From: Symbiodinium natans
Lineage: Eukaryota; Sar; Dinophyceae; Suessiales; Symbiodiniaceae
Direction: 5' to 3'
DNA length: 64,000 bases
NCBI GenBank assembly: GCA_905221605.1
Contig: CAJNDS010002157.1
Span: forward strand, 792,001 to 856,000
This document shows, piece by piece, positions 1 to 64,000 of this stretch (positions within the stretch are counted from its first letter, which is position 1; each line of letters starts with the position of its first letter). The position numbers and the translations under genes were made by a program. The notes under the pieces were generated by a model, which saw only the letters and a program-made list of their open reading frames with translations, was not told the origin of the DNA and searched no databases.

Positions 1-179
1 CGCAGTGAGGGGGACGCCGGCTCGGGCGGAGGCGGAACCCTGAGATCGGTTTTTGGGTTTACAGGGGTTTAGGGGTTTAGGGGTTTAGGGTTTGGGGTTT
101 AGGGTTTAGGGTTTAGGGTTTAGGTTTGGGGCTATACGGGCTTGGGGTTTTAGTGTTTAGGGGCTTGAGGTGTGAGCTC

Positions 180-367
180 TGGGCCGGTGCTTTGGCCTTC
201 ACCGGCTGATGCTCCTTGCGGCCCGCCAAGGATTTTACGAAGGCCTCCGCTGCGCCCTAAACCCTAAACCCTAAACCCTAAACCCTAAACCCTAAACCCT
301 AAACCCCTGGATCCATGTGGCCACGGAGGGCAGCAGATGCCATGGGACTTTGGCGGCCATTCAAGGA
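180..367 (-). CDS. two exons of an unrecognised split gene
   Basis: Exon 367-308 follows a tgcag acceptor and reads SLNGRQSPMASAALRGHMDP (20 codons). Exon 256-180 begins after tttag and reads GAAEAFVKSLAGRKEHQPVK and on. The 51 nt between them (307-257) are pure TTTAGGG heptamers on the sense strand, and the frame continues in phase across them. The downstream end at 180 assumes a GA donor. Product not recognised; it may belong to the same gene as the exons at 3216-2027. Confidence 0.5.
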
Positions 368-1368
368 CTGCAGGTGAAGAGTGGGTTCCAACGTCCACCG
401 ACGTGAGTGACTTGTCAAGTTTAGGGTCAGGAATTTAGGGGTTTGCGGGCCTGGGGGTTTAGGGTGTAGGGTTGGGGGTTAGGGTTGTGGGGTTTAAGGT
501 TCATGGTCTAGGGCATAGGGTCATGAGCATGGGACGGCCCGAAGTGCAGTTGTTACTGATATCATTCGTTTCAGGGTTTTTGGGTTTAGGGTGTGTGCGG
601 GTTGGGGGGCGTTAGGGCTTCCGGGTTCATCTGCACCTTGGTGAAAAAAAAGTGCAGACCAAAGAGTTGCAGGAAGAAGCTGTGCTAAGCCCAAAACTAC
701 CCTAAACCCTAAACCCTAAACCCTAAACCCTAAACCACAAGCCCCAACTCCCCAAAGCTTTGAGGCCCCAAAGCCCCAAAAGACTCCCTGAACCCTTTCA
801 CTATCGGTCTTATAGGGTTTAGGGTTCAGGGGTTGAGGGTTTAGGGTTGAGGGGTTGAGGGGTTTAGGGTTTAGGCTTTGGGGTTTAGGGTATCCACGGT
901 CAAATCCCTTACTTGCAAAAAGACCCTATGTGAAAAAGCCTGTCAACTAAACCCTCAAGCCCCAACCAAGCCCTGTAAAGCCAATCAACCCCAAACCCTC
1001 TACCCTAAACCTTAAGCGGCTAAGCGGCAAACCCTGAACCCTACACCCTAAACCTGAAACCCTAAAACCCGCAACCTCAAACCCTAAACCCTTAAAAACA
1101 ATCTTAAGCCGAACGCCAAAAGACAGACAAGCCTGTAAAGCGCATAATTCGAAGCAACCCTTTGGCATCCCGCCGACTCAAACCCCAAACCGAAAAACTC
1201 GAAGCCCCTCACACACCCAAAGACCCCTCGCAAAAGCCCCAAAGCCCCTGAAGCCAGAACCCCTGACTTGAACCCCCCCCCACCCTAATCCCCAAATCGC
1301 TAGACCCTACCCAAAACAAAATCCTGAGCCCCTGAAGCCCCCAAACTGCGCAACGCCTCAGGGGCCTA

Positions 1369-1489
1369 CAAGGAGGGGCCCCCTTACTATACCAAATATA
1401 GTTAAGGGACTTATAACCTCATTTAGGATCCTTATAACCTAGTTTAGGGTCCTTAAAACTCTACCTATAACCAGGGGGGCCCCTCCTTG
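1369..1489. mobile_element. TA-flanked MITE, family A copy 1
   Basis: About 121 bp with terminal inverted repeats starting CAAGGAGGGGCCCCC. TA dinucleotides at 1367-1368 and 1490-1491 look like a target duplication of Tc1/mariner type. The same terminal sequence and interior recur at 53207-53326 and, split, at 31818-34849. No coding capacity. Confidence 0.75.
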
Positions 1490-2026
1490 TAAGGTTGAGG
1501 TTCTAGGGAGGTTTAGGGTGCGCCCAGAGACGTCAAAAAAAATGTTCTGCCGACAGGCTCGTGCTCCGCATCCAGGAGTGCGTCGAAGAGACCTCAGACG
1601 CTGGGGTGAAAAGTTGAGGGTTCTCCAAGGTTGTCAATGTTCTAGGGGTTTAAGTGCGCTTTAACTGTTCTTTCAGTTTGTTGTCTTTGTTAACAGGGTG
1701 GTTAGGGTCTTTCCCGGGTTCCAGGGTAGGTGTTTAACGGTTTTTCCAGCTTGTGCCCGGGCTTACGACATCGACCCTCAATGGTAGAGTGTGTGTGTGT
1801 GTGTGTGTCTTTTTTGGTGGGGGAGGGTGCCTAAGTTGTTCTTGCATACTATACAAGCATACGAGCCAACATAGTGAGCACACACACACACACAAAAATG
1901 AAAACACACTACAAAACGCACCAACATGTGGGAGCAGAAAAGCAACGATGGGCAGGTGTGCAAATAGGACCATGTTTTAGCAGGAGGGCTGCAAGCAACA
2001 ACTGCCGTTAGGATGATGAAATACAC

Positions 2027-3216
2027 TTTGGCCTGGTGTGGTACATTGGGCTACGGCTACACTTCACCCAAACCCTGAAGACCTAAACCTTAAACCCTCA
2101 ACCCAAAACCCTAAACCCTAAACCCTAAACCCTGAGCTGCAGCATGCAAAGATGCTGCACGACATTGCGCTTCAGCCACATTTAGTGCAACACATGCTTG
2201 GAGAGCGAACAGGGCCTTCACTAGCACCGAGCCCTAAACCACCAATCCCCCTAAACCCTAAACCTAAACCCTCAACCAGCAACGACACAGGAGCTCATCG
2301 TGCGTAGCATGTGCACATACCACGTGTCATCTTTCTCTCGCACGAAGACCTGGAGCCTAAACCCTAAACCCTAAACCCTGATAAACCCTGATGAGCAGAC
2401 CCTTTTTGCGCATCATGCCATCAATAAGTCGAAAGATCAAGTCATAGCCTTGACGCTTGGGATGGCCGTTGTTGTCTTTCATGTGGCGCCTCGTGAAGGT
2501 GGCGGGGTCGCTGTACTGCAGGACATCCAGCGTGTTATTGCGGAAGCGCGACGCAACTTGGAGATACTGACCTTCCAGGGGAACGCTCGAGGTGCGATTC
2601 GGAATCAGCGTCCGCCGCGCAATGCACCAGAAGAGGAACTTCAAGTTTTGGAATCGTGAGGTGAGGTGTGCCAAGCAGGAGAGGCCGTGACTCACCATCA
2701 CCTCGTTGTCTTCCTTGTTCACCTTCTCCTATGCAGAACTGGGAACCAAAAATGATAATCCCTGCTGTGTCCTAGGAATGAAAGTGCCCAAAAACTACAA
2801 CTTGGAACCCTAGCAAAAAATGAATTACGGTACCCAAACAAATCGAAATTTTCCCAAATATCCCTAAGTCGCCCTGATGACGTTGTAGGCGCTTGGGGGC
2901 AAGTCAAGGAAAAGGTCGCCCGGCGTCAAAGAATCCACGTAGCGGTTCCCGAAGTACCAGTTGGGAACCATGAGCACCTCGACCCAATCGTTACCTAGAA
3001 AAAAAGGGTGCCCCTTTTTGCTTCAAAGGAGCTTCTGAAGGGAACCTAAATCTTAAAACAAAACAGAATAAGGGAACCTAAACCCCCTAAAACAAAAAAA
3101 GGGAAATAAGCACCTGTACTCTGGGGCCTCGGCACAGTGTGACTGTAAGCGCTGCAGGCCTCCTGCAAGAGGTCCAGCGTCGACCGGTGGAATACCGGAA
3201 GGGCCTCCAAAGCCAT
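2027..3216 (-). CDS. unrecognised split gene, 5' part, at least five or six exons
   Basis: Exons in order: 3216-3114 (ATG, MALEALPVFHRSTLDLLQEA), 2994-2873 (NDWVEVLMVPNWYFGNRYVD), 2728-2387 (includes VPLEGQYLQVASRFRNNTLD), 2355-2278 (LQVFVREKDDTWYVHMLRTM), 2233-2132 (SVLVKALFALQACVALNVAE), perhaps 2082-2027. Junctions keep phase. Intron 1 is GT-AG and intron 2 is GC-AG. Introns 3 and 4 are only 31 and 44 nt and are made of TTTAGGG-like heptamers. Exon 3 could itself contain an intron at a gtgagt donor. No known domain recognised; the 3' end is not located. Confidence 0.6.
3003..3110. repeat. intronic repeat shared with 58195-58290
   Basis: The stretch gggtgcccctttttgcttc followed by gaagggaacc and a purine-rich tail resembles 58195-58290. 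It lies inside intron 1 of the minus-strand gene starting at 3216. Probably a short mobile element; ends are not defined. Confidence 0.35.
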
Positions 3217-3409
3217 GCAATCCTTAGCTGCTGAGTTCACAAGCCCCCCAAAAAGTGTACACCTTCAGACTTTCAGTTCTATAGGGGATTCTAGTATCCC
3301 AACAGAGTAAAGTGCACATCTTCAAACTTTTCAGTTCAAAAGAGGATTCTAGTATCCCAATAAAAATTAAAGAGTACTCATCCAGCTACTAAGAATCAAC
3401 TCCCTGCAG

Positions 3410-5271
3410 CTTGCGGAGATGGGGGCCCAGGACCTCAATGGTTCCCCTTGCTACCCCCCTCTGGGGTTTAGGGTTTAGGGTTTAGGGTTTCGGGCCCTCT
3501 ATACTACCACACGCTAAGTTCCCCCCTCATACTTCTAAGGCCATTTGGGGATAATGAAAAGCCGAATTAGGGTTCGTTCAGGGGGGCACCTAGGGGTGAG
3601 GGGGGGGATATAGAGGGCCCTAAACCCTAAACCCTCAACCCTCAACTCTCAACCCTCAACCCTCAACCCTAACCCAACCCATCTAAGCACCTCATACTCC
3701 ATCTTCGCCTCCTCTAGGTGGCGGGGAAGAAAATGCGATGGGCCCAGGAGAAACACCGAGCCGCGCTGGGCCTGGACTTTGAAAGGAACAGAAAGAAGTT
3801 TAGGGTTTAGGGTTTAGGGTTTAGGGTTTAGGGTTTAGGGTTTAGGGTTGGGTTCGGCCGGTCCACACTAACAGTCACCACCAGCAGACCCACAAATAAA
3901 AGCACCCGGTAAATGCCAAAAAATTGACTGAGATTCCTGCTATTCCTGGTGCTATTCCTGGTGCTATTTCTGGTGCTATTTCTGGTGCATTTTTTTGTGC
4001 TATTCCTGGTGCTATTTCTGGTGCTATTTTTTGTGCTATTGTTTGTGCTGTTTCTGGTGCTATTTTTTGTGCTATTTTTTGTGCTATTGTTTGTGCTATT
4101 TCTGGTGCTGTTGCTGGTGCTATGTGACTAACAATCACCATCAGCAGACCCACAAAAAACAGCACCCGGTAAATGCTAAGCTGCTAAAATTGACTGGGAT
4201 TCCTGGTGCTATTTCTGGTGCTATTGTTTGTGCTATTTCTGGTGCTATTTTTTGTGCTATTCCTGGCGCTATCTCTGGTGCTATTTTTTGTGCTATTGTT
4301 TGTGCAATTTCTGGTGCTATTTCTGCTGCTATGTGACTAACAGTCACCACCAGCAGACCCACAAAAAGAAGCACCCGGTAAATGCTAAAATTGACTGGGA
4401 TTCCTGGTGCTATTTTTGGCCTGTGTGTTATAAGGCCACGGCGTTATTTGACTGTTAGTGTGGACCGGCCGAACCCAAGTTTAGGGTTTAGGGCGAACCA
4501 GGGAGAAAAAAAGTATAGACTTCTATCTATTTCAGCATGGTTCCTTTCAGGTACCAAAAAGCATAGACTCATACTTCATAAAAGGCTCCTTTAAGGTACA
4601 GGTATTTAATAGAAAAAAGTGTTAAAGCATGGTGCTCCAAACCCGGGGGGCAGGAACTGGAAGGTGGAGATCTTCTGGCCGCCACGCAGCAGGCGGGGCA
4701 ATGAAACTGGAGCTGAAGTACACCTCAAAAGTTTAGGGTTTAGGGGTTAGGGTTTAGGGTTTGGGATGTTCCCGCTTATACTAACAGTCCTTGATAGGGA
4801 TGAAAATTGGGGGGGGGGGGGGGGTACTATAATCCCGATCAAGGACTGTCAGTGTAAGGGGCATCCCACGATACACCTCAGCTACAAAAGAAAGGTAGGC
4901 AAGGGCGAGGGATGTCGAAAGTCGGAAGCCTTTTGCCGTGGCTTAACGGGCTTGTGATGGAACCTACCCTTCTGTTGTATACTGTACGTTAGATTCTTAT
5001 TTCAGTATGTCTATAATGGGGGTTTATGAAAATATGCCCCCCCCCCCCCCCCCAAATAGCAGGATCCCGTTGTAGCAGGGACCCCAATAAAGCACCCCTA
5101 ATTCGGAAGCCCCCATACCCAAAACCCTAAACCCTAGACCCGAAACCCTAACCCTAATGTATTCTAACACAAAGAAACGAAAAGAGTACTACCGTGGGAT
5201 CCTGGACACCATGCCTAGACTCGAGGCCATGAGCACCACTCGCCTTTCTGAAGGCCTCATCCCTAGATTCG
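3410..5271 (+). CDS. unrecognised split gene, four exons
   Basis: Exons 3410-3463 (LAEMGAQDLNGSPCYPPL, after ctccctgcag), 3718-3797 (VAGKKMRWAQEKHRAALGLD and on), 4654-4730 (NWKVEIFWPPRSRRGNETGA) and about 5185-5271 (YYRGILDTMPRLEAMSTTRL). Phases match across the junctions (0, 2, 1), and donors in TTTAGGG tracts read as GTTTAGG. Intron 2 hosts the inverted-repeat element at 3848-4478; intron 3 hosts a family B element. It may continue downstream, for example SMVDPESLRDVPPGLE near 5393. Basic, charged protein; family not recognised. Confidence 0.6.
3494..3624. mobile_element. palindromic MITE-like element in an intron
   Basis: gggccctctata at the left and tatagagggccc at the right form inverted ends of a roughly 130-bp unit bounded by heptamer tracts on both sides. 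It lies in intron 1 of the plus-strand gene at 3410-5271. Confidence 0.55.
3848..4478. mobile_element. non-autonomous DNA transposon with 29-bp inverted ends
   Basis: Terminal inverted repeats of 29 bp are perfect (TTGGGTTCGGCCGGTCCACA at the left end, its complement at 4450-4478). Both sides abut GTTTAGGG, which may be an 8-bp target duplication or simply the repeated target. The inside holds three copies of a roughly 65-bp unit (near 3873, 4132 and 4340) separated by minisatellite of GGTGCTATTTCT-type units. Frames through it are open in all phases and encode only low-complexity IPGAISGAIFCAI-like repeats, so no protein is called. Confidence 0.8.
4761..4868. mobile_element. family B MITE, copy at 4.8 kb
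   Basis: Inverted ends TTGGGATGTTCCCGCTTATA and ...AAGGGGCATCCCA surround a G14-type homopolymer. One of ten dispersed relatives, each about 80-150 bp. Confidence 0.7.
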
Positions 5272-5754
5272 GTTTGGGGTTTAGGGTTGAGGGTTTAGGG
5301 TTTAGGGATTCGGGGTTTTAGGGTTTCGGGTTCAGGGTTTTCGGAGCTTCTCAACGCAAGGGTTTGGGGTTCGGGGTTTGGGGTTTGGGAGAGCATGGTA
5401 GACCCTGAATCTCTGCGGGATGTTCCCCCGGGGTTAGAAACAGCCGGAAACCCTAAACCCTAAACCCTAAACCCTAAACCCTAAACCCTAAACCCTAAAC
5501 CCTAAACCCAAGAGGACGTTTCTAATGTTGCTATAGAATGATACTATGCGGGGCACATCGTTCCCTAAATCCTTAAGGCCCTGACCAAGCCAAAGCAGAT
5601 GAGCCATGCTCCAGGTTCGTTAGGGGCTACTTGGGACTCTATTTACCCAAAGTTTTTTCGGGGAAAACCGGCTATACCTACGAATTTGCTACGAATTCAC
5701 GAGGTAAGAAACCACAAGGCTCTGGGTAAAGAGAGTTCCAGGCAGCGTTTTGGG

Positions 5755-6298
5755 ATGGGTTGATCATGTGGGTTTAGGTTTTACGGTTAAGGGTTTAGGG
5801 TTGAGGGGTTTAGGGCCACTGCGGCCTGGACTTGAGCCTACGCCGCAGAACATGCGAAGCCTCACGTCGCGTTTAAGGCCCTGAGGGTAGGACTTCCGGT
5901 GCAGGTTTAGGGTTTAGGGTTAAGGGTTTAGGGTTTAGAGTTTAGGGTTTACGGTTTAGGGTTTAGGGTTTAGGGGAGACGTAGGCTGCTCTTGCGATTT
6001 TTCTAACTCGTAGCATTCAGATTCGTACTTGGTCATCATGGTGATTGGCTCCAGGTTCCCACCCATAAATCCCGTTAAACCAAAAGTCCAAGGTTACCGT
6101 GGAACGGATTACAAGTGGAGGTGAAGTGTGTGCAGGGCTGGGGCACGGCGCCTGTGAGTTGTAGGGTTTAGGGTTCAGGGTTTAGTTTCGGGTCCCTTTG
6201 AAGGGGACACGCCTCACTACTTTACTGCTGCCCAGGAAGGTCCACCTTCACTCTGGAAGACTATACCACCACGGAGAATTCCAGACAAATCTGAGAGC
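5755..6298 (+). CDS. possible plus-strand exon cluster
   Basis: The best exon is 6236-6298, EGPPSLWKTIPPRRIPDKSE and S, between a strong acceptor (tttactgctgcccag) and a GT donor. Weaker candidates upstream are GHCGLDLSLRRRTCEAS from 5816, SYLVIMVIGS near 6030 before a caggtt donor, and VEVKCVQGWGTAPVSC at about 6115-6163. TTTAGGG tracts run in the plus orientation here. The order and completeness of a gene are not established. Confidence 0.4.
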
Positions 6299-6389
6299 GT
6301 TCAAACCCTAGCCCTAAACCCTAAACCCTAAACCCTAAAACCTAAACCCTAAAACCTAAACCCTAAACCCTAAACCCTGAACCCCAAAC

Positions 6390-6495
6390 CAAAAGGAATC
6401 TGGGATCCAGGGAGTCTGGCTGTCCGCAGCACCCTCGGCGAGAGGGGGCAGGTGGCCAGCCAGCTGCAGGGCCAAGTGCACCTGCTCCCGAAAAC
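6390..6495 (-). CDS. exon of an unrecognised gene
   Basis: After a gcgtag acceptor the frame reads REQVHLALQLAGHLPPLAEG and on to TPWIPDSF, ending at a GTTTGG donor. CCCTAAA tracts flank both sides on the plus strand, so TTTAGGG is on the sense strand. Third positions are mostly G or C. Family unknown. Confidence 0.5.
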
Positions 6496-6534
6496 CTACG
6501 CACCTCGACCCTTAGACCCTGTAAACCCCCCAAA

Positions 6535-6645
6535 ACCCCCTAAACCCTAAACCCTAAACCCTAAACCCTAAACCCTAAACCCTAAACCCTAAACCCTAAA
6601 CCCTAAACCCTAAACCCTAAACCCTAAACCCTAAACCAACCCCCT
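6535..6645. repeat. CCCTAAA heptamer array
   Basis: About 15 nearly perfect CCCTAAA units, one of the longer uninterrupted telomere-type tracts in the window. Confidence 0.9.
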
Positions 6646-6839
6646 AAACCCTAATTCAGCCCTAGACCCTTAGTCCCTCAGACCCAAAGACCAGGCAGGG
6701 GGTTCAGCTTTAGGTTGGCTTCCCCTCCCCACAACAAAAAGGTAGTTGAGAACTTTGGGATCTAAACTGGTATAGCATAGGTTTACCATACCCAAAAACA
6801 AGAACAGCGACACCCCAGGAGCCGGTAGGCTATGTTGTG

Positions 6840-8110
6840 CCCTAAGCCCTAAACCCTATAAACCCTGCACCACCCAAAACCCTAAGACCCGAGACCCTTA
6901 AACCCTAAACCCCAAACACCAAACCCTGAACCCTAAAACCCCAAACCCTAAACCCTGAAACCTAAAACCGAAAAACCCCAAAACCCCAAAACCAAAACCC
7001 TAAACCCCAAACACTAAACTCCCTGGCCCTAAACCATAAACCCTAAACCTTAAACACCAAACCCCGAACCCTAAACCCTGAACCCTAAAACCCCAAACCC
7101 TGAATCCTAAACCCCAAACCCTACAAACCTCGTAGCCCTAAACCCCAAACCCTAAACCCCAAAAACCAAAACCATAAACCCCAAAACCCCAAACCCTGCA
7201 CCCCGAGACTCTGTTGGTTTCGCTCCAGGCCCAAAAACCCAAAACCCTAAACCCTAAAACCCCAAACCCTAAACCGTAATCCCAAACCCTAAACCCCAAA
7301 CCCAAAACCCTAAACCCCAAACCCTAAACCCTAAACCCCAAACCCTAAACCCCAAACCCCAAACCCCAAACCCCAAACCCCAAACCCCAAACCCTAAACC
7401 CTAAACCCTAAACCCCAAACCCCAAACCCCAAACCCTAAACCCTAAACCCCAAACCCTACACCTAAACCATAGACCCCACACCCTAAACCCCAAACCCTA
7501 AACCCTAAACCCTAAACCCCAAACCCTAAACCCTAAACCCTAAACCCCAAACCCCAAACCCTAAACCCCAAACCCCAAACCCTAAACCCTAAACCCTAAA
7601 CCCTAAACCCTAGGTCCATGCCTGCTCGCGGGTTGCGCGGTCGCTGGTGCGACAGATCATGGCCGTGACCCCCTGGCTTCCCAGAAGAGACAGGGTTTAG
7701 GGTTTAGGGTTTATGGTTTAGGGTTTGGGGTTTGGGGTTTGGGGTTTGGGGTTTAGGGTTTAGGGTTTAGGGTTAAGGGTTTGGGGTTTGGGGTTTAGGG
7801 TTTGGGGTTTGGGGTTTGTGGTTTTGGGTTTGGGGTTTAGGGTTTAGGGTTTGGGGTTTAGGGTTTGGGGTTTGGGGTTTGTGGTTTGGGGTTTGGGGTT
7901 TGGGGTTTGTGGTTTGGGGTTTGGGGTTTGGGGTTTAGGGTTTAGGGTTTAGGGTTTGGGGTTTGGGGTGTTGGGGTGTTGGGGTGTGGGTCTTAGGGTT
8001 TGCGTTGTTGGGGCTTAGGGCTTGGGGGCTTGGAGGGCTTGGGGCTTAGGGTTTGGGGTTTGGGGCTTGGGGTTCGGGCTTAGGGTTTTAAGGTCAGGGC
8101 TTTTGGCTTA
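6840..8110. repeat. mixed heptamer array that switches strand
   Basis: CCCTAAA and CCCCAAA heptamers alternate from 6840 to 7615. A unique segment of about 75 bp follows (7615-7690), and then TTTAGGG and TTTGGGG heptamers on the same strand to about 8110. The two arms form a very large imperfect inverted repeat. The central segment is open on the plus strand (GPCLLAGCAVAGATDHGRDP) but its coding status is unclear. Confidence 0.85.
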
Positions 8111-8714
8111 GGGCTTGGGGCTTGGGGTTGCAGACTTGGGGCTCCGCGAAGCCTCTGCAAGGCCTAGTCAGGCGTAGGCTGAAGGAGGGCTGAGGGCGCA
8201 TTTGGGTTTAGGGTTTAGGGTTTGCGGTTTGGAGTTTGGGGTTTCGGTTTACCCTGCCTGTTTGGATAAGTCCGCGGAACCCCTGAGCTCGGATAGCCTG
8301 AAGCGCAATCCTTCTTTCTAGGACCTTCTGCTGGGTTTAAGGATCCGAATTTGTGGCCCTTGATTGTTTCCCCTGATAAAAAGCCCTTACATTACAACCT
8401 ATCTATCTATCTATCTATACATATGTATATATATATATATTTCTATAACCAGGGCCCAGACTTCAGATCCCTATAAACAAGGGTAAGGAGCTACACTCAA
8501 GACCCATGGTTCCAACCTTAGGGTTTAGGATCTAGGGTTTAGGGTGTATTGTTTAGGGTGTAGGGTTCATGCCTCCAGGCTTGGGGGGGCAAGCGGTTTA
8601 GGGTTTGGGGCCTATAGTTTTCGAAGGGCTTAGGGGCACTGATGTTCAGTCACCCTCAACCCTAACCCTAAACCCTAAACCCTAAACCCTAAACCCCCTA
8701 AACCCCCTAAACCC

Positions 8715-8789
8715 TAAGTCCGCCTCCCACATGATGCGCTCTTGGTTGGGGTGCTCCTGGGCTTCCCGGGGGGCAGATTTCGAGGGTCT
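8715..8789 (-). CDS. exon of an unrecognised gene
   Basis: 25 codons, RPSKSAPREAQEHPNQERIM then WEADL, after a gttaaag acceptor and directly followed by a TTTAGGG-sense tract. It lies 100 bp from the start of the oppositely oriented gene at 8892, at a tract-orientation flip. Confidence 0.5.
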
Positions 8790-8891
8790 CTTTAACAAAT
8801 TAAATGTCCACGGCTTTTTATCAAGGGATGATGGCAAGTAAAGGGTTTAGGGTTTAGGGTTTGCATCTGTGCGGAATCGACTGTTGCTCAG

Positions 8892-9258
8892 ATGGGTGCC
8901 GGGAAGTCAAGGGATCCTACCTCGCCTCATCCCGAACCCCCTACACCATAAACCCCTAAACCTACATTTTCTAAGGGGTTCTTGCAAAAAGGTGCCCCAA
9001 AACCCTAGGCCCTAAACCCTAAACCCAAAACTCAAAGGTACAACCTTGGCAAGGAAGCGTTGCTTGAAAGTGCGTCAGCAACTTCGGATCCACCTTACAA
9101 GCAAGGCAAGAAGCAGAAGCAACTCAGGGTTTAGGGTTTAGGGTTTAGGGTTTAGGGTTCAGGCAGGGTTTCATCCCGAAATCTCACAGGAGCCGAGGCG
9201 CCTTGCCATCGCCGAAGCGGCGGAGTGTTTCGGCAAAGGCCGCAAAGTCCTGGCATAA
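8892..9258 (+). CDS. complete small split gene, about 68 aa, three exons
   Basis: Exon 1, 8892-8912, has ATG right after gttgctcag and encodes MGAGKSR. Exon 2, 9039-9128, encodes YNLGKEALLESASATSDPPY plus a Lys/Gln-rich end. Exon 3, 9163-9258, encodes AGFHPEISQEPRRLAIAEAA and more, ending in TAA. Intron 2 (9129-9162) is 34 nt, GT to AG, and consists only of heptamers. Intron 1 has an ambiguous AGG junction. No family recognised. It starts at a divergent tract flip and stops at a convergent one. Confidence 0.6.
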
Positions 9259-9351
9259 AACGAAAGCTCTGAACCAAGTCCTAAACCCTAAACCCTAAAC
9301 CCTAAAAATCCTAAACCCTAAACCCTAAACCCTGAACCCTTAACCCTAAAC

Positions 9352-9414
9352 CCTCAACATTTTCGGAGCCATAAAGGCCTCCTGAAGACCCTGAAATATT
9401 TCGCCAGACTTGAG
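9352..9414 (-). CDS. exon of an unrecognised gene
   Basis: 21 codons, LKSGEIFQGLQEAFMAPKML plus R, between a tagtttag acceptor and an AGG/GTTTAGG donor. It probably continues at lower coordinates, where the antisense of the gene ending at 9258 is also open. Confidence 0.45.
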
Positions 9415-9439
9415 CTAAACTAGGAGCCAAAGAAGGAAA

Positions 9440-9562
9440 CGGTTTAGGGTTTAGGGTTTAGGGTTTAGGGTTTAGGGTTTAGGGTTTAGGGTTTAGGGTT
9501 TAGGGTTTAGGGTTTAGGGTTTAAGGTTTAGGGTTTAGGGTTTAGGGTTTAGGGTTTAGGGT
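9440..9562. repeat. TTTAGGG heptamer array
   Basis: About 17 units, nearly perfect, in the plus orientation. Confidence 0.9.
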
Positions 9563-9883
9563 AGTCATCGATACCAAAAGTAGCCTAGGAATGAACGGGC
9601 AGTTTAGAGAGGTAACTATGACGGAACCCAAACACTCAACAAAGGGCAAGGGCCTACTCTGGGTCCTAGGCAAACTTACACGGAATTCGACATACTTTGC
9701 GAAGGTTCCAGGAGCAAATCCTCGTAACCCGGAAGTCTAACCCACAGACCCAAATCCCGAGACCCCCAAAACCGAGACCCTCAACCCTCAACCCTAAGTC
9801 GAAAACCCTGAAACCCTCAAACCCCAAATCCGAAACCCGAAAACCCGAACCCCGAAACACTAAACCTCACCTACGTCATCCCC

Positions 9884-9900
9884 ATATTGATTGATTGATG
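9884..9900 (-). repeat. LINE 3' tail, tetranucleotide repeat
   Basis: Minus strand reads atcaatcaatcaat at the end of the element, about 110 bp after the ORF stop. Short terminal tandem repeats instead of poly(A) are common in several LINE clades. Confidence 0.6.
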
Positions 9901-10006
9901 GACAAAGAAGTCCCTGCAGCAGACAGAATTGCTGCATGGGCGCGAGAACGTCCTAGTTCGGCGCAACGCCCCGAACTGTACGGACTTCTCACGAGGCCCC
10001 CGCACG

Positions 10007-20218: not shown

Positions 20219-20322
20219 TAAGTGCTTCGCGCCTGGAGCCCTCTCAGACTTAGCAGGCCCTGGGTTGCAGCCGAGTGGCTTGTGCACATACCTGTCATGG
20301 CTGGGAGTTTTTGCGGGCTCAT
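20219..20322 (-). CDS. 5' end of an unrecognised gene, two short exons
   Basis: Exon 1, 20322-20292, is MSPQKLPAMT before a perfect GTATGTG donor. A 32-nt intron ends in caacccag. Exon 2, 20259-20219, reads PAKSERAPGAKHL in phase. The ATG lies at a divergent tract flip. Downstream exons not located. Confidence 0.5.
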
Positions 20323-20446
20323 AGGGTTTAGGGTTTAGGGCTTAGGGTTTAGGATTTAGGGTTTAGGGTTTAGGGCCCTCGTAGGCACTGAGGATGTTTG
20401 AGGGGGTTAGAGGGTTTAGGGTTTAGGGTTTAGGCTGGGCTATCAG

Positions 20447-20592
20447 GGGGTTGTGTGGGGTCGATGGCACGGCTTCGCAACCGCAAGCTCTGGGATTTAA
20501 GAAGACCTGTGCAGGCATACACAAGAGGGCCTCGACATGAAACCCCGCTCACACCATACGAGCAACTAGAAACCTACACACCAAGACCATGA
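20447..20592 (+). CDS. terminal exon of an unrecognised gene
   Basis: After a gctatcag acceptor the frame includes an ATG at 20464 (MARLRNRKLWDLRRPVQAYT) and ends at TGA 20590-20592 after QLETYTPRP. The other plus frames are also partly open but shorter. It could be a stand-alone 42-codon ORF. Basic protein. Confidence 0.45.
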
Positions 20593-20913
20593 AATTCTGA
20601 ACCCCCCCCACCAAAAAACAAACCTGAAACCCCCAAAACCAAAAACAAACTAAAAAACACTAAAACACACCTAGAAAATAGAAAACCCTAAAAAACGCTA
20701 AGAATCCTGGAAACCCTCAACAACCCTAAAGAACCCTACTGTAAAGCCAATGAAGCACACAGGCCCTAAACACCCCAGTGAGCACCCAAGACTCTCGACA
20801 TCCGCTTCCCACACCCCATATCGACACCCGAAACTCCGTAGGTCTTGTAGCCCAGGGTTTAGGGGCTTGGGCCCTCCCCTAAACCCTAAACCCTAATCCC
20901 TAAAACCTAAACC

Positions 20914-21039
20914 CTGAGCCGTTTGTGGCCAGCCTCCATTCGGATTCCTCCCGTACTTGCACATCCTGTTGCCAGTCGTGCCAGTCGGTGTCGCCCTGGC
21001 CCATGGGATATTCGACGATCACCTTGGCAAGGAGCCCTC
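20914..21039 (-). CDS. exon of an unrecognised gene
   Basis: Acceptor tgttctctag. The frame reads GLLAKVIVEYPMGQGDTDWH, then DWQQDVQVREESEWRLATNG and S, ending at a heptamer tract in TTTAGGG sense. Strong GC3 and Trp content make this one of the clearest exons in the window. Confidence 0.6.
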
Positions 21040-21686
21040 CTAGAGAACATTGTGATTCAGGGTTTAGGGCTTAGGGTTTAGGATTTAGGGTTTAGGATGT
21101 ATAGGGTTTAGGGTTTAGGGGTTGTGGTAGGAGCCTATTTCAATCAGAACTAGCATGTTGAGAATTGTCTATTGCGCGTGCGCAACAAGTAGCAGACAGC
21201 TACGAAGATTAGAATATCAATATCAAGTAGTAGGAACACAAAAAAAAGCGGAATGATAAAGCCAAATAAATGACTGGGGGATGGCTATTTACACGGGCCT
21301 GCGAAAACTTGGCCTTACAACCGAAACCCGAAACCCCAAACCTGCACGATTTGGGGCTCTCTCGGGAGTTGGAGCCCTACGAAGCCTAAAACCTGAGCTG
21401 GACATCTGAGCCCTACATCCCCAAGCCCTAAACCCGAAACCCTATGTACAAACCTGCACCGCAGTGATCACGAAACCCCCAAACCGGAACATGGAATCCC
21501 AAGACCCTGTTAACCCTAAAACCAAATCACCCGCAGAAAAAAAAAAACAAGGAACCACATTTGAGTCGAAGGGCAAGATCGGAGACCCTCCCCCAAACCT
21601 ACAACACGGCCCATAACTTGACCCTAAACCCTAAACCCTAAACCCTAAACCCCAAACCCTAAACCCTAAACCCTAAACCCTAAACC

Positions 21687-21763
21687 CAATGAAGCCATCC
21701 AAGGCACGCAGGGTGGCCCTGCCTCAGACTTCACCTCGTGCCACTCCTTCTTCCGGGTTCTCG
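21687..21763 (-). CDS. exon of an unrecognised gene
   Basis: Reads RTRKKEWHEVKSEAGPPCVP then WMASL after an acttcaag acceptor and runs straight into a TTTAGGG-sense tract. Confidence 0.5.
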
Positions 21764-22010
21764 CTTGAAGTTCTATTTGGCTTCGGCTTGACTCGAAAAG
21801 GTTCTTAGGGTTCACGGAGCCTTTGGTGGCTTAGAGCTCAGGGTCAAAAACTCGAAATAAGGTCAGGAGTCGAAGAGCCCCTAAGCTTCCCAAACTTCGA
21901 AAAAAGGCCAAAACCCCAAGCGTCCGAGACTTCCTAAGCCCTAAAACGCCTGAGCCCTAAACCCTCAACCTTAAACTTCCTGAAAAAACCCTGAACTTCC
22001 TGTAGTTTAG

Positions 22011-22074
22011 GCGCCTCTTCGGCTCGCAAGGTGTGGAGGAGGAGGCAGGGGAGCCCCTCACATGCGGGGTCCAG
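22011..22074 (+). CDS. exon of an unrecognised gene
   Basis: After ctgtagtttag the frame reads RLFGSQGVEEEAGEPLTCGV then Q, ending CAG/GGTTTAGG. Plus-oriented tracts flank it. Confidence 0.45.
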
Positions 22075-22405
22075 GGTTTAGGGTTTGGGCTTTGCAGGGT
22101 TTAGGGCTTTGTTCGCAACGCCCAAAACCCTAAACCCGGAACCCCAAGCTGCAAAGCTACACCCCCCCCCCCTCCCTTCGCCCAGGCCCAAGACACTAAA
22201 CCCTAAACCCTAAACCCTAAACCCTAAACCCTAAAAGACGACTAAACCCGCAAACCCTAAACCCCAGAATGTTTCTAGGCCAGCATGCTTAGGGAGTAGG
22301 GTCTAAAGACCCTAGAATCCCCTTTGACCCTTAAACCCTGAACCCTAAATCCTCAACCCCAAACCCTAAACCCCAAACCCTAGAGGTTTGGAACCTTAAG
22401 GTTTC

Positions 22406-22469
22406 TCACTTCGGATTCCACTCCTTGACCAGCTTCAGGAACTCCATCTCACTCTGGCGCAGCTTGTTC
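22406..22469 (-). CDS. terminal exon of an unrecognised gene
   Basis: After a gcaagtcag acceptor: NKLRQSEMEFLKLVKEWNPK, then TGA at 22408-22406. A strongly helical, charged C-terminus. Upstream exons are not certain; GKSLSYTVLVQLCSP near 22780 is a candidate. Confidence 0.55.
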
Positions 22470-22507
22470 CTGACTTGCTATCCCAGTGACCATGTTACAA
22501 TAAAACC

Positions 22508-22612
22508 CAGAGGGTCCATCTCCAGTTCTATTCTGGAATTAGGTACCCCAAAATCCTACTTAGCATGGTTTTGGGGTACCCAATTCCATAACAGTACTAG
22601 AAATGGACCCTC
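22508..22612. mobile_element. palindromic MITE-like element
   Basis: agggtccatctccagttct at the left mirrors agaaatggaccct at the right, with inner arms aattaggtaccccaaaa and ttttggggtacccaatt. About 105 bp. Confidence 0.6.
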
Positions 22613-22955
22613 CGGGAAATGTACATCCCTTTCTTTTGCTCTTGTTTTTTTTTTTTTTTTGGGGGGGGGGGGGGGGGTTGTTGCTTTAAGAGGGAACCCC
22701 CGAACCCAAAAAAACAGGGTTTAGGGTTTAGGGTTCAGGGTACCACGGGGCTACAAAGCTGAACCAAAACGGTGTAGCTTAGGCTTTTTCCCTGAAGTGC
22801 AGTGGAGTTGGCAAGCCTTCCCCCAGGCCCTAAACCCTGAAACCCTTTTAGGTTCTGGCTTGTTTTTTTTCTAGGGCTTTGGCGCAGGGAGTTGAGTGGC
22901 TTCGGGCCATTGTGATGCTTTGGAGTCTAGGGTTTAGGGGGCTAAGAGGTTTAGG

Positions 22956-23109
22956 TTGGGATGTTCCCCCTCATGCTAACTGTCCTCAATAGGGATTACA
23001 ATAGGGGGGTACTATAATCCCTTTTATAATCCCTATTAAGGACTGTTAGTTTCATAGGGGGTACTATAATCCCTATTAAGGACGGTTAGTATAAGGGGGA
23101 ACATCCCAA
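22956..23109. mobile_element. family B MITE, copy at 23 kb, with internal duplication
   Basis: Ends TTGGGATGTTCCCCC and GGGGGAACATCCCAA. The interior gtactataatccctattaaggac occurs twice, so this copy is longer (about 154 bp) than its relatives. Confidence 0.75.
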
Positions 23110-23144
23110 AGTTAAGGGGTTTGGGGTTCAGGGTGGCTCTTTAG

Positions 23145-23279
23145 GAATCGGTCGGAGATGCGACCGTTGGATCAACTTTGGGCGTCTGGACATGTGCTAG
23201 CTGTCCGACTGTGGGGGTTTCGGGCTGTGAGTCTGGGGGTCTATCCGACACCCGAAGCCCTACACCCCAGAAATCTTGA
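23145..23279 (+). CDS. terminal exon of an unrecognised gene
   Basis: 44 codons then TGA (ESVGDATVGSTLGVWTCASC and on to TRSPTPQKS) after a tggctctttag acceptor. It ends just before a flip to CCCTAAA tracts. Confidence 0.5.
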   Translation, partial: ESVGDATVGSTLGVWTCASCPTVGVSGCESGGLSDTRSPTPQKS

Positions 23280-23404
23280 TGTACCCTAAACCCTAAGCCC
23301 TAAAGCCTGAACCCTAAACCCTAAACCCTAAACCTTGAACCGCAAAACCCTGAGCCCTAAACCCTAAACCCTAAACCCTGAACCCTGAACCCTGAACCCT
23401 ACAC

Positions 23405-23509
23405 CTCAAACCACAATTGCGGACACCGCTGCTCAAGCCGCATTTTGTGGGGGTGGTCGGCCACGTCGTCATCCCGCTCCATTAGGTGCGGCCTCGGCCA
23501 CGAAGGAGG
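23405..23509 (-). CDS. exon of an unrecognised gene
   Basis: Frame PPSWPRPHLMERDDDVADHP, then HKMRLEQRCPQLWFE, ending at a GAG/GTGTAGGG donor. CCCTAAA on the plus strand lies downstream in the sense direction. The plus strand also has a short open frame (PHFVGVVGHVVIPLH), judged less likely. Confidence 0.5.
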
Positions 23510-23580
23510 CTCAGGGTGCAGGGGGTTTAGGGTCTAGGGTTTAGGGTTTAGGGTTTAGGGTTTAGGGTTTAGGGTTTAGG

Positions 23581-23649
23581 GCGTTTGAAGATGGATGGGT
23601 CTTGGGAAACTGCCTGCAGCACCGAGCCACCTCTGGCAGGAAAATCTAG
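23581..23649 (+). CDS. terminal exon of an unrecognised gene
   Basis: 22 codons (AFEDGWVLGNCLQHRATSGR, KI) and TAG, beginning directly at the end of a TTTAGGG tract and ending before a flip to CCCTAAA. Confidence 0.5.
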   Translation, partial: AFEDGWVLGNCLQHRATSGRKI

Positions 23650-23977
23650 ATAACCCTATAAACCCCTACCCTTAAGCCCTGAACCCCAAACCCTCAACCC
23701 TCGTTTAAAAGCCTAGGCCCTAAACCCTTTTTTTTCAGAGCCCGAAAACCCCATGTGTTAATTAAGCTCCAAACCCTAAACCCTAAACCTTACACCCTAA
23801 ACCCTAAACCCTAAACCCTGAACCCTGAACCCTGAACCCTGAACCCTAAACCCTAAACCCTAAACCCTAAACCCTAAACCCTAAACCCTAAACCCTAAAC
23901 CCTAAACCCTAAACCCTAAACCCTAAACCCTAGCCCAACAAAAACAAAGTAACCAGAGCCAAAGTGGCAGGTTTAAG

Positions 23978-24340
23978 CTGACGTCGCCATCGTCCTCATC
24001 GGGCCCGAGGAGGAGTTCTTCGTGATCCCGGGCGCGAACCTACCGAGTTGGGGTTTAGGGTTTAGGGTTTAGGGCTTAGGGTTCAGGGTTAAGGGTTAAG
24101 GGTTTAGGGTTCAGGGTTTAGGGTTTGGGGCGTGGGGTTTGCTGTAATATGGCGCAGAAGCTGTGAAGGTTGGGATGCGCACTAGGCTCAAAATCTTCGT
24201 GACATGCACCCAATCAGCCATGGCCCGATTGTGGAGCGCCGTCCCACCCCAGGGTTGAGGGTCCAGGGTTTAGGGTTTAGGGTTTAGGGTTTAGGGTTTA
24301 GGGTTTAGGGTTTAGGGTTCAGGCGGCAAAACCACCATAA
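23978..24340 (+). CDS. 3' end of an unrecognised split gene, three exons
   Basis: Exons 23978-24050 (DVAIVLIGPEEEFFVIPGAN, LPS), 24186-24252 (LKIFVTCTQSAMARLWSAVP, PQ) and 24323-24340 (AAKPP, TAA). Phases 2 and 0 fit, the junction codon giving Trp. Intron 2 is almost pure TTTAGGG. The first exon, with its hydrophobic strand and GPEEE, is very convincing by codon bias. Family not recognised. Confidence 0.6.
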
Positions 24341-24757
24341 CCTGTTGCTTTTAGGGTTTAAGTTTAACTCTAAACTCGATGGTTTGCAGGGCTTTCCTGA
24401 CCTCAGAATGTAAATTAAGATTCGTTAACCGCTATGGTTTCAAGGTTAACCGCTATGGTTTCAGGGTTCCAGGGGCAGGGGGGTTTAGCGGGTTTACAGT
24501 CCAGGGTGGCCCTAATTAAACCCTAAAACCTACAAACTCTTACGCCCCAAGAAACGGACGACGAGAGACTCACATCGTCTCCTGTTCTCTGCACCCTGAG
24601 CCGTCAACCGCTCAACTCCAAAAATGTCGTCAAAGGTTGAGGTCTTAGGGTTCGGGCAGAGCCCCTAAACCCTAAACACTAAACCACCCCTAAACCCTGG
24701 CCCTAGCCCTAAACCCTAGCCCGAATTAAACCCCAAACCCTAAAATCCTATGTTCAG

Positions 24758-24877
24758 GTGGCCTCCAAGCAGGTCTTCAAGTTCTTGGAGCACGCCCTGA
24801 CGCAGTTGAAGCGTAGTTTGGCTCTGCAGAAGGGCAGATTGGGGCATGGAGCGGGCTTAGGCTGTCCTAAACGCTAA
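24758..24877 (+). CDS. exon, helical basic protein
   Basis: After tcctatgttcag the frame reads VASKQVFKFLEHALTQLKRS and on to a TAA at 24875-24877. GC3 is very high in the first two thirds. The opposite strand is open too (SQTTLQLRQGVLQELEDLLG), but with poorer codon bias. It may splice on to 24907-24937 instead of stopping. Confidence 0.5.
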   Translation: MASKQVFKFLEHALTQLKRSLALQKGRLGHGAGLGCPKR

Positions 24878-24906
24878 ACCCTTAACCCTAAACTCCGTAT
24901 TTCAAG

Positions 24907-25113
24907 GCCTGCGTGAGGGTCGTAGTGCTTCGAGAAGGTTTAGGCTTCTTGGGGGGTAGGGTTAGGGTTTAGGGTTTGGGGTTTGCGGTTTAGGGTGTAG
25001 GGTTTAGGGTTTAGGCTTCGCGGTTTAGCGTTTAGAAGACTGCAGCTAGGCCCTTACGCCGGGCGAAGCTTCATGGCCAACCCCCTGGTGGCCTACTTAT
25101 ATGGGTTGGCCAT
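24907..25113 (+). CDS. two further plus-strand exons
   Basis: 24907-24937 reads ACVRVVVLRE between gtatttcaag and a GAAG/GTTTAGG donor. 25046-25113 reads LGPYAGRSFMANPLVAYLYG, LAM after agaagactgcag. The second looks like part of a membrane-embedded region. The phases of the two do not agree directly, so an exon may be missing. Confidence 0.5.
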
Positions 25114-25639
25114 GAACCCTAAAAACGCCCCTAAACCCTAAACCCTAACCCCAAACCACAGACCCTAAACCTAAACCCTAAACCCTAAACCCTAAACCCT
25201 AAAAACTCCCCAAGCTGTGCATCCCAAGTCCCTCAGTCCTGCTCCGCGCCAGGTGAAAGCCCAACCTTGGTGGGGTTGGGGGGGTGGGGAGGGTTTAGGG
25301 TTTAGGGCTAGGGTTTCGGGTTTCGGGTTTCCGGTTTAGGTTGAGGGTTTAGGGTTCCTAGACCTCAGCGGGGTCTGGGATGAGGGTTTCGGGCTTCAAG
25401 CTTGGAGTTTTCGGGTTTGGGGGTTTCGAGGTGTAGGGCTTCGGGATCAGGAATTTGGGTTCGGCTGAAGGTTTTGGGCCATGAGGCATAGATTTTGTTT
25501 AGGGTTTAGGGTTTAGGGCTCAGGGTTTAGGGTTTAGGGCTTGGGATCAGGGACTTGGGGTTTAGTGTTGAAGGGCTTAGGGTTCGGGTTTTCGGCGATA
25601 AGGCGATAAGGCTCAGGCGCATTTTATATCGGTGTTTAG

Positions 25640-25847
25640 GAGCCTAACGCAAGTCGAATACATCGCAACTGGGAGCCTCTTGGCTGGCTGGGACGCACTT
25701 GACCTATCAGTTTTAGGGTTTAGGGTTTAAAGTTTAGGGTTTAGGGTTGAGGGTCTCACAGACGCGTTAAAGGCGCGCACCGGAACCCTGACCCCCAAAC
25801 ACCAAATCTCGGTAGGCCCAACCAAATTCGCAGACCCACGCCCGTAG
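25640..25847 (+). CDS. 3' end of an unrecognised split gene
   Basis: 25640-25709 reads SLTQVEYIATGSLLAGWDAL, DLS. The terminal exon 25762-25847 reads ALKARTGTLTPKHQISVGPT, KFADPRP, TAG. TTTAGGG tract between. The phase at the junction needs a codon not resolved here. The stop is 3 bp from the stop of a convergent minus-strand gene. Confidence 0.45.
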
Positions 25848-25849
25848 TG

Positions 25850-26286
25850 TCAGACCTCATACATCTTCAAACCCAGAGAAATCCCAAGATGCCTTGCCAA
25901 AAAGTAGATGCTTGACATTCCTAGAAAGCAAAACCCTTAACCCTAAACCGCAAGTATGTAACAGGGGTGCCAAAGTCTCTTCTGACCTCCCACTACACCC
26001 CCCGCTATGCCACCACAAAAGCACGACCCTTGCAAGCCTGGCAACATAAGGCCAAATTAAACAGGTTAGCGCTTCTAGGCAGTACAAGGCACACGACTTA
26101 GGGGTTATGGCTGAACCTTGAACACTAAACCCTAAACCCTGAACCCTAAACCCTAAGCCCTAAACCCTAAACCCTAAACCCTGAACCCAAAAAAACCCTG
26201 GGTTTCAGGCTGAGTCCCGGGCCTCACGGAGCCTTCGTCCGTGCCCTGGACCTGAGCTGGCGGCTCCCCCAGCAGGAGTGTTTGGG
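25850..26286 (-). CDS. 3' end of an unrecognised split gene, three exons
   Basis: Exons 26286-26198 (QTLLLGEPPAQVQGTDEGSV, then RPGTQPETQ), 26037-25949 (LARVVLLWWHSGGCSGRSEE, TLAPLLHTC) and 25920-25850 (MSSIYFLARHLGISLGLKMY, EV, TGA). The last intron (25948-25921) is only 28 nt, GT to AG, and heptamer-derived. Tail-to-tail with the plus gene ending at 25847. The join of exons 1 and 2 is uncertain. Confidence 0.45.
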
Positions 26287-26466
26287 CTTCGGCGTTTCGA
26301 ATTTCGGGACGACAGCTTGCCAATCAGAGTGATGAGTAGGGAACCTGTCCCCTTAAATACCTGGGTTTTTTGGGAGGGCTTAGAGTTTATGGTTGAGGGT
26401 GAGCGTTTAGGGCATCCTGGAATAGCTAGACTCTGCAAGGCCGCGGGCTTTTGTGTTGGTTTTCAG

Positions 26467-26825
26467 CTGCCATGGCGCGGACTACAGTTCGCAAACATGC
26501 AGGGTTTGGGGTGGCAGGTACACCCCTTCATCCTAGGCTTAGGGTTTAGGGTTTCGGGTTTATGGGCCTCGGGCAACCTCCAAACACACAGAACCCCTAA
26601 CTCCAGGCCTGCTGGAACCCATGGCTTGGAGAGAGTATATGAGCCTAAACCCTAAACCCTAAACCCTAAGGACCCAGGCTTCAGTCAGAGACGGCATGGG
26701 GAGGAAAAAAGCGGAAGAAGGTTCGGGACCACATTCGGGGACCACGTAACTTCGATAAGGACGAACACACGGATGTACCAGTCAGAGACGGTATCGGAAA
26801 GCATATGTTAGGGTTGGGGGCTTAG
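26467..26825 (+). CDS. two plus-strand exons
   Basis: 26467-26502 reads LPWRGLQFANMQ after gttggttttcag. 26685-26825 reads SETAWGGKKRKKVRDHIRGP, RNFDKDEHTDVPVRDGIGKH, ML and may stop at TAG 26823-26825 or splice. The second is Lys/Arg-rich. A direct repeat cagtcagagacgg lies at both its start and its end. Confidence 0.45.
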
Positions 26826-27059
26826 GATTTAGGACTTCAGTGCGGCTGTAGGGTTTTGGAGGTTCGGGCTGTAGGGGTTTGTCTGCTGATTCAGGGCCTT
26901 GGCGACTTCGAGTTTCAGGGAACTTAGGAAAACCAGTGGGCTTGTTCTGGGAGAGTGTATATGCACAAACACACAAATGATTTTTGTATTTGTTCATATC
27001 TTTACTGTTGTTAGAAAGATTTTCTTTCGTATTAGTGATGTTCGTTTCTTGTGTTACAG

Positions 27060-27133
27060 GGTTTGGGGTGCAGGGTATGCCACGACAAAAGGGGGCCTCG
27101 GTTGCCACCCTGCACCACAATGAACTCTACTAA
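27060..27133 (+). CDS. terminal exon of an unrecognised gene
   Basis: The acceptor cgtttcttgtgttacag is the best polypyrimidine acceptor in the area. The frame reads FGVQGMPRQKGASVATLHHN, ELY, TAA. An exon before it may be 26893-26956 (PWRLRVSGNLGKPVGLFWES before GTATATG). Confidence 0.45.
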
Positions 27134-27436
27134 GCTTGCCACTCACCAGCTCCCATCGACACCCCGGCAATCCGAACAAAACAAATACGCCAAGCCACAA
27201 ACAAGACCCAGCCCCAACCAACCCACACGTGCCCCGGACTCCCTGTGCACCCACAACCCTGAAACCTAAATCTCTAAACTTGAACCCATACATCATATAA
27301 ACAAACCCGGAAGACCTGCGACGTACCACCCAATAAGCCTCAAACCTCAAACGTTCGACAAACCTATAAACTCAAACCCCGAACCCTGTCAACCCCAAAC
27401 CCAAAACCCTAAACCCTATATACTAAACCCTAAACC

Positions 27437-27497
27437 CAGGAACAGCCCAAGGGGCCAAGAAGGACAACGCATCGGCAAAGCCGCGAGTGGTAGGCCT
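27437..27497 (-). CDS. exon of an unrecognised gene
   Basis: RPTTRGFADALSFLAPWAVP after a cttgacag acceptor, ending at GG/GTTTAGG. The plus strand is open as well; the minus strand fits tract orientation. Confidence 0.45.
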
Positions 27498-27705
27498 CTG
27501 TCAAGGGTCTTGAGTCTTGAGGGTTAGGCTGATTTAGGGTTTAGGGTTGATAGGGTTTAGGGTTTAGGGGTTAGGGTTTAGGGTTAAGGGTTTAGGGTTT
27601 ATCGTCTAAAGTGTAGGGTGGGGGCGGGGGGGTTGTTAGGGTTGAGGTGCTTGGGGCTTTTCAGCCTTAAACCGAAACCGAAGCTCTGAAACATGCCCAC
27701 TAACC

Positions 27706-27796
27706 AGGATGGGCTACTAGGCCTTAAGATCCCCATAATGAACCCTATTAAGGGCCTTTCAAGGGATTAAATAGGGTATAATGGCCCATCCTGGAA
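27706..27796. mobile_element. short inverted-repeat element
   Basis: CCAGGATGGGC at the left and GCCCATCCTGG at the right, with imperfectly mirrored interior, about 91 bp. Confidence 0.6.
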
Positions 27797-27852
27797 AGCC
27801 ACTGACCCGAAGCACCAAGACCAAGAGACCCGAGACAGGAGACGAAACACCC

Positions 27853-27965
27853 CAAACCCTAAACCCTAAACCCTAAACCCTAAACCCTAAACCCTAAACC
27901 CTAAACCCTAAACCCTAAACCCTAAACCCTAAACCCTAAACCCTGAACCCTGAACCCTAAGCCCT
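27853..27965. repeat. CCCTAAA array
   Basis: About 15 units, the last few changed to CCCTGAA and CCCTAAG. Confidence 0.9.
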
Positions 27966-28270
27966 AAGCATTACGTAAAGCTCCCAAAATGAACCGAACG
28001 CCGAAGGACCTTACCACGAGCAGTTTCCCCAGAGGCCCAGAGACCCCCAAACCCTAAACCTCTGCTGAGTTGTCCCTATAGACCCTGAGAAAACTCACTC
28101 AAGTCGTCATTGCGTCCCACAACAAGAAGGGTTCTTCAAGGATATCCCAAAGAACCAACTACAATCGCTAGACCCTAAACCCTCAAACCTACCCACAAAC
28201 CCCAAGCCCGAACCCCTAACCCCTAACCCCTAACCCCTAAACCCTAAACCCTAAACCCTAAACCCTAAAC

Positions 28271-28357
28271 CTTCACATCCGAAACCGTTGGGCGACGGGC
28301 TCGGAGGCGGCCGTGGGCGTGCTCTTCGTCACGAGGGGCCGAGGCCTCAGAGGCACG
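28271..28357 (-). CDS. exon, strand slightly ambiguous
   Basis: 29 codons (RASEASAPRDEEHAHGRLRA, RRPTVSDVK) between gaacccag and an AAG/GTTTAGG donor. The plus strand reads ATGSEAAVGVLFVTRGRGLR with even higher GC3 but lacks an acceptor, so minus is preferred. Confidence 0.45.
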
Positions 28358-28621
28358 CTGGGTTCGGAACCCTTAACTCCTAAACCCTAAACCCCTTTCG
28401 GCCAAGGGCTTTGGGCTGTTTAAGGGTTTAGAGTTCAGTTTAGAGGCTATGTTTGGGGCTTGGGTGGCTCGTGGTTTAGCAGCAAAGTAGGCTTTGGGTG
28501 TTTGTGTTTGTGGTAAGGGATCGGGTGGCTAGGCCTCTCTCCATTTGTATATTCCACTAATATACTACGGCTCCATGCTGGGCTCGAATTGCACATGGTT
28601 TGAGCAACGCGTCCGTGACAG

Positions 28622-28729
28622 CATCTGAGCTCAGGGCATGTGCGAGTTGAAAGGGGATGGGACCCGCCGGTGACGATCGTGGCTGAAGTCCCGGCGGAGG
28701 GTCTGCACGGCCGGCGATTGACTTACTAG
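28622..28729 (+). CDS. terminal exon of an unrecognised gene
   Basis: 35 codons, HLSSGHVRVERGWDPPVTIV, AEVPAEGLHGRRLTY, then TAG. Acceptor gcgtccgtgacag. No heptamer tract within 100 bp, unusual here. Confidence 0.5.
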   Translation, partial: HLSSGHVRVERGWDPPVTIVAEVPAEGLHGRRLTY

Positions 28730-28872
28730 AATACAGTCGGCTGAGGGTCTCTCAACCCCCGAGCCCCAAATCCAAAAAGTCAAAGATTTCAAGCGACAGC
28801 TTAGACCATTTGCGCTTGACGTGTGTGCGTGTGCGGCCGTGGGTGTGCGTCGAACTCATACACTTGTTAAAG

Positions 28873-29010
28873 ATGGTGGCCACTCGAATGTTTCGAAAAG
28901 CACCCTGCACGCCGGAAACGAGTATTCTGAGCCCCCAAATGCACTTCGACCCTAAATTAAGATCTTGCCCTACACGTTTGGAACCGCTCGTTGAAAGTCC
29001 CAGACCCTAA
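28873..29010 (+). CDS. possible short ORF or terminal exon
   Basis: ATG directly after a cttgttaaag acceptor. 45 codons (MVATRMFRKAPCTPETSILS and on) to TAA in a heptamer-like stretch. No family. Could be chance. Confidence 0.3.
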   Translation: MVATRMFRKAPCTPETSILSPQMHFDPKLRSCPTRLEPLVESPRP

Positions 29011-29162
29011 AACCGCAACTCCCAAAATCCAAAATCCCCGAAGCCTTCCCCCCTCCACCCCTCCGATCTCCCCCCCCTCTCCCCGAAAAACAAAAACTAC
29101 CAAAGTGCAGCCCTAAACCCTACCCTTGTTGCAGGCCTTGTTTCCCTGCACGCCTACACTTC

Positions 29163-29262
29163 TCTCAAATGTGGTCCCTTTCGGGGTCCTTATGACAAGG
29201 CGACCCCCTCTCATTTAGAGTACCCAAAAAGGGACCATAATTTCGAGAACTGACCGTATAAG
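29163..29262. mobile_element. family D MITE-like element
   Basis: Left arm tctcaaatgtggtcccttt and right arm aaagggaccataatttcgag are imperfect inverses. Related to 60352-60453 and 60765-60866. Confidence 0.55.
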
Positions 29263-29282
29263 CTGATTTAAGCCTTTGTAAT

Positions 29283-29480
29283 TTTCAGCCTTGATCAGCC
29301 TAGACGAGCCTAGATAAGCCTAAATCAGCCTATCTCAGCCTACGTCAGCCTAAATCAACCCAGATAAGCCTATATAAGCCTCAGCCTATATCAGCCCAGA
29401 TAAGCCCAGACAAGCCTATACAAGCCTCTATAAGCCTGTACAAGCCTCAATAAGCCTATATCAGCCTCCTATATAAGCCC
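29283..29480. repeat. 11-bp minisatellite
   Basis: About 18 degenerate units of AGCCTANATNA, giving repeated agcctatataagcc-type motifs. Confidence 0.85.
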
Positions 29481-29581
29481 TACACCCTAAACCCTAAACC
29501 CTAAACCCTGGGCAACCCTGGGCAACCCTGGGCGACCCTAAACCCTAAACCCTAAACCCTAAACCCTAAACCCTAGTCCAG

Positions 29582-29700
29582 GCCTTGAACGACGCAGTGA
29601 GCCGCTGGCCGCTCGCCGATGCCGGCCGCGCGGGGTTCCGAAGGGCCGGGGTGGTGGAGGCGGGGGTGGCTCCTCGTGCTCCGTCTTTGGGGAAAGAGGC
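29582..29700 (+). CDS. exon-like segment, strand ambiguous
   Basis: Plus: ALNDAVSRWPLADAGRAGFR, RAGVVEAGVAPRAPSLG after a tagtccag acceptor. Minus: TEHEEPPPPPPPRPFGTPRG after ctttccccaaag, with CCCTAAA tracts on both sides. Composition favours plus, tract orientation favours minus. Confidence 0.35.
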
Positions 29701-29910
29701 CCCAAACCCTAAACCCTAACCCGAAACCCTGAACCCTATCAACCCTAAAAACCCTAAAAACCCTAAAAACCCTAAAAACCCTATAAACCCTATAAACCCT
29801 ATGAACCCTACAAACCCTATAAACCCTATAAACCCTATAAACCCCATAAACCCTATAAACCCTAGACCCTAAACCCTAAACCCTGGGGTTGGGGGGGTTA
29901 GGGTGCGTAG

Positions 29911-29947
29911 GGCTTCCTTTGGTGTGTCGGAGGCTTTGGTGACTCAG
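29911..29947 (+). CDS. short exon
   Basis: GFLWCVGGFGDS between gtgcgtag and a CAG/GTGAAT donor. Very short; supported mainly by the splice signals. Confidence 0.35.
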
Positions 29948-30173
29948 GTGAATCAACCGGAGCGAGCTGAGGGTGTATGTAGCTTACTTGATCAGGGTTT
30001 AGGGTTTAGGGTTTAGGGTTTAGGCTCTACCCAAACCCTGTAAGACCCCGAACTTAAACCCGCAACAGGAAAGTAGGGAGGACCGGGGGGGGGGGGTTCT
30101 GGAGCCCAAACTCCGACCCTAAACCCTAAACCCTACACCTTGAATCCTAAACGCACACTACCGATGTCCACAG

Positions 30174-30687
30174 CCAACCCAGGATCCCTTTTCGATGGGC
30201 AACGTTTACAATAGCATCCCTGACCCTAAAGGCTGTTTAGGGTTTAGGGTTTAAAGTTTTGGGTTTAGGCTTTAGGCTTTAGAGTAGGGCCGAAGACTTG
30301 GAATTGGGGTTGGGGCTTGGACTCAGCCCCCCACACCCAAGAGCTGATTCAAACCCAAGAGCTGATTAGATCGTCCAGGGGCCATTCGCCCGCCTCCCCA
30401 TATCCGAAGCAAAAAGGCGGCCCGCCTTTCGTCATGCCTTTGGAGAACGCTTGGGCAAACCTGCTGGCCGCAGTAGCCCGCGTTAGTCGTGGAGTTGGGT
30501 TTAGGGTTTAGGGTTTAGGGTTTAGGGTTTAGGGTTTAGGGTTTAGGGTTTAGGGTTTAGGGTTTAGGGTTTAGGGTTTAGGGTTTAGGGTTTAGGGTCT
30601 GCACGGTACAGGTTTACCGGATCTTCTCGACTCGACTGTCGGCTACTTAGTTTGGGCTACCTTCAAGAAGACTTCCCTGGCACATGA
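30174..30687 (+). CDS. 3' part of an unrecognised split gene, three exons
   Basis: Exons 30174-30234 (PTQDPFSMGNVYNSIPDPKG), 30327-30498 (PHTQELIQTQELIRSSRGHS, then PLENAWANLLAAVARVSRGV) and 30612-30687 (FTGSSRLDCRLLSLGYLQED, FPGT, TGA). Phases 1 and 2 fit and the donors are GT. Intron 2 (30499-30611) holds about 14 perfect TTTAGGG units. TQELI is tandemly duplicated through a 14-bp DNA repeat. Family not recognised. Confidence 0.65.
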
Positions 30688-30713
30688 TGGCAGGCAAACC
30701 ACATGTAAACCTT

Positions 30714-30796
30714 TGAGATGTTCCACTTATACAAAGAGTCCTTAACAAGGATTACAATCGGAGGTACAATAATCCCCTTTTAAGGGGAACATCCCA
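30714..30796. mobile_element. family B MITE, copy at 30.7 kb
   Basis: Left arm gatgttccacttatacaaag, right arm ttaaggggaacatcccaa; short copy downstream of the gene ending at 30687. Confidence 0.6.
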
Positions 30797-31048
30797 ATGT
30801 AGACCCAACGATCCCTGGCGCTGAAAGTTCGCGAGCCCCCGCCGGCGCACAATTAAGAATAGAACCCGGAACACTTACACAAGGCCCTGGAAGTATGAGA
30901 TCCTGTGCGCAATTAAAATCCGCGAAAATCCCACCCCAAAAATCCCTATATAAATCCCCGAAACCCCTTCCCCCCAACCCCAAAAAAACAAAACAAACAC
31001 AAAAACAAATCCTTCAACAATCCCAAAACCCCGACGAGCCCTTCTTAC

Positions 31049-31215
31049 CAGGCTTCCCTGCTGGGCGTAGGTAAGCCGATATCCCGGCGCGGCCCGGGCA
31101 TCTGCACAGAGGCCAACCTGGCACCCTAAACCCTAAACCCTAAACCCTAAACCCTAAACCCTAAACCCTTAACCGGGTTTAGATTAGAAGGCAAGGCATG
31201 CTGCCCCATAGGATT
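31049..31215 (-). CDS. two exons of an unrecognised gene
   Basis: Exon 31215-31174 (NPMGQHALPSNLNP, 14 codons, acceptor cctgtccacgccag) and exon 31125-31049 (GARLASVQMPGPRRDIGLPT, PSREA, donor GTAAGAAG) join in phase 0. The 48-nt intron starts GTTAAGGG and otherwise consists of TTTAGGG units ending in TTTAG. Confidence 0.6.
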
Positions 31216-31371
31216 CTGGCGTGGACAGGAGGCCGGCCGATGACTCCAGGGGTCCACAACCTGGCCCCCTTTAAAAAGCCCTCAATAGGGCTTAGGGTTT
31301 AGGGTTTAGGGTTTAGGGCTTAGGGTTTAGGGTTTAGGGTTTAGGGCTTAGGAAATCCCTGCACCCCAACC

Positions 31372-31497
31372 TTGGGATGTTCCCTCTTAGACTAGCAGCT
31401 CCTTAATAGCATTTTTCATGGGGGGGGGGGGGGGGGGGGGGGGGGGGGTACCAGATTCCCGATTAAGGGCTGTGAGTTGTAAGGGGGAACCTCCCAA
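31372..31497. mobile_element. family B MITE with a poly-G core
   Basis: Ends TTGGGATGTTCCCTC and gggggaacctcccaa around a run of about 30 G (31419-31448). The flank at 31500-31620 is open on the minus strand with a Cys pair (RVCPLCGDVSKSPF) but is not called. Confidence 0.7.
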
Positions 31498-31623
31498 CCC
31501 CGACCCCTCAACCCTAGCTTTTCTCCATATGCTCCTACGACATACTCCTACATTGCTGAAAGGGCTCTTGGAAACGTCCCCACACAAAGGACACACCCTT
31601 GAGGCGCACAATAGACCATCATA

Positions 31624-31689
31624 ATGGACCCTAAACCCTAAACCCTAAACCCTAAACCCTAAACCCTAAACCCTAAACCCTAAACCCTC
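31624..31689. repeat. CCCTAAA array
   Basis: About nine perfect units. Confidence 0.85.
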
Positions 31690-31929
31690 ATAAGTATAAG
31701 GATTCAGGGTTTAGGGTTTATAGGGGTACCCGAAACCCTAAGCAAGGACACGATCCTTCGGTGTCCGAGCCTCTGCCTAGAAGTCTAGGGCGTCAGACGC
31801 AGTTCTCCAGACCCTTACAGGGTGGGGCCCCCTTACTATACTAACTGTAGTTAAGGGACTTATAACCTAACTTAGGGTCCTTATAACCCAATTTAGGGCC
31901 CTTATCCGCCGACCCCAGCGGTAGCAGGG

Positions 31930-32915
31930 CGGCGTCAGTGAAGACCCCCCACCGCCCTCACCGCCCTCACCCGCTCTCACAGCATGCTGCTCATGACACC
32001 TTGAATTGGAGTGTTTTTGCATTGTTTGGCTTCAGTGCATGCCCAAACCCCGCCACCCATCGCCCTCACCCATGACGCCTTGAATTGGACCTTTGACCCC
32101 CCCCCACCCCATCCATTCAGGTGGTTTAAAGGGTCTGCATGCCCGACCACCCCCCCCCGCCTCGACCACCCCCCCCCCCCCCACCCCCCCACCCCCCCCC
32201 CCTACTCGGCCCTGACCAGTCTTGCAGTCCCGCCCTCACCGCTCTCACATCACCCCCCCCCCCTCCACCCCCCCACCCCCCCCATCCCTTCGGCCTGACA
32301 ATCCCCCCCCCCCCCCACCCCCCCCCACCCCCCCCCCCCCCCAACCCCCCCCCACCCCCCCCCCCCCCCCCCACCCCCCCCGCCACCCCTCACCCGAAAG
32401 GCCTCGCCCCCTGACCATCTCTCCCCTCCCTATGCCCCCCAGTCTGAACCCCCCCCATCCCGTAGGCCCTCCGCCCCTGACAAATCTCGTTTGAGGGATT
32501 CCAATCCACGCCCGCCCTAACCGCCTCCCCGCTCTCATCACTCCCCTCCCCCAACTCCACCAACCCTCGACCGTCACCTCCCCTGTCCACCCGCCGCGCT
32601 CCACCCTGCCTTCCGCCCCAACCCTCTCACCAGAGCTGGTCAAATGAGTCAGCCCCCCTTTTCGCCAGCCGCCCCCACCCTCTCCCACTCCCACTCCCTA
32701 ACCCTCCCACCAACCCTCATCATTACCCCCTCCCACCATCGTGCACCATCCGACCGCCCCCCCGCTCTCACCGCTCTCATCGCTTCTTCATCTCTATGCC
32801 CCCCAGTCCACCCCTGCCTTCACCCCCCACCGCCGCCCCCCTTTCCACCCCCACCCACCCCCACCCCCCCCCCGCCCCCGCCCCCCCGGCCTGCCCGCGC
32901 TCCACCCTGCCTTCC
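31930..32915. repeat. C-rich low-complexity region
   Basis: Long poly-C runs with CCCCACCCC-type spacing, most extreme at 32140-32390. Open frames here are all poly-Pro or poly-Gly artefacts, so no gene is called. Confidence 0.9.
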
Positions 32916-33199
32916 GCCCCAATGCGACTGTCTTGGGTCTGGGGTCGGCGGCACTGGCGGTAGCCATCAAATCCGGCCCCCGCGCCGCCCGTGGTCCAGG
33001 GCGGAGCCCGCGTCGCACTAAAGCGCTAGCTTTAAGGGGCGAGCGCCCGAGGCGCCGACCCCGCCCAACATTGCTTCAAATTCGCGCGGGGCCCTTCGGG
33101 AGGCCTCCAAAACGGCATCCAAGGGGACGCAACACACGGTGGTGCGAAAAGCACGAAAACCACGTAAAAACCATGGTTTTTTACGAAAAACCGAGGCCA

Positions 33200-34560
33200 C
33201 AAAACACCCGCAGCACCCCATTAAACCCTCACAGGCGCGCATCATCGACCCTAGCTTTTCACATGGGGCGCGCGCCAGGCCGAAACCACGTTTTTCAAGG
33301 TTTGGGGGGGGTACCGGAAGCCCAAAACCAGGCGAGCATCATGAGCATCAGCAGCCCTGGCCCGCGGCCCCAAGGCAGCAAAAAACGCTGAAAAACGCTG
33401 AAATCACCGTAAATACCGTGTTTTTATGAGGTTTTTCACGCGTGCCTCCGACCCCCACCCCTGTTGCCCTTGACCCGCCCCCAAAGTGCGCATCATCGAA
33501 ACCCACGTCCGGGGGGGGGTCTGCTGATGCTGCTGATGCGCGGGGTCCGGGCGCATCATCGAGCCATCGCTTCTCATGGGCTTCGTGGGGGGGTCCGGGC
33601 CGACGGCCCAGAGACCCAGCTGATGCTCATGATGCTCGGTTTGGGGGGGGGTTCCAACAGCAGAAAACCTCGTAAATACCGAGTGTTTTGTGGGTCCACG
33701 TAAAAACGCCCCTAAAATCGCTCATTTTACGCGCTCGAACGGCTTCGCGCCTACAAAACACCCGAACAGCAGGACCCCAAATGCCCTTAAGGGCATTCGG
33801 GGTCTTGCTTTTGGGGGTTTCGTGGGCACGCAAGGGTTCAAGCACATACAATCGGCGTGTTTAAGGGGGTTTTGGATGGCCTGGGGGAGGCCGCTGATGC
33901 TCATGATGCTCCCTTTCCTGGGTTCCAAAAGGCTTCCCAGGCCCAAAAACACGTGTTTACAGCGTTTTCTGAAGGTTTTTCGAAGGCAAAACGCATGCAT
34001 AGAATGCTTTTAAGGCCCCCAAACCAACCCCACTGATGCTCCTGATGCGGGTGCGCGCGCGCGCGCGCGGCGCGCGCGCGCGCGCGCGCCGGGGGGGGAG
34101 GGGGGGGGAGGGAGGGGGGGCGAAGGCAGGAGAAAGAGAGACAGAGAGAAGGAGAGGACAAAGACACGGGAAAGAGAAGACAGTGCCAAGGTTCAAGGTT
34201 TCGTGCTGTGGGGGGCGGGGGCCGGCCCGTGCCGCTAGGCCTGAAATCGGGCAGCGCGAGGTCCCCAAAGGACCGAGCAAATGCGGACCTTTTAGCCCGG
34301 GTCGTCCCGGGAATAGCCTTGCTGGCCTCTGGCCTTCTGCGAAGCAGAATTAGGCCGGACGCCAGTGCCGCCGACCCCCGCGTGCCGCCGGTGAACGGTT
34401 TTTTTTTCGTTGTTTTTTGCGTCGCCACGGAGGCCCCCAGAGGGCGCGCATCATGAGCATCAGCGGGTCCAGGCCGGGACCCCCAGGCGCGCATCAGGAG
34501 CATCAGCGGCTCCCGGGGCGGGACCGCGGGGGGGCATCAGGAGCATGATGCCCCCCAAAG
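33200..34560. repeat. GC-rich island with dispersed CATCATGAGCATCAG motif
   Basis: The motif and near variants occur on both strands near 33335, 33512, 33620, 33893, 34033, 34448, 34490 and 34530. A second theme, cgtaaatacc or acgtgttt, also recurs. (CG)n alternates at 34050-34092. Frames are long because stops are rare, not because of coding evidence. Confidence 0.6.
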
Positions 34561-34985
34561 GGCGGGCATAAGCGACGTGTCTAAGCCCGGGGCTAGGAAA
34601 AAGGTAGTTTAGGGGCCTTATAAAGTGCTTAGAAACGTTAAGGGAGTCTCGGAGCCTCAAACGCTTAGAGATTTGAAGGGAGTTTAGGGGCCTGAAAATG
34701 CTTAGAAACTTAATGCTTAGAGATTTTAAGGGAGTTTAGGGGCCTCAACATGCTTAGAAACTGCTCGCCCCGGGCTTCTGCGTACGCTGCCCGCCCATGG
34801 GCGCAGCCCCTTAAAATAACTCTACTTATAACTAGGGGGCCCCACCCTGTAAGGCTTACTCCCCAGGGATTCGGGCGAAGGGCCTGTGGGGTCGGTGACC
34901 TAGGCCTGGAGGTAACTTTCTAAGGTTTGGGGTGGTTTAGGGTTTAGGGTTTAGGGTTCAGGGTTTAGGGTTTAGACTTTGGGGC

Positions 34986-35078
34986 TTAGGGTTCCCTAAA
35001 CCCTAGACCCTAAACCCTAAACCCTAAACCCTAAACCCTAAACCCTAAACGCTAAACCCTAAACCCTAAACCCTAAAT
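34986..35078. repeat. CCCTAAA array
   Basis: About 12 units with one variant, facing TTTAGGG sequence just upstream (34930-34975). Confidence 0.85.
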
Positions 35079-35109
35079 TTAGGGTTCTGAGGGCCTATAC
35101 GTATAGCAG

Positions 35110-35180
35110 AGGACACCTCCTGGATGGCAGCAGCCCATGTTGCCGCAAGTGCCTGCGGCAAAGCTGCCCGAACAGTCAGG
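35110..35180 (+). CDS. exon of an unrecognised gene
   Basis: EDTSWMAAAHVAASACGKAA, RTV after gtatagcag, ending before a TTTAGGG-like tract. An alternative frame reads QPMLPQVPAAKLPEQSGVQ. Confidence 0.45.
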
Positions 35181-35520
35181 GGTGCAATTTAGGGTTTAGG
35201 GTCTAGGGTCTAGGGTTTAATCAGGGATTTTTTTGAGTTTTCGTTCCTGCCAGTAACTAGACTAAACCCTCGAAACCCTCGAAACCCTCGAAACATTAAA
35301 CCCAAAACCCCAAATGCCCTTTACAACAAACCCTGAACACCCAACCCTAAACACCAAACCCCAAGCCCCAAACCTTGCCAATAAAACACCGTAAATATTC
35401 GACCTAAACACTAAACCCCAAACCCCTGAACCCCTGAACCCCTATCCCCTAAACCCTACACCCCAAACCCTAAACCCTAAACCCTAAACCCTAAACCTTA
35501 AACCCCCCTAAACCCCAAAC

Positions 35521-35601
35521 CCTAAGATGGAAAAGTCCGTCTAACCTCCCCACCTCGAGTGGGAGCACCACATCGGCTCGCCTTAATGCTTCATCCAGAT
35601 C
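35521..35601 (-). CDS. exon of an unrecognised gene
   Basis: 27 codons in phase 0, DLDEALRRADVVLPLEVGRL, DGLFHLR, between ctctgacag and an AGG/GTTTGG donor into CCCTAAA-plus sequence. Confidence 0.6.
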
Positions 35602-36158
35602 CTGTCAGAGGCTTTTAGGGTTTTTTAGGGCTTAGGGGGGTTTGGGCTTTTGGGGTTTCGGGCTTGGGGTTTAGGGTTTCTAGGGTTTCTAGAATTTTCT
35701 AGGGCTTAGGGTGTTTTAGGGCTTGGGTTTCGGGATGTTCGGACGTGTGTGATTTTTGTAGGGTTTAGGGAGGGCTTTCAGGGTTCTCAGGGCTTGGGAT
35801 ATGGGGTTTAGCGAAAGGAGTCTGGGCTTGGGTTGGAGGTTTAGGAGCTTGACCCTAAACCCCTAAACCCCCCAAAACCCGAAACCCTAAACCCTTTAAT
35901 CCGAGCACCTGTTGAGTTAATACCTCCACATTTCAAGAACTGTTTTTCGTCGAGAAACCCGCCGGAAGACTACTTTTCATTGCGGGGGTTTTCGTATCGG
36001 CCAATACCACCACATTTAAAGATTTTCTTTTTTCTCGGGGGGGGGGGGGGGGGGGGCAAAGCATTTGTCGGCTTTCGTGCTTTCTTTGTGAGCTGCATTT
36101 TGCTTCGGTGAAACTTACAAGTAAAAGCGTTAAAGAAGCTGAAGCTTCCTTTTTCCAG

Positions 36159-36232
36159 AAGCTGAGGCCCTTCAGAAAGCTGGGATGTCTTATGTGATTG
36201 CTTACTTGAGGAGAGTCTTCATTCTTTCCTGA
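36159..36232 (+). CDS. terminal exon of an unrecognised gene
   Basis: After the strong acceptor gcttcctttttccag: AEALQKAGMSYVIAYLRRVF, ILS, TGA. No heptamer tract is adjacent. Confidence 0.5.
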
Positions 36233-36400
36233 GCTACCTCTTCTGGGCTCTGCCCGGCAAAGACAGCATCACACGTATGAAAAGGGACCCCTTTGTGGGA
36301 GGCCCTGTGGGGAAGCCCTATTGTTTTCAATACATTCCTTTTTTCAATAGAGAATCAATACATTGCCATGGTCTTATTATTGCGGTGCCCTGCCTTTCTT

Positions 36401-36555
36401 ATTGTGGGGGGAGGGGGGGGGGGGGGGGGGGGGGGAGGGCGGGGGGGGGGGGGGGCGCGGGGGCGGGGTGCGGGGGGGGAGGGGGGGGGCGGAGTTGGGG
36501 TGCGTTGGGGCGGGGGGGGGGGGGGGGAGGGGGAAAGGCGGGGGGGGGGGGGGGC
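36401..36555. repeat. G-rich low-complexity tract
   Basis: About 150 bp of G runs broken by A, C or T. Frames are poly-Gly only. Confidence 0.9.
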
Positions 36556-36653
36556 ACACCAATTAAACAGGTGCTCGGATTACCCCAAACCCCAAACCCT
36601 GAACCCCAAACGGCGGCACGGTTTGGGAGGGCTGGTAGGGATTAGGCGTACGT

Positions 36654-36720
36654 TCAGGCCTTATCAGCCACCAGCATGGTATACCATGGTGCGCTCGGCC
36701 TGCTTTCCGTGAACACTACC
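36654..36720 (-). CDS. terminal exon, strand slightly ambiguous
   Basis: VVFTESRPSAPWYTMLVADK, A, TGA, starting immediately after a tttag in heptamers. The plus strand also reads well (ALSATSMVYHGALGLLSVN) after gtacgttcag. Tract orientation favours minus. Confidence 0.45.
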
Positions 36721-36872
36721 CTAAACCCTGAAACCCTAAACCCCTCAACCCTGAACCCCCAAACCCTCAACTCGATATACACCTTGGGTAGGTTTAGGGG
36801 CCCTATCAAGATTAAATCTTCATGGACTTATCAGGATTTTATAGGGGATTAAGAGCAGTAAATCTCAAACAA

Positions 36873-36951
36873 TATGGGTATTTCCGAAAATAGGGGTACC
36901 TCCTTGGACCCCCCAAAAGGGTACCCCCTATTTTCGGAAACCCCCCATATC
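36873..36951. mobile_element. short palindromic element
   Basis: gggtatttccgaaaatagggg and its inverse ccctattttcggaaaccccc surround a short loop. Confidence 0.55.
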
Positions 36952-37106
36952 TGGTTCATGGTTGGGATCGCAGTAAAAATTTTCAGATGTTTATTCCTTC
37001 TTGGGTTTAAGTACCCTTCAAAATGTGAAAATGTTACCCTAAACCCTAAACCCTAGCTAAACCCTAAACCCTAAACCCTAAACCTGGCCCAACTATGACA
37101 TATCTT

Positions 37107-37186
37107 CCAACGACAGCCCAAGGGCCTCCAGACCTGCGCTGCCCACCTTGTCAGGGGCCACCTGGAGCAAAAGCAGGTGCATGGGC
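37107..37186 (+). CDS. exon-like segment, strand ambiguous
   Basis: Plus: PKGLQTCAAHLVRGHLEQKQ, VHGRQ between tcttccaacgacag and CAG/GTTTAAGG. Minus: QVAPDKVGSAGLEALGLSLE after tgcttttgctccag. Both have high GC3 and good splice signals. Confidence 0.4.
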
Positions 37187-37559
37187 GGCAGGTTTAAGGG
37201 CTCCAGGGGTTAGGGTTTAGGGTTTAGGGTTTAGGGGTTTAGGGTTTAGGGGTTGAGGGCTTAGGGTTTAGGGGTTCAGGGTATGGGGTTTAGGGTTTAG
37301 GGTTTAGCGTTTGGGGCTTCTTGTCGTACGGCCAGGCGCATTTCCAGGGCCTTTTTCCAGTTCGCTGTAATGATAGTCGGGACCCTCATGGTCACCCATC
37401 ATGTTAGCATCATGACAATAAGTATGTTCTACCAGGTACCCTCCCCGCAAACAAGGCATAAGATTTAAGGTACGCCCCCTTCCCCCCCCCCCCCCCACCT
37501 TCAACCCAAAACCCAAAACCCTTTCAACCCTAAACCCTAAACCCGAAACCCTAAACCTT

Positions 37560-37655
37560 CTATGTCCCCCCTTGGCCGCTGGCCCCCGCGGTGACGTTGC
37601 GGAAGAGCTCGGGGGCTGTGGCGAAGTCAGCAGCCAGGAGGTGGCGCAAGCACTC
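37560..37655 (-). CDS. terminal exon of an unrecognised gene
   Basis: 31 codons, ECLRHLLAADFATAPELFRN, VTAGASGQGGT, then TAG. Almost every third position is G or C. The acceptor cctag is at the edge of a 14-bp heptamer tract flanked by the direct repeat gcaagcactcct. Confidence 0.6.
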   Translation of the reverse strand, partial: ECLRHLLAADFATAPELFRNVTAGASGQGGT

Positions 37656-37836
37656 CTAGGTTTAGGGTTTAGGGGCAAGCACTCCTGAGCATCGGAGTGT
37701 GGGGGGGTTTGGGGGTTTAGGGGTTTAGGGTTTTAGGGTTTGGGGGTTTAGGGTTTGGGGGTTTAGGGGTTCAGGGGTTTAGGGGTTCAGGGGTTTAGGG
37801 TTTAGGGGTTCAGTTGAAAGGTTTCACGAGTTGAAG

Positions 37837-38064
37837 ATGGCTCGAAGCCTTGGCACCGCCAGGGTGTGCAGGTGTTGCTCTCACCAGTGCCGCTGGATTC
37901 ATGTAACGTAGGGCTTAGGGATTAGGGCTTGGGGCTTCGGGCTTAGGATTTAGGGTTCAGGGGCCTAGGCCCAATCTGCGCACAATGCCTCGGGCCTGCG
38001 TCATTTCCGCAAGGAAATTGGCAGTCCATGCTTGAATCCAGCAAAACTTACATCCAAACCCTGA
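37837..38064 (+). CDS. small split gene or 3' end, two exons
   Basis: Exon 37837-37902 (ATG after gagttgaag; MARSLGTARVCRCCSHQCRW, IH) joins in phase 0 through a GTAACG donor and a ggcctag acceptor to 37969-38064 (AQSAHNASGLRHFRKEIGSP, CLNPAKLTSKP, TGA). The intron is degenerate TTTAGGG. Cys-rich N-terminal part (CRCCSHQC). Confidence 0.5.
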
Positions 38065-38421
38065 ACCCTAAACCCCAGACCCCAAACTTCCAAACCCTAT
38101 ACCAAGTCGCGAAGTAGGGTTTAGGGTGGCTCGCTTGAGTTGTGAGAAGTTCGGGGTCTCTCAGGGTCAGGGTTCAGAGTTCAGTTCCGTTCCTTCTCAC
38201 CCTAAACCCTACCCGCCCTCTTCGGGAGCACTGGGTTAATATGCTTCCCGGAAGATGTTCAGCATATTAAAAAGGCATATTAAAAGGCCATGATAAGAAC
38301 GCCAGCACCAACAACAGAAGCCAGAAGAACGCCTCCCTGAACCCTAAACCGGAAACCTTGAACCCTAAACCAGAAACCCTAAACCCAACCCTAACCCTAA
38401 ACCCTACCCTCCAAACCTAAG

Positions 38422-38656
38422 GGTGGTCTTTGGAGGCTGGGCGGCTCCAACCTATGAGCTCATGAACCCAAAGTGGGTTTAGGGTTTGTATAGGGTTTAG
38501 AGTTTAGGGCATCTGGGTTTAAGACTTCTGGGCTTGCGGGCTTCAAGCCTTTAGTAACCTCCAAGCCGCCCCGAACCTCTGAGACGGCGACGAGCAGGAA
38601 AGGCCCCTTGCCGGACCACAACAGGAGCCGGGCCTCTCCACTGCTGGAACGTATAA
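38422..38656 (+). CDS. two exons of an unrecognised gene
   Basis: 38422-38476 reads VVFGGWAAPTYELMNPKW before a GTTTAGG donor. 38555-38656 reads TSKPPRTSETATSRKGPLPD, HNRSRASPLLERI after gcctttag. Plus-oriented heptamers between. The phase at the join is not proven. Confidence 0.5.
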
Positions 38657-38781
38657 GGATTCTAAGGTTTAGGGGTTCAGGGTGTCGAGTTTAGGGCTTA
38701 GAGTTCAGGACTTAGCGTTTAGAGTCCTAGGGCAATCAAAACGAATTTTCTCTCCCAAGCCTGGGTTTCGGCATATGGGTG

Positions 38782-38875
38782 GTTGTCAAAGTTCTGGTCC
38801 CCTTTTCAGATCCCTACTTCAATACGGCACCTGATATTTAGGGTACCTCAAAAGGGATTATAATTCTGACCTAAA
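38782..38875. mobile_element. family E element, copy 1
   Basis: gggtggttgtcaaagttct through aaagggattataattctgac matches 51650-51763 in inverse orientation (shared aatacggcacc core). Confidence 0.55.
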
Positions 38876-39121
38876 CCCTAAACCCTAAACCCTGAACCCT
38901 AAACCCTATAAACCCTAAACCCCCCCATATCGAATCGGCCTTCAGGCGTCTGGAGCTCAAGGGCTGCCAGGGGTTTAGGGTCGATAGATTTCTTTCGCAA
39001 CGGTGACCCGCGCATGGGTAGCCAGAACTGACTCCCACTTACACCTAAACCCTAAACCCTAGCCTAAACCCTAAACCCTAAACCCTATAAACCCTAAACC
39101 CTAAACCCTAAACCCTAAACC

Positions 39122-39220
39122 CCAACTCCACCGGACCTCTTCGCGCAGCAGCTGCTTCGGCACCCGGCGCTGCGCGCGCTGCGCCAAACTCTGGGGGATG
39201 CCACTCTGCCGCGGCCTGGG
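39122..39220 (-). CDS. exon, strand ambiguous
   Basis: Minus: PRPRQSGIPQSLAQRAQRRV, PKQLLREEVRWSW after caattttccgag, CCCTAAA on both sides. Plus: QLLRHPALRALRQTLGDATL and on to a TAA after cttcgcgcag. Codon bias is high on both; tract orientation favours minus. Confidence 0.45.
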
Positions 39221-39245
39221 CTCGGAAAATTGTGGGTGGGGGAAG

Positions 39246-39352
39246 CCTAAACCCTAAACCCTAAACCCTAAACCCTAAACCCTAAACCCTAAACCCTAAA
39301 CCCTAAACCCTAAACCCTAAACCCTAAACCCTAAACCCTAAACCCTAAAGGG
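39246..39352. repeat. CCCTAAA array
   Basis: About 15 perfect units; the next island (39363-39460) is followed by an equally long TTTAGGG array at 39464-39558. Confidence 0.9.
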
Positions 39353-39362
39353 CACCTCCGGG

Positions 39363-39427
39363 ATGGGGGTGGGCGACCCGAGCCCGAGCTTCTGGGCAGC
39401 GTCTGCTCGAAGACCTGGTGCTGGCAG
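39363..39427 (+). CDS. candidate first exon at a divergent flip
   Basis: ATG at 39363, MGVGDPSPSFWAASARRPGA, G, then a CAG/GTCTGTAAG donor. The minus strand is also open (TCQHQVFEQTLPRSSGSGRP), so a divergent partner is possible. Confidence 0.4.
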
Positions 39428-39463
39428 GTCTGTAAGAGTGCCGAGCTCTTACTAGGGAAGTGA

Positions 39464-39558
39464 GGTTTAGGGTTTAGGGTTTAGGGTTTAGGGTTTAGGG
39501 TTTAGGGTTTAGGGTTTAGGGTTTAGGGTTTAGGGTTTAGGGTTTAGGGTTTAGGGTT
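39464..39558. repeat. TTTAGGG array
   Basis: About 13 perfect units. Confidence 0.9.
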
Positions 39559-39643
39559 CAGGGTGTCCCACTAAGCATGCGCCCTTAAGGGTGAGCACGG
39601 GGCACCTAATTTCCCTACTGAAGGGCCAGTAAGTAAAGTTAAG

Positions 39644-39781
39644 GACTTGCGGGTGCACCGTGCTTTTGAACTGGCGCCAGATCCCCTCGAATCAGGAACA
39701 TCTGCGTTCGGGTGTTGGTTCGTGCAGCTTCATTTCATAATCAGAGAAGAGGGCCTTTTTTGCAAAAGAGTGCTGCTATGA
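39644..39781 (+). CDS. terminal exon of an unrecognised gene
   Basis: 45 codons, DLRVHRAFELAPDPLESGTS, AFGCWFVQLHFIIREEGLFC, KRVLL, TGA, after a gtaaagttaag acceptor. It faces the minus-strand exon ending at 39809. Confidence 0.5.
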   Translation, partial: DLRVHRAFELAPDPLESGTSAFGCWFVQLHFIIREEGLFCKRVLL

Positions 39782-39808
39782 TGGCTTTGTTCGTTCTAAG
39801 TAGTGCTT

Positions 39809-39925
39809 CTATGAACGCTTTTTCGTTGGATAAACCGTGATTGTCTTGGGATATGGGCGTGCTAGAGCGATAGCAATGCCCGAGAGCCGACGAATGCAAG
39901 CCCCCCTGCAGAGCACCTGGTACAC
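39809..39925 (-). CDS. terminal exon of a convergent gene
   Basis: 38 codons, VYQVLCRGACIRRLSGIAIA, LARPYPKTITVYPTKKRS, TAG, after cacaaagctttag. A second minus frame (GGLHSSALGHCYRSSTPISQ and on, to 39741) is also open and would overlap the plus gene. Confidence 0.45.
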   Translation of the reverse strand: MYQVLCRGACIRRLSGIAIALARPYPKTITVYPTKKRS

Positions 39926-40044
39926 CTAAAGCTTTGTGAACCTTGAGCACTAAACCCTAAACCCTGAATCTTAAGCCCGACACCTAAAAGACTTGTGAAT
40001 CTCAAGTCCTAGGGAACCCCAACCCTCAACCAAACAGACTGCAG

Positions 40045-40080
40045 AGTCCTTCATGCTTAGGACGAAGGTTCCGGCCCAGC
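40045..40080 (+). CDS. candidate first exon
   Basis: After acagactgcag: SF, then ATG at 40053, MLRTKVPAQ, and a C/GTTTAGG donor. Divergent tract flip. Opposite strand reads RWAGTFVLSMKDSAVCL. Confidence 0.4.
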
Positions 40081-40310
40081 GTTTAGGGTTCAGGGTTCTG
40101 ACAAGGGTTTTCGGTTTAGGGTTTTGGGTTTGGGGGTTTGGGTTGAGACTCTGCGGTGTGCCATTTAAGGTAGACGTGGTTTCGGGGAACACTTCGGGGT
40201 CCTCATGGGAAGGCGGTCCTACTATTTGGGGGTCTTCTTTCGGGGTCTCTTATTCTCGTAAACCCCCATTTCAGGTCAGACGTTTCAGATCGGTTGCGTC
40301 TTAAGAAGTT

Positions 40311-40370
40311 TAAAGGGGTATAAGGAGGGACCCCTAGAAGGGGCCCTTAATCTTATTCCCCTATATAACT
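40311..40370. repeat. palindromic motif, family F
   Basis: ggtataaggagggacccctagaagggg recurs as its inverse at 56517-56572 and 59757-59818 (agggtcccttctaggggtcc). Confidence 0.5.
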
Positions 40371-40447
40371 CCTAACGATTTTTACCTTGAAAAGCCCTAT
40401 ATACCTCTGTAGCCTCTAAGTAACCCCGAAATCACCCCGAAGATCCC

Positions 40448-40969
40448 TCATAAGGGTCCCTCCTTTAGTCCCTTGAAAATCAAGAAGTTGGCCTCCTCCT
40501 GGGCATCCGGATCCAGGGGCTTAGGCGCCTGGAAGTGTGATAGGGTCAAGGGATTGGGTTCTTGGCTCACCCTAAACCCTAAACCCTAAGCCCTAAACCC
40601 TAAACCCTAAACCCTAAACCCACTGACACTTCCCCACCGACCCACGCCTCGGGTCGCTCCTGCGGCACCTTCTCTTCCAAAGGCTTCGGGGTCTCCTCCC
40701 AGCGGCAGTGGGGCTCATGGTGCTTTGGGTTTAGGGTTTAGCGTTTGGGGCTCATGGTTTGGGGTGTTTAGGGTTTTTTTCGGTACCCTAAACCCTAATC
40801 CCTAAACTCTAAACCCTAAACCCTAAACCCTGAACCCCTTAAACCCTCAGCCGGGGTGCATGTCTATTGCGCGGTATTAGGAAGTGTGCAAGGCTCCAGA
40901 GCACAAGCCTCTCTGGAGTTTCAGCGGCTCTTTTGTGGGGTTCTGTCAGGGTGTCATTGAAGTCACACC
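40448..40969 (-). CDS. 3' part of an unrecognised split gene, three exons
   Basis: Exons 40969-40845 (CDFNDTLTEPHKRAAETPER, LVLWSLAHFLIPRNRHAPRL), 40722-40621 (HHEPHCRWEETPKPLEEKVP, QERPEAWVGGEVSV) and 40528-40448 (APKPLDPDAQEEANFLIFKG, LKEGPL, TGA). All junctions are phase 0, with very high GC3 in exons 2 and 3. The donor after exon 1 is AGG/GTTTAAGG. After exon 2 it is GTG/GGTTTAGG, where the G is ambiguous. The acidic Pro/Glu-rich C-terminus suggests a flexible region; no domain recognised. Confidence 0.65.
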
Positions 40970-41056
40970 CTAGGCGCTAAGCTACTACGCCCTAAAGCTT
41001 AAACCCTAAACCCCGGTTTAGGGTTTAGGGTTTGGGGTTCCGGGTTCGGGGTTTAG

Positions 41057-41228
41057 GACGCTGCCAGAAGCCAGAAGCCTAGTCAGGGGCAAGCGGGGAT
41101 CTGGCGAAGTGCTTCGCCAATTGCCGCGGCTGGTTCTTGAAACTCTGAGAGCTGAAAACACAAGATCCTTCAACATGATCGACAGCCCAGTAGAAGAATA
41201 TAACAAAAGAAACCTGAAACCCTATTAG
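41057..41228 (+). CDS. terminal exon of an unrecognised gene
   Basis: 57 codons to TAG at 41226-41228: TLPEARSLVRGKRGSGEVLR, QLPRLVLETLRAENTRSFNM, IDSPVEEYNKRNLKPY. It begins at a tttag in a heptamer tract and ends before CCCTAAA sequence. Long for this window and strongly helical. Confidence 0.55.
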
Positions 41229-41307
41229 CCCCTAAACCCTAAACCCAAACCCCAATCCCTAAGCCCTAAACCCAGAATAAGGACTTGGCCATTCTGGCAC
41301 GACTTAG

Positions 41308-41384
41308 GAGCGCATCGACAGACCTTACCTGGGGTTGACTTTGTGAACAAGGGCCAGTGGTGCCCATCTTCCACTTTTCGTCAG
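41308..41384 (+). CDS. exon of an unrecognised gene
   Basis: AHRQTLPGVDFVNKGQWCPS, STFRQ after acgacttag, with a CAG/GTTCGG donor; a TTTAGGG tract follows. Confidence 0.5.
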
Positions 41385-41468
41385 GTTCGGATTCTTGATT
41401 TAGGGTTGATAGGGTTTAGGGTTTAGGGTTTAGGGTCCGCAGGGCTTAGGGCACACTGAGTATTCCTG

Positions 41469-41650
41469 ATGTCATGGGAGAGCCTGACCCCAAACACTCC
41501 CGCGCGCGCACAGAAGAAAACGAGACTGCCAACACCCAGAACCCAGGCCCCAAAAACCCTAAAACCCTAAACCCTACGACCAAGAAACAAAAGCGGCATT
41601 CCCAAAAAAAAAACAAGCCCTACAGAAGCCCTAGAAGCCCTAAACCCTGA
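41469..41650 (+). CDS. possible terminal exon running into heptamers
   Basis: IPDVMGEPDPKHSRARTEEN, ETANTQ then translated CCCTAAA-like sequence (PGPKNPKTLNP) to a TGA near 41648. The first 26 codons are plausible; the rest is probably non-coding or a heptamer-encoded tail. Confidence 0.35.
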
Positions 41651-41678
41651 ACCCTGCAGCCCTGACATAATTGAAAAC

Positions 41679-41750
41679 CCTGCAAACGAAGGCCTGGCGC
41701 GGCGGCGCCACTGTCGGGTCCGGCAGAGGCAGCTCATTCGCCAGGTCGCC
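41679..41750 (-). CDS. exon of an unrecognised gene
   Basis: GDLANELPLPDPTVAPPRQA, FVCR after gtcgtttgtgag; an upstream in-frame VCVVCE would give a Cys pair. Donor AGG/GTTTTC. Confidence 0.5.
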
Positions 41751-42101
41751 CTCACAAACGACACAGACATTAGGTTAAGGGGGTTTCGGGGTTTCGGGAT
41801 TTCGGGGTTTCGGGGTGTAGGGCTTAAGGATTAGGGTTTAGGGTTTACGGTTCAGGGGTTTAGGGTTTAGGGTTTAGGGGTTTAGGGTTTAGGGTTCAGG
41901 GGTTTAGGGTTTGGGGTCAGACACATAACAACTCCCCATTACTGGGACGGCCCTGACAATCCTCTGAAGAGGGTTTATAGAGTTTAGGGTTTGTAGGGTT
42001 TAGGGGCTAAGGGCTTCTGACTTCTAACACGCCAAACCCTAAACTTGAAACCCTAAGCCCTGAAACCCTAAATCTAAACCCAAAGCCCTAAGTCCTAAAA
42101 C

Positions 42102-42173
42102 CAAGCGGTCGCATAAGAATCCTGAGCATCAAGAATCCACGGCCGAACCGCCGAATGACTCTTGCTGGGTCCC
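42102..42173 (-). CDS. exon of an unrecognised gene
   Basis: DPARVIRRFGRGFLMLRILM, RPL between agggtttcag and a CTTG/GTTTTAG donor. Hydrophobic and basic. Confidence 0.45.
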
Positions 42174-42477
42174 CTGAAACCCTCACAGCCTCAAGCCCTT
42201 AAACCCCAAGCCTTCTAACGGCCTAAACCCTTCAAAAGCCCGAACGCCAAAACCTGAGAACTATAAACTCCGAACCCTGAAGAAGCGCTAAGCCTTTGGA
42301 CCCTATTCAGCCCGCTAAGTTTCCTGCCTGCCCCGGTAAGCCCTCCTAAACCCTAAACCCTAAGCCCTAAGCTCTAAGCCCTAACCCCTAAACCCTAACC
42401 CTAAACCCTAAACCCTAAACCCTAAGTCCTATAACCCCCTAAACCCGAAACCCGAAACCCGAAACCCGAAACCGCCC

Positions 42478-42553
42478 CCTCAGCACGCCTCAGTCGGGAG
42501 CGGCGCAAGCTCTCGCACAGCAGCGGCAGCTGTGAAAGGGGGAGCCTGGCTTG
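42478..42553 (+). CDS. exon-like segment, frame ambiguous
   Basis: All three plus frames are largely open, e.g. RERRKLSHSSGSCERGSLAC and HASVGSGASSRTAAAAVKGG. Acceptor ccccctcag or cgcctcag; TTTAGGG tract follows. Confidence 0.35.
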
Positions 42554-42971
42554 TAGGGTTTAGGGTTTAGGGTTTAGGGTTTAGGGTTCTGAGGTTCCCT
42601 AAGCTTCCCTAAGGTTCCCCAACTGGCGCGCCAGGCCTAAAGTTGCCCAGCAGTGGGGTTTCGGGTGTGTAGGGTTTAGACTCCAGGGTTTAGGGTTTTA
42701 GGGTTTTAGGGTTTTTTTTGGTTTTAGGTTTTTTTGGGTTCTAGGGTTTTAGGGTTTTGGGGCTTTAGTGTTTTAGGGTTTTAGGGGTTTAGGGTTTTAT
42801 AGGGTTTTAGGGTTTAGGGTTTAGTGTCAGAGCTTTGACCACCTGCTTGAGGCCTCGAAACCCCAAACCCCCTGAGCCTCCTCCTCGCCCGAAACCCCAG
42901 AACCCTGAAACCCCTGAAGCCTTTTTTTTCCTATGCGATTACATCGCTCTAGCGAAGGGAAAAGGGGGAAA

Positions 42972-43572
42972 CTATCTGCACCCTAGCTGCCAACGGCGTG
43001 GAAGGCCGCCCAAACACTGATGAAGCTTGAGAGACCCACCACAACCCTTGCACTTCCAGCCTACGGCAGCCCTGTGCATGTCATGGGAAACATGGACGCC
43101 GAAAAGTCTGAGGTCGTGACCGGTACCGTAACACGGCAAGGCAGCAACTTGGAGCATCTTACTACGGGGCCAGTTGACAGAAACCCTGAGACCGCAAGCA
43201 AGGCAAAGCCTGCCACCAGGGATGACCAGGGTGAGTGACCCTCAGATGCTCCAAGACTTGCGGCTTGGTGGCCTGTTTGGGGCCCTGAATTTGGCCCTTG
43301 GTCACACCAGTGCGAAGCCAAAACTGGGCACAGTTTATCAAGTGCCTCTGAAGCTCCCAAGTGCGACAGTCCAACCACTTGTTGTACTCTCTAGCAAGCC
43401 GATGCTCCAGCTTGGCTTCGATGGCTCTACTTGCAGCCTCTGCAGCTTCATCGGCCAGTTTATTGGCCTCGAAAGCCCAGTGAGGCAAACTACTGTCCGA
43501 GGGGGCCTGTTGGTGCGACCTTATCCAGTAAAGCTGGATACGTTTCCCCTGAAGCCCCCAACCCCTGTCCAA
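42972..43572 (-). pseudogene. retroelement RNase H fragment with C-terminal Cys motif
   Basis: The frame from 43572 reads IQLYWIRSHQQAPSD, then WAFEANKLADEAAEAASRAI, the H/N/D part of an RNase HI-like domain (W-x-x-SH ... N-x-x-AD-x-A), and stops at 43162. A shifted frame (to 42972) continues with HVSHDMHRAAVGWKCKGCGG, a CxxC-bearing tail. No RT or endonuclease nearby, so this is a truncated, frameshifted remnant of a retroelement different from the LINE at 10-16 kb, which lacks RNase H. Confidence 0.65.
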
Positions 43573-43709
43573 AGCCCGTAACCCTCAAAAGCCCTAGAAG
43601 CCTTATCCCTAAACCCTAAACCCTAAACCCTAAACCCTAAACCCTGAACCCTGAACCCTGAACCGTGAACCCTGAACCCTGAACCCTGAACCCTGAACCC
43701 AACCCCAAC

Positions 43710-43973
43710 CCATGGCCTCCGCTAGCGCCTGGGCGCGCGCCAGCGCCGGGGGAAGGGGTGCCCCCTCGTCCAAGCTCACCTCGGCTGGCAGGGCTCCCGC
43801 ATACCCACCCGCAAGACTCCACAGGCTCTCAACCCGAATAGCCATCCGGCCTTGAACCCTGAACCCTAAACCCTAAACCCTTTCGGAATCCTCAAAACGA
43901 TGCCCCTCAAGGACCCCTCCCCAAAAAAAAGGAAAAGGGGCTAAATTAAAGCACTCAACGTACCCTTAGTCAT
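43710..43973 (-). CDS. 5' end of an unrecognised split gene, two exons
   Basis: Exon 1, 43973-43964, is only ATGACTAAGG (MTK) before a GTACGTT donor, preceded by a gtcctcag acceptor that could receive a spliced leader. Exon 2, 43850-43710, continues in phase as GRMAIRVESLWSLAGGYAGA, LPAEVSLDEGAPLPPALARA, QALAEAM, ending at a GTTGGG donor. Very high GC3. Acceptor of exon 2 is gggttcaag in heptamers. Confidence 0.6.
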
Positions 43974-44108
43974 GAACTCGAGGCTGCTGAGGACACTACT
44001 ATAGGATTTAGGGTTTAGGGTTTCGGGGGTTTAGGGTTGCGAGGTTGCAGGGATTCGGTTTAGGGTTTAAGGTTTCGGGGTTGTAGATCGTTCGGGTGTC
44101 GTTCTAAG

Positions 44109-44189
44109 GTGATCCAGCTATCTCAGGGGCTTGGCCTCAACAGGACTTGGGGGGATTTTGGGGAGTGGGCCCTAAACCCTAAACCCTAA
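44109..44189 (+). CDS. terminal exon whose stop lies in heptamers
   Basis: VIQLSQGLGLNRTWGDFGEW, A after cgttctaag, then LNPKP and TAA from the CCCTAAA repeats. Convergent tract flip. Confidence 0.45.
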   Translation: MIQLSQGLGLNRTWGDFGEWALNPKP

Positions 44190-44228
44190 ACCCTAAACCC
44201 TAAACCCTAAACCCTAAACCCTAAACCC

Positions 44229-44348
44229 CAAGAGAGCCTGTAGGGTGGATGGCCTGGAACCAAATTTAGGGTAAAACGTGGGGCCTGCCAGGGCCCTGGC
44301 TAATGTCTCAGCGTTCTCCGCGGCAGGGGCCGTGTCAGCTTCGGCGGT
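44229..44348 (-). CDS. exon of an unrecognised gene
   Basis: 40 codons in phase 0 (TAEADTAPAAENAETLARAL, AGPTFYPKFGSRPSTLQALL) after the strong acceptor cccctccccccccag, ending at a TTTAGGG-sense tract. The frame is also open upstream to a (CA)n microsatellite at 44427-44515. Confidence 0.55.
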
Positions 44349-44426
44349 CTGGGGGGGGAGGGGTTGCTTTTGAGTGTCAGGCTTGCAGATTAGGTTGGGA
44401 ACCCTATGCCTCTGAGAACCTGACAC

Positions 44427-44515
44427 ACATGCGCGCACACACACGCACACACAGACACACAAACACACGCGCACGCGCACAAGTGCGCACACGTACACGC
44501 ACACGTACGTGCACA
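44427..44515. repeat. (CA)n-rich microsatellite
   Basis: Alternating CA with CG/GT interruptions; minus-strand frame is poly Val/Cys. Confidence 0.85.
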
Positions 44516-44612
44516 CTGGCGATCGGGCACTGTAAAGCACGACTGGTCAGAGTTGGAATGGAGCCCAGGGTGTACATCGGAATTGGTGAGCACCAACTTG
44601 GGAACCCAGAAC

Positions 44613-44716
44613 TTGGGATGTTCCTTATACTACACTGCTAGTCCTAAATAGGGATTGCAAGAGAGGGTACTAGAATCCCTTTTAAGGGCTAATAGTCTAA
44701 GGGGGGCACACCTCAA
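44613..44716. mobile_element. family B MITE, copy at 44.6 kb
   Basis: TTGGGATGTTCCTTATAC left; right arm taagggggg-cacacctcaa is degraded. Confidence 0.6.
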
Positions 44717-44815
44717 CCCTAAGCTCTAAACCCTACAACTTGGGTCTTTGGCACGAGCAAGGGGACCCTGAACCTAGGGCTTAGGGTTTAGGGTTTAGGG
44801 GTTTAGGGTTTGGGG

Positions 44816-44932
44816 ATGAGGAGCCAGGGCTTCGTGGCGCCTCTTTGGGCGCGTCTTTGGCGCCGGCCGCCAGCTGCACAGGCTCCTGAGCTCGGGTGCA
44901 TTTTCTGCGCAAACTCAGATCCGGCACTGCAG
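44816..44932 (+). CDS. possible exon, strand ambiguous
   Basis: MRSQGFVAPLWARLWRRPPA, AQAPELGCIFCANSDPALQ, from an ATG after heptamers to just before a family B element. Minus alternative: NAPELRSLCSWRPAPKTRPK. Confidence 0.35.
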
Positions 44933-44933
44933 C

Positions 44934-45048
44934 CTGGGATCCCCCTTATCCTAACAGTTCTTCATATTAACGTACCCCCCCCTCCCCCCCAGGTATCATC
45001 CAGTAACATCCCTCTTAAGGACTGTGAGTCTAAGGTGGAACATCCCAA
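44934..45048. mobile_element. family B MITE, copy at 45.0 kb
   Basis: Arms ctgggatcccccttatccta and ctaaggtggaacatcccaa around a C-rich core. Confidence 0.6.
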
Positions 45049-45431
45049 ACTGCAGCCCTTTAAAAAGGGGGCCGGACACTGAACCTCAGGGCTTAGAGGT
45101 TCGGGGTCCCCTCAACGGGTAACACTGGTTACTTGACAGGGCCTAGAACCAAAGTCGCTGGGCACCCGGGCTTTATACAAACCTCAGGGTATGTGTACTG
45201 TTGTCTTTCTTCTTTTCTTTGGAGGGGGGGGGGGGGCGGGGGTGCCGCTTTAGAGGGGCAGAATTGGGGACCCCTGTCTTAGGTGGTGCTTGGGCTCTAT
45301 ACAAGCTCAGGGAGCTGAACCCTAAACCCTATAAGCCTATAAGGTCTAGAACAAAACCCTAAACCCTCAACCCTCAACCCCTGAACCCTGAAACCCTGAA
45401 ACCCTAAACCCCTAACCCCTAAACCCGAAAC

Positions 45432-45480
45432 CCAAGAAGGGCTCCTCCGCCGGAGGCGCCGCCTCGGGCGGGAGGGTCTC
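45432..45480 (-). CDS. exon of an unrecognised gene
   Basis: ETLPPEAAPPAEEPFL after gactgcctttgccag, GC3 near 100 percent, donor GG/GTTTCGGG. Acidic, Pro-rich. Confidence 0.5.
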
Positions 45481-45700
45481 CTGGCAAAGGCAGTCGGGGG
45501 GCCTCCGGAGGTTTAGGGTTTAGAGTTTAGGGTTTAGGGTTTCGGGTTTAGGAGGTTTAGAGTTTAGGAGGTTTAGGGGGTTTAGGCGGGGTTAGCCCTA
45601 AAATCCTACAAAAACCACGCCCTGGACGGACCGCGGTCCTTTTGGCTTCGGATCTCTGCGGACGCTTAGAGTTGAGATGTGCTTGGGGCTTTACTTGTAG

Positions 45701-45958
45701 AAGGTTCCAGTGTTTGTGTCGGATGTGTGGGCTTGGGGCTTCTACAACGTCCTTCAAAGCTGTGGCGTGTGGGAGGGGGTGTGGGTCACATGGTTCACAC
45801 CCTTGACTCGTCTCTCTCTCTCTCTCTGTCTCTGTCTCTGCCCCTCTCTCCCATGTGCACAAGAGAAGCCCAATTCGGGTTTATGGTTCAGGGATATTCA
45901 GGGCTTAGACTCACAGCGCCTCATTTTTCGAAGACGCATGGCCGGGCTTTTGCTTTGA
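45701..45958 (+). CDS. two plus-strand exons
   Basis: 45701 to about 45778 reads KVPVFVSDVWAWGFYNVLQS, CGVWEG after gctttacttgtag. 45917-45958 reads RLIFRRRMAGLLL, TGA after gcttagactcacag. A (TC)n tract lies between. Minus alternative for the first: LKDVVEAPSPHIRHKHWNLL. Confidence 0.45.
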   Translation, partial: KVPVFVSDVWAWGFYNVLQSCGVWEGVWVTWFTPLTRLSLSLCLCLCPSLPCAQEKPNSGLWFRDIQGLDSQRLIFRRRMAGLLL

Positions 45959-46214
45959 AGCCCTCTGTGTGGCTGTCAGATCAACTTCCCTCCCCCGAAT
46001 CGTACTTAACCCCCTTCACCAACTGCATGATACTCGGACCCCTAAGTTTGTACCCCTTTTCGTTTGTACCCCTTTTCGAGGCTTCCCTTAGTATACTCCT
46101 AAACAGGGCCCCTATCTTCCCTTAGGAATCTTGAGAAGGGGTCCCCAAACCCAAGGGTACAACCTTAGGGGTCCAAGGTAGACCCCCAGGAATGCACGTG
46201 GGCCGCCGCGGACC

Positions 46215-47147
46215 CTAAGTTCGGCTCGCGCTCGCGCACCGGCCCCTGGGCAGAGCGAAGCTCCACCTCTCGCGCCTCGCGACCTGCCGGCGCCAGCTTG
46301 CGCCAAAGGACACGCCCACGCACTCCAGGAGGAAGGCGGGCCTACTGACGCCCATGGCGCGCCAGCGTCTGTTGAGGAGGGCCAGCTCGGCCTCGATATC
46401 CAGGCATGAGGCGCCACCTAAGAAAGTTCCGAGGGTCACATGGGGCATGAGGTTCTTTTCCTGGGGAACTACCACTGGGCAGCCTTCTTGCGAGAGGTGT
46501 CGTTCAATCCCAGCGGCCACCTTCGAAATCTTGTGCCTGGACTCGGCATCCGCCTCGATGACGATGCTAATCTCCTTGTCGTTGGGCTGCGAGCATCTCA
46601 CTTCATCAAAACGTACTTCGAAGGGCTCGAAGAAGTCATCTTGCCATGTCTCAAACACATGGCCGATGGTCCTGAGCTCTTCAAGGCTTTGGCAGCAACC
46701 GTAGATGACGGCAACGTGCGCCTCCTTGGGGCTAGCCGCATGATAACGGCAAGAGGTGTCGTTCCTTTGCTTGAAGTGGGCAGCTACCTCCTCGTACTTT
46801 GTCACAACAGCTTCCCAGAAATTATCACTGGACACGTTGACTGAATCTGGCTTTCGCCGATTGGGATCGAAACCGAACCCGGAGATGAAAGTCCACCAGC
46901 TGTCAACAACAGCTGCTTCTGGGAGCTCGGCTGCCTCCCGGTGTGGCTTGCAATCAATGGGACAGCCCCAGCGATGGGGATACATCGGGTCCTTGCGGCA
47001 TGCCCCGGGCGTTGAGGAGCTGGCTGCCGTGACAGGGACAGGGTCCAGCTGGCTGTGCCCAAGCCACATGCAGACCGCAGCGGCGCATGCGGCCGAGCCG
47101 ACGCCCAGCAAGAATCCCCAAGACACGTGGGATCCAGGGCGCACCAT
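46215..47147 (-). CDS. uninterrupted gene, membrane-anchored 2H phosphoesterase-like protein
   Basis: 310 codons from the first ATG after an in-frame stop. Residues about 9-30 (WGFLLGVGSAACAAAVCMWL) form a signal anchor or TM helix. Two His motifs lie about 90 residues apart, HVAVIYG (near 144) and PHVTLGTF (near 236). Between them a helix-strand pattern (FEVRFDEVRCS, ISIVIEADAESRHKISKVAA) matches the LigT/2H phosphoesterase layout, in which two H-x-T/S-hydrophobic motifs act on cyclic or 2'-5' phosphodiesters. The first motif has Ala instead of Thr/Ser, so activity is uncertain. Unlike its neighbours it has no heptamer introns and lies in a 2.4-kb stretch free of tracts. Confidence 0.65.
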   Translation of the reverse strand: MVRPGSHVSWGFLLGVGSAACAAAVCMWLGHSQLDPVPVTAASSSTPGACRKDPMYPHRWGCPIDCKPHREAAELPEAAVVDSWWTFISGFGFDPNRRKPDSVNVSSDNFWEAVVTKYEEVAAHFKQRNDTSCRYHAASPKEAHVAVIYGCCQSLEELRTIGHVFETWQDDFFEPFEVRFDEVRCSQPNDKEISIVIEADAESRHKISKVAAGIERHLSQEGCPVVVPQEKNLMPHVTLGTFLGGASCLDIEAELALLNRRWRAMGVSRPAFLLECVGVSFGASWRRQVARRERWSFALPRGRCASASRT

Positions 47148-47695
47148 GGGAAATTTGCCCCGTCTGCAGATACTTTGCTCTGCTGCGACGTACTAGGTCG
47201 CCCAGAGGGTGCCCTTTTTTTGTAGAATGGGGTTTCAAGGGAGCGCAGGCTGCAGGTACTAAGTGCAGGCTGCAGGGCATCTTGGAAACAGATCAAAGGA
47301 AAACCCGACGGAAACCCCACGCAGTCCGATACTTTAGATTGATCCTAAGCACCTCTCTAAGTGTGGCTTGCTGGCTTATTTCTAGCAATTAGGCCGAGAG
47401 TGTTTCATCTACCGGGCTTTGCTGCTTATAACAAAGGCCTTCGGATTTCCCGTCGAGGGTAACGGACGGATGACATGACTCCTAGGAGCCATGGAAACCC
47501 TAGCAGCCTCAGAAACCTCAAAGAAACCCAAGAAGCCCTTTAAATCCTGTGCTAAACCCTCTGAAGCTTCTCAACCTGATAAACGCCATAAACCCCATAC
47601 ATCCTATCAGCCCTAAAGCCATGATCCCTAAACCCCCTTCACCCCAATGAAGCCAAAAACCTTGCAACCCTCAAACGCCGAAGCCCAACTCGACC

Positions 47696-47908
47696 ATGTC
47701 TGGTAAGCCTGGCAGACCTGTGTGTGTGCGTGGAAGCATCGGAACTGCTCGCCTCAACCCGAACCCTGAAGTAGAGCTCCGCCCCCCCCTCCCGCCCCCT
47801 TCCCCCTTCTGGGACGATTCTATCCAGGAGTGCAATGAAGCGCAAGTTGTGCAAGCGAAGGCTGAGGGGTTCGGGTCTGGGTCGCCAGGCTCGCGATGGG
47901 GCAGCTAA
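47696..47908 (+). CDS. possible small ORF
   Basis: 70 codons ATG to TAA (MSGKPGRPVCVRGSIGTARL, then Pro-rich, then FWDDSIQECNEAQVVQAKAE). The opposite strand is open too. No family; moderate GC3. Confidence 0.3.
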   Translation: MSGKPGRPVCVRGSIGTARLNPNPEVELRPPLPPPSPFWDDSIQECNEAQVVQAKAEGFGSGSPGSRWGS

Positions 47909-48011
47909 GTCTGCACGCTATTAAACCCCCCTCAACACCCCAAACCCGAAATCAAACAGGCCTCATCCCCTTTCATTCAACCCTTAAACCCTAAACCCTA
48001 AACCCTAAACC

Positions 48012-48104
48012 CTTAGATCCGAATAAAACACAGGACTTGGCCTCCACGATCCAGTCTGATATCCAGTGCGGCGGCGTGTCGGCAGCGAGAAGGCTCGCAA
48101 AGTC
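48012..48104 (-). CDS. exon of an unrecognised gene
   Basis: 31 codons, DFASLLAADTPPHWISDWIV, EAKSCVLFGSK, after cccgaaatccag and ending at a TTTAGGG-sense tract. A candidate upstream exon at about 48227-48199 reads PSQLTQPPK. Trp/Asp-rich, very convincing codon use. Confidence 0.6.
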
Positions 48105-48254
48105 CTGGATTTCGGGTCGTGGGGTCCCAAACCCTAAACCCTAAACCCTAAACCCTAAACTGGCCCTAAACCCTAAACCCTAAACCCTGAACCCTTCGGG
48201 GGTTGCGTGAGCTGGGATGGCCCTTCAAAACAAACCTCTGAAACACATTCCTAA

Positions 48255-48365
48255 ACTTGGCTGCACTTAGGAGGGTAGCTACAAATTAAATTTCAGCTGC
48301 CTTACTAGGAAACCCATAAACCCCAAAAGGCCAAGGATCTAAAGTTACGGTAAAGCACCACAAGG
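48255..48365. repeat. 112-bp dispersed repeat, copy 1
   Basis: Runs from cttggctgcacttaggaggg to gtaaagcaccacaagg. Copies at 49816-49928 and 57851-57961 are about 85-90 percent similar by eye, same orientation, no inverted ends. Confidence 0.8.
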
Positions 48366-48547
48366 TACATATGATCCTCTAAAACCCAAGAAGGGCCACT
48401 AAGTATCAAATAGCCCACTGACCTATAGCTCGGAACCCCATACGTATCCCAACGTAGGAAACGAAGTGCTTGGATGGTTGAGGGATCAGGCTTCGCTGTC
48501 TCATAACTGGCCCAGAATGTTGCTCAAACCTCCATGTTTTTGCTTAG

Positions 48548-48650
48548 TAGCCAAGTAGCCATATTATGATAAGGGCACCCTTTTTTGGGGTGGCTACTGT
48601 AGAAGGGAGCCCATAACCAAAAAAAGGGCAAAGGGTACCACTGGGCTACT
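48548..48650. mobile_element. family C MITE, copy 2
   Basis: tagccaagtagccatatta left; gggtaccactgggctact right. Internal agggcacccttttttgggg. Confidence 0.65.
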
Positions 48651-48720
48651 AAGTTTGTTCAGTCTCACGGCTGTGAGGGTTTAGGGTTTAGGGTGAAGGG
48701 TTTAGGGTTTAGGGTTTAGG

Positions 48721-48798
48721 ATACAGAGTCCCCCGCAACGTAGCGCTCAGGGGGCCACAGGCTCAGGGCTTAGAGGCAAGTCCAACCCTGATACCTAA
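48721..48798 (+). CDS. terminal exon of an unrecognised gene
   Basis: IQSPPQRSAQGATGSGLRGK, SNPDT, TAA, directly after a TTTAGGG tract. Confidence 0.4.
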   Translation: MQSPPQRSAQGATGSGLRGKSNPDT

Positions 48799-48837
48799 GG
48801 CTTATAAGAGTCCATTTACCCCAAACCCGAAACTTTA

Positions 48838-48950
48838 AAGGGGTTTAGGGTTTAGGGTTTAGGGTTAGGGTTTAGGGTTTAGGGTTTAGGGTTTAGGGTT
48901 TAAGGGTTTAGGGTTTAGGGTTTAGGGTTTAGGGTTTAGGGTTTGGGGTG
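48838..48950. repeat. TTTAGGG array
   Basis: About 15 units with small deletions (gttaggg) and insertions. Confidence 0.85.
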
Positions 48951-48968
48951 GAGCCTCCACGGTGGCAG

Positions 48969-49063
48969 GGCCCAGCCGGCCACGCAGAGCACCGAGGACG
49001 CTGCTCAGGCAGCGGGAGAGGGCCTCTTGGAGGATTGGCGGGGGTTGTTGCACGTGTCTCTGG
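48969..49063 (+). CDS. exon of an unrecognised gene
   Basis: AQPATQSTEDAAQAAGEGLL, EDWRGLLHVSL after a ggtggcag acceptor, GT donor into TTTTGGGG sequence. Other plus frames are open but less protein-like. Confidence 0.5.
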
Positions 49064-49208
49064 GTTTTGGGGTTCGGGTTAAGGGCCCGATTCAACCCCC
49101 GAAACCCTAGGCCCCCTAAACCCTAAACCCTAAACCCTAAACCCCAAACCCTAAACCCTAAACCCTAAACACTAAAGTAAGGGCTAGGGCTCCCAGAACG
49201 TTGCCAAG

Positions 49209-49349
49209 AATGGCAGGTTCGGGATTCCCTCAGACTCAGGCCCAGTTTGTGCTTTGAGCCGAGGGCTTGTGGGGCTTCGGGATTGGTGTATAATTAGGGC
49301 GAACAGCAGCTCTCACTTTCACCTCCGAGGCATTCCAAAAATCCCGTGA
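49209..49349 (+). CDS. possible terminal exon
   Basis: 46 codons, NGRFGIPSDSGPVCALSRGL, VGLRDWCIIRANSSSHFHLR, GIPKIP, TGA after gttgccaag. Minus alternative: GIPNLPFLATFWEP, stop. CCCTAAA lies on the left, which would favour minus. Confidence 0.35.
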   Translation, partial: NGRFGIPSDSGPVCALSRGLVGLRDWCIIRANSSSHFHLRGIPKIP

Positions 49350-49815
49350 CTACACCAAGGCTGTGTCCATTCACACCAGGGCGCTCCAAACCGCCAAAGG
49401 GACTACGCGGTAAAGACCTAGAAAGCTCCGATCATGACTTTCGAAGGTTTGGCGGGTGTACTTGGAGGTTGAATGGTACTTCTAAACCAACTAGAAAGTC
49501 TACTTATCTAACCTGCTCAGGGGACTTAGTTGTAAGTACAGTTTTATTTGGTGTTATGAGTAGCCAACCTCCCAGTAGGATTAGGAATGGAATTCCAAAC
49601 TCACGATCCCCAAAATGATATCTCTGGCTTCGCTTCATCTTGCATTCGTCTTATATCATCTGTCCTTATACGGTTTATCTGCGTGTGCTACTACACTCAC
49701 ATAGTAGTACAGTGATCTATCGTAATCATACTGCATTATTCTTTGTAGGGCCAGGAAGCGACATGCTCTGCTTTAGACAAGCACTTCGAAATCCATCCAA
49801 GACATGGCCCAGTTA

Positions 49816-49928
49816 ACTTGGCTGCACTCAGGAGGGTAGCTATAAATGTAATTCTTGGCTGCCTTCTTAAGAAACCCAATAAACCCAAAAAGGCTAAAGA
49901 TGTAAAGTTATAGTAAAGCACCACAAAG
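49816..49928. repeat. 112-bp dispersed repeat, copy 2
   Basis: Second copy of the repeat at 48255; differences are mostly substitutions. Confidence 0.8.
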
Positions 49929-50525
49929 AGTTAACCCCTGAAAAATGACAGCCGCATTTCCCCAGTCTTAAGGGAACCCTAGAAACCTCTGACCCGCAAG
50001 AAAAGAAAGAAGAATCCTTATGTTACTCTTAGGACGACTATGTTTTCTTCTTTTTTATTCTTGTCATTTTCCTTTTTTTTTTTGGGTGGGGGGGGGGGGG
50101 GTGGTCTTAAGCCAATGGTAGTAAAACCTACAAGGTAAGCCCTGGACCCAACTCTGAAGCCTCCCAATGAAAGCCCTATGGCCTTCCCCGCCCAAACCAC
50201 TGATCCGAAATCCTGAGCCCCAAGACTTTAAGGGTTTAGGGTTTAAAGGGCTTAGAGTTTAGACCACCCATCTGGACCTCCTCCCCCCTCCCCACCCCCC
50301 AGGAGGCCCCTGAACCTTCAACCCTACAACCAATGCAGCCTACAACCAATGCAGCCTTCAAACCCCGAATTTCAGAGGCTTAAACCCTAAAGCCATAGCC
50401 CTTAAGCCTGAGCACTAAACCCTACGCGCCCTCAACCCTCAACCCTAAACCTTTCAGAAAGCCCAACCCTAAACCCTAAACCCTAAACCCTAAACCCTAA
50501 ACCCTAAACCCAAAAACCCGAAACG

Positions 50526-50769
50526 GCCTCGGAGAAGGCAGCCTCAGCCTCGGACCCATCCTCTGACGAGGACGTGGCTTCGGATGGCCCTGAAACCCCT
50601 CTGAAGACATTCGTAAAGGGTTTAGGGTTTAGGGTTTAGGGTTTAGGGTTTAGGGTTTAGGGTTTAGGGTTTAGGGTTTAGGGTTTAGGGTTTAGGGTTG
50701 AATGTCAAGGGCCCTCAGCCCTACAACCCAAAATCCTCTGCTGCCCAGGCGCTGAGGGCGGCCTTCTAA
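50526..50769 (+). CDS. 3' end of an unrecognised split gene, acidic protein
   Basis: Exon about 50526-50618 (ASEKAASASDPSSDEDVASD, GPETPLKTFVK) joins in phase 0 to 50710-50769 (GPQPYNPKSSAAQALRAAF, TAA). The 91-nt intron is almost entirely TTTAGGG. The Ser/Asp/Glu-rich stretch suggests a nuclear or phosphorylated acidic region. The stop lies at a convergent tract flip. Confidence 0.6.
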
Positions 50770-50909
50770 ACCCTAAACCCTAAACCCTAAACCCTAAACC
50801 TTATAAACCCTAAACCCTAAGCCTTAAACCCTATAAACCCTAACCCTAAACCCTAAATCCTAAACCCTAAACCTTCCTAACCGCAAAACCTAAACCCCAA
50901 AAACCTTAC

Positions 50910-50987
50910 GTAAGCCCTCCAGTCCTTGCTCGACAGCTTGGCGCGGAGGTCTCCCCGCTCCTCGCGGGGCCAGGCCGCCCTCAGCGC
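50910..50987 (-). CDS. exon of an unrecognised gene
   Basis: 26 codons, ALRAAWPREERGDLRAKLSS, KDWRAY, between cctcctggcccag and a TAC/GTAAGG donor. The first 22 nt match, in inverse orientation, the end of the plus gene at 50743-50764 (AQALRAA in both). Confidence 0.6.
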
Positions 50988-51178
50988 CTGGGCCAGGAGG
51001 ACCCGATTTAGTAACCCTAAACCCTAAACCCTAATTAAACCCTAAACCCTCAACCCTAAACCCTAAACCCTAAACCCTGAACCCTAAACCCTAAACCCTA
51101 AACCCTAGACCCTAACCCTAAACCCTAAACCCTAAGCCCTAGCCACAAACAGCCCGAGGTTTTGGGGCTTACGTAAGG

Positions 51179-51244
51179 ATGGGGAATCGAGGAGCTTCGG
51201 ATTTGGGACTTGACGTCTTCGGGTGTAGAAGGACCTTTGTTGGG
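51179..51244 (+). CDS. first exon of an unrecognised gene
   Basis: ATG, MGNRGASDLGLDVFGCRRTF, VG, then a GGG/GTGTAC donor. A tacgtaag acceptor directly precedes the ATG. Divergent tract flip. Confidence 0.5.
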
Positions 51245-51307
51245 GTGTACTAGATAGGGTTTAGGGTTTAGGGTTTAGGTTTTAGGGTTTAGGGTTTAGG
51301 GTTTAGG

Positions 51308-51309
51308 GT

Positions 51310-51347
<38 letters not shown>

Positions 51348-51351
51348 AGGT

Positions 51352-51383
<32 letters not shown>

Positions 51384-51388
51384 GGTTA
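51308..51388. repeat. GGGTTGA heptamer array
   Basis: About 11 tandem units of a homogenised TTGAGGG variant adjoining a TTTAGGG tract. Confidence 0.9.
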
Positions 51389-51526
51389 CTAAATAGGGAT
51401 TTCGGGATTTGGTTTGTTTAGGGCTTCATTTAATGGTCTGCAAGAATACAATTGCTGAGAAACTTAAGTATACAGGAGCTCTAGGTATGCGTACTGTAGC
51501 CCATCTACAGGGACTTGCTATTTCAG

Positions 51527-51642
51527 CTAAAGACGAGTCTGATGACTACGGGGCCTCCGGTGTTTGGAATGTGCGCAATCCGGGTGCCTGTTACTTTGGA
51601 CTGGGCGCTAGTGAATATTGCAACGACATAGGGCTTTTGTAA
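51527..51642 (+). CDS. terminal exon of an unrecognised gene
   Basis: KDESDDYGASGVWNVRNPGA, CYFGLGASEYCNDIGLL, TAA, after acttgctatttcag. May belong to the gene starting at 51179 with an exon missing between. Confidence 0.45.
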
Positions 51643-51649
51643 AGGGACT

Positions 51650-51763
51650 ATTTCTGGGTGGATCTAAAAATTATGATCCCTTTTGGGGTACCCTATATAC
51701 TCGGTGCCGTATTATAAGATCCAAAAAGGCACCCGAATCTTGACAACCACCCATTTGGAAACT
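51650..51763. mobile_element. family E element, copy 2
   Basis: Inverse relative of 38782-38875; shares cggtgccgtatt and gggtggttgtcaag. Confidence 0.55.
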
Positions 51764-52005
51764 CTACATGGGTCCCAGCTACCCCACTTTACTTTTGATT
51801 GACCTTGCAAGCTTGGCGCACTCGTCAAGGAGCGAAAATGAAGCTACCCTCATGAGTGCACTAGATAAACCTACTAGAAACTTAGCTTCATGATGTTCAC
51901 CATATTAACCTACAATGGAAACTTCTAGCTCCAGCTTCTTAACAAAAGACAGTTCAGGTGTGTGTGTGTGTGGGTGGAGCTGTAAGTCGCCATTCAAACG
52001 GCCAG

Positions 52006-52094
52006 GCTGCCTCCTCATCCACCGCTGCGCCCGCGCTGGCCGCCCGGGAGAGGAGGCAGCCGAGAACTAGAGGAACCGGGTTGGCGGTACCTGG
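52006..52094 (+). CDS. exon containing a 12-bp hairpin
   Basis: AASSSTAAPALAARERRQPR, TRGTGLAVP after aaacggccag. GGCTGCCTCCTC and its inverse lie 33 nt apart inside it. Confidence 0.45.
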
Positions 52095-52228
52095 GTTGAG
52101 GGCTTGTGGGCTTTAGGGTTATTTAGGGTAAGTGGATGTAACAGCATGATGATGAACAAGATCCTTCACACAAAGAGCTCAAGCCTGGTCAATTCACAAA
52201 GTCCCGTGGTCCCTTGCTAGGCGACTTA

Positions 52229-52279
52229 GGCTCAGGAGCCGGGATGAAGTGTGCAAGCACTGCCGGCGTCTCTGAAGAG
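52229..52279 (+). CDS. short terminal exon
   Basis: LRSRDEVCKHCRRL, stop, after gcgacttag. The Cys pair C-x-x-C is suggestive only. Confidence 0.3.
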
Positions 52280-52421
52280 GCTTAAGTTCGAGAGTCTTTG
52301 GTGCGCAATTCTTACATCCCTAAATCTGGATACCCTGCGACCCTAAACCCAAAACCCCAAATCTTTAACCCCTAAACCCCAAACCCAAAACCCTAAACCG
52401 GCCATGGAACCTGAAACCCCC

Positions 52422-52519
52422 TCAATCCGCGCCTTGGCCGGAGAGTGACTGCCAGAGCTCGCGGCCCGTTGCCCGCAGGGCGGCAGGGTCAGCTAGGAGC
52501 GCCTCCCAGCGTGCGGTGG
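52422..52519 (-). CDS. terminal exon of an unrecognised gene
   Basis: RWEALLADPAALRATGRELW, QSLSGQGAD, TGA. GC3 near 100 percent and natural composition, but no AG acceptor is close upstream (heptamers begin at once), so its start is unexplained. Confidence 0.45.
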
Positions 52520-52582
52520 GGTTTAGGGTTTAGGGTTTAGGGTTCAGGGTTTAGGGTTTACGGTTCAGGGTTTAAGCTTTAG

Positions 52583-52742
52583 GGTTCATGTGAGTGATGC
52601 TTCTTCGTCGGAATCGATTGCTGATGGCTTCCCCGCAGTGCACGCATCGGAAGCTTCGGGGTTACAGCACAAACAACGATCCCCAAATGGCCCAAAACCA
52701 TGTGAACAGTGCGATTATAAGACCACAAAACTCAGGGTCTGA
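52583..52742 (+). CDS. terminal exon with a zinc-finger-like CxxC
   Basis: 52 codons, VHVSDASSSESIADGFPAVH, ASEASGLQHKQRSPNGPKPC, EQCDYKTTKLRV, TGA, following a ttaagctttag acceptor. Possible half of a C2H2-type finger. Confidence 0.5.
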
Positions 52743-52939
52743 TGAAATATAAGGTATGTTGAGGATATGGGAAAAGCATGCCCAATCCCTGCGGCACATG
52801 GGCTTGGAACGACTTCCCCCGGCAGGGTCGACTTAAACCTACCACTAGTAGCCCTGATGCAAAAAATTCCAAACCCTAAGCCCTCAACCCTAAACCCTAA
52901 GCCCTAAGACCTAAGCCCTAAGCCCTAAGCCCTAAACCC

Positions 52940-53117
52940 ACAGTTTCGAGCACACTACACATACGCGTTGCTTGCGGGGGCCCCTTCCGTGGGATCCTTC
53001 GGCTGCCGCTCCGGGTGCTGCTGCAACTGCTTTGCAACCCTAAACCCTAAACCCTAAACCCTAAACCCTAAACCCTCCTGCCACAACACCATGGCAGAAG
53101 CAACGGCAGAGGCAACC
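52940..53117 (-). CDS. two exons of an unrecognised gene
   Basis: 53117-53074 reads VASAVASAMVLWQE. 53039 to about 52940 reads GCKAVAAAPGAAAEGSHGRG, PRKQRVCVVCSKLW with a TGG/GTTTAGG donor; a second frame (VAKQLQQHPERQPKDPTEGA) is also open with a GTATGTG donor. The intron (53073-53040) is pure TTTAGGG, 34 nt. The CVVC pair may be a metal site. Confidence 0.45.
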
Positions 53118-53148
53118 CTTGGTCTGGGGTCATCAGATCAGGGTTCCA
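53091..53148 (+). CDS. candidate first exon, overlaps the minus-strand exon
   Basis: MAEATAEATLGLGSSDQGS from an ATG, ending at a GTAAGG donor. Mutually exclusive in practice with the minus exon 53117-53074, unless the genes overlap head to head. Confidence 0.35.
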
Positions 53149-53206
53149 AGTAAGGTCTATAGGCGACAAAATCAGGGCTTAGGGCCACCATTATCCCTCA
53201 GCCCTA

Positions 53207-53326
53207 CAGGGTGGGGCCCCCTAGTTATAAGTAGAGTTATAAGGGCCCTAAATTGGGTTATAAGGGCCCTAAGTTAGGTTATAAGTCCCTCAACTACAGT
53301 GAGTATAGTAAGGGGGCCCCACCCTG
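53207..53326. mobile_element. family A MITE, intact copy
   Basis: CAGGGTGGGGCCCCC inverted ends, TA on both sides (53205-53206, 53327-53328), 120 bp. The centre repeats ttataagggccctaa. Confidence 0.8.
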
Positions 53327-53558
53327 TAAACGCTAAAGCCTATAGACGGGGGTTGAAGGGCTTGAGGCTGATTAGCGCTGGGGCTTATGAACTTATCGGG
53401 CTGACAGGGCTCAGGGCTTTTTGCTTCGAGGGTTTGGAAGCCAGAAATGGTGTCGGCAGCGTTTAGGGTTCAGGGTTCAAGGTTCAGGGTTCAGGGTTTA
53501 GGGTTTAGGGTTTAGGGTTTAGGGTTTCGGGTTTACGGTACAAGCTTGCACTCCCCAG

Positions 53559-53647
53559 GCTCCAACACGCAAAGGGCCTGAAACTCGCGCCGCACGCGCT
53601 GCGACGCCTCCTCCGCCTCCTCCATGGGCCTTACGCCGGTGCTGGGA
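53559..53647 (+). CDS. exon of an unrecognised gene
   Basis: LQHAKGLKLAPHALRRLLRL, LHGPYAGAG after cttgcactccccag, ending GA/GTTTAGG. A second frame (APTRKGPETRAARAATPPPP) is open. Confidence 0.45.
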
Positions 53648-54021
53648 GTTTAGGGTTTAGGGTTTAGGGTTTGGGGTTTAGGGTTTAGGGTTTGGGGTTT
53701 GGGGTTTAGGGTTTGGGGTTTAGGGTTTATAATAGGGGTTTGGGTAGGATTTGGGTACATATCCAAATGGGGGTACCCCTTTTATGCCCTAAATAGAATA
53801 GAATCCCCTTATAAAGGGACCCCACACAAAGGGCACACCCATGTTTCGGAAACCCTTATTTGGAATGGCATTGAGTAAGGGCCTAGGACGCTTGAGCGAG
53901 TCTGGGCTTTAAAGGACTTTGAGGATGTGTAGGAGTTGAACTGGTTTTGGTGGGATGTACAGGCTTTGGGGGTTTGATGAGGTTTCGTTGGGCATTCGCC
54001 GGCGTCTACAAAGTCTAGGAT

Positions 54022-54215
54022 CTATGGCTGCAACCTCTTCGGCGTACATTTCTCGCGCTGCCCACGCTGCGAGAGTCTCGGCATAGAAAGGCCTGTACAG
54101 AAAGGCTCATGGCTAGCATGGGGCAGTGCGTTTAGGTGGTCACCCGCGGCATCTTTACAAAGCTCTTTCTGCCGCAGCCTGTCCTCAGCCTCGCGAGGTA
54201 ACAGGAGCCACGCTG
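54022..54215 (-). CDS. terminal exon of an unrecognised gene
   Basis: AWLLLPREAEDRLRQKELCK, DAAGDHLNALPHASHEPFCT, GLSMPRLSQRGQREKCTPKR, LQP, TAG. The frame is open upstream to about 54288. Acceptor probably gaattcag. One of the longer exons, high GC3. Confidence 0.5.
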
Positions 54216-54316
54216 CTGAATTCGTCACAACTTTGGCATCACACAACACCAGGCTAGCCCCTAAACACCCTTTGAAAGACGCCTCCAAAACAAAGACAGC
54301 TAAAGGGCCTGCCCAG

Positions 54317-54448
54317 AAATTGTATGCACCATTCGGCTTTGAATTAGGGCGTGCTGAGATGCGACGGGGCTACTCCGAGCTAGTTGGTGATCTAACTGAC
54401 TGCGGGCTTAGGCTTGGGTTTACGAGGATGAGGAGGCAGCATGGCTGA
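54317..54448 (+). CDS. terminal exon of a divergent gene
   Basis: KLYAPFGFELGRAEMRRGYS, ELVGDLTDCGLRLGFTRMRR, QHG, TGA, after gggcctgcccag. The frame is also open upstream for about 28 codons. Confidence 0.45.
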   Translation, partial: KLYAPFGFELGRAEMRRGYSELVGDLTDCGLRLGFTRMRRQHG

Positions 54449-54839
54449 GCAAGGGCCGGAACCCACCCAACTGCCAGACCCTCCTCACTCACCCCTTCCC
54501 ATTGACTTCTGTGCGCCCTCTTCTTAAACGGATAGACGGTATCAGTATCAGTCCGAATTGGTTTAGGGTTCAAGGTTTAGGGTTTGTGGTTGAGGGTTTA
54601 GGGGTTTCGGGTCCCGTACAAGGACTCCGCAGTTCTGAACAGCCTAAACCCGAAGACATATCAGCCCTAAACCTCATACACTCCAAAACCTAAGCAGCGT
54701 ACCCCAAAAAACCTGCATCCTTATCCCCTAGAAACCCGAAATCTTCTACACTGCACATCCGAAACCATGCATGTCCGAAACCATATACCCTACAAAACCC
54801 CAAACGCTAAACCCTCAACCCTAAACCCACAGCTCTTAG

Positions 54840-54920
54840 CAGCCCTGTCCACCCAGAAAGCGGAGGCAAGCCATGGAAGGGTCCAGAACCAGAAAGTCCT
54901 CACCGCAGCGGCGGCTGAGG
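54840..54920 (+). CDS. exon of an unrecognised gene
   Basis: ALSTQKAEASHGRVQNQKVL, TAAAAE after agctcttag, ending G/GTTTAGG. Helical. Confidence 0.55.
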
Positions 54921-55042
54921 GTTTAGGGTTTAGGGTTTAGGGTTTAGGGTTTAGGGTTTAGGGTGTAGGGTTTAGGGCTTAGGGTTTAAGTTTTAGGGTT
55001 TAAGTTTTAGGGTTTAGGGTTTGGTTTAGGGTTTAGGGATAG

Positions 55043-55149
55043 GAAAAAATGACCCCGAAAGGGTAATTGCAACTCTCGTGGCGGTTCAAGGCTCCTCGAG
55101 CTCATCCTATCAAAACGGACCCTCAACAGTATGTACAAACATCATGTAA
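55043..55149 (+). CDS. terminal exon of an unrecognised gene
   Basis: KNDPERVIATLVAVQGSSSS, SYQNGPSTVCTNIM, TAA, directly after a TTTAGGG tract ending in atag. Likely the same gene as 54840-54920. Confidence 0.5.
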
Positions 55150-55248
55150 CTATTGTTTCTTTTCTTGGGCTGCTATCCCTCTTTTCTTGGGCTGCTAACC
55201 CTAAGCCCAGAACCATAAACGATTGAGGTTGACGGCCCTGACTTGCAG

Positions 55249-55299
55249 CAAAATGGAGATCTTGGATGGTGGCCCGCGGGCGAAAGTTGCATTTGCTGG
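55249..55299 (+). CDS. short exon, frame ambiguous
   Basis: KMEILDGGPRAKVAFA or QNGDLGWWPAGESCICW after ctgacttgcag, with a GG/GTTTGG donor. Confidence 0.4.
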
Positions 55300-55323
55300 G
55301 TTTGGGGAGTAGGGTGTGGAGTT

Positions 55324-55424
55324 TAACCCTAAACCCTAAACCCTAAACCCTAAACCCTAAACCCTAAACCCTAAACCCTAAACCCTAAACCCTAAACCCT
55401 AAACCCTAAACCCTAAACCCTAGA
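55324..55424. repeat. CCCTAAA array
   Basis: About 14 perfect units. Confidence 0.9.
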
Positions 55425-55480
55425 CCCAAGCGCAGACTGCGCTCCCCGACCAAGGTGTAGAGCAAGGAAGCCATGAGCAC
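55425..55480 (-). CDS. exon of an unrecognised gene
   Basis: VLMASLLYTLVGERSLRLG after cctgaatccccag, running into the CCCTAAA array (sense TTTAGGG). Hydrophobic start. Confidence 0.5.
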
Positions 55481-55707
55481 CTGGGGATTCAGGCTTCCGG
55501 GCCCCATAAAAACCCTGAAAAACCCTGTCAACACTATAAACCCTCTACAGCCTATAGAGCCTAAATATAACCCCTGTAAAAACCCCACAAACCCTATAGA
55601 CCCTATGAACCCTATATATATATATATATAAGCCCTATAAACCCTATAAACCCTGCAAAACCCTACAAACTACAAACTACAAACCCCATAAACCCCAGCC
55701 CTAAACC

Positions 55708-56156
55708 CTAAGCCGCTCAGGCCCCTCAGGGCGATCTGGCTGGGGCTTGGTAGGGTAGAAGCTACAGACCCGGATGGAGACTTGATGCGCTGACAGACAT
55801 GCCTTGGGATGTTCCCCCTGATACGAACAGGCCTTATAAGGATTACAGTAGGGGGTACGCTAGTCCCAATCACGGACTGCTAGTATAAGGGGGAACATCC
55901 CAACACATGCCGAAGGTTGCAATGCCCAATGTGCCTGGGTCCCGACTAGGCAGAGTTCAAGGCTGATAGGTCTGAGGGCCTCGCACGACGCCTCACCCAA
56001 GAAATTCCAAGAACGCCAGAAACGCTGAGCCATTCTATGTAGGTCTGCGAGATATTCGTCCACATGTCCCCTAGATATGCCCCAAAAAAACAATATCTTC
56101 AACCCTAAGCCACAATGAGCCGGGGCACGACTGTGGAGAGGATGGCATACACGGGC
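55708..56156 (-). CDS. unrecognised split gene with a MITE as intron
   Basis: Exons about 56156-56104 (PVYAILSTVVPRLIVA frame), 56070-55905 (GHVDEYLADLHRMAQRFWRS, WNFLGEASCEALRPISLELC, then TQAHWALQPSAC) and 55789-55708 (RIKSPSGSVASTLPSPSQIA, LRGLSGL). The 55-codon middle exon follows a strong acceptor (ggggcatatctag). The intron 55904-55790 begins GTTGGGATG and ends tctgtcag, and is almost entirely a family B element; phase 0 is kept. Family not recognised. Confidence 0.6.
55802..55903. mobile_element. family B MITE acting as an intron
   Basis: TTGGGATGTTCCCCCTGATA and its inverse end TATAAGGGGGAACATCCCAA. The minus-strand copy supplies the GT donor side of intron 55904-55790. Confidence 0.75.
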
Positions 56157-56185
56157 CTGTGAGACCACTCCAACCTCGGGTGGAG

Positions 56186-56276
56186 GGTTTAGTTTAGGGT
56201 TTAGGGGGTTTAGGGGGTTTAGGGGGTTTAGGGGGTTTAGGGGGTTTAGGGGGTTTAGGGGGTTTAGGGGGTTTAG
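56186..56276. repeat. 9-bp TTTAGGGGG array
   Basis: About nine units of a lengthened telomere-type repeat, followed at once by an exon. Confidence 0.9.
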
Positions 56277-56372
56277 GGGAAAGCCTCGGACACACTGTGT
56301 CCGCTGTGGGACGCTAGTCGCTGCCCTCTAAGCGCGGGTCCAGTGGAAACTTGGCAACTTAGTCAGCTCTGA
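56277..56372 (+). CDS. terminal exon of an unrecognised gene
   Basis: 31 codons, GKASDTLCPLWDASRCPLSA, GPVETWQLSQL, TGA, beginning right after tttag of the 9-bp array. Confidence 0.5.
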   Translation, partial: GKASDTLCPLWDASRCPLSAGPVETWQLSQL

Positions 56373-56643
56373 GCGTCCAAACCTCAAACCCCAAAGTAGC
56401 GGAATCTCAGATTCCATCCCTGAGCCCAACACCCTAAGCAACATTTCTGTTAAAGCAAGATCTCCCTGTTTCAGCTTGAAGTGCATACCCCAAGCCCCAA
56501 ACCCTCTAAACCCTTAAGGTTGTATAGGGGAAAAAGAAGAAGGGTCCCTTCTAGGGGTCCCCTTATACCCCTAAACCCTAAACCCTAAACCCTAAACCAT
56601 AAACCCTAAACCCTACACCCTAAACCCTAAACCCTAAACCCTA

Positions 56644-57205
56644 CCTGTTAATCCTGGCGGATAGAAATTTCTGTCCTTATGGTTTTTTTTCTGGTTTTTT
56701 TTTGCGTGCAGAAGCGAGGCGTTGGTGTTCTATTGGGATCGGGGGATACGATCAAAGCGGCTGGATTTTCGGAGTTCAGGGCAACCTTCCCGAGCCCTGT
56801 GCAGAGTCTTGTGCACCAAAGAATAGGTGACCTGAGCAGAACACAAAAAAAGCGTACTCTGAACCCAACGTTTTTCCAACATAATGTTGGGTTTTGTTGG
56901 GTTTTTTTTTTTTTTTTGGGGGGGGGGGGGGGTAGCCCAAAAAAACGTAAACCGTACCGAATCCGTACTTTGTTGGAAAAATGTTGGGAAATGTTGGGAA
57001 AAAAGCGCACCCAACACCCAACGCAAACCCAACAAGAGGACACTTTTCTGAAAAGGCCACTTTTCTGCAGAATTGTGTGGGTGTCTGGTTTCCACCAGGA
57101 AATAGGTTTCTGACCATCATTAAAGCGGACGGATTTTTTGCGCGGCTGGATTTTTCCGGCCTCTTCAATAGGACAGTTTTTTATGGAACGGGGGACTGAC
57201 AGGTA
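56644..57205. mobile_element. 562-bp TA-flanked inverted-repeat element
   Basis: Left end CCTGTTAATCC and right end GGACTGACAGG are inverse, extending imperfectly to cTGTCC about 35 bp in, with TA on each side. The inside has a T15-G14 core flanked by inverted ccaacatt/aatgttgg motifs. Frames inside are low-complexity; no transposase recognised. Confidence 0.55.
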
Positions 57206-57227
57206 AACCCTAAACCCTAAACCCTAC

Positions 57228-57353
57228 AGGTTGAGCATCAACAAACGGCCGGGTGGCTTGCGCTTCTGCGCTTCCTGCTTCTGCGAAGGCAGGAGAGGGA
57301 GGATCACCAAGCCAAGCACAGAGACGCAGTAGGTCCTCAGCCGCAAAATCCCC
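57228..57353 (-). CDS. exon of an unrecognised gene
   Basis: 42 codons in phase 0 (GDFAAEDLLRLCAWLGDPPS, PAFAEAGSAEAQATRPFVDA, QP) from a tttag in CCCTAAA sequence to a GTAGGG donor. Very high GC3. One of the clearest exons; family unknown. Confidence 0.6.
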
Positions 57354-57356
57354 CTA

Positions 57357-57425
57357 AACCCTAAACCCTAAACCCTAAACCCTAAACCCTAAACCCTAAA
57401 CCCTAAACCCTAAACCCTAAACCCC
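57357..57425. repeat. CCCTAAA array
   Basis: About nine units upstream (sense direction) of the exon at 57353. Confidence 0.85.
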
Positions 57426-57519
57426 ACCCTAAAATGGCCCTAAGCCCTTTAAACCCTACGCCCCTGTTGAGTTCACTGCCTAGTGAAGGTGTCAGTGGCT
57501 TGAGGGTTTAGGGTTTCAG

Positions 57520-57643
57520 AGACCACTTCGGCTATGGCACAGTAGAAACGATGCAGCCACCGTCCACCGAAACGCCGGCGTGTCCTGCAGTGCTGCAGCA
57601 GCGTAGGTGGGGACTTGAGATTCTCCAGGCGTTGCGGTTGAGG
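57520..57643 (+). CDS. exon of an unrecognised gene
   Basis: DHFGYGTVETMQPPSTETPA, CPAVLQQRRWGLEILQALRL, R after a gggtttcag acceptor; a TTTAGGG tract follows. High GC3. Confidence 0.55.
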
Positions 57644-57712
57644 GGGATAGTGGTTTTAGGGTTTAGGGTTTAGGGTTTAAGGACTTTCGGATCTGCATTT
57701 ACTTTCTGGCAG

Positions 57713-57781
57713 GAAGTAGTGCTTCCATGTGGGGCACCTGCCTGTTCAAGCAGAGGCCACCAGAAAGACCCTAAACCCTAA
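57713..57781 (+). CDS. terminal exon, stop supplied by heptamers
   Basis: EVVLPCGAPACSSRGHQKDP, KP, TAA after tttactttctggcag. Stop codon is part of CCCTAAA. Probably the same gene as 57520-57643. Confidence 0.5.
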   Translation, partial: EVVLPCGAPACSSRGHQKDPKP

Positions 57782-57850
57782 ACGCTAGTGACAGGGACCA
57801 GAAAGCCTCGCTGAGTTACAAAACCCTCAGCCCTGGAAAGGCCCTCAACA

Positions 57851-57961
57851 CTTGGCTGCTCTTAGCAGGGTAGCTGTACATTTAATTCTTAGCTGCCTTC
57901 TTAAGAAGCCCAATAAACCCAAAAAGGCTAAAGATGTAAAGTTCTAGTAAAGCACCACAAA
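57851..57961. repeat. 112-bp dispersed repeat, copy 3
   Basis: Third copy of the repeat at 48255 and 49816. Confidence 0.8.
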
Positions 57962-58079
57962 GAACAAGAGGGTGCGGGAGAAAGCCAAGGTCCATAGGGC
58001 TTGGGGCGTGAACACCGGCCCGGCTCCAGGTGTAAACCCTAAACCCTACACCCTAAACCCTAAACCCTACACCCTAAAC

Positions 58080-58634
58080 GTCCTTCAAGGTTGAAGAGAC
58101 GGTGATTTGGGGACAAGAGCGGTCCTTGACGTAGTTGATCCTCAAGTAGAGGTCTGGTTTGAAGAGCCTGGGGATGTCTCCTAGACCCAAGAGTGAAATA
58201 ACCTAGGAATAAAATAAGGGTACCCTTTTTGGTATAAAGGGGTTTAAGAAGGGAACCCAAACCCTTAAAAAAAAAGGGAATAAGGGCCTTACACCGGCTC
58301 CTAGTCTTAGACTCCCGACTCCGAGGCCTTGTGCGTTTCGGCTGAGGCTCTGACAGCCATGTGTGCACCACAGAGTGTTCTTTTATGTACGCAGAGTGAT
58401 TTCCTTCGGTTTTAAACAAAACACAGCAGGAACTCGGAAAAAAAAAAAAAACACGTCCTACAGAAAGCTGTAGTAAGGGCATCCGGAAGAATGACTTTTG
58501 GCCGGGGGCGCCGGGTTGCAACCTGTTTGCGAACCAGGTCGCGCGAAAACCTGGTTGGAGATCATGACGGAGAGCGGCTGCCCGAGGGACTTGATCGTCA
58601 GGACCAAGCCAATCACCAGCGCCTTCAGCGAGGT
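58080..58634 (-). CDS. unrecognised split gene with a membrane-like exon
   Basis: Exon 58634-58551 (TSLKALVIGLVLTIKSLGQP, LSVMISNQ; acceptor attccctataag, donor CAG/GTTTTC) contains a likely TM helix. About 58347-58296 reads EPQPKRTRPRSRESKTRS (donor GTGTAAG). 58180-58080 reads DIPRLFKPDLYLRINYVKDR, SCPQITVSSTLKD (acceptor tgggtctag, donor GAC/GTTTAGG). GC3 is very high in the first and last. That all three belong to one gene is inference. Confidence 0.55.
58195..58290. repeat. intronic repeat shared with 3003-3110
   Basis: gggtacccttttt, ggtttaagaagggaaccc and an A-rich run; see 3003-3110. Confidence 0.4.
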
Positions 58635-59189
58635 CTTATAGGGAATAAGGTAAGGGGCTTTGGGTTTAGGGTTTAGGGTTTAGGGTTTAGGGTTTAGGGT
58701 TTAGGAACCCTAAAGGCGTAAAACCCTAAACCCGAAGCCCGCGCGGGCTTTAAGGTTCCAACCGTCCCCAAACCCACAACGAAGGCTCAAAGAGTCATGG
58801 AAACCTTAAAATGTAGAAACGCCCCAGAAGCCCCTCAAGAACCCTTCATCCCATCCCACCATCCGAGATCCTTAAGACTCTCAAAGTCTGAACCCCAAAA
58901 AGACCCCCAAACACCTAGAGCCTCAAGGTTTGGACCTAAGGCCCCAGAAAACCCTCTGGACGATGACCTTCCGAGCCCTCAGTCCCTGAATGTGCCAGGG
59001 TCCCATCCTTATCTGCGGGCATGCTGGGGTTAGGATTTCGGGTGTGTTGAGGTGTACATCTTCGCGCTTGGGGTTTAGCGTTGGCAGTGTGGAGCCTGTA
59101 TACCCTAAACAAGAACCCCTAAGAGCCTCGGGTGCTGCTGGTTTCTCCGTTCATCAGCCCTCGACCCTAACCCTTAAGCCCGTAAACAA

Positions 59190-59419
59190 GTGTGCTGGGT
59201 GGCAGTGTTGCCCTCGTCCGCGAGCTCATTCCTGAGCTGCTCCCGGGACCCTCTATCAACACAGAGCCTTCCAGATTTTTCAGTGGTCCCTTGCAAACGG
59301 ACAACCAGCCACGTGAAGAAAAAACAAATGTACAGGTTCGCTTACAGCAAGAACCAAGCAAAACAAACAAAAGTGACAGCAGAACCAATCTTGGTAGCCC
59401 AGTAACCATATTACAATAA
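59190..59419 (+). CDS. long exon ending inside a family C element
   Basis: VLGGSVALVRELIPELLPGP, SINTEPSRFFSGPLQTDNQP, REEKTN and on, 75 codons, with the stop (TAA) inside the adjoining MITE at 59395. The first 40 codons have coding-like bias; the rest may be intron after a GT donor. Confidence 0.45.
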
Positions 59420-59499
59420 GGGCACCCTTTTCTGGGTTGGCTATTTGATAAGGGAACCCATAACCCCAAAAAAAGGGTAAAGGGTACCACTGGGCTACC
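59395..59499. mobile_element. family C MITE, copy 3
   Basis: tagcccagtaaccatattac left; aagggtaccactgggctac right. Confidence 0.7.
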
Positions 59500-59985
59500 A
59501 TGAGAAAACTCAAAGCTATGCTCTTAAGGTCCCCGCCCCCCCCACCCCCCCCCGGCCCCAAATAGAATCCATGTAGTTAAGGGCAAAATATTGGGTAGGG
59601 GAGGTGATATGAGGCACTCTGGGTCCTGGGTTCCCGAGGATACCGGATTGAGACCTAGCAAGAAAATGCTCAAAATGGGGGGGGGGGGGGGGGGACCCTC
59701 TAAGGGACCTTAGGGTTGGGTTGTTTAAGGGTTATTTAGGGGCTTCTTCGGTATCGGAGGTAGTAGGGGGAATAAGATAAAGGGTCCCTTCTAGGCGTCC
59801 CTTCTTATACCCCTTAAAATCCAGCCCGGGAACACCATGAAGATGTACTAAAGGGGCCTGAATAATTAGAACAGGTTTGTCTTTTTTATCATTTTTTGTT
59901 TGGGGGGGGGGGGGGGTTCTTATATAATTGCATATAAAGGAGACCACAAGGGAACATGATTAACCCTAAACCCTAAACCCTATAC

Positions 59986-60028
59986 CACAGCCCAGGATCA
60001 CCATGAAGATGTAGACTAACTCCGTCAT
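59986..60028 (-). CDS. first exon with a hydrophobic N-terminus
   Basis: ATG at 60028, MTELVYIFMVILGC, then a G/GTATAGG donor. cctgag acceptor just before the ATG. A diverged copy of part of it lies at 59820-59842. Divergent tract flip. Confidence 0.5.
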
Positions 60029-60351
60029 GGCCTCAGGAACATTCCTCGGCTTTCTGGCTTCTGCAAGGCGTGTTGACGGGTTTAGGGTGGGCTTCTTAGG
60101 GTTTAGGGGTTTAGAGGTTTAGGGTTTAGGGGTTAGGGTTAGGCGTTAGTAGGTGTTCGGCTATGGACCTGCGGCTCTAGGAGGGTGGGCTTGGGGTTGA
60201 CGGTTGCTGTTTACGTTGGGTTCAGGGTTTTGGGGGTGTAGGGTTTCGGGAGTGGGGTTGAGGCTTGTGTACCCTAAACCCGAAACCCAAAACCCCTAAA
60301 CCCTAAACGAAGCCCTGAACCCCTGCAAAGCCGAAACCCCGATATGGCAAG

Positions 60352-60453
60352 TTCTCTAAATTATGGTCCCTTTCTGGGTACCCTAAAATAAGAGGGGCCG
60401 CCTTAGAATAAACACCCCAAAAGGGACCATAGCGTTAGAGAAGTGACCATATG
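60352..60453. mobile_element. family D MITE-like element, copy 2
   Basis: ttctctaaattatggtccct left; agggaccatagcgttagagaa right. Confidence 0.65.
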
Positions 60454-60623
60454 AAGCAAGGTTCATATTTCTTGTATCCCCAAGAAACACCAAATATGTA
60501 CACTCACCAATATTGCAAAGGAACCTTGTATATATGTATATATATATATACATACACTCACCAATAACAGAAGTATAAAACCTGCTTCATATGTGGTTGT
60601 GCCCTTTTGGTTCAGGGCTTCAG

Positions 60624-60710
60624 GTGAAGCTTCCCGCCAATGCTGAGAAGTTGCTGCGTGAGGGGCTCCCCGAGGTAGAAGTACCTTCTGTAAGAGGGGT
60701 TCGACCCTAA
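60624..60710 (+). CDS. terminal exon of an unrecognised gene
   Basis: VKLPANAEKLLREGLPEVEV, PSVRGVRP, TAA after tggttcagggcttcag. High GC3 and natural composition. Confidence 0.55.
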   Translation: MKLPANAEKLLREGLPEVEVPSVRGVRP

Positions 60711-60764
60711 ACGCTAAACGAAACCCAAAACCCTAAACCCGAATTAAAGCTTCTGCAAGATGGG

Positions 60765-60866
60765 GTTCTCTAAACTGTGGCCCCTCTGTCCGGGTTTCCA
60801 TTGCAGTCCGAAGCCCTCGATTGAGGGTATGTTTAAAGGGGCACCATTTCAGGGACCTGCCCATAA
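60765..60866. mobile_element. family D MITE-like element, copy 3
   Basis: ggttctctaaactgtggcccct left; aggggcaccatttcagggacc right, degraded. Confidence 0.5.
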
Positions 60867-61026
60867 AGAGCTCATACCTAGACCCCATACCTAGACCCCC
60901 AAAACAGTGAGAATAATGGCGCTTAAACCGTAAACCCTAAACCCTGAACCCTGAACTCTTAAACCATCTTTAACCTTATGGGTGTTTTGGGGGGCCAGGT
61001 AGGGCTTAGGAAGCGTCCCCGAAAAG

Positions 61027-61045
61027 GTGGGGGGGGGGGGGGTGT

Positions 61046-61081
<36 letters not shown>

Positions 61082-61218
61082 GGGGGGGGGGGGGGGGGGG
61101 GGGGTGGGGGGGGGGGGGGGGGGGGGGGGTGGGGGGGTTGTGGGGGGGGGTGGGGGGGGGGGTGGGGGGGGGGGGGGGTGGGGGTGGGGGGGGGGTGGGG
61201 GGGGTGGGGGGGGCGGGG
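61027..61218. repeat. G-rich tract with T interruptions
   Basis: About 190 bp of almost pure G in sense, poly-C antisense. Frames are poly-Gly or poly-Pro. Confidence 0.95.
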
Positions 61219-61479
61219 GTTACCAAGGAAAGGAAACGAGCCAGAGCCAACGTTCGGGAAAACAACCGCCGTTTGCGATTGCAATGTATGCGAGATTTAG
61301 GGTTTAGGGTGTTTTTTTTGTAGGCTTGAGGGTGTCGGGAAACTGATATTTTTGGGTCCCGAAACCGAGCCACGCCCTAAACCCCTAAACCCCTAAACCC
61401 TAAACCCTAAACCCTGAACCCTGAACCCTAGGACACTGAACCCTAAGCCCTGAACCCTGAACCATAAACCCTGAACCCC

Positions 61480-61533
61480 AGGGCGCTGATTCCGGACGAT
61501 GTCGAAGATGGTCAGGAACTGGGGGATGCAATC
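61480..61533 (-). CDS. exon of an unrecognised gene
   Basis: 18 codons, DCIPQFLTIFDIVRNQRP, after tgagtccttcag, ending at G/GGTTCAGG. Nearly every third base is G or C. Confidence 0.55.
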
Positions 61534-61658
61534 CTGAAGGACTCAGGGGTTTTGGGTTAAAGGTTGAGGGTTTAGGGTTTAGGGTTAGAGGTGGGTTTAG
61601 GGTTTAGGGTTTAGGGTTTAGGGTTTAAAGTTTAGGGTTTTGGGTTTAAGGTTACGGG

Positions 61659-61866
61659 TTAGGGGTGGGTGTGCCCCCACGCGCCCGGGCCCTCTGCGTG
61701 CAAAGAGTCGAGGACGTTTGCGATCATGACGGTGGCAAAGAGGATTTTCCGCCAGCTGGCGTTGAGAAGCCATTTCCTGAGTTCTCTAAACCCCAAACCC
61801 TAAACCCTAAGCCCTAAACCCTAAACCCTAAACCCTTGCCGCTAAGTCATGGCGAAGTCGGCTCAT
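61659..61866 (-). CDS. complete small two-exon gene, 49 aa, membrane-like
   Basis: Exon 1, 61866-61835: ATG, MSRLRHDLAA. Exon 2, 61776-61659: KWLLNASWRKILFATVMIAN, VLDSLHAEGPGAWGHTHP, TAA. The 58-nt intron is heptamer sequence ending aactcag, and AG plus G make the junction Arg. A TM-like helix lies at ILFATVMIANVL. WRKILFAT faintly recalls the BT1 transporter family, but that is too short to claim. Confidence 0.6.
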
Positions 61867-62091
61867 ATGATTTGGGGTTTATGGGCTTTGGACGCCTGGG
61901 GCTCCGTGGTTGATGTTGGGTTCAAGGTTCCTTCTGAGCGAAACCTCGCTGCTAGGATCCGTCACGGCCCAAGACCTACTTCAACCCGCATCCCACCTAA
62001 CAGTGTATACTGTGACACGCAACAGTGAACGTCTTTTGGGCCTCTAACTGTACCTGGACAGTTTCAGGGCAAGACCCTAGACCCAAAAGCC

Positions 62092-62222
62092 TCAGTTTGT
62101 GCAGCCCAAGTTCTGAGCCACCCAGCTACCAAAAACAGTCAGAAGAATACCAAGGACCTTGCTCAGCTGCCTGGCGCAGAAGCCAACTCGGGTTGCGTTG
62201 GCGGCACAGGGTTTGTGGGTGT
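62092..62222 (-). CDS. possible terminal exon with TM-like segment
   Basis: CAANATRVGFCARQLSKVLG, ILLTVFGSWVAQNLGCTN, TGA. It abuts a family B element at 62227. The plus strand has a 66-codon ATG frame (62025-62225) of less natural composition. Confidence 0.4.
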
Positions 62223-62226
62223 TAGG

Positions 62227-62321
62227 TTGGGATGTTTTCTAACAGTCCTCAATCGGGATTATAATAGGGGGTACTAGAATCCCGATTAAGGACTGTTAGT
62301 TAATAAGGGTTTACATCCCAA
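62227..62321. mobile_element. family B MITE, copy at 62.2 kb
   Basis: TTGGGATGTTTTCTAACAG and ggtttacatcccaa; interior gtactagaatcccgattaagg. Confidence 0.7.
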
Positions 62322-62754
62322 GTGTTCGGGTTCGGGATCTGTGCAAGAAGGGCTGTGGGATGATTTGTTTGCAGGGTTTTGGGTTGACGTTTCGGGGTCT
62401 ACGGTCCTGAGTGTCTGAATAACTTCTATAAACGCCAAACCCTGAACCCTAAACTAAACACTCCAACTACAAGACCCTGAGCCTAACTGACCCGAAGCCC
62501 GAAGAACCTGAGTTTTAATTTGATACGGGCGTAGGCTACTAGGGTTTCGGGTTTGGGGGGTGGGAGAGGGGGGGGGGGGGGGGAACGCTTAGTTTGGGCA
62601 GCTTGCACGAGAGAATCATAGGGAACACAAGGGGATATTCTTGATAATCAAAGCAATACCTATAAACCCTACGCAAAGGCTTCTCTGTAGTACCATTTTG
62701 TATACTAGCAGCCCCTACAACTAACCCAAAAAGAAACTAGTTACATTAGAGCCT

Positions 62755-62841
62755 TCAGGGAAACCCTAAAGTAGGCTCCTGTGTTGACCGGAAGAATGTG
62801 CTTCTGACCCGCCTCTGCAAGTCTTCAGTTTTGGCCCACTC
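62755..62841 (-). CDS. terminal exon of an unrecognised gene
   Basis: 28 codons, EWAKTEDLQRRVRSTFFRST, QEPTLGFP, TGA, after caagcgcgcactcag. Confidence 0.5.
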   Translation of the reverse strand, partial: EWAKTEDLQRRVRSTFFRSTQEPTLGFP

Positions 62842-62946
62842 CTGAGTGCGCGCTTGGCCTCCCCCCAACCCGAAACACCCTAAACCCTAAACCCTAAACC
62901 CCCACTAGGTTGGGGGAGGGTTTAGGGTTTAGGGCTTAAGGCGAAC

Positions 62947-63057
62947 GAAGCCCGATGACTTCAACCGGGCGGCCAGAACAGCCACAGAAAGAAGCACACG
63001 CGCCCTCTGAACCCCAAACCCGGAACCCTAGTCCAAGCCCAAAGCCCACGCCTTAAA
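62947..63057 (+). CDS. possible exon, low confidence
   Basis: ERSPMTSTGRPEQPQKEAHA, PSEPQTRNPSPSPKPTP, TAA after ggcttaag; the second half is translated heptamer-like sequence. Confidence 0.3.
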
Positions 63058-63198
63058 CCCGGGTTAAGGTTCAGGGTTTAGGCTTTAGGGGTTAGGGTTT
63101 AGGATGTAGGGTTTAAGGTTCAGGGACTGGGGGGGGGGGGGGTTAGGGTTAGACTTTGATATAAGGTTCAGGGTTTGGGATGGTTTAGGGCTTCCACC

Positions 63199-63304
63199 TT
63201 GGGATGTTGCCCCTTATACAAACAGTCCCTAATAGGGATTATAGTAGACCCCCTATTATAATCCCTACGAAGGACTCTCTTCGTACAAGGGGGGGACATG
63301 CCAA
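63199..63304. mobile_element. family B MITE, copy at 63.2 kb
   Basis: TTGGGATGTTGCCCCTTATAC and gtacaagggggggacatgcca. Confidence 0.7.
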
Positions 63305-63325
63305 CTTCCACCCCTACAGCCTTCT

Positions 63326-63445
63326 GACCCTAAACCCTAAACCCTAAACCCTAAAACCTAAACCCTAAACCCTAAACCCTAAACCCTTAACCCTTAAACC
63401 CTAAACCCTAAACCCTCGACCCTAAACCCTAACCCTAAACCCTAT
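63326..63445. repeat. CCCTAAA-type array
   Basis: About 16 units with indels. Confidence 0.85.
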
Positions 63446-63484
63446 ACCTCTGAGAAGTCCGAGGTGCAAGCCCTACCCAGGTAC

Positions 63485-63565
63485 CCGCACTCGTGGAGAA
63501 GCCGTGGAGGGTTTCGGCCAAGAAGACGAAGAGGGCCACCGAGCAGAAGGCCTCTACCAGGGTGA
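63485..63565 (-). CDS. exon encoding a membrane-like helix
   Basis: TLVEAFCSVALFVFLAETLH, GFSTSA between tgctctaaaag and a G/GTACCTGG donor. GC3 close to 100 percent. CCCTAAA on both sides. Confidence 0.6.
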
Positions 63566-63827
63566 CTTTTAGAGCAGAACTTCCCCTAGACCCTAAACCC
63601 TAAGCCCTAACCCTAAACCCGAAGCCCCAAGCCCTAAACCCTAAACCCTAGACCCCAAGCCCTAAACCCTAAACCCTAAACCCCAAGCCCTAAACCTTAA
63701 ACCCTAAACCCTAAGTCCTAGGCCCTAAGTCTTAAACCCTAAATCCTAAACCCGAGTCCTTAGAACCCTGAAGATGCTGTAGGGCTCAGCCTAAACTTCT
63801 TCATTGCATCGAAACGAAAAACCCAAC

Positions 63828-63889
63828 TGCCACGTCAGAGAAGACGTCACTGGGGCGCCTCTCAACCACAAGAAAGCGGTTTCCGACAT
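63828..63889 (-). CDS. first exon of an unrecognised gene
   Basis: ATG at 63889, MSETAFLWLRGAPVTSSLTW, CA/GTTGGG donor. Divergent flip (TTTAGGG array to the right). Its phase does not match 63565-63485 directly, so an exon may be missing or the frame may run on to TAG. Confidence 0.5.
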
Positions 63890-63891
63890 TG

Positions 63892-63960
63892 GGGTTTAGG
63901 GTTTAGGGTTTAGGGTTTAGGGTTTAGGGTTTAGGGTTTAGGGTTTAGGGTTTAGGGTGT
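63892..63960. repeat. TTTAGGG array at window end
   Basis: About nine perfect units. Confidence 0.9.
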
Positions 63961-64000
63961 CGGGCTTCGGGTTTGGGGTTCATGGTTTCCGAAATTGGGG

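Follow-up and report, generated by a model that had tools for sequence, protein, structure and literature searches.

The window (the whole stretch of DNA that was analysed, 64,000 nucleotides) is probably intron-rich, gene-bearing eukaryotic nuclear DNA, perhaps from a dinoflagellate or another alveolate, whose introns and intergenic regions have gathered interstitial telomere-type arrays in both orientations. Both the arrays and the codon bias of a subset of the islands are established. Homology further supports one intron that contains an array, with its predicted splice sites outside the array.

The window contained 432 copies of TTTAGGG and 572 copies of CCCTAAA. Heptamer-like sequence, called as 14-mers with up to two mismatches from a heptamer array, covered 14,289 of the 64,000 bases (22%) compared to 156 (0.24%) in one control, a first-order Markov sequence. 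The decay of the arrays was graded. Exact heptamers covered 6,828 bases, and 22,540 bases were covered with up to four mismatches (4,311 in the control). The merged tracts had a median length of 45 nt, with 113 on the plus strand and 145 on the minus strand, and the 257 islands between them had a median length of 104 nt.

65..63959, both strands: 258 telomere-type heptamer tracts (TTTAGGG / CCCTAAA and variants), from pattern counts

The heptamer repeats reported in the initial annotation are therefore real, both in coverage and in their presence on both strands. Three zones were free of tracts (9867-16274, 31744-34931, and 45894-47621). The tracts are tandem arrays of a telomere unit at internal sites with other DNA between them, as interstitial telomeric sequences are. 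The heptamer pattern was found at 5 loci in viral contigs and in at least 119 stretches in genome contigs; the 80 stretches listed all had bacterial titles. None of the loci retrieved from these contigs had more than four separate heptamer clusters.

TTTAGGG is described as the telomere unit of dinoflagellates and plants (PMC11453091, PMC6410037). Mammalian short interstitial telomeric sequences are likewise described as brief internal runs of the telomere unit, of which some are intronic (PMC7215372, PMC6410037); the window differs in holding all its tracts within 64 kb and in its TTTAGGG unit. Insertion of the mammalian sequences is reported to take place at double-strand breaks; of those in human, 31% are intronic, matching random insertion (PMC7215372). 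The closest precedent is the AGGGTTT arrays of Eimeria. In the published descriptions AGGGTTT / AAACCCT arrays are among the commonest simple repeats across gene-bearing DNA in Eimeria R segments, beyond chromosome ends (PMC3505466, PMC4287421, PMC9131526), as they are in the window. That the window itself comes from an Eimeria-type coccidian (Apicomplexa), with AGGGTTT as a known genome-wide simple repeat, is very improbable. Eimeria is described as having CAG and AGGGTTT arrays, LINE elements and a GC content of about 51-53% (PMC3505466, PMC4287421), and the GC content of the window is 51.9%. Against this, TGCATGCA, described as abundant in the R regions of E. tenella (PMC3505466), had 0 copies in the 64 kb, and CAG arrays of at least four units occurred at one place only (14.4-14.5 kb). 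The combination of CAG arrays and TGCATGCA with AGGGTTT that marks an R segment was thus absent from the window, in which the heptamer alone makes up 22%.

The islands were no more open than chance. In 154 islands of 30-170 nt, 355 fully open frames were counted compared to 360.5 ± 10.4 in dinucleotide shuffles, and open frames were rejected as evidence for exons. Codon content gave a different result. With a GC3-rich generic codon model 32 of 158 islands (40-220 nt) were codon-biased at P ≤ 0.05 (mean z 0.60 ± 0.13), so a minority of the islands is exon-like; the other 126 fell short of this threshold. The codon-biased open frames of the initial annotation thus stand as to codon bias for this minority and fall as to openness. 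A first codon model whose training set was mostly long LINE-like frames detected little codon signal in the islands. The strong islands favored the minus strand (18 of the 23 with z ≥ 2.5). One group of codon-biased islands lies together.

37087..43852, minus strand: codon-biased islands 37087, 37561, 38511, 39127, 39352, 40624, and 43703, by codon scores, with heptamer tracts between them

These are probably exons of one or more genes. Islands 38215 and 38925 lie among them and score best on the plus strand. Some exon-like segments may be pseudogene fragments.

The effect of array orientation on the exon-like signal depended on the model. With the GC3-rich model islands in the arrangement CCCTAAA-island-TTTAGGG had a mean z of 0.90 ± 0.25 (n = 50) compared to 0.08 ± 0.18 (n = 45) for the opposite flanking (permutation P = 0.0067). 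No orientation effect was found with the first model (mean z 0.37 for -+, 0.36 for +-, 0.43 for --, and -0.04 for ++). Among islands with z ≥ 2 an antisense array lay upstream in 17 of 27 and a sense array downstream in 17 of 27. Array orientation beside coding islands is only suggestive.

The array-bearing intron was predicted at 19 kb on the minus strand, in a putative PDZ gene.

19414..19495, minus strand: PDZ exon-like segment 1, NIPRLVEGVPSTAYEEFKNLIVVAVRE and the first base of the next codon (island codon z 3.6; Scribble PDZ alignment when joined)
19220..19413, minus strand: putative 194-nt intron (GC..AG) predicted from homology; a sense TTTAGGG array lies near its 5' end, and its 3' part is AT-rich
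19369..19402, minus strand: pure heptamer array inside the 194-nt intron, sense (CCCTAAA on the plus strand)
19147..19219, minus strand: PDZ exon-like segment 2, DGPAQRCGVRDGFRLMSIGGTAAT..., then AAG/GTAGGGTTTAGGG (PDZ_6 14.9 bits alone; donor by eye)
18294..18354, minus strand: tentative PDZ segment 3, RHAHGRVGMAASAPWRLTYII

Excision of 19413-19220 joined the first two segments into a match to positions 1-28 of the PDZ_6 profile at 21.5 bits, which covers half a domain and lies under the Pfam cut-off of 27 bits. Nine decoy joins scored 13.2-15.7 bits. GT, GC, and GA donors from 19450 to 19360 were surveyed with AG acceptors from 19300 to 19195, and only two in-frame joins free of stops were possible. 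Both used GC and the other one scored 13.1 bits. The joined segments aligned with a Scribble PDZ domain across the junction (E = 6e-4). As the PDZ match extends only when the 194-nt stretch is removed, at least one heptamer array appears to sit within an intron. This was the sole junction with homology support, and the one case in which removal of a stretch restored a conserved protein, as removal of a spliceosomal intron does. Its GC donor precedes the pure array by 11 nt, and its CAG acceptor ends 149 nt past it, so both splice sites would lie outside the array. GC donors and intron-rich genes are described in dinoflagellates (PMC11453091), and the PDZ case resembles the GC/GA-AG introns reported there (PMC7789003, PMC11453091). 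Segment 3 added about 1-4 bits to several PDZ chain scores, and the PDZ_6 score hardly moved with it (21.6 compared to 21.0-21.1 for three alternatives). It would tentatively make 18355-19146 an intron as well, which would hold a sense array at its 5' end and, near its 3' end, an antisense one.

A rival explanation, which we consider rather unlikely, is that the arrays are themselves spliceosomal introns of about 34-110 nt and nearly pure heptamer, with GTTTAG as donor and TTTAG as acceptor in a sense array. The initial annotation had proposed introns with their own splice sites in this way; the homology-backed intron argues against it, with its GC and CAG outside the array. It had also held that many islands join in phase. 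Under a fixed phase rule 41 of 127, 7 of 32, 1 of 15, and 0 of 8 joins were in phase at codon thresholds of 0, 2, 3, and 4, where one third is expected (5 of the 15 at threshold 3). The rule is crude, and under it neither 9129-9162 nor 2350-2386 is in phase. Phase-constrained exon chains scored hardly above phase-shifted chains, with 196.9 compared to 195.5 and 194.4 on the minus strand and 108.1 compared to 106.5 and 105.7 on the plus strand. For arrays of at least 35 nt an in-phase join was possible in 87-94% of frame combinations. As 7 = 1 mod 3, GT and AG recur in each phase along a long array, and in-phase joining is thus weak evidence. With no excess under the fixed rule and this rate of chance joins it was rejected as evidence for introns. 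The same rate favors arrays as introns in another respect, as an array would be tolerated almost wherever it landed.

Splice acceptors were not enriched at the ends of merged C-strand tracts, with YAG at 70 of 220 after and 64 of 217 before, which also argues against arrays as introns. Around pure C-strand arrays YAGG was present within 12 nt in 20 of 174 cases after and 6 of 174 before. This excess was gone with merged tracts (25 of 220 compared to 22 of 217 within 14 nt) and was rejected; adjoining G-strand heptamers possibly confounded it. Neighboring tracts had like orientation in 109 of 257 cases compared to a permutation mean of 130 (P = 0.0046). Orientation alternates more than expected by chance, and it is therefore too simple to regard the arrays as sense introns of genes that all run in one direction.

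Short candidate heptamer introns and the features beside them are as follows.

9129..9162, plus strand: 34-nt GT..AG heptamer stretch between codon-positive segments, the second of which ends in a stop codon
2387..2728, minus strand: long exon-like segment (codon score 19.9)
2350..2386, minus strand: candidate 37-nt heptamer intron, GT..AG, with an exon-like segment on either side, from sequence
2277..2349, minus strand: exon-like segment VFVREKDDTWYVHMLRTMSSCVVA, from sequence
2221..2276, minus strand: candidate 56-nt heptamer-rich intron, GT..AG, by eye
50743..50764, plus strand: 22-nt exact inverted copy of 50972-50993, within the supposed exon after 50619-50709

Six junctions had been put forward as clean. 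Three of them (9129, 30499, and 31173) start with GT as given; the other three start with GG and need a shift of 1-3 bases. Two of the six were codon-positive on both sides with a joined frame open for at least 19 codons on each side, namely 9129-9162 (+3.4/+5.2) and 50619-50709 (+5.7/+3.4). The junctions at 30499 (+2.8/+0.7) and 307 (+2.2/+0.6) reached positive scores on both flanks only where the frame was open for seven codons or fewer on one of them, and the longest open joined frames of 307, 30499, 31173, and 61834 had a negative codon score on at least one side. The junction at 9129-9162 is the best of the six. The downstream exon of 50619-50709 may be a rearranged fragment, as it contains an inverted 22-nt stretch from an exon-like island nearby. 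The stretch 2350-2386 has flanks with codon scores of 9.1 and 3.7. Both it and 9129-9162 are short, codon-biased on both sides, and in phase by eye, which favors arrays as introns. At 34-56 nt such introns would be far shorter than the averages of 335-893 nt described for several dinoflagellates (PMC11453091), if the window comes from one. Of the proposal that telomere-type repeats serve as introns, the exon-like islands and one array held within a probable intron are supported, and the arrays being introns themselves is not.

Exon-like segments had no convincing match in Pfam: in three sets there were no matches in 10, weak matches (E 0.07 or worse) in 2 of 10, and a weak match in 1 of 10. 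The segment 2387-2728 had no Pfam match. The exon-like segments at 57.2-61.8 kb on the minus strand presumably resemble a folate-biopterin (BT1) transporter in its C-terminal part; this identity was not confirmed by Pfam or PDB. A joined query from these segments matched DUF4909 (E = 0.0016, under its cut-off), and the piece searched alone gave no DUF4909. A 310-amino acid intronless frame was weakly related to 2'-5' RNA ligases (E = 1.9e-4). The region at 9.9-16.3 kb, named LINE-like by eye, had no Pfam match up to E = 10. In PDB a LINE-like frame, the gene of the long exon, the RNA-ligase-like frame, and the transporter-like join gave a best match of only E = 0.45. No relatives of a LINE-like frame or of the long exon (2402-2728) were found in viral contigs, and a plasmid search with 2380-3440 gave no match. 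Pfam over two 15-kb frames (stops as X) gave nothing useful, and Rfam and tRNA scans were both empty. Several families of repeated elements of about 100 nt are present in the window.

It is unlikely that the window is mostly a non-genic graveyard with few working genes, in which error-prone end repair has joined decayed arrays to broken pieces of exons and to small inverted-repeat elements. Island openness equal to shuffles, the 126 islands short of codon significance, the inverted exon fragment beside an array, the 100-nt element families, and the lack of a convincing Pfam match for exon-like segments are in keeping with a graveyard. The codon-biased islands, with the strong ones favoring one strand, the half PDZ domain intact across an intron, and the RNA-ligase-like frame argue against it.

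The preferred reading is the accumulation of arrays in introns and intergenic DNA of a gene-bearing region. We infer that arrays start at double-strand breaks, copied by telomerase or telomere RNA, and then grow and decay through slippage and mutation. Alternatively, the arrays could owe their spread to slippage, gene conversion or transposition. On either strand of a long array, all three frames meet a stop within 21 nt (TAG in TTTAGGG, TAA in CCCTAAA), so arrays would persist only where splicing or silence hides them. This would leave exons as islands, often 70-130 nt, between arrays.

Telomere-type repeats could also be a source of new introns in this lineage, which we consider unlikely. 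Sense arrays of at least five units inserted into exons at breaks would be spliceable in frame almost anywhere, as with a period of 7 = 1 mod 3 three units hold GT donors and AG acceptors in each codon phase. Antisense arrays would supply the branch-point-like motif CTAAAC and, at the 3' ends of introns, a stretch rich in pyrimidines. The introners and non-canonical introns of dinoflagellates are similar in that repeated elements are described as an intron source, with inverted-repeat motifs at intron ends (PMC7789003, PMC11453091). Introners are described there as families of similar introns with matched boundaries, whereas the arrays in the window vary in length and orientation, share only their unit, and have no splice-site excess at merged C-strand ends.

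In-phase joins over arrays of period 7 prove little and should be treated with caution. The ordinary reading is still a dense case of internal telomere repeats within gene-bearing DNA. If arrays fill the introns of working genes this densely, the process that makes them would be a strong force on gene structure in the lineage. If true, whether telomere repeats can seed introns would become directly testable in the organism.

The GC content of the window is 51.9%. The plant-type telomere heptamer occurs 432 times as TTTAGGG and 572 times as CCCTAAA, and exact matches to two consecutive units cover 6,828 bases. When 14-mers with up to two mismatches to a heptamer array were counted, coverage was 14,289 bases, or 22% of the window, compared to 156 bases in a control of one first-order Markov sequence. 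Merging gave 258 tracts (113 plus, 145 minus) with a median length of 45 nt. The 257 islands of DNA between neighboring tracts had a median length of 104 nt. Adjacent tracts were alike in orientation in 109 of 257 cases, fewer than the 130 expected on average under permutation (P=0.0046). No heptamer tract was found in the following regions:

9867-16274, about 6.4 kb, with minus strand frames of 532, 628, 211, and 456 aa that are LINE-like by eye and matched nothing in Pfam up to E=10
31744-34931, a GC-rich nested element; at 31816-34856 the two parts of a small inverted-repeat element (ends ACAGGGTGGGGCCCCCTTACTATA...) lie on either side of a GC-rich stretch of about 2.9 kb with its own inverted repeat (32941-32959 / 34360-34378)
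45894-47621, containing an intronless minus strand frame (46218-47147, 310 aa) that weakly matched the 2'-5' RNA ligase superfamily (PF13563, E=1.9e-4, under the curated cut-off)

The islands were reported in the initial annotation to carry codon-biased open frames. The codon bias was borne out in part of them and the openness was not. Fully open frames in 154 islands of 30-170 nt numbered 355, with no excess over dinucleotide shuffles (360.5 ± 10.4). Islands of 40-220 nt (158 in all) had a mean codon score (z) of 0.60 ± 0.13 under a generic GC3-rich model, and 32 of them reached P<=0.05 where about 8 were expected. Some islands are therefore coding as judged by codon content, not by openness. 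On heptamer-masked sequence 50 segments scored at least 7 compared to 16.9 ± 2.0 in 10 shuffles, part of this excess being homopolymer G. High-scoring islands coded mostly on the minus strand (18/23 at z>=2.5, one-sided P=0.0053; 22/27 at z>=2, P=0.0008).

Codon score also varied with the orientation of the flanking arrays. With the GC3-rich model mean z was 0.90 ± 0.25 for CCCTAAA-island-TTTAGGG (N = 50), a configuration that reads identically from either strand, and 0.08 ± 0.18 for TTTAGGG-island-CCCTAAA (N = 45; permutation P=0.0067). In the full sets, 74 islands per configuration, length quartiles were tighter in the former (70/128 nt) than in the latter (57/194 nt). The pattern is consistent with exons preceded by an intron that ends in C-rich repeats and followed by one that starts with G-rich repeats. 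When the codon model was instead trained largely on the LINE-like frames, island values were weaker and there was no orientation effect. Per-side orientation counts were weak alone, at 17/27 on each side for islands with z>=2. Ends of merged C-strand tracts showed no acceptor excess (70/220 after compared to 64/217 before).

It had also been proposed that many islands join in phase once the tract is removed. The unit is 7 nt long and 7 = 1 mod 3, so three units are enough for consecutive GT and AG dinucleotides to visit each codon phase. For the pure sense arrays of the window, every one of the nine frame combinations was examined, with both GT and AG inside the array. In-phase joins were available in 32% of combinations for arrays of 21-34 nt (233/729; 81 arrays), 87% for 35-48 nt (195/225; 25 arrays), and 94% for 49-200 nt (195/207; 23 arrays). 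In-phase joining across heptamer arrays is thus little proof of splicing. A fixed rule of first GT and last AG, which is crude and overlooks for example the acceptor of 9129-9162, gave no excess over the expected one third (41/127, 7/32, 1/15, and 0/8 at codon thresholds of 0, 2, 3, and 4). Exon chains scored 196.9 on the minus strand under the correct phase rule compared to 195.5 and 194.4 when phase-shifted, and 108.1 compared to 106.5 and 105.7 on the plus strand.

Six heptamer stretches had been singled out as clean junctions between open frames (307-257, 9129-9162, 30499-30611, 31173-31126, 50619-50709, and 61834-61777). With the listed coordinates, three start with GT; the other three start with GG and must be moved by 1 to 3 bases. 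In two of the six the codon score was positive on both sides in frames that stayed open for 19 codons or more in each direction. The best, 9129-9162, is 34 nt with GT..AG and scores of +3.4 upstream and +5.2 downstream, and its second segment terminates at a stop. At 50619-50709 the scores were +5.7 and +3.4, but the downstream segment contains an exact 22-nt inverted copy of an exon-like island at 50972-50993. The remaining four were negative on at least one side in the longest open frame; at the 30499 and 307 junctions both sides were positive only where one side was open for 7 codons or fewer.

Homology backed only one of the junctions. A codon-biased minus strand segment ending ...EEFKNLIVVAVRE (19414-19495) and the segment DGPAQRCGVRDGFRLMSIGGTAAT (19147-19219) are separated by 194 nt (19413-19220). 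The gap starts with GC and ends with CAG; inside it, a heptamer array in sense orientation (pure at 19369-19402) precedes AT-rich DNA. A PDZ motif was recognized by eye before the profile search. The second segment alone matched PDZ_6 at 14.9 bits. For the joined segments the match reached 21.5 bits (E=1.9e-4) over positions 1-28 of the profile, which is half a domain and under the curated Pfam cut-off of 27 bits. Between GT/GC/GA donors at 19450-19360 and AG acceptors at 19300-19195, just two joins stay in frame without a stop. The other, longer by one residue, scored 13.1 bits. A longer join with four residues replacing one fewer scored 14.0 bits, nine decoy joins to other exon-like segments scored 13.2-15.7 bits, and a frame-shifted join had no PDZ_6 match. 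In an independent comparison with Scribble PDZ chains the alignment crossed the junction (E=6e-4, 23 bits), compared to 17.0 bits for the other in-frame join and the same chain. A third segment (18354-18294), hardly set apart from alternatives by Pfam, may continue the domain. By homology the array thus sits in an intron at 19413-19220 with both ends outside the array.

Other elements and segments were present in the window:

3853-4473, about 620 bp between heptamer arrays, whose inverted ends span 25 bp or more and which contains a 12-nt minisatellite
1367-1500 and 53196-53326, compact copies of the ACAGGGTGGGGCCCCCTTACTATA-ended element
4768-4868, 18605-18690, 22951-23112, 55802-55904, 62222-62322, and 63196-63276, a family of about 100 bp with ends like GGGATGTTCCCCCTTA
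48254/49815/57850, 48543/59390/17872, and 40309/56518/59756, other repeat families of about 100 bp
58205-58290 and 2995-3119, minus strand, intron-like stretches similar by eye, as expected of copies of one introner
43240-43584, minus strand, a frame resembling a LINE RNase H domain by eye, with no Pfam match
57228-61783, minus strand, exon-like segments that may resemble the C-terminal portion of a folate-biopterin (BT1) transporter, a likeness that Pfam and PDB searches did not confirm
14.2-14.6 kb, CA, CAA, and CAG arrays
27 sites with G or C runs of at least 12 nt, the longest 35 nt (e.g., 31420, 36413, 61046)

The families of about 100 bp may be introner-like.

Dinoflagellates are described as having telomeres of TTTAGGG, introners, and introns of the GC/GA-AG type (PMC11453091, PMC7789003, PMC11508785), with which the GC donor at the PDZ junction fits. 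The nearest precedent in the sources covered is Eimeria, with AGGGTTT arrays across gene-bearing DNA; of the frame-incompatible repeats of E. falciformis, 93% lie outside coding sequence (PMC3505466, PMC4287421, PMC9131526). The window has no TGCATGCA, a sequence listed among the abundant repeats in R regions of E. tenella, and its CAG arrays are confined to a single place, so it is probably not Eimeria DNA. Telomere-repeat introns were not evident in the portions of the literature covered on telomeric repeats, intron gain, introners, and dinoflagellates, a weak absence as most subscription journals lie outside that coverage. The 258 tracts are tandem heptamer units at internal sites with other DNA between them. 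They were classed as interstitial telomere arrays, a known kind, here at high density in intron-rich DNA.

In mammals, insertion of interstitial telomeric sequences at double-strand breaks has been shown and their effect on splicing was left for testing, according to PMC7215372. By analogy, the arrays of the window may have entered at such breaks. The simplest account would be one of intron-rich genes whose introns, together with intergenic DNA, gather interstitial telomere arrays. Any array of more than about 20 nt brings a stop codon into an exon on either strand, so arrays would persist where they are spliced out or untranscribed.
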